Of a stretch of DNA of 64,000 nt, positions 1-64,000 are shown piece after piece (the stretch's first letter is position 1; every line of letters starts with the position of its first letter). A program made the position numbers and the translations under genes. Origin of the DNA: Aquila chrysaetos chrysaetos (lineage: Eukaryota > Chordata > Aves > Accipitriformes > Accipitridae); the NCBI RefSeq assembly GCF_900496995.4, contig NC_044007.1, positions 372,001 through 436,000 on the forward strand, read 5' to 3'. A model generated the notes under the pieces. That model did not search any database. It worked only from the letters and a program-made list of their open reading frames with translations, and was not told the DNA's origin.

Positions 1-3000
1 GGTGTTGGGGTCAAAGAAGCCCTTGGTGTCATCACTGGGGTCAGACAGGATCTGGTTCATCTCCTGGTCGAAGTAGCCGCGCCGGTAGGCCACCTCCACG
101 GGGATACGGTGGCTGTGTACAGGGTCAATGATGCCACCAGTGGCAATCTGGGCCTCGAGCAGGCGGATGCCGTGGCTCTTCACAATCAGCCCTTGGTTCA
201 TAGCTTCAAACAGGGACATTGGGGCTTTTGTGTAGGGCTCGGTGTAGCCTGTTACGGCTCTTTCTGCACAGAGTAGCTTTTCAAAAATCTCCCCTCCAAT
301 TAGACCTGCAGTTAATGCTTCCTCCACTGAAAACTTCTTGTTTTTCTCTGGGTCAATGATGTAGCCGGTGGCAGCCTGTGCTTCCAGCAGCACCAGTGCT
401 GTCCCTGGCCTCAGGATGCCCTTCCTCATGGCCTGGTAGATGCTCATCTTCTCATTGCTTGGCTGTATAAGGACACCTGCTATGAAATTGCTGCCCTCCA
501 GGTACCTGCGGACAGAGTCCATTTCAGTGACTTCTTTGACTGTTTTCTTCCCTTGGTTGAGCTCATCGAGGGTTTTTTTGTCTATCAGTTGAGACTGGAA
601 GAGGTCACTGGCGGATACTCTTTTCCTTAGTCCCTTGAATGCAAACTTCTTGCCTTGTGTCTCAGTCTCTTTGATGATTGTGGTGACAATTGTTATGATT
701 TCATGTAGCACTTCAGTATTCTCATCTTTGTACTTTTGCACTAGCTCTCTTCTCTTACTGTCTGAGAGGTATTCAGAGTTGAGAAGGTCCCAGACTGACA
801 CTGTCTGTCCTTTGAACCGCCCTATGTTGACACAAACAGTCACAGATTTCAACACCTCCATGGTTTGTTCATCCACACAGAACATCGCATTTTCTGACAG
901 AGGAAGGAGCCAGAGACCTGACTCAGCCTCATGAATGCACCTGTCCTTCAGCTGCTGGTAGGTCACGTTCTCTTTCGTGTTTGGGTCAAAAAAGATTTTG
1001 GTCCTGTCATTCAGCTGAGAGAGGGTTTGGATCAGGTCCTCATCGCAGAAGCCATATCTGCATGCAGCCTGGAGTGGAAGGTGATGGTGGTGAATGGGAT
1101 CAATGACCCCTCCTGTGGCCAGCTGGGCCTCTAGCAAGGGAACAGCATCTCCCAGGGGAATCAGCTCTTTCCTGAGTGCCTGACATAGTGAGATGGAGCT
1201 CCCTGTGTAGGGGTCTGTGTAGCCAGTCACTGCCCTCTCAGCTAGAAGGAGTTTCTCGGTGAGCTCTTCGCCAACAACAGCTGCTTTCACAGCATCCGTC
1301 ACACTGAGTCTCTGGTTTGTTGCTGGGTCAGTTAGGTATCCTGTGGCTGCTTGAGCTTCTAGCAGCCTCAGAGCAGCCCCAGGGAGGAGGAGATTGTTTT
1401 TCATGGCATCGTAAAAGCTCATCTTCTTTTTGGATGCTTCTATGAATACGCCGGCGATGCTGCCTGTGCCCTGCAAGTACCTCTTCACACTCTCCATTGC
1501 AGCCACTTCCTTGGGAGTTCTTATGCCCTCAGCCAGTTCTTCAAACGTCTTCTCAGTAATGATGCCAGCATCCAGCAGCCAGACTGCAGGGACACTGCCC
1601 CGCAAGCCGTCCAAGGTGATCTCGGTGCGGGCTTTCATTTCCATCTCCCCAACCAGTCTGAGCACAAGAGCAACCAGCTGCTGCAGCGACATTTCCTCAG
1701 ACCGGAACCTCTCCATGAAGTCACTCCTCTGCTCCCCAGTGAAATACCCAGAGTGGATCAGCTCCCAGAGGGAGACCCCTTTTTCCTTCACCACAGTTTC
1801 CTTGAAAACCTGTTGGATTTGTTTGTCGGTGTAGGCAGGAGCCGCTGTCTGTCGCAGAGGCAGCAAGTGGAAGCCAGAGATCTCGTCCTTCTGGCAGCGC
1901 TTGATTAACTCAGCATAGGTCACGGTCTCTTTGCTGTCTGGGATGCAGAAGGCTCTGTTGTTGTCATTGGGCTTAGAAAGGGCCTTGCTTGTATCCTCAT
2001 CCAGGCACCCTCGCTTCTGGGCAGATTCTATGGGGATATAGTGGCCACATGTTGGATCAATAATGCCTCCTGTAGCCATCTGCACCTCCATCAACTGCAT
2101 GGCCTGTTTGTCCGCAACCAGGCCCTTCTTCATGGCCTGGAACAGGGGTATCTTCTTGCCTGTGAAAGGATCTTTATAGCCTGTTACAGCCCCTTCTGCA
2201 TGTTGCAGTTTCTCATGGACTTCTGGCCCAATGACTCCCTCCTTGATGGCATCATCCACACAGAGTTTCTGGTTGTTCACTGGGTCAATGATGAAGCCTG
2301 TGGCAGCCTGGGCCTCTAGCAGTGGGAGGGCTACTCCTGGTACCACAATGTTTTGCTTCATGGCCTTGTAAATGCTTATCCTCTGGTTTGATGGCTGGAG
2401 TACAATCCCCCCAATGCTGCCAGAGCCATAGAGGTACCTTCTGACAGAGTCCATGTGCAAGACTTCCTCTGGTGTGACGGATCCCTCCAATAGCTTCTCA
2501 AACAGGGCCTTGTCAATGACACCTGTTTCCATCAGGTGGTAAGCGCTGACGCTGCCTCTCATGGCTGGGAACTTGATGGGGGCCCATTTTTTCATTTCCT
2601 CCTCTAACATGATTCGAATTTGCTCCAGGGTGAGCTTCCTCAGCTGGTAGTGGTTGAATATCTCTCGGCGCCTTCCCTCGCTGAAGTACTCGGAGTTCAG
2701 CAGGTCCCACATGGAGACCTTCTCCCCCCGTAACCGCCCAAACCTGACCAGCAGCCAGGAGCTCCTGAACACCCGTCTGGTGGTATCATCAATGAACTGG
2801 CGCTTCCTGCTGTTCAGAGGAAGGAGGCAGAGCCCGGTGGATGGCTCTGTAATGCACTTCTCCTTGAGCTGCAGGTAGGTGAGGTTCTCATGTGTGTTGG
2901 GGTCAAAGAAGCCCTTAGTGTCATCGCTGGGATCAGAAAGGATTAAGTTCATCTTCTTGTCGAAGTAGCCACGCTTATAGGCCACCTCCACGGGGATGCG

Positions 3001-5265
3001 GTGGCTGTTGACAGGGTCGATGATGCCACCAGTGGCGATCTGGGCCTCGAGCAGGCGGATAGCGTGCTCCTTCACAATGAACTCTTTATTCATGGCCTGG
3101 AAGAGGGAGATCTTGTTCCCTGAATAAGGATCTCTGTAGCCGGTGACCGATTTCTCTGCAGTCAGTAGCTTGTCGTAAACATCTGGGCCAATGACATTCG
3201 CTCTTAAAGCCTCATCCACAGAATACCTTTTGTTGGCAGCTGGGTCAATGATAAATCCAGTGGCAGCCTGTGCCTCCAGGAGGATCAGCGATGTTCCTGG
3301 CATTAGAAGTCCTTTCCGCTTTGCCTGGTAGATGCTGATCTTCTCCTGGGAGTCGGGAAGCAGCAGCCCACCAATGCTACCTGTCCCTTGTAGGTACTTC
3401 TTGACAGTGTCCATGCTGACAACTTCTTTGGCTGATGTTGCTCCCTCCTTCAGTTTCTTAAACAAATCTTTGCTGATAATTTCAGAGCTCAGGAGTTGGT
3501 CAGCTGTCACCTGGTCCCTCAGTCCTTTGAAGGTGACATTAGCAGTGGAAGCCACGTCCTCAATGGTGGCGCTGACTGCCTTACCCAATTCTTGTATAGA
3601 GAGCGTTCCTGCAAGGTACTGCTGAGTGAGAGCAGCTCTTTGCTCACTCTGGATGTAGTCTGAGAAGAGGAGTTTCCAGAGAGACACTGACTTTCCCTTG
3701 AATTTACTTAAAGCAATGGGTACTTGTGTGTTTTCCAGAGCTGTTTGGGTCCTATGGTCGAAGAAGAGGGGGGTTCCCTCAGATCCTTCTCTGCTGTCTC
3801 CACCAAGTGGCAGCAGAAGGAGCCCTGTGTTGGGATCAGTGACACAGCGCCTGAGCAGGTCTGCATAGGTCAGCTTCTCCTTGGAGCTGGGGTCGAAGAA
3901 TCCTTTCATGTCATCAGTAGGACTGGAGAGGAGCTGTCTTGTGGCCTCGTCCAGGTACCCCCACTTGCAAGCTGTCTCTGTGGGGACACGGAGGTGCCTG
4001 CCTGGAGCAATTATACCCCCTGTGGCCATCTGAGCCTCCAGAAGGCAAATGCCATGATCCCTGGGGATGAATCCCTTCCTGATGGCTTGGAATAGAGAGA
4101 GCATTTCTCCAGTGGAGGGGTCCCTGTACCCCGTGATGGTCCTCTCAGCTGAAGACAATTTCTCATGAAGCTCTGGGCCAATAAGACCGACCCTGACAGC
4201 CTCATCAACTGAGTAGGTTTTGTTCTTTACGGGGTCTGTCAGGCTGCCGGTGGAGGCCTGGACTTGCAGGAGCATCAGAGCAGCACCAGGCAGGAGGAGA
4301 TGCTCTCTCAGGGCCTGGTAAAGGCTTTTCCGCTCACTGGAAGGCAGGACAACACCAGCCACGCTCCTTGTCCCATGGAGGAACTGCTGAACGGAGTCAT
4401 TCTCTGCTACCTCCTGGGCAGAAACTCTTCCCTCCTCAAGACCTCTGAACATGTCAGGGCTGATGATGCCAGAGTCCAGCAGATCCCTGCTGGTCACCCT
4501 CCCTCCCAGCCCTGGGAACGTTATTTGCAGGGGTAAGAGGAGGAAGCCTGAGGCCGGATCAACAACACACCTCTTTATAAGCTCCATATAAGTGGCCCTC
4601 TCCATAGTACTGGGGTTGAGGAACCCTTTGCTGTCCTCATTGCTGGGGTCAGAAAGGAACTGGCTCATTTCTTCATCTAAATATCCCCTCTCACAGGCAA
4701 CATCTGCTGGGATCCAGCAGCCAGTGGCTGGGTCAATGATGCCTCCAGCTGCAATCTGGGCCTCTAGCAGCCGGGTACCTTGCTCCCTCCCGATCAGGTC
4801 CTTCTGGATCGCCTGGTAGAGGGAGATTTTCTCTTCCGTGTAGGGGTCCACGAAGCCAGTAGCAGCTTTCTCTGCAGAGAGTAGCCTCTCCTTCAGCTCC
4901 AGCCCCACCAGCCCCAGCTCCACAGCTTCTGCTACAGAGACATGCCTGTTCTTCACTGGGTCAGTGATGAAGCCCATGGCTGCCTGGGCCTCTAGAAGAC
5001 AGAATGCTGAATCCAAACTCAGGAGGTGCTCTCTGGTGGCATCATAAAAGCTCATTATCTTCTTTGAAGCCTCTACATACACTCCAGCAATGCTGCCAAC
5101 TGCCTGCGAGGGCTCACTAGAAGCATCCATCATCACCACATCCCTGTCAGCTGCCTTTTTCTGTTTGCAAGGCAATATGTCCTGGCTCAAGTGGTTTGCT
5201 CCTGGCATGTCTTCCTGGTGAGAGTTGGGGGCAGCATGACCATTCACTGCTGGCTTGCTCTCCAT
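1..5265 (-). CDS. EPPK1: Epiplakin, N-terminal part (runs off the left edge)
   Basis: One uninterrupted frame of 1755 codons from ATG at 5263-5265 to base 1, with no stop and no intron, as expected for epiplakin, whose coding sequence lies essentially in one exon. After about 55 non-repeat residues the protein is only plakin-repeat domains and linkers. Domain starts are marked by the motif (S)IAGV/IGG at about 5105 (SIAGVYVEASKK), 4380, 3395 (SIGGLLLPDS), 2430, 1480 and 510; each domain shows LLEAQAATGF.IDP, LLSAE.AVTGY.DPY and LLEAQIATGGIIDP and ends TKGFFDPNT, so five domains are complete and the sixth is cut. Linkers carry the SLWKLLFSDYIQSEQRA type segment. There is no actin-binding domain, plakin domain or rod, which separates it from plectin. 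Epiplakin is a cytosolic keratin/vimentin-binding linker of epithelia. Human epiplakin has 16 such domains; the count here cannot be known from this window. Family assignment is very secure. Confidence 0.96.
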   Translation of the reverse strand, partial: MESKPAVNGHAAPNSHQEDMPGANHLSQDILPCKQKKAADRDVVMMDASSEPSQAVGSIAGVYVEASKKIMSFYDATREHLLSLDSAFCLLEAQAAMGFITDPVKNRHVSVAEAVELGLVGLELKERLLSAEKAATGFVDPYTEEKISLYQAIQKDLIGREQGTRLLEAQIAAGGIIDPATGCWIPADVACERGYLDEEMSQFLSDPSNEDSKGFLNPSTMERATYMELIKRCVVDPASGFLLLPLQITFPGLGGRVTSRDLLDSGIISPDMFRGLEEGRVSAQEVAENDSVQQFLHGTRSVAGVVLPSSERKSLYQALREHLLLPGAALMLLQVQASTGSLTDPVKNKTYSVDEAVRVGLIGPELHEKLSSAERTITGYRDPSTGEMLSLFQAIRKGFIPRDHGICLLEAQMATGGIIAPGRHLRVPTETACKWGYLDEATRQLLSSPTDDMKGFFDPSSKEKLTYADLLRRCVTDPNTGLLLLPLGGDSREGSEGTPLFFDHRTQTALENTQVPIALSKFKGKSVSLWKLLFSDYIQSEQRAALTQQYLAGTLSIQELGKAVSATIEDVASTANVTFKGLRDQVTADQLLSSEIISKDLFKKLKEGATSAKEVVSMDTVKKYLQGTGSIGGLLLPDSQEKISIYQAKRKGLLMPGTSLILLEAQAATGFIIDPAANKRYSVDEALRANVIGPDVYDKLLTAEKSVTGYRDPYSGNKISLFQAMNKEFIVKEHAIRLLEAQIATGGIIDPVNSHRIPVEVAYKRGYFDKKMNLILSDPSDDTKGFFDPNTHENLTYLQLKEKCITEPSTGLCLLPLNSRKRQFIDDTTRRVFRSSWLLVRFGRLRGEKVSMWDLLNSEYFSEGRRREIFNHYQLRKLTLEQIRIMLEEEMKKWAPIKFPAMRGSVSAYHLMETGVIDKALFEKLLEGSVTPEEVLHMDSVRRYLYGSGSIGGIVLQPSNQRISIYKAMKQNIVVPGVALPLLEAQAATGFIIDPVNNQKLCVDDAIKEGVIGPEVHEKLQHAEGAVTGYKDPFTGKKIPLFQAMKKGLVADKQAMQLMEVQMATGGIIDPTCGHYIPIESAQKRGCLDEDTSKALSKPNDNNRAFCIPDSKETVTYAELIKRCQKDEISGFHLLPLRQTAAPAYTDKQIQQVFKETVVKEKGVSLWELIHSGYFTGEQRSDFMERFRSEEMSLQQLVALVLRLVGEMEMKARTEITLDGLRGSVPAVWLLDAGIITEKTFEELAEGIRTPKEVAAMESVKRYLQGTGSIAGVFIEASKKKMSFYDAMKNNLLLPGAALRLLEAQAATGYLTDPATNQRLSVTDAVKAAVVGEELTEKLLLAERAVTGYTDPYTGSSISLCQALRKELIPLGDAVPLLEAQLATGGVIDPIHHHHLPLQAACRYGFCDEDLIQTLSQLNDRTKIFFDPNTKENVTYQQLKDRCIHEAESGLWLLPLSENAMFCVDEQTMEVLKSVTVCVNIGRFKGQTVSVWDLLNSEYLSDSKRRELVQKYKDENTEVLHEIITIVTTIIKETETQGKKFAFKGLRKRVSASDLFQSQLIDKKTLDELNQGKKTVKEVTEMDSVRRYLEGSNFIAGVLIQPSNEKMSIYQAMRKGILRPGTALVLLEAQAATGYIIDPEKNKKFSVEEALTAGLIGGEIFEKLLCAERAVTGYTEPYTKAPMSLFEAMNQGLIVKSHGIRLLEAQIATGGIIDPVHSHRIPVEVAYRRGYFDQEMNQILSDPSDDTKGFFDPNT

Positions 5266-5289
5266 CCTCCCGCTGCACGCCTTTCACAG
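5266..5289 (-). other. EPPK1: EPPK1 5'UTR end and splice acceptor
   Basis: Reading the minus strand, a pyrimidine-rich run (about 5325-5300) leads to an AG at 5290-5291, followed by 24 bases of leader and the ATG at 5265. This suggests that the large coding exon is preceded by a non-coding exon, as in mammalian epiplakin. The leader exon itself was not located. Confidence 0.5.
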
Positions 5290-8059
5290 CTGTCAAGACT
5301 CTTTGAAGAGAGGGGAGAGAATGGGAAAGCTCAGTGAGAAACCAACTTTTCTATGGTTTGCATGCTAAATAATACTGGGAAAAAAAAGAAAAAGAAATAC
5401 TTCACAGGCAGGAGGAAGTAACAGCCAAAGGCCGAGCATATTCAGGGCACTGTGCTTGCCCCTGAACATGACATGCTGAGCCAGATCTGCCAGAGGCAAG
5501 CACCCTCTGCTTCCTGAGCTAGACTTGCTGGGTGCACTGGGACATCTCAGTGTGACAGAGAGACTGGAGCAGAAGCACTGGTGGGACCCATGGAGCACTT
5601 AGCTGAGGCAGGCCTGGCTCCTGTGAGGAGTTAAAGCCCCCACGAGCCATCACATGCATTTGGCCACCAGTTTGTGCAGGGCTCATCTCTGCACAAAAGC
5701 CTTGTAGAGTGCTTCAAGGGCCTGGGGCAAAGCAGCAACCCCCAGGGAGTACCAGCACTTGCTCGGGCTGCTGCTGACACCAGCACAGGGATGAGCAAGC
5801 CCTGAGCCAGCACAGAAAGGCTGCTCCCCTCTGCCAGGGACAGGGGCTCAGCCTGGTCCCCTGGCACACTCCCCACAGCAGCACCAGTCAGCAGGGGCTG
5901 GAGCCACCGGGCACCCAGAAGAATCCCTGGAGGCTCTTTGCCTGGTGGACACCGCTGCACTGAGACAGGGTATCTGCCCTCCTTGCCTTGCTCAGAAAGC
6001 GTGGGGCCAGACGAAGGAGAAGCGGGTGGGTGCAGCAGGCCACACTATTTGCACACAGACCTGCATCCCTGCACTCATGTTTGAACAGCTCCTGGGCACA
6101 CTAGGATCAACCACAATGCAGCCATTATACAGTCAAATTATGGTGCCAGAGGGGAATACGAGGCTGTCGCACGCTGGGCTGTGCACACCAGAAGGCTGGA
6201 GGGCACTTGTGGCTGAGTACAGGCTGTGCAGAGGTCTGGGAGCTGTCATCAGCCGCAGCCTGTGGGCTATGGCTGTGGCACGCGATACTGCAGAGGAGCT
6301 TCACTGCCTGCAGCCTTGCACGGTGGGGTGTCCGTGCCCAACACCCTTCAGTCCTTGGGCTGGAAGCTGGTCCTGCAGCAGGAGGCTGCAGGGTTGGAAC
6401 AGGTTTGAGGAGCGTGGGGGCTGGCCCTGCTATGCTGGGGCAGCAGAGATGGCTCTTTATTCCCTCGTGAGCCCCATCCCCTAATGGACAGCCCCTGGCA
6501 CCAGTGCAGAGTGGGGTGTGCCAGGGCTGGACCGGCCCTGTGGAGGCAGGTGAAGCCACGGGACCGAGCACAAAGTGCTGCGGCAGGCCGAGGAGACTAC
6601 TTGCCTGAGCTTCTGCAGCGGAGCTGGGTCGTGGTCCTGTCCGCTGGCATCTCTGGACCCAGCCACAAGGACACAGCCAGAGCAGGGCTACTCCATGGTA
6701 TGCACCGCTGTACATGGAAAGGCGCTGGCAGAGCAGTCCCATGGAGAGCCGGTGCCACACTGACCCTCCCGTGACGGTCGCACTGAGTGGGGATGGTGCA
6801 GACCAGCCCTGTCTCGCTGCTTGGGGCTCACAGACCCACGTCCTTCCCTGCGCCGCCACCGTAAATGCACCACGGAGCAAAGAGCAGCATGCCGGTGCCG
6901 GCGGGTGCTGTGCCGGGGACCTGCTCGCCATGGGACCAGCCTCTCCACAAAGCTGGGGCTTTGTGCACCCAGCTCTCTCCCCCTGTGCCCACTCCAGCTC
7001 GTCCTGTGCCCCCCAGGCCAGTCCAGCACCTTTTCCTTGCCAAGGGCTCCTCTGTCCCAGCCACGCTCTAGGCTTGCTGCCCATCCCAGGGGAAAGGTCC
7101 CAACAGGCGGTGGCTCCGTTCGCCCCGTGATGTCAGTGCGAGCGTGGCCGTGCGGGCTTGGATCTGCCCAGGCAATGCTGTTTGTGTTTGCAGGTTCAGG
7201 ATTGCACCTGGCTCTGGTGCCAAGAGGTGGGGACGGTGGGCGGGACGGCCATGGGGCTCTGGGAAGGGCTGTCCTGAGCCACACTGGGTGAGGGGAGGAG
7301 AGCAGGGCTGGGACTCGGGGAGGGGGGGGTGTATCTCTGCCTGGTAGGGGAGCTGCTGTGGGGGAACGCAAGGGGCCCATCTTGCTGGCTGAGAGCAGGG
7401 GGAATCGCTCTGTCCTGTGCTGGGGGCTGGGGGCTGGGGGCAGGGGGGGTCCCCTGCCCTGGGCAGCCCTGTGCCTGGCACCACGCACATGCAAAACATA
7501 TGCCGGGGCTGGCAGCACCTCACCACCAGCTCTACCCACCCCGGTCCTGGGGCCATGCTGCCTTGCAGGGCTGGGAAAGCTACTCCCGGCCCCGCAGCCC
7601 TTTCCTGGCAGAGTTAGATGGGTTAGGTGCTGGGTTAGATGGCACGGGCTGTGCTGCGCTTGGGAGAAGCTGGGCTCAGCCCAGCCATGCCATGGGCACA
7701 GGGGTGGGCAGTGTCGGTGTGGCTGCGGTATCCGGAGAGCCCCGGGCAGATCCCCACACGTCTCAGACCTAAGCCGGTCACTGGCACCGGAGTGCAGAGG
7801 GCATTTGGGCACTGCCACCGGTAACACTGCGGCAGCTTGAACGCCCGATTCCCATCGGGGCTGGGGACCAGGGGTAGGACCCCCCCCCCCCAGGGCTGAG
7901 GTGGAGCCCCCTGCCCTTCACGGGCAGGGGAGGAGGCAGCGGGCGTGCGGGCAGAGAAAGGACTCTTCTCCCTTTAGTCAGAAGGCGTCAGCCCCATGGA
8001 AACTTTTAGTAACCGACTCTGCCTGCAAAGCCAGGGAGATTCCTGGCAGGGGTTCAGGC

Positions 8060-8290
8060 GTTGGCACCTGCAGCCCTCCCCGGGGCCACGGTCTCTCCCC
8101 GACGCGGGCAGCTCTCCCTGGCAGCGGCAATCGCTGCTCCGCGCCTTTCACTTCTGGCTGTGTCAGGAAACGTGCTGGCGTAAGCCGCGGCTCCGGACGG
8201 CGCTGCACGCACAGCCCCTTCGCACCCACCGGTGCCGTGACCCCGCGTGAGTCACGGCGGGAGGGTCTTCCTCGTAGACCCAGCGCATGG
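8060..8290. promoter_or_regulatory. CpG-dense block with AP-1 consensus
   Basis: CpG-rich segment about 2.8 kb upstream of the EPPK1 start, containing a perfect TGAGTCA at 8248-8254. AP-1 sites are common in promoters and enhancers of epithelial genes, so this is a candidate EPPK1 control region. No transcription start was identified. Confidence 0.25.
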
Positions 8291-9230
8291 GAGACCATTG
8301 CAGCTACGGCTGCCCCACATCCCATGGGATGACCCTGCACGTCTGCACCCGCAGGGTGCACCAACAGGCCGGCGCCAGCTGGGGAGGGAGAGGCTGCTGG
8401 GGGCTGTGGGGAGGGACTGGGAGAAGGGACAGGTTTTACTGGCAGAGTGGGGGACCTGGTTTCAGGGAGAGGGTGGCGGAGGAGGTGTCTGCCGGGGAAA
8501 GGGAAGCAGAGCGTTTGGGAGGGGCTGGGGCTGCGGGTGGGAGCCTGGGGGGGCCGGGTGAAGTCTGTGGGGTGGTCTCTGGTGGGACAGGCTGAAGCTG
8601 GGGGTGTTTCAGGAGGAGGGAGAGCAGTGGAGAAGTTGGCTTGGGCTGTGACGGAAGGGTGATAGGGACAGGGAGGGTAGCTGGGGTACTTTGGGGGGCC
8701 CTGCTCTGAGAGGGGCTGGGGGGGCAGCCCAGCACGCCTTCCCGGGCAGTGCTGCCTGCCCGGCTGCCACGGAGCAGGGGATGCAGTGCCTGGGTCCCAC
8801 TGATGGCCCGTGGTGGATGGGGTCCTGCCGGCTGACCTGCCCCGTTAAGTGCCTGGCGCAGGGCTGCTCCTCCGCTGCAGCTGTGGGAGGTGGTCGCACC
8901 CTGCCTGTGGGGGGAAATCCCACGGCGCCGTGTACCCACCTCACTGGGTATGGTGGACTACGGAATGGCACTATGGAATGGTGCTTCCAGCCCCCTGCCC
9001 CCTCCTCATCCCACTCCCGGGGCATGCCGGGGTCAGGGACCACCATTCTCCCGTTGTGCTCGGCCACGAGGGCCGGCAGTGCCCAGCACGCCACGGCACC
9101 GTACGGCTCTTACCCTACGCCCACTGTCCCACCCTGGCACCTGGCCGCAGCCCAGCCAGACCGGCGGGCGCTGGCAATGCCGCATTCCTCGCATACCCAG
9201 AACCTGCGCAAGCGCTTCTGTCCGCCGTGA

Positions 9231-9249
9231 CCACCCCCCCCCCCCCCCG
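9231..9249. repeat. Poly-C homopolymer
   Basis: Run of about 17-18 consecutive C residues in the EPPK1 flank; its length is likely polymorphic and prone to assembly error. Confidence 0.8.
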
Positions 9250-12200
9250 GCACAGCCCCACGAGACCCAGCCAGGCTCCTCTCCATCCGACCTCTCCTAC
9301 CTGCCCACGATGGTCACAGGACGGGGTCGCCCGGCAGGTGCCCGCAGTCCCGCTGCTTCCTGCCTGGGACCAGAGCACGTTTAAAACCTTGCCCTTCCCC
9401 GCCCCTGGGGATGACACACCGGCCCAGCCCTGCCAGAAACATGCGGGCCAGCCCTCCCCACCCGCTCCCTCTGGCTGCCCGGGGTCCCCCCTCTTGCAGG
9501 GGGTCCGGCTGCACTCTGGCCCTGCCGCCCCATCGCTGCCCTCCCTGCACCGTGCCCCTGCAGGAGAGGGGTTCGCCAGTCCCGACGTGGCTGCAGCGCG
9601 GGCAGGTGGCCCTGTCCCCGCAGGCAGCCGTTTGCTTGGGCAGTGCCCTCTGCAAAGGAGAGACCTCCACAGGGCCAGTGTGCCTGCGCTGCTCACGTCC
9701 CCAGCAGCCTCTCACCCTTCTCCCCATTGCCCTATAACCACCCCCTATGTCAGCAGCTTTAGCAATGCCCCTGCACCTTGTCCTGGTGGTGGCTCCCACG
9801 GCAGCCCCTGCAGCCCTTGCCACCCATGCCTGCTGCATGTCCGTTTCCCATCAAATCGGCTGCGCTGCTGTGTCTATTTGGCCGCACCCCAGGCTGCAGC
9901 TGCAGGGCTGACAGACCCCAGGCTTCCACCTGCAGGCCTGACCACAGCACCACGGCAGCTGGGGTGGAGAGGGGGGACCCTTCCCCACTCCCCACAACCT
10001 TGCCCACATCCCTGGATGTGCACGTGGAGCCTGAATTGCCCAAAACGTGCCTAAGCCACCCGAGTCACCCAAACACCCCTGCCCTGCCTCCATCACCAGC
10101 CCCACACCCAGTTCCCCGCTCCACCCTGAGCACCCCCTCTCCTCTCCCTGGTGCCATGGGTGCTCGGTGAGCCCCAGAAGAGCAGCGGGCACCGTGCACG
10201 GGGAAGGGGACCGCCTTTGGGGCCACCAGGCGCTGCGGTGGTCGTGCCGCAGCCCCCTCCCGGTGCCAGCCCTGCAGGGCAATGTGCTGAGGCAGGGATG
10301 CGCACCACTTTTGGGCAAGATGTTTACGGTGCGTGGGAGTGTGTTGTCTGGAGAGCTGCCGGTATCCAGGCACAGGGCTGGCTGGGCAAGCCTGCAGCAT
10401 GGCACGGTGCGGTCCAGCGAGCACACAGCCCTGCTGCCTGCTGTGGGTGCCGCTAACCCCGGCGGTGGTGGTGCACCCCATGTGGAGAGGCATTCCCCCA
10501 GAAACGGCGTGGCGGAACACCCAGGCAGGAGCCCCTTCTGTGCCCGCCGCTTGGGCATCGCTAAGCCTGGGAGGACAGAGGGTCCCTCGGGATGCTGTCG
10601 CCCCACGGCAGCCACAGCTGGGGGGCCGAGAGAGGGGCTGGCCCGGACGATGCCCCAGACCCATGGGGTGATGTCTGAACAGGGGCAGCATCAGCAGGGC
10701 TGGTGAGAGGGGCAGGGGCTGCGACCGCCCCGGCAGGGCTGGCAGCTGCCACCGTAGCTGTACCTGTTCCTGTGGCACATGGAGAGGAGGTTGTGGCCCA
10801 GAAACCAGCATGATGGCTGCACAGGCATTGTCAATGGTTGTCACAGAGGTGTCGCTCCTGGCAGGTGCTGAGGAGCCTTAATCCAAAGGCAAACAGGGAT
10901 GAGTGTTCGCCACCGCCGCAGAGGGCTCGGCACCGGCATGCTGGAGCGGTGCCATCGCCGCAGAGCTTCCCGCTGGCGAGGCTGTGGAGGCGCTGACCTG
11001 CTCACCCTCCGGCGGGGTCTGGGCCAGCAGTCCCCCCCTGCAGCCTCCCCGGGGACCCTGCCAGCCCACACTGGGACCAAGGATGGCCCTGGGGCTGCAG
11101 CGGGGCCAGGCATGGGCACGGCCGGCCAGTGACCAGAGAGCCTGGCACATGTGGCCAACGGGGCATCGTCTCCCTGACTTGCAGCAGGGATAGGCAGGAG
11201 GGGGACGTCAGGCCCCCCCCGCTCCAGGCAATGTGGCTGCTCACGCAGGAAAACAGTGCACTGCGCTGGGCCATACTAGGCTGTGCTGAGTTGTTCTGTG
11301 CTACGCCTTCCGACGCTGTTTTGCTTTTGGTTTCTTGGGCACAACGCCCAAAGGCAGAGGAAAGGGTCTGGTTACAGTAATTAGCAGTAATGTGTGGTTG
11401 CAATTCCTGGGTATGCGCTCGAACTAACCGTATGCGGCTTAACCAAAGCATCTCAGCTACGTACAAAGACAAGGAGCAGACCGGCCTGGGCACGTCTCCC
11501 TTGCCCGTGGGCGGCCACGGCTCGGGCTGGAGGTGGCTGCTGGCTCCCGGGAGCCTCGGTGACACCCCTGCTGCACCGGCTGCCGAGCCAACGGGGCCAT
11601 GCAGCCATTTGCTGCGGGGAAAGGGGAAAGCCCAGAGGCGCAGGCATTGGGACACGGTTTCTCAGTGTTGCAGGAGTCGTCTCGCAGTGGGAAACCCCAC
11701 GTGGGTGGGTCGGTGAGGATGGCCCACTGAGCCAGGCGTCACAGGGTGCACTGCCAGAGCCAGCCGTGCCCGGCCGCTGGCGGAGGCTGCGGGAAGGGCA
11801 CTGCACCCGACTGGCCGCGGCGGGGGCTTGGGTTGAGGCAGCAGAGCTCTGCCATGGGTCCCAGACAGGGGGGCTCGCTGCCGCCACTGCGTGCTGCCGT
11901 CATGGGGCCCAGCAGCTGCCGCTCTCCCCGCTGCAAACCGCGCCGCCGCTGGCCAGGCTCCCTTCCAACGCCTCCAGCGCAGACCCCGGCGTGGGGCAGC
12001 CCACTGCGCTCGCCCACGCTGCCTGGCATCACCAGGCTGCACGTCCTCCCTGCTGTGCCGTGTCCATCTGTCCCGTGTCCATCTGTCCCAGCCATCAGCA
12101 GTCCGGGCCCAGGGATGCCCTGAGGTCCATCCCCCTGCCCCAGCCAGCCCGGCTGTGCCCTGGGCCAGCCCCACGGCTCCAAGGGCTCTGGGGGGGCCCC

Positions 12201-15019
12201 GAGCACCGCTGGTGGCACTGGCGGGATACGGGACGGCTTGGACGCGATTCGGCGTGCTCCTCGTCCCTCCAGGCGTGCGCCAAGGAAGGGGCGAGGCGGT
12301 GCGGGAGCGCAGCCCATCGCTGGCTGGGACGAACCGTGCTGGGGCTCAGGCCAGACGCTGAGCTCAGCGCCAGGAGATGCCCGCTGGGGTTTTGCTGCCC
12401 GATACCTGCGCCAACATACACAAACGCTCTTGCACAGGTGAATGCAGGTGCTCACACACAGGCACAGCTGTGCACACACATTTGCCGTGCGAGTGGCTCT
12501 GCACGCTCACGTATGTGTGCTTGTACGTATGCTGGCCCCAGCCCAAGAGCAGAGCAGGCATGCCAACACTGACCTGCGCGACACCAAAGCCTCCGGCCCC
12601 ACCAGCCTCCATCACCACCATGCCGTTGCCTCCAGCCCCGCAGGCATCCCGACCCCATGCTTGGATGGTGGCTTTGCACAGGGCAGGATGGGGGGGCCTG
12701 GAGAGCTCTGGGCTGTGGGGTCTCACCCCTTGCCCAGCAGCACCATACCCTGGGCACTGAGCAAAGGCTTCACGTGGGATGTGGGTGCAAACCGCAGGCA
12801 GGAGAGCCCCGTGCCTGCAGGTGGGAGCCAGAGCAGCCTGGGGACACCTCTGTGCTGGGAGCAGGAAAGCCAGGAGCAGAGCTGCGGGAGCTGGGGCTCC
12901 GCACCCCAGGGCTGCAGGAGCTGCCGTGGCATGGGCTGGGGGTCACTCAGCAGGCTGGGACCCTCGGGGTTCACACCCCACTCTGCCCCCAGAGAGGGGA
13001 CGGGAGATATCTTGGGAGGGGGACACACATCTGAGAGCGCTCCCCTCTGCCAGCCCCCAGGCATGGCCATTCACCCCCCCCCCCAAGCCTGGCTGGGCTC
13101 TGTCAGGTGGGATGAAGCAACTGCTGCCAGTGCATGGCTCCAGTCTGGGACTGGGGCACGCAGGGTCGGCCCGTCAGGTGGAGCACCCAGGGTTCCCACA
13201 GCTGGGGCAAGCACCGGGGCGGTTGGGCAACAGGGTGGCACCTGCCTCCCGCTCCCTGCAGCGGGGGCCAGCTGGCTCCGTGGGGTGCCCGCCGGTGGGA
13301 GGGCTGCTCCGCCACGTCACCGGAGCCCCACGCGACCCGGCTCCACCGGATGGCATGGCTGTGGTGGCTTGGGTCCAAGCGCCCAGCCGTGATGGTGCCC
13401 ATCTGGGGCCGAGCCTCCAGCCCTGCTCTCCCGCTGCCGCCTGCTTGCTCATGGCCCTGGGAGCCGCTCGTGCAGCAAAGCAATGTGCTTGCAGCCATGT
13501 GGTGCTCCTCTCCCAGTCCTGGCACAGGCTGTGAGACGTGGACGCTCTCCCAGGGCATCCCCTCTCTGCACCACATCAGCCTGAGGATGGTGCAGTCTCA
13601 CCTGGACCCTGTGTCTCCATTCACGTGCTCTGGGTCTGTGTGTCTCTCCATCGTGTCACCCCCCCATCCCCGGCTCCAGCCCTGGGGAGGCTGCATTGCC
13701 AGGCTGTGCAAGCATTTTGCAAAAAGTTTGCGTGTGCACGCTGGCCACCCCGCGCCTGTTGTCTTTGCTTCCCGGATCGGAGTCATTGCCAGGGGCTTTG
13801 GATGCAGCTGACACAGGCTGGTGGTGCCGGGCGTGTTGCTCCAGCTGGGAGTGGTGGATGAGATTTCCATAGGCAGAGGAATGCGCAACGCAACTCGTCT
13901 TGGTCCCAGCCTGCGCCGGCAGCACTGTGCGGACCATCCCGGGACGTGTTGGCGGATGCTCTGCTCCGTTGAGAGCGGTGGGGCTCGGCCCTGCTCTCCG
14001 GGGGCTGCTGGCAGTGCCAGCAGCAAAGGACCCCATCCCGCACGCAGAGCAGTTGCAGGGCTCCTCCGTGCGTGGACAGGGGACATGCCCCGCCACAGGC
14101 TCTCTGATGCGTTTCCAGACCTGGCCGCCTTTGGCTGCTCTCCGATGCAGAAGTGTTTGTTCAGAAAAAAAATGAGTGTGGAGACAGTTTTAGGGGACAA
14201 CAGTGCAGAAATGGGGCTGAAATCTATGATGGCATGGCCGGCCAGCCAACAGGACCGAGATAAGGGAGGAGGCAGCTAGGCAAAGCCCCAGCCCTGCTGG
14301 GGAGGGGTATGTGGGACCCCCGGTATGTGGGGGTCTTGGACTTCCCTAAGGCAGGGAGGTGCTGGGCAAGGGCTGTGCTGCTGCGATGCTTCGGAACAGT
14401 CCCCGTACAGGAGGTGTCCCCACCTCCTGGAGTGGGGACACAGCCAGTGTCTCCAGCTGCCCCATCCCACCCCGACCTGCAGCCATGCCCCATCCCAACT
14501 GATCCCCAGCTGCCCCAGCATGGGACAGGGATGGAGGCACTGCTGCAGGAGACCACGTGGGCCGGGGACCGCGTGGACACTCCTGGTGCCTTCACGGCTG
14601 TGGGGTGGCAGAAGAGCAGCCAGCACACGGGGATGGGGACATGGCATCTCCCAGTGCCACCCGCCATGGGTGGGGGCTCCTGTCCCCGGGGCGGAGGCAC
14701 TGGGGCACAGCAGGAATCCCAGCAATGCTTTCCTCGGAAAGGAGGTAACAGGGCTCGCTGGCTGCTGGCACCCACTGCAACGCCTCGGGGCTTGTCAGCC
14801 ACGGTTCTGGCGCCGGGCATCTCTGCCAGTGGCACCCAGATGGAGGCACACCCAGCCATGCCCGGCCACCATGCCAAGCCGTGTGCGCACCAACTTTGGT
14901 GATGCTACACCCCCCCGCCGCACTGCACCGCACCGCACCGCAGCGCCCGGCTGCGGCAGCCCCTCACTCCAACAGCGGGGTGAGCAGACAGACAGACTGC
15001 AGCAAGCCCCGGGTGCTCA

Positions 15020-15524
15020 TAGAAAAAGAAACCTACTCTTTATTGTGGCTGGCAGGGCCGTGCCCGGCCAAGGTTACATTCAGCTCTACTGCTGTCCGGT
15101 TAGCGGGGTGACGTGAGCATGCGTCAGCAGGGCAGGGGTCCCACCGCCCGCGGGTGCTGCAGGCGGGACGGGGGCACGGGCGCGAGGGACCCCCCCCCGG
15201 CCCGTGGCAGCCCCAGCCCTGCCGGGGTGGGGGGGGGGGGGGGGCAGCTGTAGCTGGGGCCCCGTGCACACACACCGAAAGCCCAAGGGGTGAGGGTTAG
15301 CACCAGAAACGGGGCTCTGCGTCCGGCGAGGGGCCCTGGTGCCCGGGTACTGAGCTCAGCCACCTCCCACCGGCGTGGGGGCAGCAGGACGGGGGGACCC
15401 CCCCACCAGCAATGCCAAATGCCCGGGGGCACCAGCAGCCACCCCGATGATGGCACGGGAGCCTGGGGGGAGAGGGGTAGGGCCCAGCCCAGGGGCGTCT
15501 GGGCTGCCACAGCCCTGGCTGACC
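15020..15524 (-). other. 3'UTR of the spectraplakin-tail gene
   Basis: Lies between the tentative stop (15525-15527) and the poly(A) site. It is GC-rich with G/C homopolymers near 15185-15242 and holds no recognisable coding sequence. Its upper border depends on the uncertain last coding exon. Confidence 0.45.
15039..15044 (-). terminator. Poly(A) signal AATAAA
   Basis: Minus-strand AATAAA (TTTATT on plus). Within 60 bases downstream the minus strand is T- and GT-rich, with a repeated GTCT motif near 14985-15000, matching the usual downstream element. This is the expected 3' end of the spectrin/EF/GAR gene. Confidence 0.8.
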
Positions 15525-15865
15525 CTACAGCCGCGGGATGCTCCCGGCAGCCTGCAGCTGCCCCGGGCGCTCGGAGCGAGCAGGGCATCGGGGCTCGGTG
15601 TCCCCCCCCCCATGCTGCCTGGCGGAGCGGTGGGGCAGGGGGCCATGCCAGCCAGAGCCCGAGGGCGGTTTGGTGTGTGTCAGGGGATGCTTGCATATAC
15701 GCTGGGACCAGATCCAGCGGGATCGGTGATGGACAGACAGCTCAGCCCTTGCAGGCGGGCGCCCGCTCGGGGGGCCGCAGCGCCGGGCCGGAGACCCACG
15801 GGGCGCACGGCCGCGGCTTCGCCATCCTCCAGCCTCGGGGCGGGCGGCCGCCGGGGAGGAGAGTC
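15525..15865 (-). CDS. Tentative last coding exon (E39)
   Basis: A fair acceptor (pyrimidines then CACTCAG) ends at 15866. In the phase left by E38 the frame stays open to a TAG at 15525-15527, giving about 112 Arg/Pro/Ser-rich residues. The other two frames end at 15680 and 15742. The sequence is low-complexity and has no recognised homology, so the true C-terminus could differ. Confidence 0.35.
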
Positions 15866-16188
15866 CTGAGTGGGGCCGGCCGAGGGTGCTGGGCGCAGGG
15901 CGGGCGGCTGGGGGTGCTCAGCGGCAGGGGCTGCAGCGCTCCGGGGGGGGACCCTTCGGGTGGCTCTGCAAGGGCAAGGAAGGGCTGGAGCGGTGTGTGC
16001 TCCCCTGCACCGGTGCTCCTGGGGCGGGGGGCCATCCCCACTGCCCTGCCCCATACCAGCCCATCGACTCTGGCTCCCCTCTGCTTCCCCAGCCCCCTGC
16101 CCTGCGGGGCAGGCAGGGTGCAGCCTGCAGCAGGCTGCCTGGGGTGGGCAGGGGACCCCCCCCCCACCTGCAGCAGCACAGCCCTCAC

Positions 16189-16309
16189 CTGGGGGTGCCA
16201 CGGCCAGGCTCTCCTCGGCCGCGGTGAACTGCAGCTCAGCTCCGTCGGGCAGCAGGGAGCCGCGGGAGCGGGGGCACCGGTCTCCGGAGCGCGTCCTCCG
16301 CAGCACCGA
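16189..16309 (-). CDS. E38: C-terminal tail exon
   Basis: Acceptor CCTCCCCAG, donor CAG|GTGAGG. Reads [14 protein letters not shown] to ESLAVAPP. Basic then acidic; starts in phase 0 and ends with one base of a split codon. Confidence 0.8.
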
Positions 16310-19300
16310 CTGGGGAGGGAGAGAGGGTCAGCACCCGCAGCCGTCGGGCTGGGGAGGTCGGGACTTCTGGGGGGGCTCCCCAGCCCTTACCTTCCTGGCC
16401 AGGGGGCTGCTGGGGGCCGAGGCGCTGCTGTAGAGGCTGAGGCTGGAGTTGGAGCGGCTGGGGGACAGCACTTTGGAGGAGGGGGCCGACTGGTTCCCCG
16501 CACACTTGGCCGCGGCGGCCCCGAAGGCATCTGGGGACAGGTACTTCTCGTTGATCTTCAGGTTGGTCCTTCCCTTCACTGGGGACAACAGAGGCGGTGA
16601 GCGGGGCTGGCGCTGGGGGTCCCTGCGAACCCCCCTGGGGAGGCTGGTGGGCTGCATCCCATATAGGCACCACCAACCCGCACGGCCCTGTGGGCACCCT
16701 GCCCGGGGAACAGGGACGCCTGCCATGCCGATGTCGGGGCTCTCCCAGCCTCAGCCGGCTGCAGATCCTCCTGGCCGCAGAGCTGTGGGTGCCCCGTGCC
16801 CGGCACCCGGCGTGGGACAGCCATACCCACCTCTGCAGGGGTCGTTCTTCACCAGGAACTCGTCCAGCGCGATCCAGCCCCCGCCGACCCGCACCATCAG
16901 GGTGCTACGCAGGATCCGCACCATCCGCAGCTGCTGGGACTCCCCGAACTGCGGGGGAGAGGGGTGTCAGGGCAAGGCGGGGGCTGGGGGGGGGCGGTTT
17001 GGCAGGGCTGGGAGCCAGAGAAGGGCACCAGTGCAGGTACCAGCGCTCAGAGCTGCCTGTCACCGGGCTGTCGGGTCCCTCACAGTCCCTCTGTCCCCGC
17101 CAGCGCTGCCCTCCCTGCAATGCCACAGCATGCAGCATCTGGGGCCAGGGATCCCACGGGACATGGGGATGTGCCCTCTCCCTGCTGTTGCAAAGCATCT
17201 GGGGCAGGGAGCCACAGCACACGGGGGGCTGCAGGACCTCTGCATGGTGCAGGCTGCGTACGGGTGTTGGAGCAAGCCCGGGACCACGGGGTGGGGAACC
17301 ATGGGGGGCCGCTGGGGACCCGGCAGCAGGGCAGGAGGCAGTAACGGTGTTGGTTGGCACTTACCCGGTACCTGTTGGCGCTGATCTGCTCCACCTGGAA
17401 GCGCTTGGCACAGTTGCACTGGGCCACCTGCCTGTTCACCTGGGGACGGCACGCTCAGCTCAGACCCACGGCAGGGCCCCCCACCGTGCCCGGCCCCAGG
17501 CACCGCGGCTCTCCCCGCCGTACCTCGTCCTGGATCTGGTCGGCATCGGCGGTCCGGCGCAGCGGGTCCCGGTTGGGGTGCAGGGTGCTGACAAACTCGT
17601 AGTAGTCGATGAAGCCGTCGCCATTCATGTCGAAGATGCTCGCCACGGCGTTCATCTCCAAGACGTTGGTGGGGAACTCTGGGGAGGGAAGCGGACCCTC
17701 AGCCTGCCGTGCCCTGTGCCAAGGCCAGCTGGCACCAGCACCGAACCCTGGCCCCCCTCCAAGGGGTATCCCAGCTGGCAGACCCTGTCCCTCCCCATCC
17801 CTGATAGCACTGCCCCACCTCTCCCGGGACTGCCCTTTCCTGAGTTCTCAGGGGGAGGGAATCCCTGTGGGGTGCACCAGCCCCAGGAGCCAGCCCCAGC
17901 CCACCCCAGCCCCGGAGGCACTCACTGGAGGAGAGGACGCTCTCGATGAACTCCCGCTGGCTGATGCGGCCGTCCTGGTCCCTGTCGATGCCTCGGAAAA
18001 CATCCAGGACACGGGACTTCATTTGGCTGATCCACTGCATGTAACGTTTTCTCCAGACCCCGAAGTCAAAGTGAGCAAACTCCTCCAGCTCAGAGAGGCA
18101 CAGATGGGAATTAATGCACTGGCAGGAAAGCCCCCCCCCCCCCCGAGCCCCCCCATCACATCAGCCTGGGTGACCATGCTTTGCCCCACGTTCGGGCTCA
18201 ACCCCGCTGCTGTGCAGCCAGCCAGCTCCCAGCCCTGACCCCGCTGAGGCTGGCAAAGGGGTCTCTGCCCAGGACCCCCAACTCTGGGTTGCAAAGGGGA
18301 GCCACAGGCTGAAGCAGCCGGCTCTTGGCCATTGAGGGTGCGCCCACCCCTGCCCGCAAGGATGCGCAGGGACTCCTGGCTACAGGAACGGAGTTTGGGA
18401 AGGCTCCTGGGTGCTGTCTGCTCCATCCCACCAACCCTGGGGACCGACCCCATCCGCATCCGACCCAGGGCCAGGGGCTCCGGCCAGCAGAAGACAAGAC
18501 CAGCTGCCGGCACCCACCGGGGCCGTGGCACCGCCGGCGCTGCCCCTACCTCTCGCAGGCGCTGCAGGGCCGTCTCCAGCCGGTATTGCCGGTCCAGGGC
18601 CAGAAGCCAGAGCTGCTGCCAGCGGTGCAGGAGCTGGGCCATGAGGGGCGTCTGGGGCTCCAGCCCCCCGAGCGGCACCGCCGGCGCGCCCTGCGCCTTC
18701 CCCGTGCTGCGACGACCTGCAGCCGGTGGAGATGGGCGGTGAGGGCACAGCCAGCGGTCCTGGGGCACGGCACCGCGCGGCACAGGGGGCAAACGGGGGT
18801 CTTACGTGTGGCTAGTCGGCGGGCAGCCGGCGGGCCCAGCTCCGCGGCCAGCTTCCGCTTGCAGCTCTTGGTGACCTTCTCCACATCGGGCTGCTTGCGG
18901 TTCAGCTCCTCCATGAACACCTGCCGCAGAGCACCGGCACAGCTGGGGCAGGGGGCTGAAGCCGGGAGTACAGCCACCCATGGACCAGCCCTGTTGCCCC
19001 CCCTCCCGGCGACCCTCCTGCATCAGCAGCCCTTGCCACAGACCCGGTGGGCTTGGGCTGTGGCTGCTGCCGTGCATGAAAGAAGCTGCTGCGTCACTGC
19101 TGCATGCACGAGCTGCACCCACGGCCTCAGCCTGGTGTGTCCAAAAGTCCTCGGTGGGGTCAAGCCGAGGTGGGGAGCTGGGCGCAGGGTCCCTTACCGT
19201 GTGCTGGGCATTGAGCTCCTCCAGCTGCTCAGCCTCCTCCGGCAGCGGCTCCTGGTCCCGCAGGCTGAGTGCCTCCTCGGCGGCCGTGATCCAGTCGATG

Positions 19301-22300
19301 AGCTGGGCCATCTCCTCCCGCTCGGCCGCAAGGCTGGCGGTCTGCGCCTGCAGCCGCTCACCCTGCTGCTGGGCCCAGCTCAGCACCTGCGGGCACAGCC
19401 AGGGGAGCTGGGCCATGGGGGCTGGCGGCAGGGGGGGGGGCCACGGGGCCGGCTGCCCCGCTGTGGACCCCTGTGTCTGCAGCCCCGACCAGGCACTGGG
19501 GGGCCATTGCTTCAGGGGCAACGAGTTCCTGCACGGGGAGCCACGGTGCACGTCTGCCATGGGGCAAGCACACGGATCCCCGGCCAGCAGCTGTAATGAC
19601 TATGGGGCAGGAACACAGAGCAGGGACGGGGATGCTCCATGGCCCACCCATGATGATGGGGCAGGACAGGGTTCCTGCTGGGCAGCTGGGGCAGGGCTGA
19701 CAGTACTGACCCTCATGTGCCGAGGGGCCTTTGCAGCTCTCGGGTGCTGCCGCCGGTGCTTTGAGCACCGGTCCTCGGACCGTCCCTGCGGGCAGCAGCC
19801 AAACGTACCGGTACCCAGGTCTGAGCCAGTGCGGACGTGCTGGCTGCCCTCGCAGCGGGGCTGTGCCGCGTCCTCGCTATCTGGGGCGAGCGGGGCGAGG
19901 AAGGCAGCCCCGGGGGCGGCAGGACCCCGGAGCAGATCCAGATCAGATACCGAAGATCTCTGCTCACTAAGGGCTTTGTGCAGATGAGGGATGGGCCCAA
20001 CCCGTCAGACCCGTTCAGGGAGAGCCCGGAGCGCTCTCGCCTGCAAACCCACAATGCCAGAAAGCCTCTGAGCTGCTGCTGCGGGAGCAGGGTCTGGGGT
20101 GGAGATCCCCAGGACACTGCTCCCCAGGGACTCCCTGCCTGGGCTGCATGGCATCTGTCGTCACACAGGAATGAGCCACCACCATCCAGGTGGGACCACA
20201 GAGGCCCCAGGGGACCCCCTGTGTGGCTCCGGGATGGGGGAGCAGGGGTGGGAGCAAGGGGATGGTCAGGGCTGGCCAGGGCAGTGCGTCCCGGCAGCTC
20301 ACGGGGGGCCAGGTCTGCGCAGGAGGAATTGAGCAAGGGCCAGCTGGTCGCTGGCGAGACCAAGACCCTCTGTGTTGGCCAAGGACGGAGCCAAGCATCC
20401 CCAGCTCCCTGCAACGCGCCGGTCAGGAGAGCTGCGCCAAAGAGGCACCAGCGGTGGGAACAGCGTGGGGCCGTGCTCGTCCCAGGCACGGGTGCAGATC
20501 TGCTCCCCACCCAGGGAGGGATGGAGAAGGGGTGCCCAGCTCACCTCCTGGAAGCGGCTCTTAGCGACCGTGACCCAGGACTTGATAGTGATGACGGAGT
20601 CCGGGTGGCAGGTGGAGAGGATCTCCTCCCCCAGCGAGGTGATGCACTCCAGCTCCAGCTGCTGGCACTGCAGGGACTTCATCAGCTCCTGGGGGAGGGC
20701 ACGGACCATGGTACTGCAGGGTCTCAGCCCCCTGCACCTCACTGCACCCCCCAGCACCGCAGGGACCAGCCTCCCCCCAGCCGGGTGTGCAGGCGGCAGA
20801 AGGACGCTGGGCAGAGCGAGCATGGCCACCGAGCATGGCTGTCTTTGCATGGGGTGCTTGGGACCCCAAATCTCCACACCTCAGGGTGCTTAGGGCCCCA
20901 AACCCCATGTCTTGGTGTGATGGGGCCCAACATCCCACGTCTTGGTGTGGCGCACCCCACACCCTAGCAGGGGCCGGCTGAGCCCAGCAACGGGACGTCC
21001 CGGGGCAAGGATGGAGCCACCCTGGAGGTGGGGGCTGGTGGGGGGTAGTGGGGGCTGGCAGGGACAGGCACTGACCTGCAGCTGGTTCTGGCACTCCTGC
21101 ACGGCCAGCTCCTCCTCGGGGAAGACGCCGTACTTGAGGGCTTTCTCCGACTCGGAGAGGCGACCCAGGAAGGAATGCACCAGGGTGTGAAACTCCTCCG
21201 CCTGCCACAGATAGCCGGGGACCTGCTCAGCACCCACCTCGGCCAGACCCCGAGCCCCCCAGCCAGACCCCGAGCCCTGCAACTGCCGCTCCTGCCCGGG
21301 GCCAGACAAACACCCAGCGCAGCTGTGCAGCTCCAGGCCCCTGAGGGAGAGCTGCTGCCAGCCCCACTCAACTGGAGACGGGATGCTCTTCACCCCAGCT
21401 TGGCACCTGGGACACAATTTCCCCCAACCCCCATCAGTCCCTCCCCATCGAGCAGGGCACCCTGCAACACGCAGCAATCCTGCCCTGGGCACCTTGCACA
21501 CAGGCACACCCGCAACAGGGTGCCAGCCCGGCACCCGGCCATGGCACCTTGCGACACAGCCCCACAACGTACGGCCACCCACCGCCCGGGCACCCCACAC
21601 AGCACCCTGCAGCACAGCCACACACAGAGCCCAGGCATCCCACGCAGCACCCCCTGCAGCACAGCCGCATGCAGCCCTGGGCTCCCCACGTGCCCACGGC
21701 CACCTGCAGAGAATGCACCAGCTGCAGACCCTGACCTTTCTGCCCGGGCAGGCCCTGGGCTGGCTGCTGCCCCTCAGCCACCCGCGGCTTGACCGGCTCT
21801 CACCTGCCGGAGCGCAGCTTCCAGCCGGGCCTGCTTGGAGACGGAGAGCTTGCAGACCAGGTCCCACCGGGTGCTCAGCTCCTCCATCTGCTTCTGCAGC
21901 CACTGGGAGTCGACGCTGCTGCTGCCGCGGGTCAGGTCCCGCACCGAGCGCTTCAGCATCTTGATGCAGCTGGCTCGCTTGCCCAGCTCCTTCTGGAAGA
22001 CCTGCGCAGGAGAGGGCAGGGGCAGGTGGGAGATGCCAGGGGGCCCCAGCACCCTGCCTGGCCCCCGTTACTGTGCAGGGCTCCCATGCACCCCAGGACC
22101 CCTTGCAGCAATAGGGTACACGGGATGCCCCAGCACTGCCTCAAGGACTGGGAGCACAGGCTTAGGTTAAGCGGGGGCTGCTCCGGTGGGCAAAGCCCCA
22201 TCCTGCGCCTGGCTGGTGTCCTGCCCTGGGACGGAGGGTGGGCAGGGCTGGTGCGGAGCCCAGGGCTCCCCAGGGGCCAACGTGGGGCTGGGGACACCCA

Positions 22301-25300
22301 CCTTGTGCTTGTCCATGAGGTCACCGACCAGGTCCCGGTCCCCTCCGACAGGCACGTCCTCACTGAGCTGCGGCTCAGCCCGGTACAGCCAGTCCATGAG
22401 GGCCTGCAGTGCATCCGTGAACTTGCCCGAGAAGAGCAGGTTCTCCTCCAGTTTGTGCTGCCTGCAAGGAAGGGTGCAGGCAATGCCAGCAGTGCCCAGG
22501 TGCCGGGGCTCAGCCCCGTGGTGCAGGGAACGGCCGCCCCATGGGGAACCCAGCAGTGCAGCTGTTAAGTGCCTGGGCTTGCCTATGGCTGGGGACGGAT
22601 CCTGGCTGCACCCCCAGGGGCCAGAGCCCACTGGAGCTGGGGCAGGGGGTCCCGAAGCAGGGAGCGGGATGCCCAGGGAGGAAGGGCAATGCCATGCCCC
22701 CCGCCTGGGACCTGCATGGCAAGCAGAGCACAGGCATCCCATCCCGTCCCACCCCATCCCATCATATCCCATCCCGTCCCTGCCTCACCTCTCCACAGCC
22801 CGGCTGCACAGTGCATCCCAGCGCTCCTTCAGCTCCCCCAGCAGCTCCTCCAGCGGCTGCAGGTCCTCAGGGAGCTGGGCTCTCTCCCGCAGCGCCCGCC
22901 CGCTCCGCAGCGTGGCCTCGTACACCGGCCGCTTCGAGCGCAGCACCTTCTGGAAAGCCTGTGGGCAGAGGGGGTGAGCCCAACCGGACCCCCGGGACGT
23001 GGGTGCCGGCCCCAGGGCAGGTGGGCTGGGGGGGAGACTCCTGCCTCCCCGAGTGCCGCCGGGCAGCTTGGGGGGCCGATGCCCCTTGGCCAGGGGCTCC
23101 CCTGCCCCAGGTCTCCTCGCTTTACAGAGACGGCCCTGGAAAGGCATCCGACTGCCGCGGCACCAAGTGCATCGTGGCACTGCTGTCCCGCTGGGAGCTG
23201 GGAAGCCCCCTCCCCTGCCGCCCCACAGCCCCCAGCTCTGCTCCCCACTGCCCATGGCTGGGCAGCCGCCCCTGCTGGGACCCCCCCCCCCCTTCTCCAC
23301 AGGGCTGGGGAGCGGGGCAGGGCCCCCACCTTGTGCTCAGCCAGCTGGCACTTGATCTCCTCCTGGCTCGTAGCAGTGTCCTGCGGCACCTCCAAGCTCT
23401 GCTCCACCTCGTCCATCCAGTCCAGGAGCAGCCGCCGGGACTCGCTGAACTGAAACGGAGGGGAGAGGTGCGTGGGGGGAGCCTCGTGCACGAAGCAGGG
23501 GCCAGGGCGACCCAGGCGATGAGAGCCACAGCAGCCACACAACAGAGCTGCACGGCCCGCGCACCACCGCAGCACAAACTGTGGGCCAGCGCGGCACGGT
23601 CCCTGTGCCGGAGCCGCACGGCCCCTGCGCCGGCACAGCTCCACGCAGGACCCGCGTCCCCCGGCACCGCGGCCGAGTACCTGCTTGGTGCGCTTGCGTG
23701 CCTCCTCCAGCGCCGCTCCTCGCTCCGACGTCCGCTGCAGCACCTTGCTCAGCCGCTCCCTGGCCGTCAGCACCAGGTTCTGGATGACGGCACCATCCTG
23801 CTTCCTGCTGAAGTCTTTCAAGCGAGACGCGACAGCCTCCAGGCCGCTGAGCTTTTCCCCGTGGGCATTCGCCTCCTTCACCAGGGCCTGCAGGAGAGTG
23901 GAGGCGGCTAGGAGCACACAGACAACGCCGGGGCAGGAGCAGAGCCTCCGAGCGCAGCCCGCACCCGGACAGGGTGCAGAGCCAACTCGCTCCGTTGCTG
24001 CAGGGAGAGACGTCCCGCTGGCAGCCTGGGGGAGATTTCCCCTACCGGTGCCGCTGCCGGTGCCACACAGGACCCCCTCCGGGCAGACCCCAGCCCCATG
24101 GAATCCGCCCCGGGGTCGGGGCGTGCTGCCGGAGCACACCTGGGTGGCAGGCGGGAGGGGGGTCACGCCGGCTCAGCCCGCACTTGCCTTGTGCTCCTGG
24201 ATCTGCGCGGTGACGGTGTCCAGGACGAAGCTGGGCGGCGCGGGGGAGCCGAGGAGCTCCTCCGCGTGAGCCACCCAGCGCAGCAGCTCCTGCACGGTGC
24301 CGTGAAACTCGGTGGTGACCGTCAGCCCCTCGGCCAGGCGTTCCTGTGGGCAGAGCGGAGGCACTGACGGCGACGGGCACCCGCAGCCCCCAAAGCCAGG
24401 GCAGGGTCGGGACCCCTGGGCAGGCAGCACGCCCCTGCCCCGCGCACCTTCCTCTCCTGGGCCTCGGCGTGGACGCTCTCCCACTTCTGCTCCAGGATGC
24501 GGAGGCTGTGCTCCGTGCTGCAGGGCCGGCCGGCGCGGCAGGAGGCCAGCAGCCGCTGCAGCCGCTCCCGCACGCTGCTGTACGCCTCCTGCTTGGACTC
24601 CATCTCCTTGCATAGCTCCTGCCGAGAGGCCGCGGGGACCCCCGGGGTCACTGCCCCGCAGGGAGATGGAGACAGGGATGGGGATGGGGAGGGCTCCCAC
24701 TCTGTCCCAGGGGAGCTGGAGGGGGCAGGGGAGGGGTGCAGGAGGGGTCTGCCCGGTCGGGGAGACGAGAAGGCAGAGAAGGGTCCCAGCGTCTCCGTGC
24801 AGAGAGGGGCGGATTTGGGGTACACGTACACCCCCCAAGGGACGCTCAGGGACAGCCCTGCAGCAGGGGGAGGCCGGCAGAGCCCCGGTGCTCACCAGGT
24901 GCGCGGTGAGCTTCTCTTTGGTGGTGTCCGGGTGGCCCCACGCCGGCTTGGAAAAGAAGAGCTGCAGCTCCACCTGCTCCAGCCACTGCAGCAGCTCCGT
25001 GATCTCCAGCGTGATGTCCTGCACCTGGGGATGGCGCGGGGGCTCAGCGCTGCCCATGCCAGCGGGCAGCACCATGGCGGGCAGCTCCGGCACGCGGGTG
25101 CGCGGTGCCCCGTACCTGGCTGAGGTTGTTCTCCAGCTCCAGCTGGCGGCTCTCGGTCTCACTCTGCACCAGGTCCCAGCGCTGGTTGAGCTGCTGCAGG
25201 CTGCGCTGGAGCCCCTCCACGCTCTCCCCCAGGCTGGAGAGCAGCAAGCCCTGCCCGGCCTCGTTGACGGACTGCACCGTGCGGGCATGGGACATCACGT

Positions 25301-28300
25301 CGTTCCTCAGCACCTAGGGACGGAGAACCGCAGTCGCAGACGGCACCCCGGCCGGAGCGCATCGCATCCCCAGCCAGCTACGTGGTGCAAAGCCCCTCGC
25401 CCCGGGCACCCGGGCCACCTTTGCCGCCCATGTCAATGCCACCGGCAGCCCTGTAGGGCTGGGGTCCAGCGAGTGCCATGCCAGGGGAGGATGGCACCCA
25501 GGGATGCCCTAGAGCCGGCACCTTGGCTTTTGGCCTCGGAGTGGCACAGGGCAGGTGTGAGGCACCAAATTTGCCACTTCATGGCAGGGAGGTTGCTGGG
25601 ATGGGGCACAGAAGAGGCCAGGGCCACCCGTTGTTGCACAGCCCCCCCGGCCGCGGGGCTGGCCCGCACCTCACAGCACCTCGCCTGCATCAGACACAGC
25701 GTGAGCGTGCCCAGGCAAGGACAAGCAGCTCCGGGCTGGCCACGGCCTCGGCTGCCTCCCGGCAGGCGTGGAAACAGCTCATTCCTTCCATGCTGTCACC
25801 GCGGGAGGGGACGCGTTCTCACGCCACCCGCCCCAAGCCACAGCCTGCCCAACCTGGCTGCCATTGCCCGGGGACTCAATGGCAGCGCTGGGAGGAGGGG
25901 GCCAAACCACCTGGGACGGGACCGGGCAGCAGCATGCAGCCAGGATGCGGCCCCGCAGCAGGAGGACCACGACCGGTACCTCCTGTGCCATGGGATGCAG
26001 CGGCACTGTGCCACGTCCCCCCGCGGGGGACATCCCCGCGAGGACGCCCGGCCGTCAGAGCAGGCGGCCGATGGCCAGGGCAGCAGTCGGGCAGCCCGGG
26101 ACACACGGTGCAGGCAGCCCCCTCCCGCTGCTGCCCTCACCTTGTGCTTGGCCAGCTCGATCTCGCAGCTCTGCAGGTCGAGGCGCAGCAGCGTCGGGCC
26201 CTGCAGCTGCTCGGCGGTGCGGGACAACCACTGCAGCAGCTCCTCCAGCTGGTGCTGGAACTGCCCCAGGCCCAGCAGAGCCGCCTCCAGCTGGTGCTGT
26301 CCCGGCAAGGGTGGAATCGGGCACACGTTTGGTGGGAGCAATGGCAGCCCCGACGACGCGCCCAGCGCCCGCACGGCCCCACGCACTGCAGGGTACCGTG
26401 CACCCAGTGCCTGCATGGCCCCACGCACCCACCCGGCACCGCGCACCCACGTGGCACCCCATGCACCCACACAGCCCCCACGTACCCACACGGCACCCCA
26501 GGCACCCACCCTGCCACGGCTCTCGCCTCGTGCCAGTGCCAGATCCAGTCGACAGCTCAGGTGCCACCACCACTTCCCAGAGCCCCCAAGCCCCCGTGCC
26601 CAGGACAGTAGCGCCCACCCAGCCCTGCCCCATGCCCGGGATTGCCCCCACACCAGCCAAGCCCCCTCCCTACCTGGCGGCTGACGATCTCCTCTTCCAG
26701 GCGGTCCCACCGCTGGCGGAAATCGCTGAGAGGGGCCGGGGGGTCCCCCTGCCCTGCACCCCCCAGGCTGGCCTGGTGCCGCAGGCTCTCCACGTCCACC
26801 TTGCACTGATAGAGCTCCCTCTTGAACTCCTGCGGGGCAGCGGTGAATGGGTGACCCCCAGCCCCGCACACGGAGACGGGGGTCTGCCATGCCACCAGGC
26901 ATGGCGTGGCACGGCGTGGCACGGCACGGCAGATCCGGGTCTGGTTTAGCACAGTACGGCACGGCACATCACAGCACGGTGTGGCATAGCATGGCAGAGC
27001 TGGGTCTGGCACGCACTTTGCATGTTTTGGCACGGCATGGCACAGCATGGCACAGTTTGGCACAGCTTGGCATGGGCACCTGGCCACAGAGCTCCTCCTC
27101 GTGGAGAGCTGGGAGCCCTGGCTGCTCAGGGCTCCTTTGCGGGGGGCAGGACTTGGCCACCCAGCACCCACCAGTGCCGTGGAGGCACCAGCACCGTCCA
27201 ACACGCCACACTTTCATCCCACTGCTGCCCCGAGCACCCCGCTTGCCCCCCACGCTGACCCCCACCTGACCCCAGGGCTCGGGGCCCCATCCTGCAGCAT
27301 GGCCCACCTTCAGCTCTGCCAGCTGCTGCTGCACCATGTCCAGGTCCCCGCCAACGAGGAACTCCTCCGCGATGCGCAGCTCGGCCGTGTCCAGCCACTC
27401 GAACAGCCGCTGGGGACAGAGAGGGACCATGGGGCCGGAGAAGGCGGGGGGACCCAGGCCCCCCAGCCCATCCCCATCCCTGTCCCCCCATGTCAGCCCT
27501 GCCAGGCCTCCGGGACAGCTGTGTCCCTGGGGGCACAGACACACTCACCCCCACCCTCTGCAGCCCCATGGCCAGGAGTGGGGCTGGGACCCGCCGTGGT
27601 CCCCAGGGAGGGCTGGAGCACAGGGCAGGAGGGTGCTCCAGCCCCATCCCCACCGAGGGGAACCTCGATGTGGGCATGTCACACTGGGGCAGGACACAGG
27701 CACGGCCGGCCCCGCTGCCCCCTGCCCTACAGCCCCACCAGCCCCAGTGCCCACCCAGGCTGGCCAGCCCCCCAAACCAAGGCAGCATCATGGCCCTGTA
27801 GCCCAGCTAGCCCCAGATCCCTATACTCCTGCACAGCCCTGCTCCCCAGCCAGCCCCACTGCCAGGTCACCCTTTAGCCATGCCCAGGAACCACCCCGAG
27901 TGGCCCCACGGCCCCTCAGACCCCTGAGCGGGGATGGGAGGGTGACGCAGGTAGCGGGGCAGGCCAGTACGTGGGGTGTCTGCCTGAGCGGACCCCCAGC
28001 ACCCCACCTGCATGGTCTCCTGGTAGCTGACGGAGGCCTGGAGCTGCTCCTCGAGGCGGGCGTACCGCTCCGTCCACACCTTGTTCAGGCTGTGCCAGGA
28101 GGAGTAGAGCTGCGGCAGGGCGCGAGGGTCAGCGGCACCGCGCGGGGGGCCGGGCACGAGGGTCAGCGGCACCGCGCGGGACACTAACGCGTGGGGTGCA
28201 AGGGGCAGCGGCACCGCGGGGGGGGGGTCGGTGGGCACCAGCACAGGGTGCAAGAACCAGCCAGCCCCACCGCGGGGCGCGAGGGATGGTGGGCACCGGT

Positions 28301-31300
28301 GCGGGGTGCGAGGCTTGGCAGACACGTGGTCCCTTGTGCGGGGACACCAGCCTGGGACAGCCACCCTCCATCCAGCCCAGCCCGGGGACATCCAGGAGAC
28401 ACTGGCTCTGGGGAGCAACGCCTGCCCCTTCTCCAGGGTCCGGCTGCGGCTCAGCTCCGGGGACACCCCCATGCCCGCGAGCAGCATCCCCATGTCCCCG
28501 ACCCTTGCTGGACCCACGCCACTCACATCGTCCAGGCTCTTGGTGACATCGGGCTTGTCAGGGTCCCCACAGGAGGACATCAGCTCCACGCCCAGGCTGC
28601 CCAGCGTGTCCAGCTCACCCTGCAGCGAGTCGATCTCCTCTCGCAGCGCCTGTGGGCCAGGAGAGGGGGGGGGGCTCGGTGATGCCCGTGCCACGGGGCT
28701 GCCCGTACCGCGGGGCTGCCCACCAAGCTCCCAACCCCGTACCTGCAGGGTGCGGAGCCGTGTGCGGATGGCCTCGGGCTCGCCGCCGGCCTCTTCCAGC
28801 CCCAGCACCAGCTGCTGGGTGTCGCTCAGCGTCAGGGCCAGCTCGGAGAGACCGTGCCAGAAGCGGTCGGCCAGCGCCAGCAGCTCCCGCAGCCAGCGCT
28901 CCTGCTCCTGGCAGCGGCCCCGCAGGCAGCCCCACTGGGACAGCAGCTGTGCCGTCCGCTCCTGGATCCCTGCGGGGCATGAGAGGGACGAGGGGGGGTC
29001 AGCCTAGGGCCCCTTGGGGTGCTGCGAGGGACCCGGCACCCCGACACAGCCCCAAACAGGGACGTGGCCCCGCCGGGATGCCCCGTGAGCGGGGATGCGC
29101 TGCCGTGCACGCACACCCACCCGCGGGGCCATGCCTGCCCCTCCGTGCCGTACCTCTGGCAGCTGCATCGGAGTTTGCTGCCTGCATGCTGGCCAGCAGC
29201 TCGCTGCCCTGCGCCTGGACGGTCTCCAGGGCCACCCCCAGCTTCTCCAGCTCGCCCAGGGCCAGGCTGTTCTCGCGGATCTGCTCCCGAAGGTGGGCCG
29301 CATCGCCGCGGACAGAGGGCTGGCTCTGCAGGCGGCTCTGCAGCCGCTCCAGGCATTCCAGCAGCAGGTCCATACGCTCGGTCAGCTGGGGAAGGTGCGG
29401 GGGGACCAGCCCGGTCACTTGAGGGGAAGCCCCAGGGGACACCAGCCCCCCGGTGCCGGCCCCGTACCTGGCTGTAACGTGGCAGAGCATCCTCCAGCAG
29501 GGCAGCCGCCTGGCGCACGCGTTCACGGATGCAGCCATACTGCTCCTCCGCCTCCCGCCAGCGCTGCTGGAACGGGGCACCCTGCTCCGGGCTCAGCTCC
29601 ACCAGCTGCGCCGAGACACGCTGCAGCTTCCCCATCAGGGGACGGTGCTCTGCGATGGCCTCCCGCAGGCACTGAGGGCAGAGGAAAGGCCGTGGGCACG
29701 CGTGGGACCAGGACAGGGCACGTGGGGATGTGCCCTGGTGCACCCCGGCACTGCCCTGGCTCTGCTCCCAGTGCACGGTACTCCTGCGTGTTGGGTGCCC
29801 CAGCGCAGCGGTCCCTGCAGCGGTGCCACCTCCGTCCCGTCGCAGACCGCCGGCTGCTCCGCCGCCTCTCTGCTCCCGACCCCACATGTCCCTGCCCTCA
29901 CCTTCTCCTTCCCCGTGCCCTGGCCAGGGCCACCCCGCCCTCACCTGCAGCAATGCCTGCTGTTCCTTGAAGGCCTCGTAGCTGATGGCGTTGGGGGAAA
30001 GCTGCACCCCGACGACCTGCGTCTCCTCCAGCCAGGGCGACAGCTCCTCGTGGGCCTCGGAGAACTGGGCGAGCAGGGACTGGGCGTGCTCCAGCTGCAC
30101 GGCACAGGCTCCGCTGCGCAGGAAGAGCTGCTCCGTGCGCTCCCGCAGTGCCTGCACCGAGGGCTGTGGAGACGGGCGGCTCACCGGGGCGCTGGGGACA
30201 CGGGGCACGGGCGTCCCCTGGTGCAAGCGGGCGCTGCCGCGGCAGCATCCCACCCAGCACCCACCGGTGCAGCCCCGGCACGGCCGCTCACCTGGAGGTG
30301 CTGCTGCAGGGGCTCGGGGCAGGAGCGGAGCAGCGGGTCCGAGATCTCCAGCAGACGCTCCACCAGTCCCCGGTGGTGCAGGATCTCAGCGGAGAGCAGC
30401 TGGAAGACAGAGGCATGTGGGTGCCAGGTCCTGCAGAGACGTCGGCAGGTCCACACACGTGTGACTTGGGGGTCAGTGCAGGAGCCCACCGGAGCGGGAA
30501 CACAAAGCCAGTGTCCCCGGGGAATTCTGGGCACCCCTTTGGGGTGTGGGTACCAGTGGTCAGTGCTGCAGACCCACCTTCTGATCGGAGAGCTGTGAGC
30601 GGAGGGCCTGGGCATCCAGCTGCACCCGGCCGATCTCCTCCAGCCGCTCGCCAAGCCCAGCCAAGCGGGCGAGCTGGGAGTCCAGAATCTGCTCAAACTG
30701 CAGCGGAGAGGAGAGACGTCAGCCGTGCCAGCAGGGCGGACACGCGCACCGGGGCGGCCTCTCCGGGACAAAGACCCCCCCCCCCATGCATCCGCTGCTG
30801 GTTAGCATGGGACCTTCTGCCATAACCTGGTGTATCCCATCCAGACGTGTCCCACCAGACCCGACTCCCCTGTGCCTCCCGCTGCAGGCAGCAATGCTGC
30901 GGGGCCGGGGAGCAGTGAAGGGGGCAGAGGGTGATGGTCCCCAGAGCCCCATGTCCCGCACCTTTTCCCTGTCGCTCGTGCTGACCGCGGGCTCCTGGCC
31001 GCCGTGCTGGCTGTCCCAGGAGGCCAGCTCCTTCTCCATGCGGCCCAGCCAAAGCGCCAGGTCCTCCTGGGCAGCGCCCAGGCGGGACGAAGCCTCCAGG
31101 GTCTGCCCCAGCCGGTGCATGGTGTCGGCGCTGCTCTGGCCCACGATGAGATACCGCATCCTCAGGGACTCCATCTTCTCCTGTGCCAACTGGGCCTCCT
31201 CCCCTGCGGCAGCACCGTGGCTGGCATCAGTGCCGCTGCAGCCAGTGTCCCCGGGGCTGGGGACCGGTCGCACTGACGCTTTCCCTTCCCCGTGATGGTC

Positions 31301-34300
31301 ACTCCGTCCCGATCTTCCCCTGCGCCTGCTCCTCCTCTGCTTCTCCTGGACCCAGCTCTGGCCCCTCATCCCCATCGTAGGCAAAATTCAACTCCCCGGT
31401 TGCCCCCCGCTGCCAGTGCACCACATCCCACCATGCCCCTGATGCCCACGGGCCAGGCTGTCCCCTGGCCCCTCTCCATCCGATGGTATGCTCTGTGCCC
31501 CATCACGCGATGCCGGGCCCCCACAGCCACCGGTGGGGAGCGGAGCGCCCCGAGGACACCCAGCACCCGGGGGTCCCCTTGCCAGGCTGGGCTGCTCCCT
31601 TGCCAGGACGTGCCTTGGTGCTGGCACAGCCCAGGGCAGCACTCACTCCCTCCCATGTCCCGTGGTCCCGACCCTGCGGCCACCGCTTCCAGCCAACCCC
31701 ACTTACCTGTCACCATCTCCAGGACCCGCTGCCCGCTCTCCAGGGCGCCATCCAGCTCTCCCAGCCGGCCGCGAATCTCCTCGCAAAGGGCCTGGGGCGA
31801 GAGGCTCCCGTGGCAGCGACTGCTGCGGACGCCGCTCCCCCCATCACCCGCTGCACCCACGGGTGTCCCCCCGTCCCCACCGCCACCCCCAGCCCTCCAC
31901 ATGGCCCCGCTCACAGCTCGCCCCGCCTCACCGTGCCCCGCTCGCCCTGCCCGCCCGGCTGACCCGTGCCACGGCGGGTGCCCGAGCCCACCCCGCACCC
32001 AAGCCCGGCTCCGACCTGGGTTTGCCGGTGGGCGTCCTGCACGCGGCTGACGCAGCCGTTGGCGCGCCAGAGCTGGGCCAGCTGCCGCTCCGTGGCACCG
32101 AGCCACTCCTGGAAGGAGTCCACAGCCTCCTGGAAGTCCTGTGCCGCTGGCAGGATCCGCTCCAGGCAGCCGTACCTGCGCCGGGAAGGCTGGGTGAGCC
32201 AGGGAGGGCAACAGCCCCCAGCTTTGCGGGTGCAAGACTGAGATCCTGGCTGGAAAAGCCTTCTCTCCCCCTGCCACCAGGGCTGGGTGCCCAGTTCCCA
32301 CATCTGGGATGCCCCTGCCCTGTGCTCCCCACCCCAAAACCTCCCACCCTGAATGCGAGGGGTGAGGCGAGGCCAGCATCCCCTACCCAGCCCCAGCAGC
32401 ACCAGGAGCATCCCGAGGACAGGCTGCAGGTGTCCTGGGCTGAGGGTCCCGCTTCATCCCAGCGAGGGCTGGGAACACAGGGACGCAGGATGAGGCAGCC
32501 CCTGCCAGGCTGCGCCAGCCCCAGCCCGGTTCCATGACCCTGTCCGCTGCAGGGCAGGACCCCCCCTGCCCCGGCATCACCCTGACAACCAGGCTGGGTG
32601 CTGGCACGGCCACGCTGGGGCATCTGGCTGCGCTGCTCCGCTCCAGGCCCAGCGGCACCCCAGCGAGCTCCCCTGTCGCTTGCGGCAAAGGGCCGGCTCT
32701 CATCCCGGTGCTCCGGGGGCTCATGCCGGACCAGCCGCAGAGCCACAGACCCGCTGACCCCGGGGCCGGGAAGGAGGATTGAGATGTGCCGAGAGCCTGG
32801 CCCAAAGCAGAGCCCTCGCCCGCCGCTCTGCGCGGTGCATGCCGGAACAACACCGGACCGAGCCCCTCACTTGCCAGCGGCGAGGAGGGCCGGGCAGTGC
32901 AGCGAGGCGATGGTGCATCCCCGGCTGGCAGAGCCCCGGGGGGCTGCAGGGACCAACCCTGCACCACACACGGCTGGAGGCGGTGCGGTCTGCGGGGCAC
33001 GGTGCAGCCCCGGCGTGTGGGATGAGGATGAGGATGGGGACAGTCCCTCTGCCAGGGCAGCCCCAGCACGAGAGGGGCAGAGCACACTGCTGCTGCATGG
33101 AGGGATGGCAGGGGGGTCACGGCACCGCAGCCGGCTGCCGGCTGTCGAGACAGCCTGTGTAGGCAGGGATGGGGCTGCCAACCCCGCTGAGGAAGGTCTC
33201 AGCCCTGACCCACCTGGCTTCAGCCTCCTGCATCAGCTTGCCCCACTTCTCCCCGAGGCCAGAGAGGCTGCCGCTCCCCTCGGGCACCAGCGTGCCGGAG
33301 CCGTGTGCCGGCGGCACGGGTCTGTCCTGCAGGATGAGCTCCACCCGCGGCCTCCGCTCCTCCAGCAGCCGCTTCAGGAGCTGCAAGGCAACGGGGCACG
33401 GTGCTGTGCCGGGGACCCCCCCCTCCCTCCTGCACCATCTCGGCACAGCCCGGCACCGCAGGCAGACAGCCGGCAGCCCCAGAACGGCCGCTCTGCCCCC
33501 GGCCCCCTAATCCCCGGCTGGAGAGCGGCGTGGGTGGGACGCGCCAGCCCGGATCTGCTGACCTTCTGCTCCTCCAGCTGGGCCTTCGCCACCTTCACCT
33601 CCGCCGAGGGCGGCTTCTGGTTGCTCACCAGCTCCTCCATGTCCGCCACCCAGGCCAGCAGGCTCTCCAGCGTGTCCTGGGCTCGCTCCGTGCCCACCGC
33701 CTCCTCCAGGACAGGGACAGCCCGCAGGGACACCTAGGGAGAGAGGTGGCTGAGCCACCCGGGCGGGCGGAGGGCAGCCGTGGGGCAGCCGTGGGGCTGG
33801 AGTGAACCCCTCCATGCCACCATGCCCTGTCGGGGAGGCGATGCCAGGGGACAGAGGGACCTGGCCCTGCCCAGGTCCCCCCTCGTATCCCCTTCTCGCC
33901 GCATCGGCAGGGCTGTGCCGAGACGGGCTCTCTACAGACCGACGCTCCTCCTCGGGGCCAAAGGACCGGGCGCTGCCCGCAGGGGTCCCCAAAGCAGGGG
34001 CTGCGCACCCCAGGCACGCCCCGTGCCATGCGGACCCCCTCTGGACACGCAGCCCCCACCAGCTGCGGCAGAGGGGAGGGGGTCAGCCCCATCCTCCGGC
34101 ACCCGACTGGGTGCCCAGCGCCGACCCAAAGCGCTGGGGTGGTGGGGGGTGCCACCGGCCCTGCCCGCACAAGGGCACCATGGGCCGTGCACACCGGCCG
34201 GCGCGTGGGGCGCAGACCCCCGTGGCGCAGGAGAGCCCCACGCGAGCCCCAGCCAAGGGAGACAAAGGCTAAGACTCGCTTGCGGAGACAAGCGTGCCGG

Positions 34301-34929
34301 CAGAGCAGCCCCGTGGCGTGGGGCCGGCGCAGCGTCTTCAGCGGCGAGGGTCCCTGCCCGGCAGTCACCTCTGCAGCATCCGTGTGTCCGGAGCGGCCGC
34401 CGGCCGCCAGCTCCCCGGCGCGCTCCGTCAGCACCGTGACCGTCCGGGTGACCAGGGGCTCGCCGCCCTTCTCGCCGGCCGGGTACTCGGTCACCTCCAC
34501 GATCTCCGTCACGATGGTCTCGGTCACCTCCGTCACCTCCGTCACCTCCCGGGTGGTGACGGGTTTCCAGGACCAGGTGCTCCGGGGGGCGCTGGCCCGG
34601 GGGGGTGTCCAGGCTGCGCCCCCTGCCTGCCCCTGCCCCTTCAGCGGGACGCAGGCCGTGCTCCCGTTCTGCACCGCCACCTCCGACTGGCTGCGCTTCA
34701 GCAGGGGGCTGCCCGGCGGGCTCCGGCCGGCACTGGGTACTGGGCTCCAGCCGTTCTCCACCGGCGCCGGCGGCTTCTCCAGCGGCCCCGGCCAGGCCTC
34801 CGCGATGCTTCTGCCGGGTGGCTGCCCCGCGTCCAGCCCCAGGTCCCGGAGCTGCGGCTCCCGGAGGAGCTCCTCCGACCGCCGGCTCTTCTCGCCCAGG
34901 CAGCTGGGCCGGCTCACCGAGTTCCCCAT
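16189..34929 (-). CDS. Spectraplakin-tail protein: spectrin rod, EF-hand pair, GAR domain (whole gene)
   Basis: Joined exons (listed separately, E2 to E38) give about 2064 codons in unbroken phase across 37 coding exons, plus a tentative last exon at 15525-15865. Domain order: residues 1-187, lipid-anchor type N-terminus MGNSVSR and a Val-Thr-Glu repeat; about residues 188-1790, a rod of roughly 14 spectrin repeats; then EF-hands with loops [12 protein letters not shown] and [12 protein letters not shown]; the GAR domain ([12 protein letters not shown] to [20 protein letters not shown]); and a Ser/Arg-rich tail. This is the C-terminal architecture of MACF1/DST, with long runs of obvious identity from the last spectrin repeats onward. 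The actin-binding, plakin and plakin-repeat domains are absent. Expected role: calcium-responsive microtubule binding or stabilisation through EF-GAR, with the rod as spacer. MACF1 and DST are elsewhere in vertebrate genomes, so this is a third paralog; I do not know an established symbol. It lies tail-to-head between PLEC and EPPK1. Confidence 0.93.
16391..16578 (-). CDS. E37: Ser-rich tail exon after GAR
   Basis: Reads [13 protein letters not shown] to SSPLARK, donor AAG|GTAAGG. The KGRTN start is the hallmark of MACF1/DST just after the GAR domain; a serine-rich stretch ([20 protein letters not shown]) follows. No SxIP end-binding motif is visible. Confidence 0.93.
16831..16948 (-). CDS. 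E36: second half of GAR domain
   Basis: Reads [14 protein letters not shown], then [20 protein letters not shown]. These are the invariant core motifs of the GAS2-related microtubule-binding domain. Donor GAG|GTGGGT; the split codon gives Val with E37. Confidence 0.97.
17365..17439 (-). CDS. E35: first half of GAR domain
   Basis: A 25-codon exon, [14 protein letters not shown] to ISANRYR, with donor CGG|GTAAGT. Contains the Cys-x-Cys pair typical of GAR domains. Confidence 0.96.
17524..17678 (-). CDS. E34: second EF-hand
   Basis: Reads [13 protein letters not shown] to QIQDE. The loop at 17596-17631 ([12 protein letters not shown]) has all canonical calcium ligands at positions 1, 3, 5, 9 and 12, with Gly at 6 and Ile at 8. 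Confidence 0.97.
17926..18088 (-). CDS. E33: first EF-hand
   Basis: Reads [14 protein letters not shown] to SVLSS. The loop at 17951-17986 ([12 protein letters not shown]) is canonical. The acceptor after TGCCTCTCTGAG was chosen because it joins LQRLRE to LEEFAHFDF as in MACF1. Confidence 0.96.
18550..18716 (-). CDS. E32: last rod exon
   Basis: Reads RRSTGKAQG, then [19 protein letters not shown] to LQRLRE. The tryptophan-rich helix [12 protein letters not shown] marks the final spectrin repeat before the EF-hands. Donor GAG|GTAGGG. Confidence 0.92.
18806..18920 (-). CDS. E31: rod exon
   Basis: Reads [14 protein letters not shown] to ARRLAT, donor C|GTAAGA; the split codon gives Arg with E32. 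FMEE.-RKQPDV-KVTK is a strongly conserved MACF1/DST motif. Confidence 0.92.
19198..19386 (-). CDS. E30: spectrin repeat exon
   Basis: 63 codons, [14 protein letters not shown] to LNAQHT, including [16 protein letters not shown], a typical helix A/B start. Acceptor GCCCGCAG, donor ACG|GTAAGG. Confidence 0.92.
19387..20544 (-). other. Intron between E29 and E30
   Basis: About 1.16 kb with no further exon recognised. Frames here are open but lack spectrin helix patterns, and E29 and E30 join in phase without extra sequence. Confidence 0.7.
20545..20688 (-). CDS. E29: spectrin repeat exon
   Basis: 48 codons, [14 protein letters not shown] to KSRFQE, containing [15 protein letters not shown] and [13 protein letters not shown], closely matching the MACF1 rod near its C-terminal end. 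Confidence 0.93.
21076..21201 (-). CDS. E28: spectrin repeat exon
   Basis: 42 codons, [14 protein letters not shown] to CQNQLQ, with [17 protein letters not shown]. Donor CAG|GTCAGT. Confidence 0.92.
21804..22001 (-). CDS. E27: spectrin repeat exon
   Basis: 66 codons, [14 protein letters not shown] to EAALRQ, with [17 protein letters not shown], a classic repeat helix C with Trp. Confidence 0.93.
22302..22461 (-). CDS. E26: spectrin repeat exon
   Basis: Reads [14 protein letters not shown] to [23 protein letters not shown] is a helix A motif. Begins with one base completing the Arg of E25. Confidence 0.93.
22789..22958 (-). CDS. E25: spectrin repeat exon
   Basis: Reads [14 protein letters not shown] to SRAVER; contains [12 protein letters not shown]. 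Ends with two bases of a split Arg codon. Confidence 0.93.
23330..23449 (-). CDS. E24: spectrin repeat exon
   Basis: 40 codons, [14 protein letters not shown] to QLAEHK. Acceptor CCTCCGTTTCAG, donor AAG|GTGGGG. Confidence 0.92.
23681..23887 (-). CDS. E23: spectrin repeat exon
   Basis: 69 codons, [14 protein letters not shown] to RKRTKQ, with [15 protein letters not shown] and [16 protein letters not shown]. Confidence 0.92.
24188..24343 (-). CDS. E22: spectrin repeat exon with GC donor
   Basis: 52 codons, [14 protein letters not shown] to QIQEHK. The donor is AAG|GCAAGT, the standard form of a GC-AG intron. The nearest GT would shift the frame, while the GC site keeps phase with E23. Confidence 0.9.
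24448..24618 (-). CDS. E21: spectrin repeat exon
   Basis: 57 codons, [14 protein letters not shown] to EAQERK; contains [16 protein letters not shown]. Donor AAG|GTGCGC. Confidence 0.92.
24896..25024 (-). CDS. E20: spectrin repeat exon
   Basis: 43 codons, [14 protein letters not shown] to KLTAHL, helix A type [13 protein letters not shown]. Donor CTG|GTGAGC. Confidence 0.92.
25116..25313 (-). CDS. E19: spectrin repeat exon
   Basis: 66 codons, [14 protein letters not shown] to LENNLSQ, with [16 protein letters not shown], a strong helix C match. Confidence 0.93.
25314..26140 (-). other. Intron between E18 and E19
   Basis: About 0.83 kb; no exon or notable repeat recognised. Confidence 0.7.
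26141..26296 (-). CDS. E18: spectrin repeat exon
   Basis: 52 codons, [14 protein letters not shown] to IELAKHK, with [15 protein letters not shown]. Donor AAG|GTGAGG. Confidence 0.93.
26674..26829 (-). CDS. E17: spectrin repeat exon
   Basis: 52 codons, [14 protein letters not shown] to EEIVSRQ, with [14 protein letters not shown]. Acceptor GCCCCGCAG, donor CAG|GTAGGG. Confidence 0.93.
26884..27075. repeat. GGCAC/GGCAT pentamer minisatellite
   Basis: Degenerate array of GGCAY pentamers and decamers, two dense blocks separated by a unique spacer, in the intron between E16 and E17. Confidence 0.75.
27308..27409 (-). CDS. E16: spectrin repeat exon
   Basis: 34 codons, [14 protein letters not shown] to [23 protein letters not shown] is strikingly like the MACF1/DST rod. 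Confidence 0.93.
28008..28109 (-). CDS. E15: spectrin repeat exon
   Basis: 34 codons, [14 protein letters not shown] to YQETMQ. Acceptor CTGCCGCAG, donor CAG|GTGGGG. Confidence 0.92.
28121..28220. repeat. Short tandem repeat, about 39-bp unit
   Basis: Two to three imperfect copies of a unit containing GAGGGTCAGCGGCACCGCGC, in the intron between E14 and E15. Confidence 0.6.
28527..28649 (-). CDS. E14: spectrin repeat exon
   Basis: 41 codons, [14 protein letters not shown] to VTKSLDD; joins in phase to LYSSW of E15. Donor GAT|GTGAGT. Confidence 0.92.
28743..28969 (-). CDS. E13: spectrin repeat exon
   Basis: Reads [13 protein letters not shown] to RLRTLQ, with [16 protein letters not shown]. 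Starts with two bases of a split Gly codon. Confidence 0.9.
29154..29385 (-). CDS. E12: spectrin repeat exon
   Basis: Reads [14 protein letters not shown] to NSDAAAR; contains [17 protein letters not shown]. Donor G|GTACGG. Confidence 0.9.
29468..29671 (-). CDS. E11: spectrin repeat exon
   Basis: 68 codons, [14 protein letters not shown] to LPRYSQ, with [15 protein letters not shown] (helix C). Donor CAG|GTACGG. Confidence 0.9.
29945..30151 (-). CDS. E10: spectrin repeat exon
   Basis: 69 codons, [12 protein letters not shown] to EQQALLQ; contains [14 protein letters not shown]. Donor CAG|GTGAGG. Confidence 0.9.
30292..30399 (-). CDS. E9: spectrin repeat exon
   Basis: 36 codons, [14 protein letters not shown] to LQQHLQ. 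Acceptor CTGTCTTCCAG, donor CAG|GTGAGC. Confidence 0.9.
30578..30697 (-). CDS. E8: spectrin repeat exon
   Basis: 40 codons, [14 protein letters not shown] to LRSQLSDQK. Acceptor CTCCGCTGCAG, donor AAG|GTGGGT. Confidence 0.9.
30962..31203 (-). CDS. E7: spectrin repeat exon
   Basis: About 80 codons, [13 protein letters not shown] to TSDREK, with [16 protein letters not shown]. Starts with two bases of the split Gly from E6. Confidence 0.9.
31707..31791 (-). CDS. E6: spectrin repeat exon
   Basis: 28 codons, [14 protein letters not shown] to VLEMVT, donor G|GTAAGT; phase agrees with both neighbours. Confidence 0.88.
32016..32175 (-). CDS. E5: spectrin repeat exon
   Basis: Reads [14 protein letters not shown] to DAHRQTQ, with [17 protein letters not shown]. 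The first base completes the Arg of E4. Donor CAG|GTCGGA. Confidence 0.88.
32176..33213 (-). other. Intron between E4 and E5
   Basis: About 1.04 kb; frames on both strands are open because of base composition, but none shows spectrin helices. Nothing else recognised. Confidence 0.65.
33214..33380 (-). CDS. E4: spectrin repeat exon
   Basis: Reads [14 protein letters not shown] to MQEAEAR, with [13 protein letters not shown] as helix C. Ends with two bases of a split Arg codon. Confidence 0.9.
33563..33733 (-). CDS. E3: first rod exon, possibly shared by two 5' ends
   Basis: 57 codons, [13 protein letters not shown] to AQLEEQK, with [13 protein letters not shown]. Starts in phase 0, so it can follow either E2 (ending DAAE) or the spectrin-like exon at 40028-40157 (ending GHALQ). 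Confidence 0.9.
34369..34929 (-). CDS. E2: first coding exon, MGNSVSR start
   Basis: ATG at 34927-34929 in good context (GCCATGG); no other in-frame ATG lies between it and the upstream TGA. 187 codons ending DAAE at donor GAG|GTGACT. Begins [12 protein letters not shown]: Gly2 and Ser6 fit N-myristoylation and Cys10 could be palmitoylated. A Pro/Ser-rich middle follows, then a Thr/Val/Glu repeat near 34430-34565 ([25 protein letters not shown]). The sequence before the rod resembles no actin-binding or plakin domain. Confidence 0.88.
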
Positions 34930-34970
34930 GGCACAGGCACGGGCGCCGGGCCCCCGCCTCAAATCCCGGC
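34930..34970 (-). other. 5'UTR part of E2 with acceptor
   Basis: A good acceptor (GGCTTGTTTCAG) ends at 34971. The exon then carries an in-frame stop (TGA) before the ATG, showing that E2 is a first coding exon and not an internal one. Confidence 0.65.
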
Positions 34971-35536
34971 CTGAAACAAGCCAGGAGGACGCGCGTTATC
35001 GGAGCCACCGCGAGGCTGCACGGCGCCCGGACCCCGTCCTGCGCCCAGGGGCACCCTCTCCCACCCCCGCTCCCAGCTGCGCCTCTGCCCTGGGCAGCTG
35101 CAGGTGCTGCCCAAATTCCTGCACGGGCTTTGGGGGGTCCCAGCCCCCCCACACACACCCCGAGCAAAGGGCTGCCGAGAGCCGGGGCCCTGGGGACAGG
35201 CGCCGGCCGTCACCTAGGGCCAAGCGGAGGGAGGGGACCCCGAGGGATCCGCGGCGCTGCCACCCCTCGTCTGGCAGCGTGTGGGGTGTGGGTCCCTGCA
35301 CGGCAGGAGCGCGTCTCCGTAACAGACATGTAAATGACGGGTACCGGGAGGCAGCGCAGGGCGCCCAGCAGACAGGCAGATGCTCCCGACCGGCATCGCT
35401 TTGTGCCATTAGATTAACTCGGAGGCCAGCGGAGCCGGGAGAAAAGAGCCATCTGTCTGCTGGGCCTGACAAAGGCGGCCCGGGGATCTGCTGGGGGGAG
35501 CGGGGCTGGGGGCCATCCGTCTGGGAGCACCCACCC

Positions 35537-35570
35537 GGCAGGCAGGCAGGCAGGCAGGCAGGCCGGCAGG
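35537..35570. repeat. (GGCA)n microsatellite
   Basis: Six perfect GGCA units and two imperfect ones. Confidence 0.9.
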
Positions 35571-36007
35571 CTCCCCACCCTGCCGCAGCCATAAATCCCC
35601 CGCGCCACCCGGCAGGACCCTCCCACGCCAGCGCCCTGCCAGAGCCCCGCCGCAGCCGCACCGCTGCCTGTGCCCCGACCCACCGCTGCCTGCGCCCCGA
35701 CCCACCGCCCAGACCCCGCACCCGGGCATGCATACCCCTGTGCACGTGTGCACACACAGACTCCCACATGTGCACACACACCCGTCTGCACCCACCCACA
35801 CCGGGTCGGTGCACCGGCATCCCCTGCCCTCAGGCTGGGGCTCTGCGTGTACGTGTACCCCCGCACCCCACTGACCCCTCTGCTCACGCCCCTCCAGCTG
35901 GGCATCCCACCCCCAGTGTGGGCCTGGGTGCTGCGTGCACCCACCAAAGGGCCGCACAGCATACATGGTGCACACACGCTCCACACGTGTGCACACGCTG
36001 CAGCGGG

Positions 36008-36011
<4 letters not shown>

Positions 36012-36038
<27 letters not shown>
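36012..36038. repeat. (CA)n microsatellite
   Basis: About 13 CA units, inside a wider CA-rich tract that extends over several hundred bases. Confidence 0.92.
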
Positions 36039-36820
36039 GATACCACGCTTTACACACACCCCCCCAATCTGCTGTGCCACACACGCGCCACTGCCGCACA
36101 CCCAGCAACAGGCAGAGACCCCCGCACCACCGCACGCCTGCATCAACAGGGCGACACGCGACATGCAAACATGCCCACGTCAGCTGCGTGCACATGCAAC
36201 AGGAGCGCACCGGGGCCAGCCTGCTCCACGCACCCCGGGCACACACTCCCGCGTGGAAGTGTGCACGCACCAAGCCCCCCGCACACACGCCGCGGCACAC
36301 GCCACGGGCAGTCCTCGTGCACGGGGTCACCGTGCACACTCACACGCGCCTGCAGCTCGCGGCGGGGCTGTGACACGCACGCCCGGTATCGCTCAGCACC
36401 GGCAGCGTCCCCGTCACCCCCCCCCCATCACTCGACCTGCGTGGACGGGCTCCCACGGGGCAGCACGGGTGGAGGATCACGCCAGGGCCACCGGGCTGGC
36501 GAGGTGAAGGGCGATTTGGGCAGACCCCACACCACACACTCCGGGGGCATCACCGGCCTCTCCCCCCACTCCCCCGTTCCCCCCCGCCCCGGCAGCCAGC
36601 CCCAGCCGTGGGGACACAGCGCAGCTGCCCCCGGACACGCTGCCCCCGTGGCGGGCGGGCAGGCAGGCAGTGCGGGCAGCAGCCAGGGTACCCTGCCTGC
36701 AGCCCTGCCTGCAGCCCTGCCCGCAGCCCCCGCCCGGCTCGGCCCCACGCACCCCCCCCCAGGTCTCGCTCACCGGCCCTCGGCAACCCCCCCGCGCAGG
36801 GTCCACGGACACGGGTGGGC

Positions 36821-36843
36821 ACGGACACGGACACGGACACGGA
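36821..36843. repeat. (ACGGAC)n repeat
   Basis: About four perfect hexamer units just downstream of the candidate exon 1 donor. Confidence 0.8.
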
Positions 36844-36893
36844 CCCGAGCCGCCCCAGCACCCCCCGCCCCGCCGGGCTGTCCCGGCACTCAC

Positions 36894-37350
36894 CCCTCGG
36901 CGGAGCCGGGCGTCCATGGGACCGGGCCGGACCGGGGGGGGGGCTCCGCCGCCGCCTCCGCTACCCGCCCGCGCCACCGGGCCATGGCGGGGGCCGAGCC
37001 GGCGGGCGGAGCCGGGACGCGGGGGGGGGTGGTTGGGGGGGACCCGACCCGGCCCGGCCCGTGCGGGGCGGCGGAGCGGGGCGGCGGAGCGGGGCGGAGC
37101 GGGGCTCGGCCCCCCGTTACCGCCGCCCGGGCATCGCCCGCCCCGGCCCCGCCGCCTTTGTGCGCTGCGCCCCGCGGCCGGGCGGTGCGGGGGGGGGGGG
37201 GGGGGACGACGACGGGGATGGGGACGGGGCGGCCCCGCCGGCGGCACCGGGCAGCACCGGGCGGGCTGGAACCCACCGGCGCGGCACTGCACCGGCACGG
37301 CACGGCACGGCTCGGCACGGCTCGGCAGGGCTGACCCCGCCGCACACACA
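36894..37350 (-). promoter_or_regulatory. CpG-island promoter and probable non-coding exon 1
   Basis: Extremely CpG-dense block 2 kb upstream of E2. On the minus strand a strong donor (GAGGG|GTGAGTG) lies at 36893-36894, suggesting an untranslated exon ending there. A tandem GC-box array (repeated GGGGCGGCGGAGC) occupies about 37061-37108. No TATA box seen. The transcription start is not defined. Confidence 0.6.
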
Positions 37351-37362
37351 CACACACACACA
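37343..37362. repeat. (CA)n microsatellite
   Basis: About ten CA units at the upstream edge of the CpG island. Confidence 0.9.
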
Positions 37363-37683
37363 CCCCCCCCCCGCCGATACAATACGGCCGCCCGCGTTAA
37401 CTCTTTGCTCGCTGAACGGCGCCGTTACCGGGGAAACCCCCGGGGACTCGCAGCCATCCCGGGCGGGGGGAGGGGAGCGGTGCCGTTCCCACCGCCCGTC
37501 CCGCACGGCGCTGACCCCGGGGGGGCAGCCCGGGCACCCCCCCACACACCCCACCTGCCACCGCCCGCACCTGCCCCCGCACCGGCACCGGGAGGCCAGG
37601 ATCCGTCCCTGACCTGGGCTGTGCCTGCCCCGCAGCCGTGCACGCACTGCATCCCCTGCGTGCCTGCACCCCCAGCCCCATAG

Positions 37684-37795
37684 CAGCACAGCCCCACGGC
37701 AGCACAGCCCCACGGCGGCACAGCCCCATAGCGGCACAGCCCCACGCCGGCACAGTCCCACGCCGGCACAGCCCCACGCCAGCACAGCCCCTCCA
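37684..37795. repeat. 16-bp minisatellite
   Basis: Nearly seven copies of a 16-bp unit of the form CAGCACAGCCCCACGG, with one to three changes per copy. Confidence 0.88.
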
Positions 37796-39494
37796 GCTCT
37801 GCACTTGCACCCCTCCGGGGTGCACTGACCCCCCCACCCCACCCCGGCTCCAGCCCCCCTCCCCGGATCACGGCACTGCTGTGGTCACGTTGGGGGTACA
37901 GCCCCGCTCCCCAGAGGTTTTGCGGGCACAGGGGGTCCTCAGCCAGCCTCGGCAGAGCTGGGCAGGGATGGGGCGGCTGGCCTGGGCTGCAGAGATGCTA
38001 CAGCAAAGCCCACTGCCCGCCTGCCCCTGAGAGCCCTGGTCCTCCGGGCATGGAGCACAGGGACCCCCCTCCTGCCCCTGCCCTGGATGCAGGAGGGACT
38101 CGGGTTGGGGGGGCAAGGGGCTGCCAGAGGTGCCAGGGTGGGGCTCTGCTCCTGCCCGGGGTGCACATGGCACGAGCCCCATCCTCGGCCTGCCTGGCCC
38201 CAGCTCTGGCACAGCGGCCCCTGGGGTGGGGGGGGTCCTGCCCCACACAAAGGAGCGGGTGCCCCTCGCCGGGCCCCGGGGAGCACGGGGGGCCGCTGCA
38301 AGGAGCGTCGCGCTGCCTTGATGGATGGGGCTCCCATGGGATCTCCTGAAAGCAGCGGGCGGAGGGGCCGGGGGGCTTTGTCTGCTCGGCTGCCAGAGAC
38401 GCTGCAGGGAATTAGCATAACCCGGGCTCTCCTGCGGCACCACACCATCTTCCCCGCTCGGCTTCGGCGCCTTCCCGCCGCCGGCAGCGAGGAGCTCAGC
38501 ACCCGGCGCTGGATCTGTGCGTGGGCGCCCTGCCGAGCCACGGGCTCCCTCGGGGGGGTTCTGGGCGTCCCCAGCTGAACTGGGCCAAGCAGGCAGGACC
38601 TGGGCCTGGCTGATGGTGCTGAGCACCTGGGTGCTCCTGCTTGCCTCTGTGCCGGGGAAGATGCTGCCCCACTAAACTCCACAAAGAGGGGCTGGCCTGG
38701 GGGGGGGGGGGGGACTGCTCCCCTCGCCCACCCTTGCCTACCACCCGAGCCCCATGGCTCAGTCCACCACCTCCAGCAACGCAGCTCCCGCCCTCCTCCC
38801 TGCCGCCCCACGGGGGGCAACGCACGAGGCTTGGGACCCCCGGGCTCAGCCACAGCACCGGCGAGGCACCCCGGCACCCCACAGCACCCGGCCGGGACAC
38901 CGCGTGGCAGGGGCTGGGCAGGGGGCAACGAGCCGGCTCCTTCGACGGAGCGACTCGCTGCCTCCCGCCCCGCGCGCCTGCCGGGAGCTCGCCTGGCACG
39001 CTCCGCAGCCCCAGGTACGGGGCTGGGGGTGGCGCGGGCGCCCCGGGCAGAGGGAGCCCAGCGCGGGGCACTGGGCGAGAGCGGTCGGCTGGAATCCGCA
39101 GCCTCAGATCCCGGGAGCCGGGTGGGTTTCTCCTCGGCCTCGGCTTTGTCTACGCCGAGGCCGGGATGAATGGCCCTTTCAGTTTGTGCTGTCATGTGTG
39201 CGGAGGGAGCCCGTGTGCTGGCCAGGCCCGGAACAAAAGGAGCCGGCGAGGGACTGTTCGCGGGGCGGCGAGGAGGGGCCGGACAGGGCAGCCCCCGCTG
39301 CGGGTGCTCCCGCTGCCGCTCCGCGCAGACGGGGTGGCGGGAGCTGGCGGCCTGTGCCGGCCGGAGGCTGGGGCGAGGACACACTAGCGCGCTCCTGGCT
39401 CCTTGCAGGGGGGCGGCGAGATGAGGGGCATGCGAGGTCTGGGCAGCGGGGACACCACTGCATGTGTCTGGGCAGAGGGACACCCCTCGTGTGG

Positions 39495-39605
39495 CTGCAC
39501 ACCCCTTGCCTGGGCAGGGACACAGCTGCACACACCTTGCATGGCTGCACACCCCATGCACGGCTGCACATCCCATGCACAGACCCTGTACACGGCTGCA
39601 CACAC
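39495..39605. repeat. GGCTGCACA(C)-type tandem repeat
   Basis: Four to five imperfect units of about 20 bases built on GGCTGCACACCCCATGCAC. Confidence 0.65.
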
Positions 39606-40027
39606 TGCCCGGGCATCGGAGCCGCGGGACGTGGCGCAGCCTGGAGCAGAAGGTAGTCCTGCCGCCAGCGGGGCTCCAAGGCAGCAATGCCGCAAGTACC
39701 GGCAGGGCCACAGGTACCGCAGGCTCCGAGCCCACGGCAGCCGATGGTGGTATCAGCAGGGGATGGAGGCACGCCTGGGCCACGGACTGGGCGAGCACTG
39801 TCAGGCTGGGAAGCAGGAACTGGGGACGTGGGACCCTGCACGGCCCATGGGTGTCACCAGCAGTTTTGCGGGGCCGTGCCAAAGGGTTTCCCAGCTGGCC
39901 ACGGCCAGGCACCATCCTCCCTTTATGGGGACCAAGACCTCACCAGCCTCGGTGGAGACGTGGGCTGGGTCCTGCCTGGCTCTGAGCGGTTCTGCCGGCT
40001 GCCGCGCACCCGAGGCGAGCCCATTAC

Positions 40028-40157
40028 CTGCAGGGCATGGCCGGGCTCCGGCAGGGCAGGCAGCCTCTTCTCCACGGCATCCAGCCAGTGCCGCAGGGCC
40101 AGCAGCTGCTCGTGCACTTCCAGCCTCCGCTCCATCCGCTCACCCCGCTGCCATGCT
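40028..40157 (-). CDS. Spectrin-repeat-like exon upstream of the tail gene
   Basis: Acceptor CTGCTCTCTTCCCAG, donor CAG|GTAATG. One base, then 43 codons: AWQRGERMERRLE, then VHEQLLALRHWLDAVE, to EPGHALQ. The heptad pattern with Trp is a helix A of a spectrin repeat. The first base joins the AG left by the exon at 41096 to give Arg. It ends in phase 0 and is therefore compatible with E3. Probably part of a longer or alternative isoform of the same gene; no start codon was tied to it. Confidence 0.6.
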
Positions 40158-41095
40158 CTGGGAAGAGAGCAGGGATGCGCTAGGCTGTGGGGTCGCACGG
40201 CTGCTGCCTCCCTTGCCCAGCACCGCGCTGAGACCCGGCCTTTGCCACCTGCCCTGCCCTGATCTCTGCCAAGGGGCGTCTTTGCCCGGGACCCCCTCGA
40301 CTGCTCTTGCATGGGAAAGGGATGAAATGGTGCCTGGGGCTGCCAGCACCTCTCTGCCCATGGCACCCACCTCTCCCCCATGCTGCTCCAGGGAGAGGAT
40401 GGCACTACGAGACTGGGGACCAGGACATAAGAACCCCAAAGGTGACCCTACTCATGAACACCCCATGCACCCAACTGGCCAGTCAATGTGGATGCCAGGG
40501 CAGGCAGCTCCGCGGCTCCGCTCCCGGCAGACTCCGGACACCCCTCGCAGACTCCCCATAACCGGCCTTGCACCCCATTGCACCGGCATGGCCAATGCTG
40601 GCTCAGCCACATCTCCCCCTGCCTTGCCCACGTGCCAGTGCATCCCCGCGCACCACCAGGCAGGCGTCCCCTGAGTCGTCCCCAGCCCCGCGTGCCCCTT
40701 GGCAGGGGATGCTCTGCAAAGCAAGAGCAGGAGCAATCCTTGGGCTGATGGCCTCGGCCAGGTTCGCTGCCGGTACCTCTCTCCAAGTCCATGCCGTTGG
40801 CAAGATAAACCCAGTGCTGTCCCCACGGCCGTGGGCTCCCCATGCCTGCACCCAGCGCTCACAGCTGTGCTTGGTCCCATCCCAGCTCGCCCCGGGGGGG
40901 ACACTTCTTGCCCAAGCAGCTGACCCGCACTCTCCCTGTCCCAGAGGCTGACCCAGACCCCCAGGGTGATGCAGGATTCACCCCAGCTCCCCTCGTCGTG
41001 GTGCGGATGCCCATGCACACCCATGCAGTCCCCGGCAATGACCTGCCCCGACAAGGCACCTTGGCTCGTCCCGCTGTGCCCAGCGGGGCCCGTAC

Positions 41096-41175
41096 CTCTC
41101 CATGTCCTCCCCATCCGGCGATGACCCCTCCATGCTCTTCCCAGAGAGACCGGCATCATCTGCAGCACAGCGCTT
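41096..41175 (-). CDS. Short linker exon upstream of the spectrin-like exon
   Basis: Acceptor CTCTCCTTGCAG, donor GAGAG|GTACGG. Reads KRCAADDAGLSGK, then SMEGSSPDGEDMER. Acidic, Ser/Gly-rich linker. Its reading phase (0 in, 2 out) fits the exon at 40028-40157. An additional exon ending at about 41451 (reading STAGTAKLSGARPG to QSQNPQ in phase 0) is possible, but its acceptor is weak. Confidence 0.5.
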
Positions 41176-44100
41176 CTGCAAGGAGAGCAGAGGGATGGGT
41201 GGGAACGGGGTGTTGGGACCTGGCAAAGGGGCAGGAGGACGAGACGCCACCAGCCTCCCCCCAGCACACCAGTGCAGATGGCTCACAGTGTCGTTGTGTC
41301 CCCCCCCAGGGACTGCCCTCCCCGCAGAGGGGCAGACGCCGGTCCATCCTCACCAGCCAGGGCAGAGCACCCCTGGCTGGGACCCCCGACCTCCATCCTC
41401 CTCTCCAGCCTTGTGGCCCTCGCCCACCAGCCGTCACCGGTACCTGCGGGTTTTGGCTCTGCTCGTCTTGGTCTCCTCTGCCGGGACGAGCACCGCTCAA
41501 CTTGGCGGTTCCCGCAGTGCTCCTGAATTTCCCGACTCTTTTTTACCCAGGATTGTTCCCAGATCTACACCTGCCGGCCCCTTCTGCTCATTCTGGTCGC
41601 TGGTCCCCGATGTCCCTACATCCACCCCTCGCCAGGTCGTGCACTGCAGAGCCCACGATCCGGCACCTGGCTGAGCCTAAACCAAGCCACGGCAAACTGA
41701 CCCACAGCGCTTCCCAGCTCGGCCAGGGGCTCTGCTGCTCACCCACCTCGTACTTCCACCATCCCCACAACCACCCCATTTCCCCAGCCCCACGCACAGG
41801 ATCAGTCCCCTCTGCCCCAGCACGGCCGGTGCCTTTGCTGCGGGCAGGCAGTATCTGCTGGAGACAGCAGGGCTTGGGCAGGCAGGACATGGGGGGCGGC
41901 AGGAGAGGGTCATCCTGGTTTTGGGGCTTTTCCAGCATAAGGAGTTGAACCCGAATCAGCCTTGGGCACCCTGCACACCCTCAGGGCACCCTGGACGGCG
42001 GAGCCAGCCCACCACAGAGGCACGGAGCAATGGCATCTGGGACAAGAAGAAAAGGCGCAGGGATGGGCAGTGCCCCTCAAACCACGGCAGCCAGCACCTC
42101 GAAGCAGCCCGCGCAACCCGTGGCACGTGGCCATGCACAGACAGTACACGTGGCACGTTTCTGTGAACGCGTGTCTGCATGCAACGCGCCGTCCCGCTCC
42201 TGCACGTGCCGGGGCAAACAAGGAGCCACGTTAACGGAGTGCTGTGGGGAGCGTGGCGTGCCAAGGCCATTCACCACGGTTTGCCGAGAGCCTGCAGGTA
42301 TGGTGGGAGCTGCCGCCCTTAGGCACCGGCAGCCGGGCTCAGCCTGCTCTGGGCTGCGACGCTGGCAGAACTGAGCTGGGGGACCTCGGGGAGGTCCGGC
42401 CACGGCATGGGTGCCATGTGGAACTGTCGGGACCAAAGCCACCATGTGCAGGAGGAGCAGCCCCCGCATGGCACTCTCTGAGCTGCACCCTCGCCCCCCA
42501 CTCTCCCATCCCCAAAATGCACCTCAGGGTACAGCCCAGCTTGGGGAGACACAGTGCCCCTGCCTCCCCCCGCCAGCTTCCACAGAGACCAGTGTCTCCC
42601 AGCAGAAACCTCCTTTGCTTCTGTGTCAGCACCAGAAGGGCCAGGACGGTGCAGCCATGGTGGTAAAGATAACATTTTATCAGCCACGTGAGCCCTTCTC
42701 TTGCTGCAGATCACCGCGCTGCGGGGAGAGGCAGCTGCTCGAGCTCTGCCAGCCCAGGAACCGCTGTCTGCGGAGGATGTCCCCAGGGTCACCTCCGGCT
42801 GTGCTTCCCGCTGCCATCGGCTGCCTGAGCCGTTGGAGGGTTCCCAGGGCCCTCGCTCTGCCATGAGCCGGCTCGGAGCCCGCGCACCTTGTGCAGAGCC
42901 TGTGGCCGTTCCAGGCTCTGGTGCTGTGAGCTTAGCTGCTTTGCTGCAACAAGTGGAAGGAGATGCCATGTAAAAACAAGCCTAGGTGCAATGCATCTCT
43001 GCACAGGCATGGAGACGGCAAGGATGAAGATACCAGTGGCTGCTCCATGCCCTGGCAGAGAAGCCGGGTTTGCAGGAGGGATCGCACCGTGCCTGTACCC
43101 AAAGGCTGAGGGAGATGCGCACGCTCCCACACAGTCCCGGGAGCCCTGCAATGAACCTGTCGTTAACCCTGGTAACGCTTTGCCAGGTCACCTGGCTGAG
43201 CATAACGAGGGGGAGCAGTCTGTGATGCTGCAGATCCCACTGGGAATCCCACAGAGGGAAATGGGAAAGCACGTGGTGCCGGCGGCCGGAGCCCTGGAGA
43301 GGCTGGAGGAGGCCAGAGCGGGTGATGGACGTGCTGCAGTGAGCAGCAGGGTCTGGGCCGGGCTCCAGCCGGCGGCAAGGGGCCGCATCCAGCACAAAGG
43401 GCTGCAGAAATGTGCCCGGGGAGGGGAGGAAGGGGAGACACAGCCAGCTCTGAGGCTTCCATCAGAGGAGCAAGGGAGCCCGATGCTCAGGAGCGAGCAG
43501 ACCCCTGGTTCGTTTTAGCCAGGGTGCAGTGAGGGCGGCTGTGGAGGTGTGGGAACGAGAGTGCAGGTGCTGCCAGAAAGGCTGCAGGAGCAGGAGGTAA
43601 AGCATGAACATGGGTTACGGTGGTGCCATGAGGATGGTGATGAGCACAAGAACTGACCAAGGACAGGTCGACCACATGTCCGAGATGTTGTGCACAGGCT
43701 CTGCCTGGGAGGGGAAATGGCTGAGGACCACGGGCTCGGTAAATGGGAGATAAAACCGATTTGATGCAGAAGTGACGCAGCAATGCTGCCGTGGCCAGCC
43801 ATGGCGGTGGCCCTGGACAAGGTGCTGGTAATGTGGCTGAGCAGGAACAGCAGCGTGCACAGCGCTTGGGGCTGCACGGGACTGGGGGTCACTGGGAGGA
43901 AGTGGCGACCGCTGCAGCTGCTGAGGAAGGAGCAGCGGGCAGGGCTCTGGTCAGAAACCTTGCCAGAAAAAGCAGCAAATTGCAAGAGGGTGCGTGGCCG
44001 CATCCTGGCAAGGCTTTGCCTCCCGTAGGCACAAGCCAGGTTCCCGGGGTGGGAGCGAGACCCACTGCTGGGTGAGCAGGGGAGCAGGTGTGAGCGCAGC

Positions 44101-47100
44101 ACAACAGTGGGGGGGCATGGGGCAAATGGGGGCACGGGGCAAGCAGGGGCACGGGGCAAAAGGCAAAGTTTGTCCTCGACTGCAGAGTTCAGAGCTGAAC
44201 AAAAGCACCTGCAAAAGGGGCTGCAGGAAGGGATGAGCTCCCCAGGGATTAAGTGTAACCAACACTGGGGGATGCTCACCGAGAAGAGTCAAGAAGAGAC
44301 GGGTGTTTGTTCACACCCCAAAACCTGAGTAAATACAGAAAAAGGACTATATTCCACCGTGTTGGAAAGGAAGAGTGGCAGTCTCTCATCGGCTCTGGCC
44401 CATCAGAGATGCCCCCGGGCACGTGCGCTCACTGCAGACCCTGTGTGTGTGATGCCCTCTGCCGTGGTGGGACCCCGCAGCCCCACGCACCCCACAGCCG
44501 TGGCCACTTGCCCCTGGAGCTGGTGCCGGTGCCCCTCGCCGGCTGGCCAAGCCACGGGCTGTGTCTCAGCTCCCTCCTCCCCTGGGGCCAGGTGAGCGTC
44601 TGGGGAGGCAGCAGGACGGTGCGGCCGGAGGCACCAAGGCACGTGGGGTCGTGGCAGCTCCAGTGCAGACCAGTGCAATCACCCATGGAGCAACGCCCAC
44701 GGTCCTGCAGCCCTCCTGCCCTGCGCCGCTGGTCCCTGGCCCCATGTGCCCCATGGGTGAGCCCTCATCCCGGGCCAGGACTGCAATGCCCGCGGCGCAT
44801 GGTGCCAGCCCTGCTGCCAGAGCCTGAGCATGGCGAACCTGTGCCACTGGGGAGCTGGAGGATGCCGCCACAGGCGGGCGGCAGATAAAGGCATGGGGAG
44901 GCCTGACCACAGCGTCTGCGGTGGGAAATGCTCTTCCAGCAACAGTGCCCAAAACCTAGTCCGAGCTGGCAGGGATGGAGCACGGGCTATTGCTGGCAGC
45001 CTGTCCCGGACACGGTGCGGTGGCATGCCTGCACAGGCAGTACCGGCCGCCCGAGTCCTGGGGACATGCCAAGAGATGCAAGACAACGAGCAAACCCCAA
45101 ACCAGTGCAGGGATGCCTGCACGCTGGTTGCTGCAGATGCCTGCAGTGGGAACAGCCACAAGGGTCCCTGCAGCCGCCGCCTGCCCCGGCATGTTGCGGG
45201 TGGATCCGGAGCAGCCCCCAGCCCCAGCTCGGCTGCTGGCCCGGGACAGCCACCAGGCACAGCGGGCTGCGCCGGCTGTGCCCTGGGACATGACAGCCGG
45301 AACAAACGGATTTGGAGCTGCCTGACAGCAGCGACGCAGTGCCTCAGGAGGGAGGCACAATTCCCCACACCACGCTGCCCGCACAGCCCCACCAGCGGCT
45401 GCACGGCTCGGAGCGTCCTGAGGCTGCTCGGCGCTACCGCCATCCCCACCGCAGACACGCTGGCCCTGCGCCTAGCAGTGCCCCAGCTTGCAAAGCTGCC
45501 TGGTGCCCGGCGGGATGGGCGACGCGCTGGCTGCAGCCCCGGGTCAGGCTCCCAGGCAAGCAGCACCATCGCCCCGCTCGCACCCCCGGGACCTGCAGCA
45601 AGGAGAGGGATTCACCAGCCCAGCCGACGCCAGCCCCCCGCGCAGACCATGCCGCTCGACGGCACAGAGACGCGGGTGCGTTACTGTGAGGCAGTGCTGC
45701 CCTTGGCTGGCACGCATCGGGATTTCGCTGGGGCGAGGTGGGGACCTGCCTGCAGCCACTGGGCTCCGTGTCCCAGGGCAGCAGCACGGCGCAGGGAGGG
45801 GGGTCTCAGGGTCCCAGCACGTGTGGAGGAAGCAGAGCTGGGCAGCTTATCTCCCTAAAGAAAGGTTCAGTGCCCCAGCGAGGTGGGGGGGGCGTGGGAG
45901 AGGCCGATCCGGCTTTGTGGCTGCTGGGGAGGCTGTACAGAGAGTTCCCAGAGTGGCACGCTGCGGGCTGGAGCCAGCAGTGCCCGGGGCGGCGGGTGCA
46001 CGGAGCTGGCAGCTGGTGTGTGCCAGCAGGGCCGAGCCGGCTGCCACGGCCCCGCTTGGGACGGCAGCCATGGGTCCCACGTGCCAGACCACGGCCAGAG
46101 GCAGCTACTGCGGCAGGACGGGGTGGTACAGCCGACGGCGCTGCTGTTCACGCAGTGACGGGCGAGCACCCACGTGAGAAACTGTCCCACCGTGGGGCTG
46201 GGAGGTGCAGTGCCCAGGCACAGCCCGGCTCGGCCGTGGCACACCGGGGAGCACCGCGTGGCACGCTCGCCCAGCGAGCATCTTGACAGTCCCGCCAGCG
46301 CGGCATGTGAGCTGGTGATGGGCTGTTTGCAAATGCCCTTGCGCGCCGGGTCGCTGCTCGGGCGGCGAGGGAGCCCTTCCAGGGCTGACTGACAGCCACG
46401 ACCGGCGCGGCATTCAGCGCTTCGCATGCCACCACCCCGCGGTTTTAACGCTGTGTGACAGTTTAGCTCGGAGAGCCTGAAAGGGGTGAACTCTGGCCCG
46501 TGCGTCAGCGGGGCGAGCTAAGCTGCAGTGCATTAAAAACGGGAATATAATAGAGTTATCCATCATAATTAGCCTGGCCCAATTACACGCTCCCTCAGCC
46601 GCTCCCAGCGCGCGGTGCAGCTCCGCGGCAGCTGACGCTGCTCACGGCCGAGCTGCCGGCCCTGTTGCTCCTCGCACGGCACTTGGGCTCAGCCGGCTGT
46701 GCCAAGGATGGCAGGGTGGCAGACACCGGCACTCTCCGCCGCATCGATCGGGAGGGAGTGATGGGACGGGGCAGCGCTGCCAGCCCCCGCCGCGGCCCTG
46801 CCCTGGACCGGCTGCTCGCCCACCACCCCAGCGCGGCAGGGCTGGAGTTGCTGGGCCATTGCCAGCTTGTAAGGCTTGGCCAAATCCTGTCCTACAGACC
46901 CTCTCGGTAGCACCATGCCGCGTGATTCAGCTGCGACTGCTTTGGGGACCAGTGAGAGGCTGAGCCACTGCCAGCCCCAGGGCTGGTCCCCGCTGTCCCA
47001 GCGGTGCTGTTTGCCATTGCGCTGCCTGTGCCAATCCCGGCTGATGCTGAGCCCTGCCACGTGCTGCCTGCTGGCTCCGCACCGGCACCACCAGCGCCCA

Positions 47101-49354
47101 TGGGAAGCCAGGCGGCTCCGGGGCGAGCACATGAGAGGCAGACGCTGCCTGTGGGAAGGGCCTTTGGGAGGGATTGGGGGGGTCCTGGGGGAGCAGGAGG
47201 GTGACATGAAGTGGCACGAGATGGCTGGAGAAGGTCCATGGACAAGGGATGCCGTGCCAGGCGGGAGAACAGGCCTTCCAGACATGGTTTAGTGGGCATG
47301 GTTAATGGTTGGACTCGATGATCTTGAAAGTCTTTTCCAACCTAAATGATTCTATGATTTTATGATTCTATGATTCCCCATGCTCTGCACAGCTCGCCCC
47401 ATGGCTCGCCCCATGGCACTGGGCTGCAGGCGGCTCCGCATGCCTGGTGGGCACCCGGCAGCAGACAGCCTGGATGCCCAGGGTGTCCCTCGCCACCTCG
47501 CCTGGATGCACGGGGTGTCCCTTGCCACCTCACCCCCTGTGCCCCTTTTCCAGCTGCCGCAGTGGGATCCCACCGCCCCGGCTCGCCCATCACCCCGGCA
47601 GGTGGAGCAGCTCCTGCCCAGCGCTGGCCCGACTCACCACAGCACACCGGCACGCCGGGGAGGGTCCCAGTGCCAGGGCCAACACAGGCACAGGGCTGAG
47701 GGGCATGTGGGGAAGGGGGGGTCCCCTCCAGCAAATGGGCACTGGTCCCAAAGGCTGGTCTCAGGGGATTCGCTCAGGAGCCGGGGGGTTTCTCACCCAG
47801 GGAAGGGGAGTTGGACCCCACAGATGTCGCGGGGAGGTGAGGGGCTTCTAGCCCATGGAGTGGGACTGGGCCACGGAGGTCAGCATTGGATGCAGAGGGG
47901 TCTCGGTGGTCTCATGGGGTTTGCAAGAGGTGTCTCGCCTTGAGGGGGGATCAGGAAGGGGGGGGGAGCAGGGAATATCTGAGGGGGCAGCGAGGTGGAG
48001 CATGGCCCCTGGCTGCCCAAGCCATCCCCAGGGAGCAGTCCTTGCTGCCCTCCCTGGGACCCATCCTTAGCTCCCCATGATGGGCACAGCAGCTTGTGAC
48101 CACCTCCAGCGCAGGGGATGCTCCCCTCCATGGTCCCCCCACCCCTGCTGTGTCCAACGGCCGCATCCCGGTGCAGCCTGCTGCAGGCCGGCAAGGAAGG
48201 GACGCTGCTGCTAATTGCAGACGCACAATGCAATTAACGTGCTCCGAAGCTGCTGCCATCTGTCTGGGACAGCCCGGGCTCTCCGTGCTGCTACAGGGGC
48301 CGACACGCTCAGCTGCTCCTGGCACAGTCCCACTGCTCCCACGCAGACCCCACCAGCCCCCAGATGTTGCATGGCCCCCGCGAGGTCCCGCGCAGCTCCG
48401 GTGCTCCCGGTGCAGTGCCTAGTGGGAGGCATCGCCGCAGGACGAGCTTCCCGGCACGGGGAGACCCAACCTGGAGAGAGCAGCGGCACATGGCTCACAG
48501 GGCTGGAAAGACTCCTTGAGCCGTCCAAGCCAGCGCCAGCGAATCTCCTGAGCGGGTGTCCACGCCGACGTCTCCCCCATTTGCCCGGGCTGCCCCTAAT
48601 GAACCCCTGCTGTCCCGCCTGCCCGGCCAGCTTGCCCTTATCCCCCCAGCCCCTCATCCTCGCAGCTGACCAGGGCTTCCTGACCGCTGCCATCCAGCCA
48701 TGACCGCTCCTGCACTGCCAGGCTCTGGGCAGAAGCCAAGGCGCCGGCAGGCACAGCCCTGGCCCGGCAGCGGTAGCGGCACACATCAGCACAGCGTACG
48801 AGCACCGTGGGGGACAGCGGGCACTGCCCTGCCCGCAGCCGCACTGCCGGAGGGACGTATCCGACCCCGTGCGAAGGACGCAGCCTCAGAACCCTCCACG
48901 CCACCAGCAGTGCCCGCTCACTGCTGCTCCCTGTCCCCAAAACCAGGGACCCGCTGGCACAGGGCTGCAGCCTCCTGGGGCAGGAGAGACCCCGGCCCCG
49001 CTGCACCCACCTCACCTCCCAGGAGCACCACCAGGCCAGGGCAGCCAGGCAGCTCCGGGGACCACCCCGCAGCCATGCTCCGTGCCCGGTGGCACGGCGC
49101 TGTGGGGATGCCCGGGCACGGCTGTGCACAAGCCTGGCACGCTGGTGCAGCTCCTCACGCCAGGAGCTGGTCAGACCTCCGGTGCCCTGGCACGCTCCAT
49201 CACGACCCGCGGCAGCACGCGCCCGGGACGGCGCAGCCCATGGCACGAAGGCAACCAGGAGCCCCCAGCCCGCACCTGCAGCGGCGAGGCCGGGGCACGG
49301 CTGCCCATGGGGAGCAGCGAGGGCGAACAGACCACGCGGAGCTGCCGGCTGGTT
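41176..49354. other. Stretch between candidate upstream exons and the 49.4 kb transcript end
   Basis: Unique GC-rich sequence; no gene recognised on either strand. Contains a GATA/E-box cluster at 42668-42690, a homeodomain-like AT-rich island at 46441-46610, a CR1 fragment at 47281-47375 and an inverted repeat at 48212-48236. Many open frames overlap one another and are composition artefacts. Confidence 0.5.
47281..47375 (+). mobile_element. CR1 LINE, 3'-end fragment
   Basis: Contains the CR1 3' end hallmark GGACTCGATGATCTTGAAAG, then CTTTTCCAACCTAAATGATT, followed by repeated ATTCTATGA units. Only the 3' end is present, as in most CR1 copies (5'-truncated). Plus orientation, opposite to the surrounding genes. 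It identifies the genome as avian. Confidence 0.93.
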
Positions 49355-50230
49355 TCATAGGATCTCTTTTACTGACCTCGCTAGGGAGAGCCATGGGTCC
49401 ATACTGCATGTTTTACAAACACTTCACGGTATATACAAGTCAGGTTTTAGTGTTTTTGCCCCCAAAAAGAGATGCTTTTGGATTATCGATCAGCCCCGGC
49501 TGCCCTGATGAGAAATGATTGGGAAATCAGGGGAGCGCAGGGCCCCGAGGGAGCGGGAGCCCCGGCTCAGGCTGGGCTATGGTACAGAGTCGCCCACATT
49601 AGCATGTCATGCAAAAGCAAAACTGGATAATGAGAATAATAGTAACGAATGCTGAGGAATAACATGACTCGATTTACACGTGGCAAATGAGAGCAGGCGG
49701 GAAGGAGGAGAGGTGCTGTGGAGATCCGCGGGTGAGCCGTAGCACCGTGCCGGGAGGCCGTCCCTGGGGAGGAGGGTGTGCACCTCAGGCACGCTGGCAC
49801 GGGGCGAGGGGAGAGGGACAGGCGACCGTGTGGGTGCCTCTCGGGGGGCCGGGGTCAGCCAGGCTGAACGCGGGGGGCTACGGCCCCGACGGCCCAAGCC
49901 GGCACAGCCCCACCACTGCGTCACTTATTGCTTCAGCCCCTGCCTGGGGCCCCGGTGGAGTGTGGTGGGGGGACGGGGGCTGCGTGCTGCCAGGGGCCAG
50001 GGGCAGCGCATGGGCCGGGGCACCCCGCTGCCGGCCGGGGGGCTCCGGTGCTGCGGGGCAGCCCCCGCACCCGGGCAGCGCGGCCCCCGGTCTCTGCCCA
50101 GGGACTCTGGCAAGTGCAAAGGGAGAGGGAGCATGTCCCAGTGTCCTCAAGTGCGGTCCCACTTGCCCCAGGGCGGGGGTACGGGCTCCGTGGCAGCGGT
50201 GAGGGGAGTTGGGATGGACATCCAGCAACA
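49355..50230 (-). other. Candidate terminal exon/3'UTR of an unassigned transcript
   Basis: A very strong acceptor (long T/C tract, TTTGTTTTAG) lies at 50231-50232. Downstream on the minus strand the sequence becomes AT-rich (49380-49690) and holds a variant poly(A) signal AGTAAA at 49378-49383. In phase 0 from the candidate exon at 50628-50754 it would encode about 27 residues (CCWMSIPTPL..., stop). It could also be part of a long spliced plectin 3'UTR. Confidence 0.3.
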
Positions 50231-50627
50231 CTAAAACAAAGTGAACAGAAAAGATGGGATGAGACAGGGAGACTGGTCCATGAGATGAAGCCATCGAGCC
50301 CAGCCGGCAGTGCCTCGCGCCCGCCCCGTGCCAGCCTGCTTGCCCCCACGCTGCCTCGGCAAGCAACACCTCCCAACCGGGGCCGGCCCTCCCGCAGCTG
50401 GAGCAGCGCGGCGCAGCACCGGTCCGGCACAACCACAGCTGGAAAGCCTTCACCGTGGGCAACTGTACCCCAAACCGTACTTGGAGGAAAACGATACCCC
50501 CTGGACATCTTGGTGTCACTGCCTGGAGAACGCAGCACCCAGCTAAAGCCCCAGCACCAGCCCAGAGAGCCGCAGGATGGCGGGAAACCCCGGCTCCAAA
50601 GAGAGAGACTGGAAAGGTTGGCGTTAC

Positions 50628-50754
50628 CTGTGCCGGTGAGCACGGCCGAAGAGCTGCCGCGTCCCAAGCTCCCCTCGAGCCCATCCACGACTTGCTGATG
50701 TCGGAGACCCAGCTAAGGAACTCGCCCAGCGGCAAGGGGACTTCTTTGGTGGGA
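50628..50754 (-). CDS. Possible small coding exon
   Basis: Acceptor ATCTTTTTCCAG, donor CAG|GTAACG. The frame open through both sites reads PTKEVPLPLGEFLSWVSDIS, then KSWMGSRGAWDAAAL to SPAQ. The sequence looks protein-like but matches nothing I can name. An internal ATG would give MGSRGAW. Could join to the exon at 50230 or, in phase, to 41096-41175. Confidence 0.3.
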
Positions 50755-50929
50755 CTGGAAAAAGATGTCTGCCAGAGAGAGAGCGCGTTATTGTGGGTGA
50801 AGGGAAGGAGAGGAAAACCAGGAAGAAAGGAATTACCACAAGGAAGAAAAGAGGAGTCCAGTTTTACAGAGATCCGCCTTTTTTCTAACAAGAGAGCACG
50901 GCGGGCTGCTGCAGCGTCCCACGACCCAC

Positions 50930-51680
50930 CCTGGGCTCGGAGGGTCCTGTGGCCTCCGCGCCCCTCAAGAGGGTCTGGAGAACCCCCGTGGCGAGGGGGG
51001 GTGCGCGCGGCCGGGCAGCGGCTGGGGTCTGGGCGCAGGAACCGCGCGCGGAGCCGGGCTGGCTTTGGCAGCGCAGGCTCTGCCGAGCTCAGGCGCGGGC
51101 TCTGGCGGACTCCTGTCAATTCATTAAGCCACATCAGTGTAAAGAAATCAACCTTGTGCAGAGCACTTCCCAGATACACGGAGAGACAGACAGACAGAGA
51201 GACAGGCAGCAGCAGGCGCGGCTGCCGGCTAGCGGCGACACGAGCCACGCGGGCATGGAGAGCCAAGCGCGGCAGGTGCGTCCCGGCGAGCGGGCAGGCG
51301 GGCTGGCGGAGGCGGCAGTGGACACGCAGCGAAGCCCCTCGGCGGGCGAAGCGGTGGAGCGGAGGCAGGTCCCTCCGCACGGCGCGGAAGCAGCGGGCAG
51401 CGCCAGCGCGCACTTACGGTCGGGGCATCGGCTCCGCGGCGTGGTGGTGGGGATGTGCCGGGAGGCCAAGCCAGGGAGCTGGGGCAGCTCAGGAGCTGGG
51501 GCACAGAGCCCCCTCCTCGCCACGCCGAGAGCGGGTGGAAGGGGTCCAGGCAACAGCTCCAGGGCCGGTGTGAAGTGGTTGTCTGGCGCCGAGCAGCAGG
51601 GAGCCTGCGATGTCCTCCTCCATTCTGCCGGCATGCCGGCTGCGGCGCGCCGCGGGGACAGGGTCGTCTCCTCCTTCGGG
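50930..51680. promoter_or_regulatory. CpG-dense block downstream of plectin
   Basis: High CpG density just beyond the plectin 3'UTR. The minus strand has a GTAAGT donor at 51412-51417 preceded by 72 open codons from an ATG at 51634. This is the right position for an alternative promoter of the downstream tail gene, but no transcript is demonstrated. Confidence 0.3.
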
Positions 51681-51689
51681 ATGCGGGGG

Positions 51690-52076
51690 ATGAAGCCGGC
51701 AGGGTTAATTACAAAAGAGTCGCTAAGTGGTTAGACCAAAAAGACGGAACTGTTTTCCTGTTTTCCGGCTCTGCCTCGCCGTCTCCGAGTGGCTGGGTGG
51801 GATCGGCTCTGCAGAGGGCAGGAATGGCAGCAGGCTCCCGGGGCGGCAGATCTGGGAGGGTAGTGTGTTTTCTCTCTCATCTCTTAATATACAAATACTG
51901 TCAGAACAATCGTATATATTAATATATTAGTCTAGTCTTTTTGGTTAAACTTTAGGCACTGCTTTGGAAGAAGAATGGAGTTTAAAAATTAAAAAAAATA
52001 CTAGTGATTAGCCAGCAGCGTTGCCACATGCGGAGCAGGCGAGGCGGCGGGTTCCTCGGGCAGGGGCCAGCAGGTT
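51690..52076 (-). other. PLEC: Plectin 3'UTR, AT-rich part
   Basis: Directly after the plectin stop. Unlike the surrounding DNA it is AT-rich (TTTTTTAATTTTTAAACTCC near 51985, then ATATATTAATATATA near 51920), the pattern of a conserved 3'UTR. No AATAAA was found; the cleavage site is unresolved. Confidence 0.6.
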
Positions 52077-55000
52077 TCAGGCCACATGGAGCAGGGGCCC
52101 ACACAGCCCGGAGCGCTCCCCGCTCGCCTCCCGCCCGCAGCTCCTTCTCGGGAGGGACAAGGCGAGGGCCAGGGCGGCCGCCTCCACAGTGCTCTGGGGA
52201 CCCGCGGTGTATCTGCGCCCAAAGCTCGAGGAAGAGTAGGAGGAGGAAGAGAAGGTCATGGAGAAGCCGGAGCCAGTGGCGTCGAAGCTACCTCGCCTGG
52301 AGCTCGACCGGGACCCCGTCCGGGAGCCCGACCGCGAGCCGGAGGTGGAGCCGGCGCTGCTGACGTTGTAGGGGCTGTAGTAGCCCTTGCTGGACTGGGA
52401 GGAGGCCTCCAGCAGCCGCAGGCCGGTCCCGTCCTCGATCATGCTTCGGTCCATCGCGTCCTTGTAGGAGATCTTGAGCTTGGTTTTGGGGCAGGTGAGA
52501 TACTTGGAGTAGGTGTTCACGTCCCGCAGCTTCTGGGCTGTGCGCGTGTCGATGGTGCCCTTCTGCAGCGCCTCGTCCAAGGAGACACGGCCCTCGACGT
52601 CGGGCTCGATCAGGCCCCCCGTCAGGTACTGCACCTCCAGGAAGCGCTGCCCGGCTTCATAGTACAGCCAGCCCTTCTTCAGGGCCTGGGCCGCTGACAT
52701 CTTCGTCTTGGTCCGCGGGTCCTCGAAGCCGTAGAAGGCCTTCTGTGCCAGGTTGATGCGGTCCACCATGATTTTGTCGACTAGGCCCTTGTTCACCGCG
52801 TCGGCGACAGAGCACTTATCCCCGGTGTTGGGGTCAATGATGCCCCCGGTGCAAGCCTGGGCTTCCAGCAGCCTCTGCCCCGTGATGTTGTCCACGAGGT
52901 TGCGGCGCATTGCCTCTGTGATGGACACCTTCTCCAGAGTGTCTGTGTCCAGGATGCCTGCCACTGGCCCGGTCTCCTCGGTTGGGTCACTCCACATAGA
53001 TATCTGCGTTCGCGTGGGGGCTGGGCTGACGGTGTAGGAGGAGGATGAACCCACAGAGGACGACCGTGACCGGAAGCCGCTCATGTTGCCAGAGAGCATG
53101 TCTGCAAACTCGGTGATGGAGAGGGTGCCCGAGCGGTACTGGTCCAGGGCTGACTGGTCGATCAGGCCCTTGCTGATGGCATCGTCGATATCATACTGGC
53201 GCCCGGAGCGCCTGTCGATGATCATTGACTTCACCACGCCGTCAGAGGAGGAGGTGGTGATCTCCTCCCACTCACACTCCTGCTCCGACAGCTCCAGGTA
53301 GGTCTGGTGGTCGATGAGGCCCTTGCGATAGGCTTCATACACGGACATCTCCTTGCCCGTCTCCGGGTCAACGATCACCACCCTGCGCTTGCGGACGGAG
53401 GACTTGGAGGAGGTCTTCCTCTCCCGCTTCTTCTCCTTCAGGGGCAGGAGGCAGAGGCCAGTCTCTGGGTCAGTGATGCACCGCTCCATGAGCTGCAGGT
53501 AGGTGAGGTTCTCCTCTGTGTTGGGGTCAAAGAAGCCCTTGGTGTCATCGCTGGGATCCAGCAGGATCTCATTCATCTCCTCGTCAAAAAGGCCCCTCTT
53601 GTAGGCAATCTCCACAGGGAGGCGGTGGCTCTCCTCGGGATCGATTATGCCTCCTGTTGCAATCTGGGCCTCGAGCAAGCGGATCCCATGGTCCTTCAGG
53701 ATCAGACCCTTCTTCATGGCCTGGAAGAGGGAGATGAGCTTTCCAGAGTAGGGATCCCGGTAGCCGGTGACGGCCCTCTCAGCAGAGAGCAGCTTGTCCT
53801 TGAACTCGGGGCCCACGATGCCCATCCGCACAGCTTCCTCCACTGTCAGCTTGAGGCCCTTGATGGGGTCAATCACATACCCTGTGGCTGCCTGCGCCTC
53901 CAGGAGCTCAAATGCGGTGCCTGGCCTGATGATACCCTTCTTCATGGCCTGGTACACGGACAGCCGCTCCTTCGTGGAGTCCACAAAGACGCCAGCGATG
54001 CAGCTGGTGCCCTCCAGGAACTTCTTCAGGTTCTTAGAGACCTCCTCGATGGAGGTGAGACCCTCCTGGAGGCGCTGGGCAGTGGCTTCGTCCATCACCT
54101 GCGAACGGACCAGCTCCTCCACGGTGATCTGCTTCCGTAGCCCCCGGAAGGTGAGCTTCCTCGTGTCGCAAAGTGGGAGCAGGAGGAGCCCGCTGTTCTC
54201 GTCCTTCCGGCACCGCTTCAGGAGCTGCGTGTAGCTGAGCTTCTCCTCCGTGGACGGGTCCACGTAGCTTCGCACCTCGCTGGGCTCCGACAGCATGTCG
54301 TACGTGTCCTTGTTGATGAAGCCCCGCTGGTAGGCCACCTCCAGGGGCAGATGGAAGCCCAGGTGCGGGTCGATGATGCCACCGGTGGCTATCTGGGCAT
54401 CCAGGAGCTTGAGGGCCTCTTCGCTGGGAATGAGGTCTTTCTTCATGGCCTGGAAGATGGAAATCTTCTGTTCGCTGTACGGGTCTCTATAACCAGTCAC
54501 GGCCCTCTCTGCGGACAGGAGACGGTCATGGATTTCAGGCCCCACCACGCCTTTCCTGACCGCTTCGTCGACAGTCAGCATCTCATTCTTTGTGGGGTCG
54601 ATCATGAAACCGGTGGCAGCCTGGGCCTCCAGGAGGGAGCGGGCCACTTCGGAGTTGATCAGCCCCTTCTTCAGCGCCTGGTAGATACTGAGCTTCTGCT
54701 TGGAAGAGGGAATGTAGATGCCAGCCACACAGCCTGACCCGTAGAGGTACTTCCAGACAGTCTCCACATCCAGGAGCTCCCGGAAGGTTTTGGAGCCCTG
54801 CTTCAGCAGGTTGTAGATGTCTAGAGAGATGATCTTGGCCTCGTAGAGGTCCTCAGCCGTGATGCGGCGCCGTACATAGTCATAGGATGTGAGATTCTGC
54901 TGCCGGATGATCTCAGTCTTCTCGATGATCTCAATGATGATGATGATCATGCGCTCCTTGGACACACGGCCCGACTGGAACTCCTCCATGAGCTGCTTCC

Positions 55001-58000
55001 GCTGCTCCTCAGGCAGCAGGTCCGAGTGCATGATCTCCCACAGCGACATGGAGGAGCCTGCCCTGCTGCCCACAGGGATGTCCACCCGCGTCTCCTCAAA
55101 CACCTTCCGTGTCTCTGCCTCTGTGTACACCTGGGTCTTCTCCACCACTGTAGGCTTCTCAGGCTCCCGCAGAGGCAGCAGATACAGGCCCGTCTCAGGA
55201 TCCTCAATGCACTTCTCCTTCAGCTGCCTGTAGGTGAGGTTCTCATGGGTGTTGGGGTCGAAGAAGCCCTTGGTGTCATCAGTGGGGTCAGAGAGGGTTC
55301 GGTTCATTTCCTCATCAAAGTAGCCCCGCTTGTAGGCCACCTCCACAGGGAGGCGGTGGCTGTTGATGGGGTCGATGATGCCACCGGTGGCAATCTGGGC
55401 CTCAAGCAGGCGGATGCCGTGCTCCTTGATGATGAGTCCTTTTTTCATGGCCTGGAAGAGCGAGATGGTGTTGCCTGAGTAGGGGTCCTTGTACCCAGTG
55501 ACAGCCTTCTCAGCAGACAGCAGCTTCTCGTGCAGTTCAGGCCCGATGACACCAGCCTTCACAGCCTCATTGACATACAGTTTCCGGTTCTTCACAGGGT
55601 CAATCAAGAACCCGGTCGCTGCCTGGGCCTCCAGGAGGACCACGGCGGTGCTGGGCCTCAGCAGGTTCCTCTTCATGGCCTCATAGATGTTCAGCTTCTC
55701 CTTGGTTGCCTCCACGTAGACGCCGGCAATGCAGTCGCTGCCATGCAGGAATCTCCTCACCGCATCTGTTTCAGAGAGGTCCTTCACTGATTTCTTGCCT
55801 TCCTTCAGCTGCTCATACTGAGCTTTGCTGATGATGCGGGACTCCACCAGCTCACTGGCAGGTACAGGTGCCCGGAGACCACTGAACGTCAGCTTCTCCT
55901 GCTTTTTGGTCTCTGCCTCCTCGATGATGGTGATCACAATCTTGATGATCTTCTCGATGGTCACCTTGCCAGTCTTGTACTGCCGGAGGAGCTCCCGCCT
56001 GTGCTCCTCTGTGAAGTACTCGGAGTGGATCAGCTCCCAGATGGTCATTGTCTGGCCCTTCATGCTGCCCACTGGCACCTCGACAGTTGCCTTGTCAAAG
56101 CACTCCTTCGCCTGGCTGTCTGTGTAGACCTCCTCCTGCTGCGACTGGATGGCTTTGTCTGACAGGGGCAGCAGGCAGAAGCCAGTCTGCTTGTCACGGT
56201 GGCAGTTCTTCTGCAACTGGGCGTAGGTGAGGTGTTCTTGGGTGTTGGGACAATAGAAAGCCTTGGCATCATCTCGGAGCTCGGAGAGAGCCTCATTTAT
56301 CTCCGGGTCCAAGTACCCCCGCTTGTAAGCAACCTCGAGTGGGAGCCGGTGGCTGTTCACAGGATCGATGATGCCTCCAGTGGCGAGCTGGACGTCCAGC
56401 AGACGGACCCCGGTATCACTGGGGATGAGGCCCTTCTTGAGTGCTTGGAAGAGGGAAACCGTCTGGCCCGTATAGGGATCCTTGTAGCCAGTCACCGCCT
56501 TCTCTGCGGACAGCAGCTTCTCATGAAACTCCGGCCCCACCACCTCAGCCTTCACTGCCTCATCAACGGAGAACAGCTTGTTCTTCACGGGGTCGATGAT
56601 GTAGCCAGTGGCAGCCTGTGCTTCCAGCAGGGACAGAGCAATTTCTGGCTTCAGCAGGTTTCTCTTCAGGGCGTCATAGAAGGTGAGCTTCTGGCCAGTC
56701 GACTCCACTAGGATGCCGGCAATGGCATCCGTGCCCTTCAGGTACCGCCGCACAGAGTCCATCTCTGCCACGTCCTTCACAGACTTCTTGCCCTGGTGCA
56801 GCTGATTGTAGAGGTCCTTGTTGATGATTTTGCTTTCCAGCAGCTCAGCGGCAGGCACAGGGGCTCGGAGGCCCTCGAAGCACATCTGGCTCTTTTTCTC
56901 GCTTTCCTCCACAACCGTGATGATGATCTTAATGATCTTCTCCACCGTGATCTTGCCAGTCCTGTACTGCTGGATCAGGTCTCGCCTTTGGTCCTCAGTG
57001 AAGTATTCAGAGTTGATGATTTCCCAGATGGTCACCGTCTTCCCTTGGAACTTGCCAAATGGTGCTGTCACCGTGGCCTTCTTAAAGACATCCTTAGCTT
57101 CTTTGTCGGTGTAGACCAGTTCTCTTGCTTTGGCTGCCTGGTCAGTGAGTGGCAGGAGGCACAGCCCCGTGTCTGGGTCAGTCACGCACCGCTCCATGAG
57201 CTGCAGGTAGGTGAGGTTCTCCTGTGTGTTGGGGTCGAAGAAGCCCTTGGTGTCGTCGGTGGGGTCGGAAAGGACCTGGTTCATCTCCTCGTCAAAGTAG
57301 CCCCGCTTGTAGGCAGCTTCTACAGGCAGGCGGTGGCTGTTGACGGGGTCGATGATGCCGCCGGTGGCTATCTGGGCCTCGAGCAGGCGGATGCCGTGCT
57401 CCCTGACGATGAGCTCCTTCATCATGGCCTGGAAGAGGGAGATCTTGTCACCCGTGTAAGGATCCTTGTAGCCGGTCACTGCCCGTTCAGCAGACAGCAT
57501 TTTATTGTGCAGTTCTGGTCCAATCACTCCCTCTCTCACTGCCTCGTTCACCGAGAGCCTCGCGTTTCGCACAGGGTCAATTATGAAGCCGGAGGCAGCC
57601 TGCGCTTCCAGGAGCACCAGCGCGGTGCCTGGGCTGAGCAGCTTCTTCTTCATGGCTTCATAGATGCTCATCTTTTGATTGGTGGGTTTGATTAACAAAC
57701 CGGCGATGCTGCTCTTGCCCTGCAGGTACTTCTTGATGTCTTCCCTCTGCGAGAGCTCGCCAACACTCACAACACCCTTTGCCAACTTGTCTAAGCTCTC
57801 CTTGCTCAAAATGCCGGCATCAGCCAGCTTCTCTGCAGATACCTTCTGACGGATGCCGTCAAATGCGAACTCTGGCTCCCCATTCTGTGCTAAGCCATCC
57901 ACCGCGTCTCTGCCATTGGGCACAGCTTTGACATCCAGCAGCTGCGTTGTCGTAACCATGGCCTCCTCAGGCAGGTCATCTGTCTGGATCATGATCTCTC

Positions 58001-58412
58001 GTGTCTGGGCCAGGGCGGCCTTGTACTCTTCCTGCATCTGCTCAAGTCTCTCCCTGAGCTTCTTGTTCTCCTCTTCCAGGAGTTTCTCTTGCTGCTGCCG
58101 TTGTCTCTCCAGCTGCTGCAGCTCCTCCTGCTTGTGCCGGACATTTTCCTCTGCTTCTTTCTGATGCTTCTTGGCTTCGTCCAGCATGGCTTTCAACTGC
58201 TGCTTCTCCTGCTCCATCTCCTTCTGCTGCCGCTCCTGCTCCGCCTTCAGGTTCTGGGCTTTGTTCACCTCATCTTTAAAGAGCTTCTCCAGCTTTGTTT
58301 TCTCCTCCTCGATGAACTTCTCTTTCTGCAGCAGGGCGTCCTTCTCTGTCAGGAAGGTCTGCTGGAGGAGCTGCGTCTCCTGGCGGAGCTGCGCCTGCTG
58401 GGCCACCTGCAT
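52077..58412 (-). CDS. PLEC: Plectin last exon: coiled-coil end, six plakin-repeat domains, GSR tail
   Basis: Acceptor CTCCCACCCCAG; 2111 codons from MQVAQQAQLRQETQ to a TGA at 52077. Order: the last coiled-coil heptads (to about 58000), then six plakin-repeat domains whose starts are at about 57725 (SSIAGLLIKPTNQ), 56745 (DAIAGILVESTGQ), 55755 (DCIAGVYVEATKE), 54745 (GCVAGIYIPSSKQ), 54015 (SCIAGVFVDSTKE) and 52985 (PVAGILDTDTLEK). The domain 5-6 linker is the intermediate-filament-binding region of plectin. The tail has GSRSGSRTGSRSSSRRGSFD (52270-52360) and SSSSYSSSSFGRRY. The size matches the mammalian last exon. After GRRY the frame continues for about 43 residues, longer than the roughly 16 of the mammalian end. 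Plectin links intermediate filaments to actin, microtubules and junctions. Confidence 0.97.
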   Translation of the reverse strand: MQVAQQAQLRQETQLLQQTFLTEKDALLQKEKFIEEEKTKLEKLFKDEVNKAQNLKAEQERQQKEMEQEKQQLKAMLDEAKKHQKEAEENVRHKQEELQQLERQRQQQEKLLEEENKKLRERLEQMQEEYKAALAQTREIMIQTDDLPEEAMVTTTQLLDVKAVPNGRDAVDGLAQNGEPEFAFDGIRQKVSAEKLADAGILSKESLDKLAKGVVSVGELSQREDIKKYLQGKSSIAGLLIKPTNQKMSIYEAMKKKLLSPGTALVLLEAQAASGFIIDPVRNARLSVNEAVREGVIGPELHNKMLSAERAVTGYKDPYTGDKISLFQAMMKELIVREHGIRLLEAQIATGGIIDPVNSHRLPVEAAYKRGYFDEEMNQVLSDPTDDTKGFFDPNTQENLTYLQLMERCVTDPDTGLCLLPLTDQAAKARELVYTDKEAKDVFKKATVTAPFGKFQGKTVTIWEIINSEYFTEDQRRDLIQQYRTGKITVEKIIKIIITVVEESEKKSQMCFEGLRAPVPAAELLESKIINKDLYNQLHQGKKSVKDVAEMDSVRRYLKGTDAIAGILVESTGQKLTFYDALKRNLLKPEIALSLLEAQAATGYIIDPVKNKLFSVDEAVKAEVVGPEFHEKLLSAEKAVTGYKDPYTGQTVSLFQALKKGLIPSDTGVRLLDVQLATGGIIDPVNSHRLPLEVAYKRGYLDPEINEALSELRDDAKAFYCPNTQEHLTYAQLQKNCHRDKQTGFCLLPLSDKAIQSQQEEVYTDSQAKECFDKATVEVPVGSMKGQTMTIWELIHSEYFTEEHRRELLRQYKTGKVTIEKIIKIVITIIEEAETKKQEKLTFSGLRAPVPASELVESRIISKAQYEQLKEGKKSVKDLSETDAVRRFLHGSDCIAGVYVEATKEKLNIYEAMKRNLLRPSTAVVLLEAQAATGFLIDPVKNRKLYVNEAVKAGVIGPELHEKLLSAEKAVTGYKDPYSGNTISLFQAMKKGLIIKEHGIRLLEAQIATGGIIDPINSHRLPVEVAYKRGYFDEEMNRTLSDPTDDTKGFFDPNTHENLTYRQLKEKCIEDPETGLYLLPLREPEKPTVVEKTQVYTEAETRKVFEETRVDIPVGSRAGSSMSLWEIMHSDLLPEEQRKQLMEEFQSGRVSKERMIIIIIEIIEKTEIIRQQNLTSYDYVRRRITAEDLYEAKIISLDIYNLLKQGSKTFRELLDVETVWKYLYGSGCVAGIYIPSSKQKLSIYQALKKGLINSEVARSLLEAQAATGFMIDPTKNEMLTVDEAVRKGVVGPEIHDRLLSAERAVTGYRDPYSEQKISIFQAMKKDLIPSEEALKLLDAQIATGGIIDPHLGFHLPLEVAYQRGFINKDTYDMLSEPSEVRSYVDPSTEEKLSYTQLLKRCRKDENSGLLLLPLCDTRKLTFRGLRKQITVEELVRSQVMDEATAQRLQEGLTSIEEVSKNLKKFLEGTSCIAGVFVDSTKERLSVYQAMKKGIIRPGTAFELLEAQAATGYVIDPIKGLKLTVEEAVRMGIVGPEFKDKLLSAERAVTGYRDPYSGKLISLFQAMKKGLILKDHGIRLLEAQIATGGIIDPEESHRLPVEIAYKRGLFDEEMNEILLDPSDDTKGFFDPNTEENLTYLQLMERCITDPETGLCLLPLKEKKRERKTSSKSSVRKRRVVIVDPETGKEMSVYEAYRKGLIDHQTYLELSEQECEWEEITTSSSDGVVKSMIIDRRSGRQYDIDDAISKGLIDQSALDQYRSGTLSITEFADMLSGNMSGFRSRSSSVGSSSSYTVSPAPTRTQISMWSDPTEETGPVAGILDTDTLEKVSITEAMRRNLVDNITGQRLLEAQACTGGIIDPNTGDKCSVADAVNKGLVDKIMVDRINLAQKAFYGFEDPRTKTKMSAAQALKKGWLYYEAGQRFLEVQYLTGGLIEPDVEGRVSLDEALQKGTIDTRTAQKLRDVNTYSKYLTCPKTKLKISYKDAMDRSMIEDGTGLRLLEASSQSSKGYYSPYNVSSAGSTSGSRSGSRTGSRSSSRRGSFDATGSGFSMTFSSSSYSSSSFGRRYTAGPQSTVEAAALALALSLPRRSCGREASGERSGLCGPLLHVA
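52270..52360 (-). other. PLEC: GSR-repeat motif of the plectin tail
   Basis: Four GSR tripeptides followed by SSRRGSFDATGSGFS. GSR-rich tails of plakins have been linked to microtubule/filament interaction and carry phosphorylatable serines. Confidence 0.85.
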
Positions 58413-59235
58413 CTGGGGTGGGAGAGAGGACAGCATGGTCAGATGGCACCATCTGCCTAGGAGGGCAGCACTGGTGGGGGAGCGGGGGTGGGCTGGGGCA
58501 GGAGGACAGGGAGGAGGGGTGGCACTGGGCTGGTAGGGGTGCAGAGTCACCCAACCACTCTGCTATGTAGGTTAAGAGTTAAGGGAGCAGACCTGAGGTT
58601 AGGGAGCCACAGCAAACAACACGTGGGTGGAACGAGCAGGGAAAACACACAAGCTCTTCTGCGGGAGTCAGGGACTCCCTGCCTGGTACCGAGGCTGGGA
58701 TCTGGGGACAGCTCTTGCCTCCGGAGAGGAATAGGGAAGGATGCGCCACAGGGCCAAAAAGCTGGCACAGGCGGTGGGAATCACCCCTCCGTAGCAGGAG
58801 CTGCTGGCAGCAGGAGAGGGCAGGGGGTGGGAGGTCCTGCTCTGACACCTCCCTGTGGGGTTTACCTCGCTGCACCTGATCCTGGCTCTGTGCACACCCT
58901 TGACCTGCACATGGGGGTCCTGCCCCACAAGCAGCCGCTCGCCGTGACCCCTGGCAGGGGGGACGGACGCTGGGACAGGAGGCTCAGTGACGCCTCCGCC
59001 TCCTGGACGGTGCCAGCAGCCAGCTCCATGCCCATCAGGTGCAGGGCACAGCTCCAGGGCTGGAGGCTGCACGCCTGCACTGCAGCAACGGTCCTCGGGG
59101 ACCGGCCAGCGCAGCTCCCAGAGCCTGGCCAGCCGCCTGCGCGCCTGCTGTCCCAGGACACGGTGCGGGGCGGCTGGGGAGAGGGAAGGCCTCCCTGCGT
59201 ACCACCACTGCTAAGGGGGACCCACAGCCCAGTAC
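58413..59235 (-). other. PLEC: Intron between plectin rod exon and last exon
   Basis: 0.82 kb with consensus ends (donor GAG|GTACTG, acceptor CCACCCCAG); both neighbours are phase 0. No other feature seen. Confidence 0.9.
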
Positions 59236-62200
59236 CTCCTCTGCCTTCTGCTGCAGCAACGCTGCCTCCTGCTTCAGCTTCTCCTTCTCCTGCTCCAGGT
59301 CGGCGATGGCCCTCCGCAGTTTCTCCGCATCCTGGTCACTCTGGTGCCGCTGGATCTCCAGAGTGTGCACCAGCGTCATCTTCTCCTGCGTGGCCAGCTC
59401 GGTCTCGTGCAGCCTTTCGCTGATCTCTTCCGCCTGCTTCTTGAACCGCTTGGCTTCTTCCTCGGCCTTGGCCTGGGCCATGCTCATCTCCGCCACGTGC
59501 AGCTTGAGGCGCTCGGCCTCAGCTGTGATCTCCAGCTGCCGCCGGCGCTCAGCCTCGAGGGTTTTCTGGAAACCCTCAGTCTCCTCGGCCAGGCGCTGCT
59601 GCATCTGCTCCTTGTCCTCCTGCAGCCGCTTGGCGTGCTCCTGTGCCAGGTCTTTCTGCTTCTGCAGCATCTCCGCCTCGGCCTTCAGCCGTGTGGCCTC
59701 CTGCACCACCTGCATCTTCTCCTTGAGCATCTTCTCCGCCAGCGCCCGCTGCTGCGCCAGGTCATCCTCAGCCAGCTTCCGCATGCGCGCGGCCTCCTGG
59801 GCCTCCACGCTGAGGCGGGCAACCTCCTCCGCCACCTGCTTCATCTTCTCGGCCTCCTCCGCCAGGAACTTCTGCGTGTTGTCCTTGTCCTTGAGGATCA
59901 GCGCCTTGTTCTCCTCCTCGATCCGGCTCTTGAGCTTCGCCAGCTCCTCCATCTGCACCCGCACCTTGAAGAGCTCCTCCTCTACTTGGGCCTTCTGCCG
60001 GACGGCGTCGGTCACCTCCTCCTTCAGCCGCTGCAGCTCCTCATCCAGAATGCCCTTCTGGTGGTCCGTCTCATCCAGCTGCAGCTTCACCTTGGTCAGC
60101 TCCTGCTCCACCTGCGCCTTCTGCCGCAGCGTCTGCTCGGCAAACTTCTTGTGCTTCTCCATCTCAGCATCCGCCAGCTGCTTCTGCCGCAGGGCCGCCT
60201 GCTCCGCCTGCGCCCGCTTCGCCGCCTCCAGCTCGGCCTCCTTCCGCAGCTTCTCCGCGTCCGCCTGCGCCTGCGCCTTGGCCTGAGCCTCCTCCTCCGC
60301 CCGCTGCTTCAGCCGCTCGGCCTCCTCCACCCGCTGCCGGGAGAGGCTGGCATCCTGCTCAGCCTTGCTGCGGGCGAACTCGGCCTCCTCCGCCGCCCGC
60401 CTGGCCCGCTCGGCCTCCTCCCGCAGCCGGTCCAGGAGGCTCTGCTCCTGCTGCCGCGTCTGCAGCAGCTCCTGCTCCTTCTGCTGCACGGCGGCCAGGT
60501 GGGCTTTCTCCTCCGCCTCGATCCGCTTCTGCGCCGCCTCCCGCGCCAGCTGGATCTGCCGCTCCGACTCCTTCTCCGCCAGCTCCTTCTGCCGCCTGGC
60601 CTCCTCCACCATGGCCTTCAGCCGCTCCACCTCCTCCAGGGCCAGCCGCCGCTGTCGCCCGGCCTCCTCCTCGGCCGCCAGGATGGCCTGCACCTTCTCC
60701 TCAGCCTCCCGCCGGCGGCCCTCCTCCTCCAGCGCCAGCGCCCGCTGCCTCTCGGCCTCCCGCTCAGCCTGCTCCCGGCTGCGCTGCACCTCCTCCGCCT
60801 CCCCGCGGATGCGGCTCAGCTCCCGCTCCAGGTCGGTCTTGCCCGCCGAGGCCTTCTCGAAGCTGGCCTTCAGGGCGCGGATCTCTTCCTCCACCTGGCG
60901 CCGCTGCCGCAGCGTGTCCTCCACCAGGCCCTTCTGCCGCTCCAGCTCGCTCTCCGAGGAGCGCTTCAGCAGGGCGATCTTCTCCTCGATGTCCTGCTTG
61001 TGCTGGGCCGCCTGCTCCTCCAGCAGCTTGCGCTGGTAGGCCTCGTCCTCCGCCAGCCGCCGCAGCCGCTCGTTCTCGGCCTCCTTCTCCTTCAGGGCGA
61101 TCTCCGCCTCCGCCTTCAGCCGCGACGCCTCGTTGATGGCCGCCAGCTTCTCCTTCAGGATGCGCTCGGCCTCGGCCCGCTGCCGGCCGGCCTCGTCCTC
61201 TGCCAGCTGCCGCTGCCTCTTGGCCTCCTCGGAGAGGGCCCGCAGCCGGGCGGCCTCCTCGGCCAGCTCCCGCAGCTTGCTGGCCTCGGCCTCCAGCCGC
61301 TGCTTGGACTTCTCGCTGGTGGAGCGCGACTCCTCCTCCGTCTTGGCCTTGCTCTCCAGCAGGATCTCCATCTCGGCCCGCAGCTTGGCCAGCTCGTCCT
61401 CCACCTCCTTCCTCTTCTGGATGGCCTCGCTCACCTCCTTCTTCAGCCGGAAGAGCTCCTCCTCCAGGAGCAGGCGCTGCTGCTCCCCGTTCTCCATCTC
61501 TGCCTTCAGCCGGATCAGCTCCTGCTCTGCCGCCAGCTTCTGCTGGGCCGTGCCCTCCGCCAGCTCCCGCTGCTTCTCCAGCTCCTCCTCCGCCAGCTCC
61601 TTCTGCCGCAGGGCCGACTCCTCCGCCTTGGCGCGCTTGCGGGCCTCCCGCTCCGCGTCCTCCTTCTGCTTCTCTGCCTCCTCCTGCGCCAGCGCCTTCT
61701 TGTGGGCCACCTCCTCCGCCTGCAGCCGCAGCCGCAGCGCCTCGTTGGCCTTCTGTCGCCAGCGCTCCAGCTCCTTCTCGGCCTCCTCCCGCGACCGCTC
61801 AGCCTCCAGCTGCTGCTTCTTCAGCCGCTCGGCCTCCTCCTGCAGGTGGGCCACCGTGATGTGCTCCTGCTGCAGCGACAGCTCCAGCTGCGCCGTCTTC
61901 TCGGCAAAGGACAGCCGCTTGCTCTGCAGCTCAGCCTCGGCGCTCCGCTGGGCCACCTCCTGGGCCACCTGGATCTGCCGCTCTTTCTCGGCCTCCGCCT
62001 GCCGCATCCGCCGCTCGGCCTCCTCCGCCTGCAGCCGCAGCTTCTCCAGGTCCGCCACCGCCTTCTGCTTCTCCCGCGCCGCATCCCGCTCGGCCTGCAC
62101 CTTGCGCTTCAGCTCCTCCTCCGCCTCCCGCTTCTTCTGGCTCTCTTCCTTCACCTGCCGGCGCAGGCGCTCGGCCTCCTCCTGCGCCTGCCTCTTCTGC

Positions 62201-62616
62201 CGCTCGGCATCCTCGGCGCGCGCCCGCAGCTCCTGCAGCTCCGTCTCGGCGCCCACCCGCTGCTTCTCGGTGCTCTCCAGCTGGAGGCGGATGAGGCGGA
62301 TCTCCTCCTCCACCTTCTTGCGGTTGTATTCGGCCTCCTCGATTAGCTTGACCTTGGACTTGATCTGGTGGTCGGAGTTCTGCCGCAGCTGCATCAGCTC
62401 CTGCTGGATGTTTTGCTTCTGCTGCTCCGCGTCCACGGCCACCACCTCCCGCCGGGTGACCTCCTCCTGCATGCGGAGCTGCAGCTCCCGCGCCTCTGCC
62501 TCCGCCTGCGCCTTGGCTTTGGCGTGGGCCTCGGCCAGCTGCCGCTGCTTCTCCAGCTGGGCCTCCACCTCCGCCAGCCGCTTCCTCTCCTCCTCCTTCA
62601 GCTTCTCGGCGGCTTT
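59236..62616 (-). CDS. PLEC: Plectin rod exon (giant coiled-coil exon)
   Basis: A single exon of 3381 bases, exactly 1127 codons, phase 0 at both ends. Acceptor CTCTTTCCCCTCCAG; starts KAAEKLKEEERKRLAEV and ends LLQQKAEE at the donor. Composed almost wholly of Glu, Ala, Arg, Lys, Gln and Leu in uninterrupted heptads: the parallel dimeric coiled-coil rod that separates plectin's N-terminal actin/plakin part from its plakin repeats. Rodless plectin isoforms arise by skipping this exon, and the phase-0 borders here would allow that. Neither strand has stop codons for kilobases because of codon use, which creates long false antisense frames. Confidence 0.98.
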
Positions 62617-64000
62617 CTGGAGGGGAAAGAGGGTGCAGAGAAAACAGAGGGGGGAGAGAGAGAGAAATCACAAGGGATGCGACCGAGCCGCGGTGTCAAT
62701 GCCAGCCACAACCACGCACCACCGAGAGACGGGACAGTCCGGGGCAGAGGGGTGGAGGATGCGCATGGAATGGCTTCAGGTCCCTGGGCCTCCCCGCGAG
62801 CTGGAGGCGGTGATGCCAGCTTCCAGAAGACGTATGGCAGACAGGGGACACACGACTACTGTGTCCCACTTAGCACAGCGTGGGCGGACAGGCGACAGGA
62901 CCGAGACAGCAGTGCAAGAAGCAAGGATGGCCCACGTACCACAGAGAAGGGATGGAGCGCGAGCAAAGCCCGAGGCGATGGAGACAGATGCGAGCAGCTT
63001 GCACACCACCACCGTGCCCACTGCCCTCCAGCCAGAGCCCTGCCCCGGCCCCCCGCAGAGGGGAGCCTCCTCCCGTGCTCACCGGAGCTCCCCGTGTGAG
63101 AGGGGCCGGTGCAGAGAGCCATCACCATGGGGAAACGAGAGACCCAGCCAGAGCACCAGGGTGAGCAGGACAGAGGGGAGTGGGTGGCAAGGGAGGTGCC
63201 AGCGGAGCTTTCCCTCCCAGGAAAGCCTCGACGATGTGGAGAGCAATCCAAGCTCCAGCCCGTGCTGCCCCAGCTGGACCGAATCCCTCCCCGCTGGCCT
63301 GCTCCAGGCAACCCAGCCAGCCAGTCATCTGCCAAAGGGCCGACACGGCTCCTGCGCGGCTGCGCCGCAGAGCACTCGTGCCGCATGCACCGTGAGCAAG
63401 GCAGGCGCACGCTCCGTGCGGGGCCTGGGCAGAGGCAGTGCACATGCGGGTGAGCCGGACCCCCGTGCCACGGGGCTGGGTCCCCTCGCGCCGCCCCAAG
63501 AGGTGCAGTGAGGGCCCGGGAGCAGAGGCAGAGGCAGAGGAGGGTGAGGAGTGCAGGGGTGAGTGGCTCTCCGGAGGGCAGGGGTGCAGCGAGCAGGAGG
63601 GGCGTGCAGGCTGCTGACAGCCATGGGGTGAGGCGGAGGGGTGCCGTGGGGAGGGGGACATGCGCAGAGTGAGTACCTGGTGCAGGGATGCCAGAGTCAT
63701 CCTGGTTTTTTACCCTCCATTAGATCCCCACCAACACAAACATCCCCCAAGACAAAGCACTGGCAAAGCGGCTCGACTTCCAAGGGCAGAAACCAAGAGT
63801 TAGAAAGGTTACCAAGACAGAACACCCGAGGGCTCTGGTCCCGCGGCGCCCGAGCACAGCGTTCATGCGGAAGGCGGATGCTGACTGCACTACGTGTATC
63901 TGGGAAGTGCCTCCTACCACCAGTCACGCCAGAGCCCGGCGGCGCCTGGAGCTGGCTCTGTGTGCCGCCCCGGCTGGCCCTCTCGGCTCGGAGACCCGCT
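62617..64000 (-). other. PLEC: Plectin intron upstream of the rod exon
   Basis: At least 1.38 kb. No sequence like the end of the plectin plakin domain is visible, so the preceding exon lies beyond the right edge. A short frame ending MTLASLHQ at a donor near 63679 is not supported. Confidence 0.7.

Follow-up and report, generated by a model that had tools for sequence, protein, structure and literature searches.

The window, that is, the whole 64,000-nucleotide stretch analysed here (positions 372001-436000 of contig C4 of assembly G000, which comprises 1.2337 Gb in 144 contigs), contains a gene for a spectraplakin tail. Its neighbours are plectin and epiplakin; the order is plectin, tail gene, epiplakin, and all three lie on the minus strand (Table 1). 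Plectin and epiplakin were named from what we take to be their rod/coiled-coil and plakin-repeat sequence, and epiplakin also from its position. In a hand-corrected gene model, the tail gene comprises 38 coding exons running from 34929 to 15742, with 6417 nt encoding 2138 amino acids and a stop in a single frame. An earlier note on this DNA, which gave no strand, had described a stand-alone spectraplakin tail between plectin and epiplakin with 37 coding exons in continuous phase and more than 6 kb of coding sequence. That description held, phase and coding length included, with the exon count corrected to 38. A plus-strand reading, prompted by coordinates in which the start is smaller than the end, was ruled out by the minus-strand frames and the gene-finder runs.

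Table 1. Features of the locus, in window coordinates.
Feature	Position	Strand	Basis
Plectin, rod exon (62667-59035) and last exon (58562-52077); upstream neighbour	52077..62667	-	translated frames
Predicted CpG-rich 5' UTR exon/promoter region	36894..37100 (right edge approximate)	-	CpG observed/expected and donor score
First coding exon	34369..34970	-	acceptor 34970, ATG 34929 (gccATGG); predicted myristoylation-type N-terminus, Cys10
Exons 2-31, 14 spectrin repeats (residues 206-1782)	18550..33733	-	profiles; collinear with same-genome MACF1 and DST
Exons 32-33, EF-hand pair	17524..18088	-	loops at residues 1826 and 1862; PDB match 5ve9_A
GAR domain, last codons of exon 33 and exons 34-35	16831..17535	-	Pfam GAS2, residues 1894-1962
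Exons 36-38, basic Ser-rich C-terminal tail and stop	15742..16578	-	exons 37-38 least certain
Poly(A) signal AATAAA	15039..15044	-	motif
Epiplakin start, long frame leaving the window; downstream neighbour	1..5283	-	translation

The model was built with a splice-aware dynamic programme and then corrected by hand, with the human MACF1 C-terminal sequence serving as an informal guide for exon joins. Spurious small exons of the automatic models (e.g. ESLRILAGR and EVPVVVLLL...) were deleted, two exons were fused into 26829-26674, the start of exon 32 was shifted to 18088, and the last exon was picked by frame and stop. All 37 acceptors are AG, and 36 of the 37 donors are GT, the remaining one being GC. 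The exon joins are consistent with the same-genome paralogs wherever these could be aligned, exons 37-38 standing without such support. Moreover, when all exons were moved by 6-60 bases in either direction, none of the 110 resulting joins was free of stops (minimum 2, median 20). GC content at the three codon positions of the model was.71/.44/.91, as against.71 in introns. The gene-finder score was 949 for the region and strand of the gene and 14.9, 15.6, 42.5, 52.1 and 99.2 in five runs on other regions or strands, a lenient control because the codon table was trained on the gene itself and the regions were of unequal length. The window holds 53 stop-to-stop frames of at least 300 codons, and open frames alone are therefore weak evidence here. 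The earlier argument that intact frames imply selection was right about the frames but is weak in 70% GC DNA; judged from the sequence, the real evidence for the gene is exon-by-exon homology rather than open frames.

At the 5' end, the acceptor of the first coding exon scored 5.8 and the ATG lies 41 nt past it. Some 1.9 kb farther out on the 5' side are a CpG-rich stretch and a donor. This donor (GAGGG/GTGAGT) closes the predicted 5' UTR exon at 36894 and scored 5.5, the same as the median for the donors of the gene model (5.5); ATGs inside the predicted exon would yield short upstream frames terminating in the next exon. The CpG observed/expected ratio was.69 and.94 at 36501-37500 and.47-.87 in the remaining nine windows (500 bases each) of 34001-39500. 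The CpG island is thus modest for such a GC-rich stretch. The upstream CpG promoter of the earlier note therefore stood as a CpG-rich stretch at 36.5-37.5 kb, but one that is modest against its surroundings and whose use as a promoter is a prediction. A GC-rich tandem repeat with a 16/48-bp unit occupies 37673-37791, just upstream of the predicted promoter. At the 3' end, the downstream poly(A) signal was recovered: the AATAAA at 15044-15039 is the sole AATAAA/ATTAAA on the minus strand between 15742 and 10000. An Rfam scan at the gathering threshold gave 0 matches.

The encoded protein shows the spectraplakin-type order of spectrin rod, EF pair and GAR domain. Pfam searches identified spectrin repeats in 13 stretches (E = 1.1e-102), a GAS2 domain (E = 2.1e-29) and EF hands, and a profile iterated from one repeat found 15 spectrin stretches, amounting to 14 full repeats and one partial repeat. 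Both 12-residue EF loops are canonical under the EF-loop rule. The 2138-residue model thus contains all of the parts named at the outset, namely about 14 spectrin repeats, two canonical EF-hands and a GAR domain. Among PDB chains, MACF1 was the best match for the EF part (5ve9_A, 56 of 86 residues identical) and for the GAR part (5x57_A, 65 of 80 residues identical), and dystrophin was the best match for the spectrin rod in a search with the first 1259 of the 2138 residues. GAS2 and GAS2-like proteins have the GAR domain in common with the window gene, but PDB GAS2 reached 48 bits compared with 142 for MACF1, and to our knowledge GAS2 has no spectrin rod. The GAR domain of the window gene retains the CxC and DPC cysteines of MACF1, which we take to be its zinc ligands. 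Microtubule binding and a zinc-binding fold are attributed to GAR domains in the accessible parts of two papers (PMC12084551, PMC8012552). Neither a plakin family nor a CH actin-binding family was present among the Pfam matches to the model, and GSR repeats and SxIP are absent from the tail model, which rests on predicted last exons. In addition, none of the 37 tblastn HSPs of the new protein (E up to 1e-3) fell outside the gene, and no second spectrin/EF/GAR tail was seen in the window.

A gene of this kind has been published. Fuchs et al. (2022; PMC8782857) described MACF1CTL, for MACF1 carboxy-terminus-like, and proposed a PLEC/MACF1CTL gene fission. According to the accessible parts of that paper, MACF1CTL is present in birds (zebra finch and kiwi, the latter named in the legend of Fig. 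3), reptiles, amphibians, fish and basal mammals, represents the eighth plakin family member in mammals and was lost in placentals, and in zebra finch a GenBank prediction fuses PLEC and MACF1CTL. For presence in other birds, which the earlier note had made a condition of its proposal, this paper is the source. The window gene has the same location between PLEC and EPPK1 and the same domain content (spectrin, EF and GAS2, resembling the MACF1 C-terminus), and the same fission hypothesis applies; no separating feature was found, and we take it to be the published MACF1CTL. A full-text search of the accessible literature with this name found PMC8782857 alone, and in the accessible main text of that paper the words 'promoter', 'myristoyl' and 'RNA-seq' do not occur. 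Since the gene and the fission idea appear there, neither the gene nor the central inference of the earlier note is new, and what is added here is the counterpart of the start exon inside MACF1 and DST.

A GAS2-family search of the assembly gave 11 exon matches among the best-scored candidates. Two loci beyond the window matched the GAR profile over the same positions (29-68), one near 3.311 Mb on contig C16 and one near 27.383 Mb on contig C15, and 100 kb of each was compared with the window gene, whose exons proved collinear in both regions. Against the EF chain of MACF1 in the PDB, the C16 locus was identical in 50/50 and 34/35 residues (84/85) and the C15 locus in 48/50 and 31/35, the second segment being counted over chain residues 52-86 (the raw alignments, 40/63 for C16 and 34/51 for C15, overran the exon edge). 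Furthermore, the C16 and C15 tails end in GSR-type repeats and KPSKIPTM or KPSKIPTP, respectively, which we take to be the endings of MACF1 and DST. By these sequence matches, the C16 locus is MACF1 and the C15 locus is DST.

With a threshold of at least 30% of an exon's residues aligned in each paralog, 30 of the 38 exons are matched in MACF1 as well as in DST, the exceptions being 1, 4, 7, 8, 15, 18, 37 and 38. Identity over the 1545 sites common to all three was.480 for gene-MACF1,.468 for gene-DST and.678 for MACF1-DST, and another chain of 1453 sites, without overlapping EF pieces, gave.465,.458 and.642. The MACF1-DST identity was the highest in 1000 of 1000 bootstraps, with a smallest margin of.154, and the window gene was equidistant from the two (95% interval of the difference, -.006 to.031). 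By domain, its identity to MACF1 and DST was.63 and.61 in the EF part and.82 and.81 in the GAR part, compared with.91 and.97 between MACF1 and DST. The window gene is thus far more diverged from MACF1 and DST than these are from one another. These same-genome distances, which are unrooted, therefore make it neither a recent copy of MACF1 or DST nor visibly nested in either, and they support the earlier proposal of a third vertebrate paralog: the gene branched off no later than the MACF1/DST divergence, or near it with faster change since. A search of the assembly with the GAR-tail exons gave 8 matches (2 in the window, 2 on C16, 2 on C15, 1 on C10 and 1 on C9, all weaker), so no second copy of the window gene was seen.

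MACF1 and DST have the spectrin rod, EF pair, GAR domain, exon order and a counterpart of the start exon in common with the window gene. Unlike them, the window gene is without CH, plakin and plakin-repeat parts, an upstream spectrin exon of about 500 residues, GSR repeats and SxIP. The start-exon counterpart is the sequence MGKPLSRPDCL, which precedes the matching spectrin exon in MACF1 as well as in DST. On both strands, the pattern MG...SRP.CL occurred once each in the C16 region, the C15 region and the window, and it was found in none of 30 Markov sets of the same size. The pattern lies at 62018 of the C16 region, before the exon-2-like spectrin exon at 68638, and at 32132 of the C15 region, before the one at 36958. 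In all three genes, the next spectrin exon opens with a phase-0 Val directly after the AG. The first 45 residues of the window gene gave a z of 5.6 against C16, a score reached by 2 of 2000 shuffles, and a z of 4.6 against C15, reached by 1 of 2000. The likeness is restricted to these first ~45 residues: over the whole 187-residue exon the similarity was not significant, the score being reached by 150 of 2000 shuffles for C16 and 55 of 2000 for C15, and phmmer, queried with all or part of the exon, did not pick up an MG exon at either paralog locus, its best hits (E = 0.34, 0.63 and 1.7) all lying elsewhere. The MG exons of MACF1 and DST resemble each other strongly over about 160 residues (score 415, 0 of 2000 shuffles). 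In MACF1, this exon (C16 region 61955-65371, about 3277955-3281371) opens a stop-free frame of 1138 codons that extends far beyond the part shared with DST and may be a very long alternative exon.

Each of the three MG exons is preceded, at a distance of at most 2.6 kb, by a CpG-rich stretch, which runs from 60.5 kb to the MG exon in the C16 region and lies at 30.5-31.5 kb in the C15 region, with GC of.57-.65 compared with.38 for the locus. From this CpG content, the conserved methionine and database entries that we take to start with MGKPLSRPDC, we infer that the MG exons of MACF1 and DST are first exons; they could also be internal exons of a long transcript. The acceptor-to-ATG distance is 16 nt in C16 and 1 nt in C15 (acceptors picked by eye), different from that in the window gene, as is the entering frame, and no donor above threshold was listed in the MG exons of the paralogs. 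The string MGKPLSRPDC was not found by full-text search of the accessible literature, and among the papers listed by the literature searches no title or abstract opening named a short internal isoform of MACF1 or DST. A 2021 review of MACF1, in its accessible part, places the plakin domain in all known MACF1 isoforms (PMC8012552), so a short isoform starting at the MG exon is not established there.

Upstream of the MG exon, the C16 region contains 27 plakin-repeat matches at 24-27 kb and, starting at 47 kb, a spectrin frame some 500 residues long. Its C15 counterpart shares 48% identity with it, and plakin repeats had 0 matches in the 100 kb of the C15 region. Between plectin and the window gene (37.4-52 kb), no trace of spectrin exons corresponding to this upstream exon of the paralogs was found. 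Taken together with the start-exon counterpart, the lack of upstream spectrin coding places the beginning of the window gene at the site of an internal exon of MACF1 and DST, and the sequences suggest that the gene split along an internal start already in place. The MGxxxS start and Cys10 are predicted, as a motif reading, to be of the myristoylation/palmitoylation type. The window gene also matches the Gly2 pattern, presumably PROSITE PS00008, with its permitted residues at positions 3, 6 and 7, whereas the MGKPLS of the paralogs has Lys3, which is excluded there.

We therefore favour, with a probability of roughly 0.78, the reading that MACF1CTL is an ancient third paralog comprising what lay downstream of an internal start, and that a split left the front of the ancestral gene as plectin and the back as a membrane-tethered microtubule linker. 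The ancestral spectraplakin would already have possessed an internal promoter and start exon. One ancestral copy would then have split, and the plectin lineage, on losing the spectrin exons that separated the plakin repeats from the internal unit, would have been left with two genes, the back one driven by the internal CpG promoter and carrying the putative lipid-anchor first exon, whose counterparts still lie inside MACF1 and DST. Plectin, adjacent on the same strand and mostly outside the window, would represent the front half of that ancestral gene. The earlier description of the tail as the surviving 3' half of the locus that gave plectin agrees with gene order and strand, but it is not the whole half, the ~500-residue spectrin exon having left no trace.

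As for function, the parts of the protein point most likely to a membrane-tethered microtubule linker. A predicted N-terminal myristate/palmitate would anchor it to the membrane, the 14 spectrin repeats would serve as a spacer, and the calcium-binding EF pair and zinc-binding GAR domain would grip the microtubule lattice. Because the model has no CH domains, plakin repeats or SxIP, the protein is expected neither to make direct links to actin or intermediate filaments nor to track plus ends through EB proteins. In the tails of BPAG1 and MACF1, according to the accessible part of the source, GSR repeats bundle microtubules, and SxIP is important for EB1 within EB binding (PMC4171495); a tail model with neither feature would fit a membrane-to-lattice tether with no plus-end tracking.

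A further claim concerns the internal unit as a whole (CpG promoter, untranslated exon, MGxxxSRPxCL start, rod and EF-GAR). It holds that this unit is ancient, that plectin and MACF1CTL broke along it, and that MACF1 and DST use it for a short plakin-less isoform; we give it even odds. If this is true, the product of the internal unit would be a membrane-tethered, actin-independent microtubule linker, an isoform outside the list in the accessible part of the MACF1 review (PMC8012552). If the start unit of MACF1CTL is the same as the one hidden in MACF1 and DST, that would account for both halves of a giant gene surviving its split. It would also point to short membrane-anchored MACF1 and DST products, which is relevant for the reading of disease variants: changes in the GAR region would presumably hit the short products too, unlike changes upstream of the internal start. 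MACF1CTL is out of reach of human and mouse biology, because placentals lost the gene.

Other explanations of the locus were weighed against this reading. A recent copy of MACF1 or DST, in tandem or by segmental duplication, is one of the outcomes that the earlier note had named as overturning its proposal. It would account for the same domain order and exon structure, but the equidistance from both paralogs and the greater distance than between MACF1 and DST in every bootstrap contradict it, as does the EF part, in which the C16 locus is nearly identical to PDB MACF1 and the window gene is not. With these unrooted distances, we consider it ruled out for practical purposes. The greater divergence, particularly in the EF and GAR domains, might instead mark a decaying relic with low expression or weak constraint, heading for the loss published for placental mammals (PMC8782857, accessible part). 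Yet the reading frame of the 38-exon model is unbroken by stops or frameshifts and its splice sites are intact, the two EF loops are canonical and the GAR cysteines are kept, which makes decay quite improbable.

Finally, plectin and the MACF1CTL chain might partly form one transcription unit, with a full-length spectraplakin made by splicing from the last exon of plectin. The fused zebra finch prediction (PMC8782857, accessible part) is in line with this, an open frame leads from acceptor 34970 into the ATG of MACF1CTL, and a donor at 52292 in the last plectin exon fits this acceptor in phase. However, that donor is weak (score 4.0, while 7 of the 246 GT in this exon score above 5), the last plectin exon has its own stop at 52077, and the ~15 kb between the two genes contain no recognisable paralog coding or strong exon chain. 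MACF1CTL, moreover, has its own CpG-rich stretch, an ATG in strong context and a first exon. We regard joint transcription as unlikely, though as deserving more weight than decay, and retain the reading of MACF1CTL as a separate gene derived by a split.

Two minor observations were made on related sequences. The C-terminus of plectin (52077-52180, minus strand) carries 34 more residues (AAALALALSLPRRSCG...) past the RRYTAGPQSTVE segment before its stop, an extension that looks unlike what we take to be the mammalian plectin end. Relatives of the tail were also sought by pattern in public contigs, where viral contigs gave 0 confirmed relatives out of 51 matches and genome contigs gave 1 confirmed locus out of 73, a fungal-looking GAS2-like protein in a bacterial MAG. 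This locus, in NYXK01000211.1 (L001:6014-10864), filed as a deltaproteobacterial MAG, has a 1616-residue frame with a GAS2-like MVRVGGGW segment; it reads like a fungal cytoskeletal protein and probably reflects eukaryotic contamination of the reference genome.
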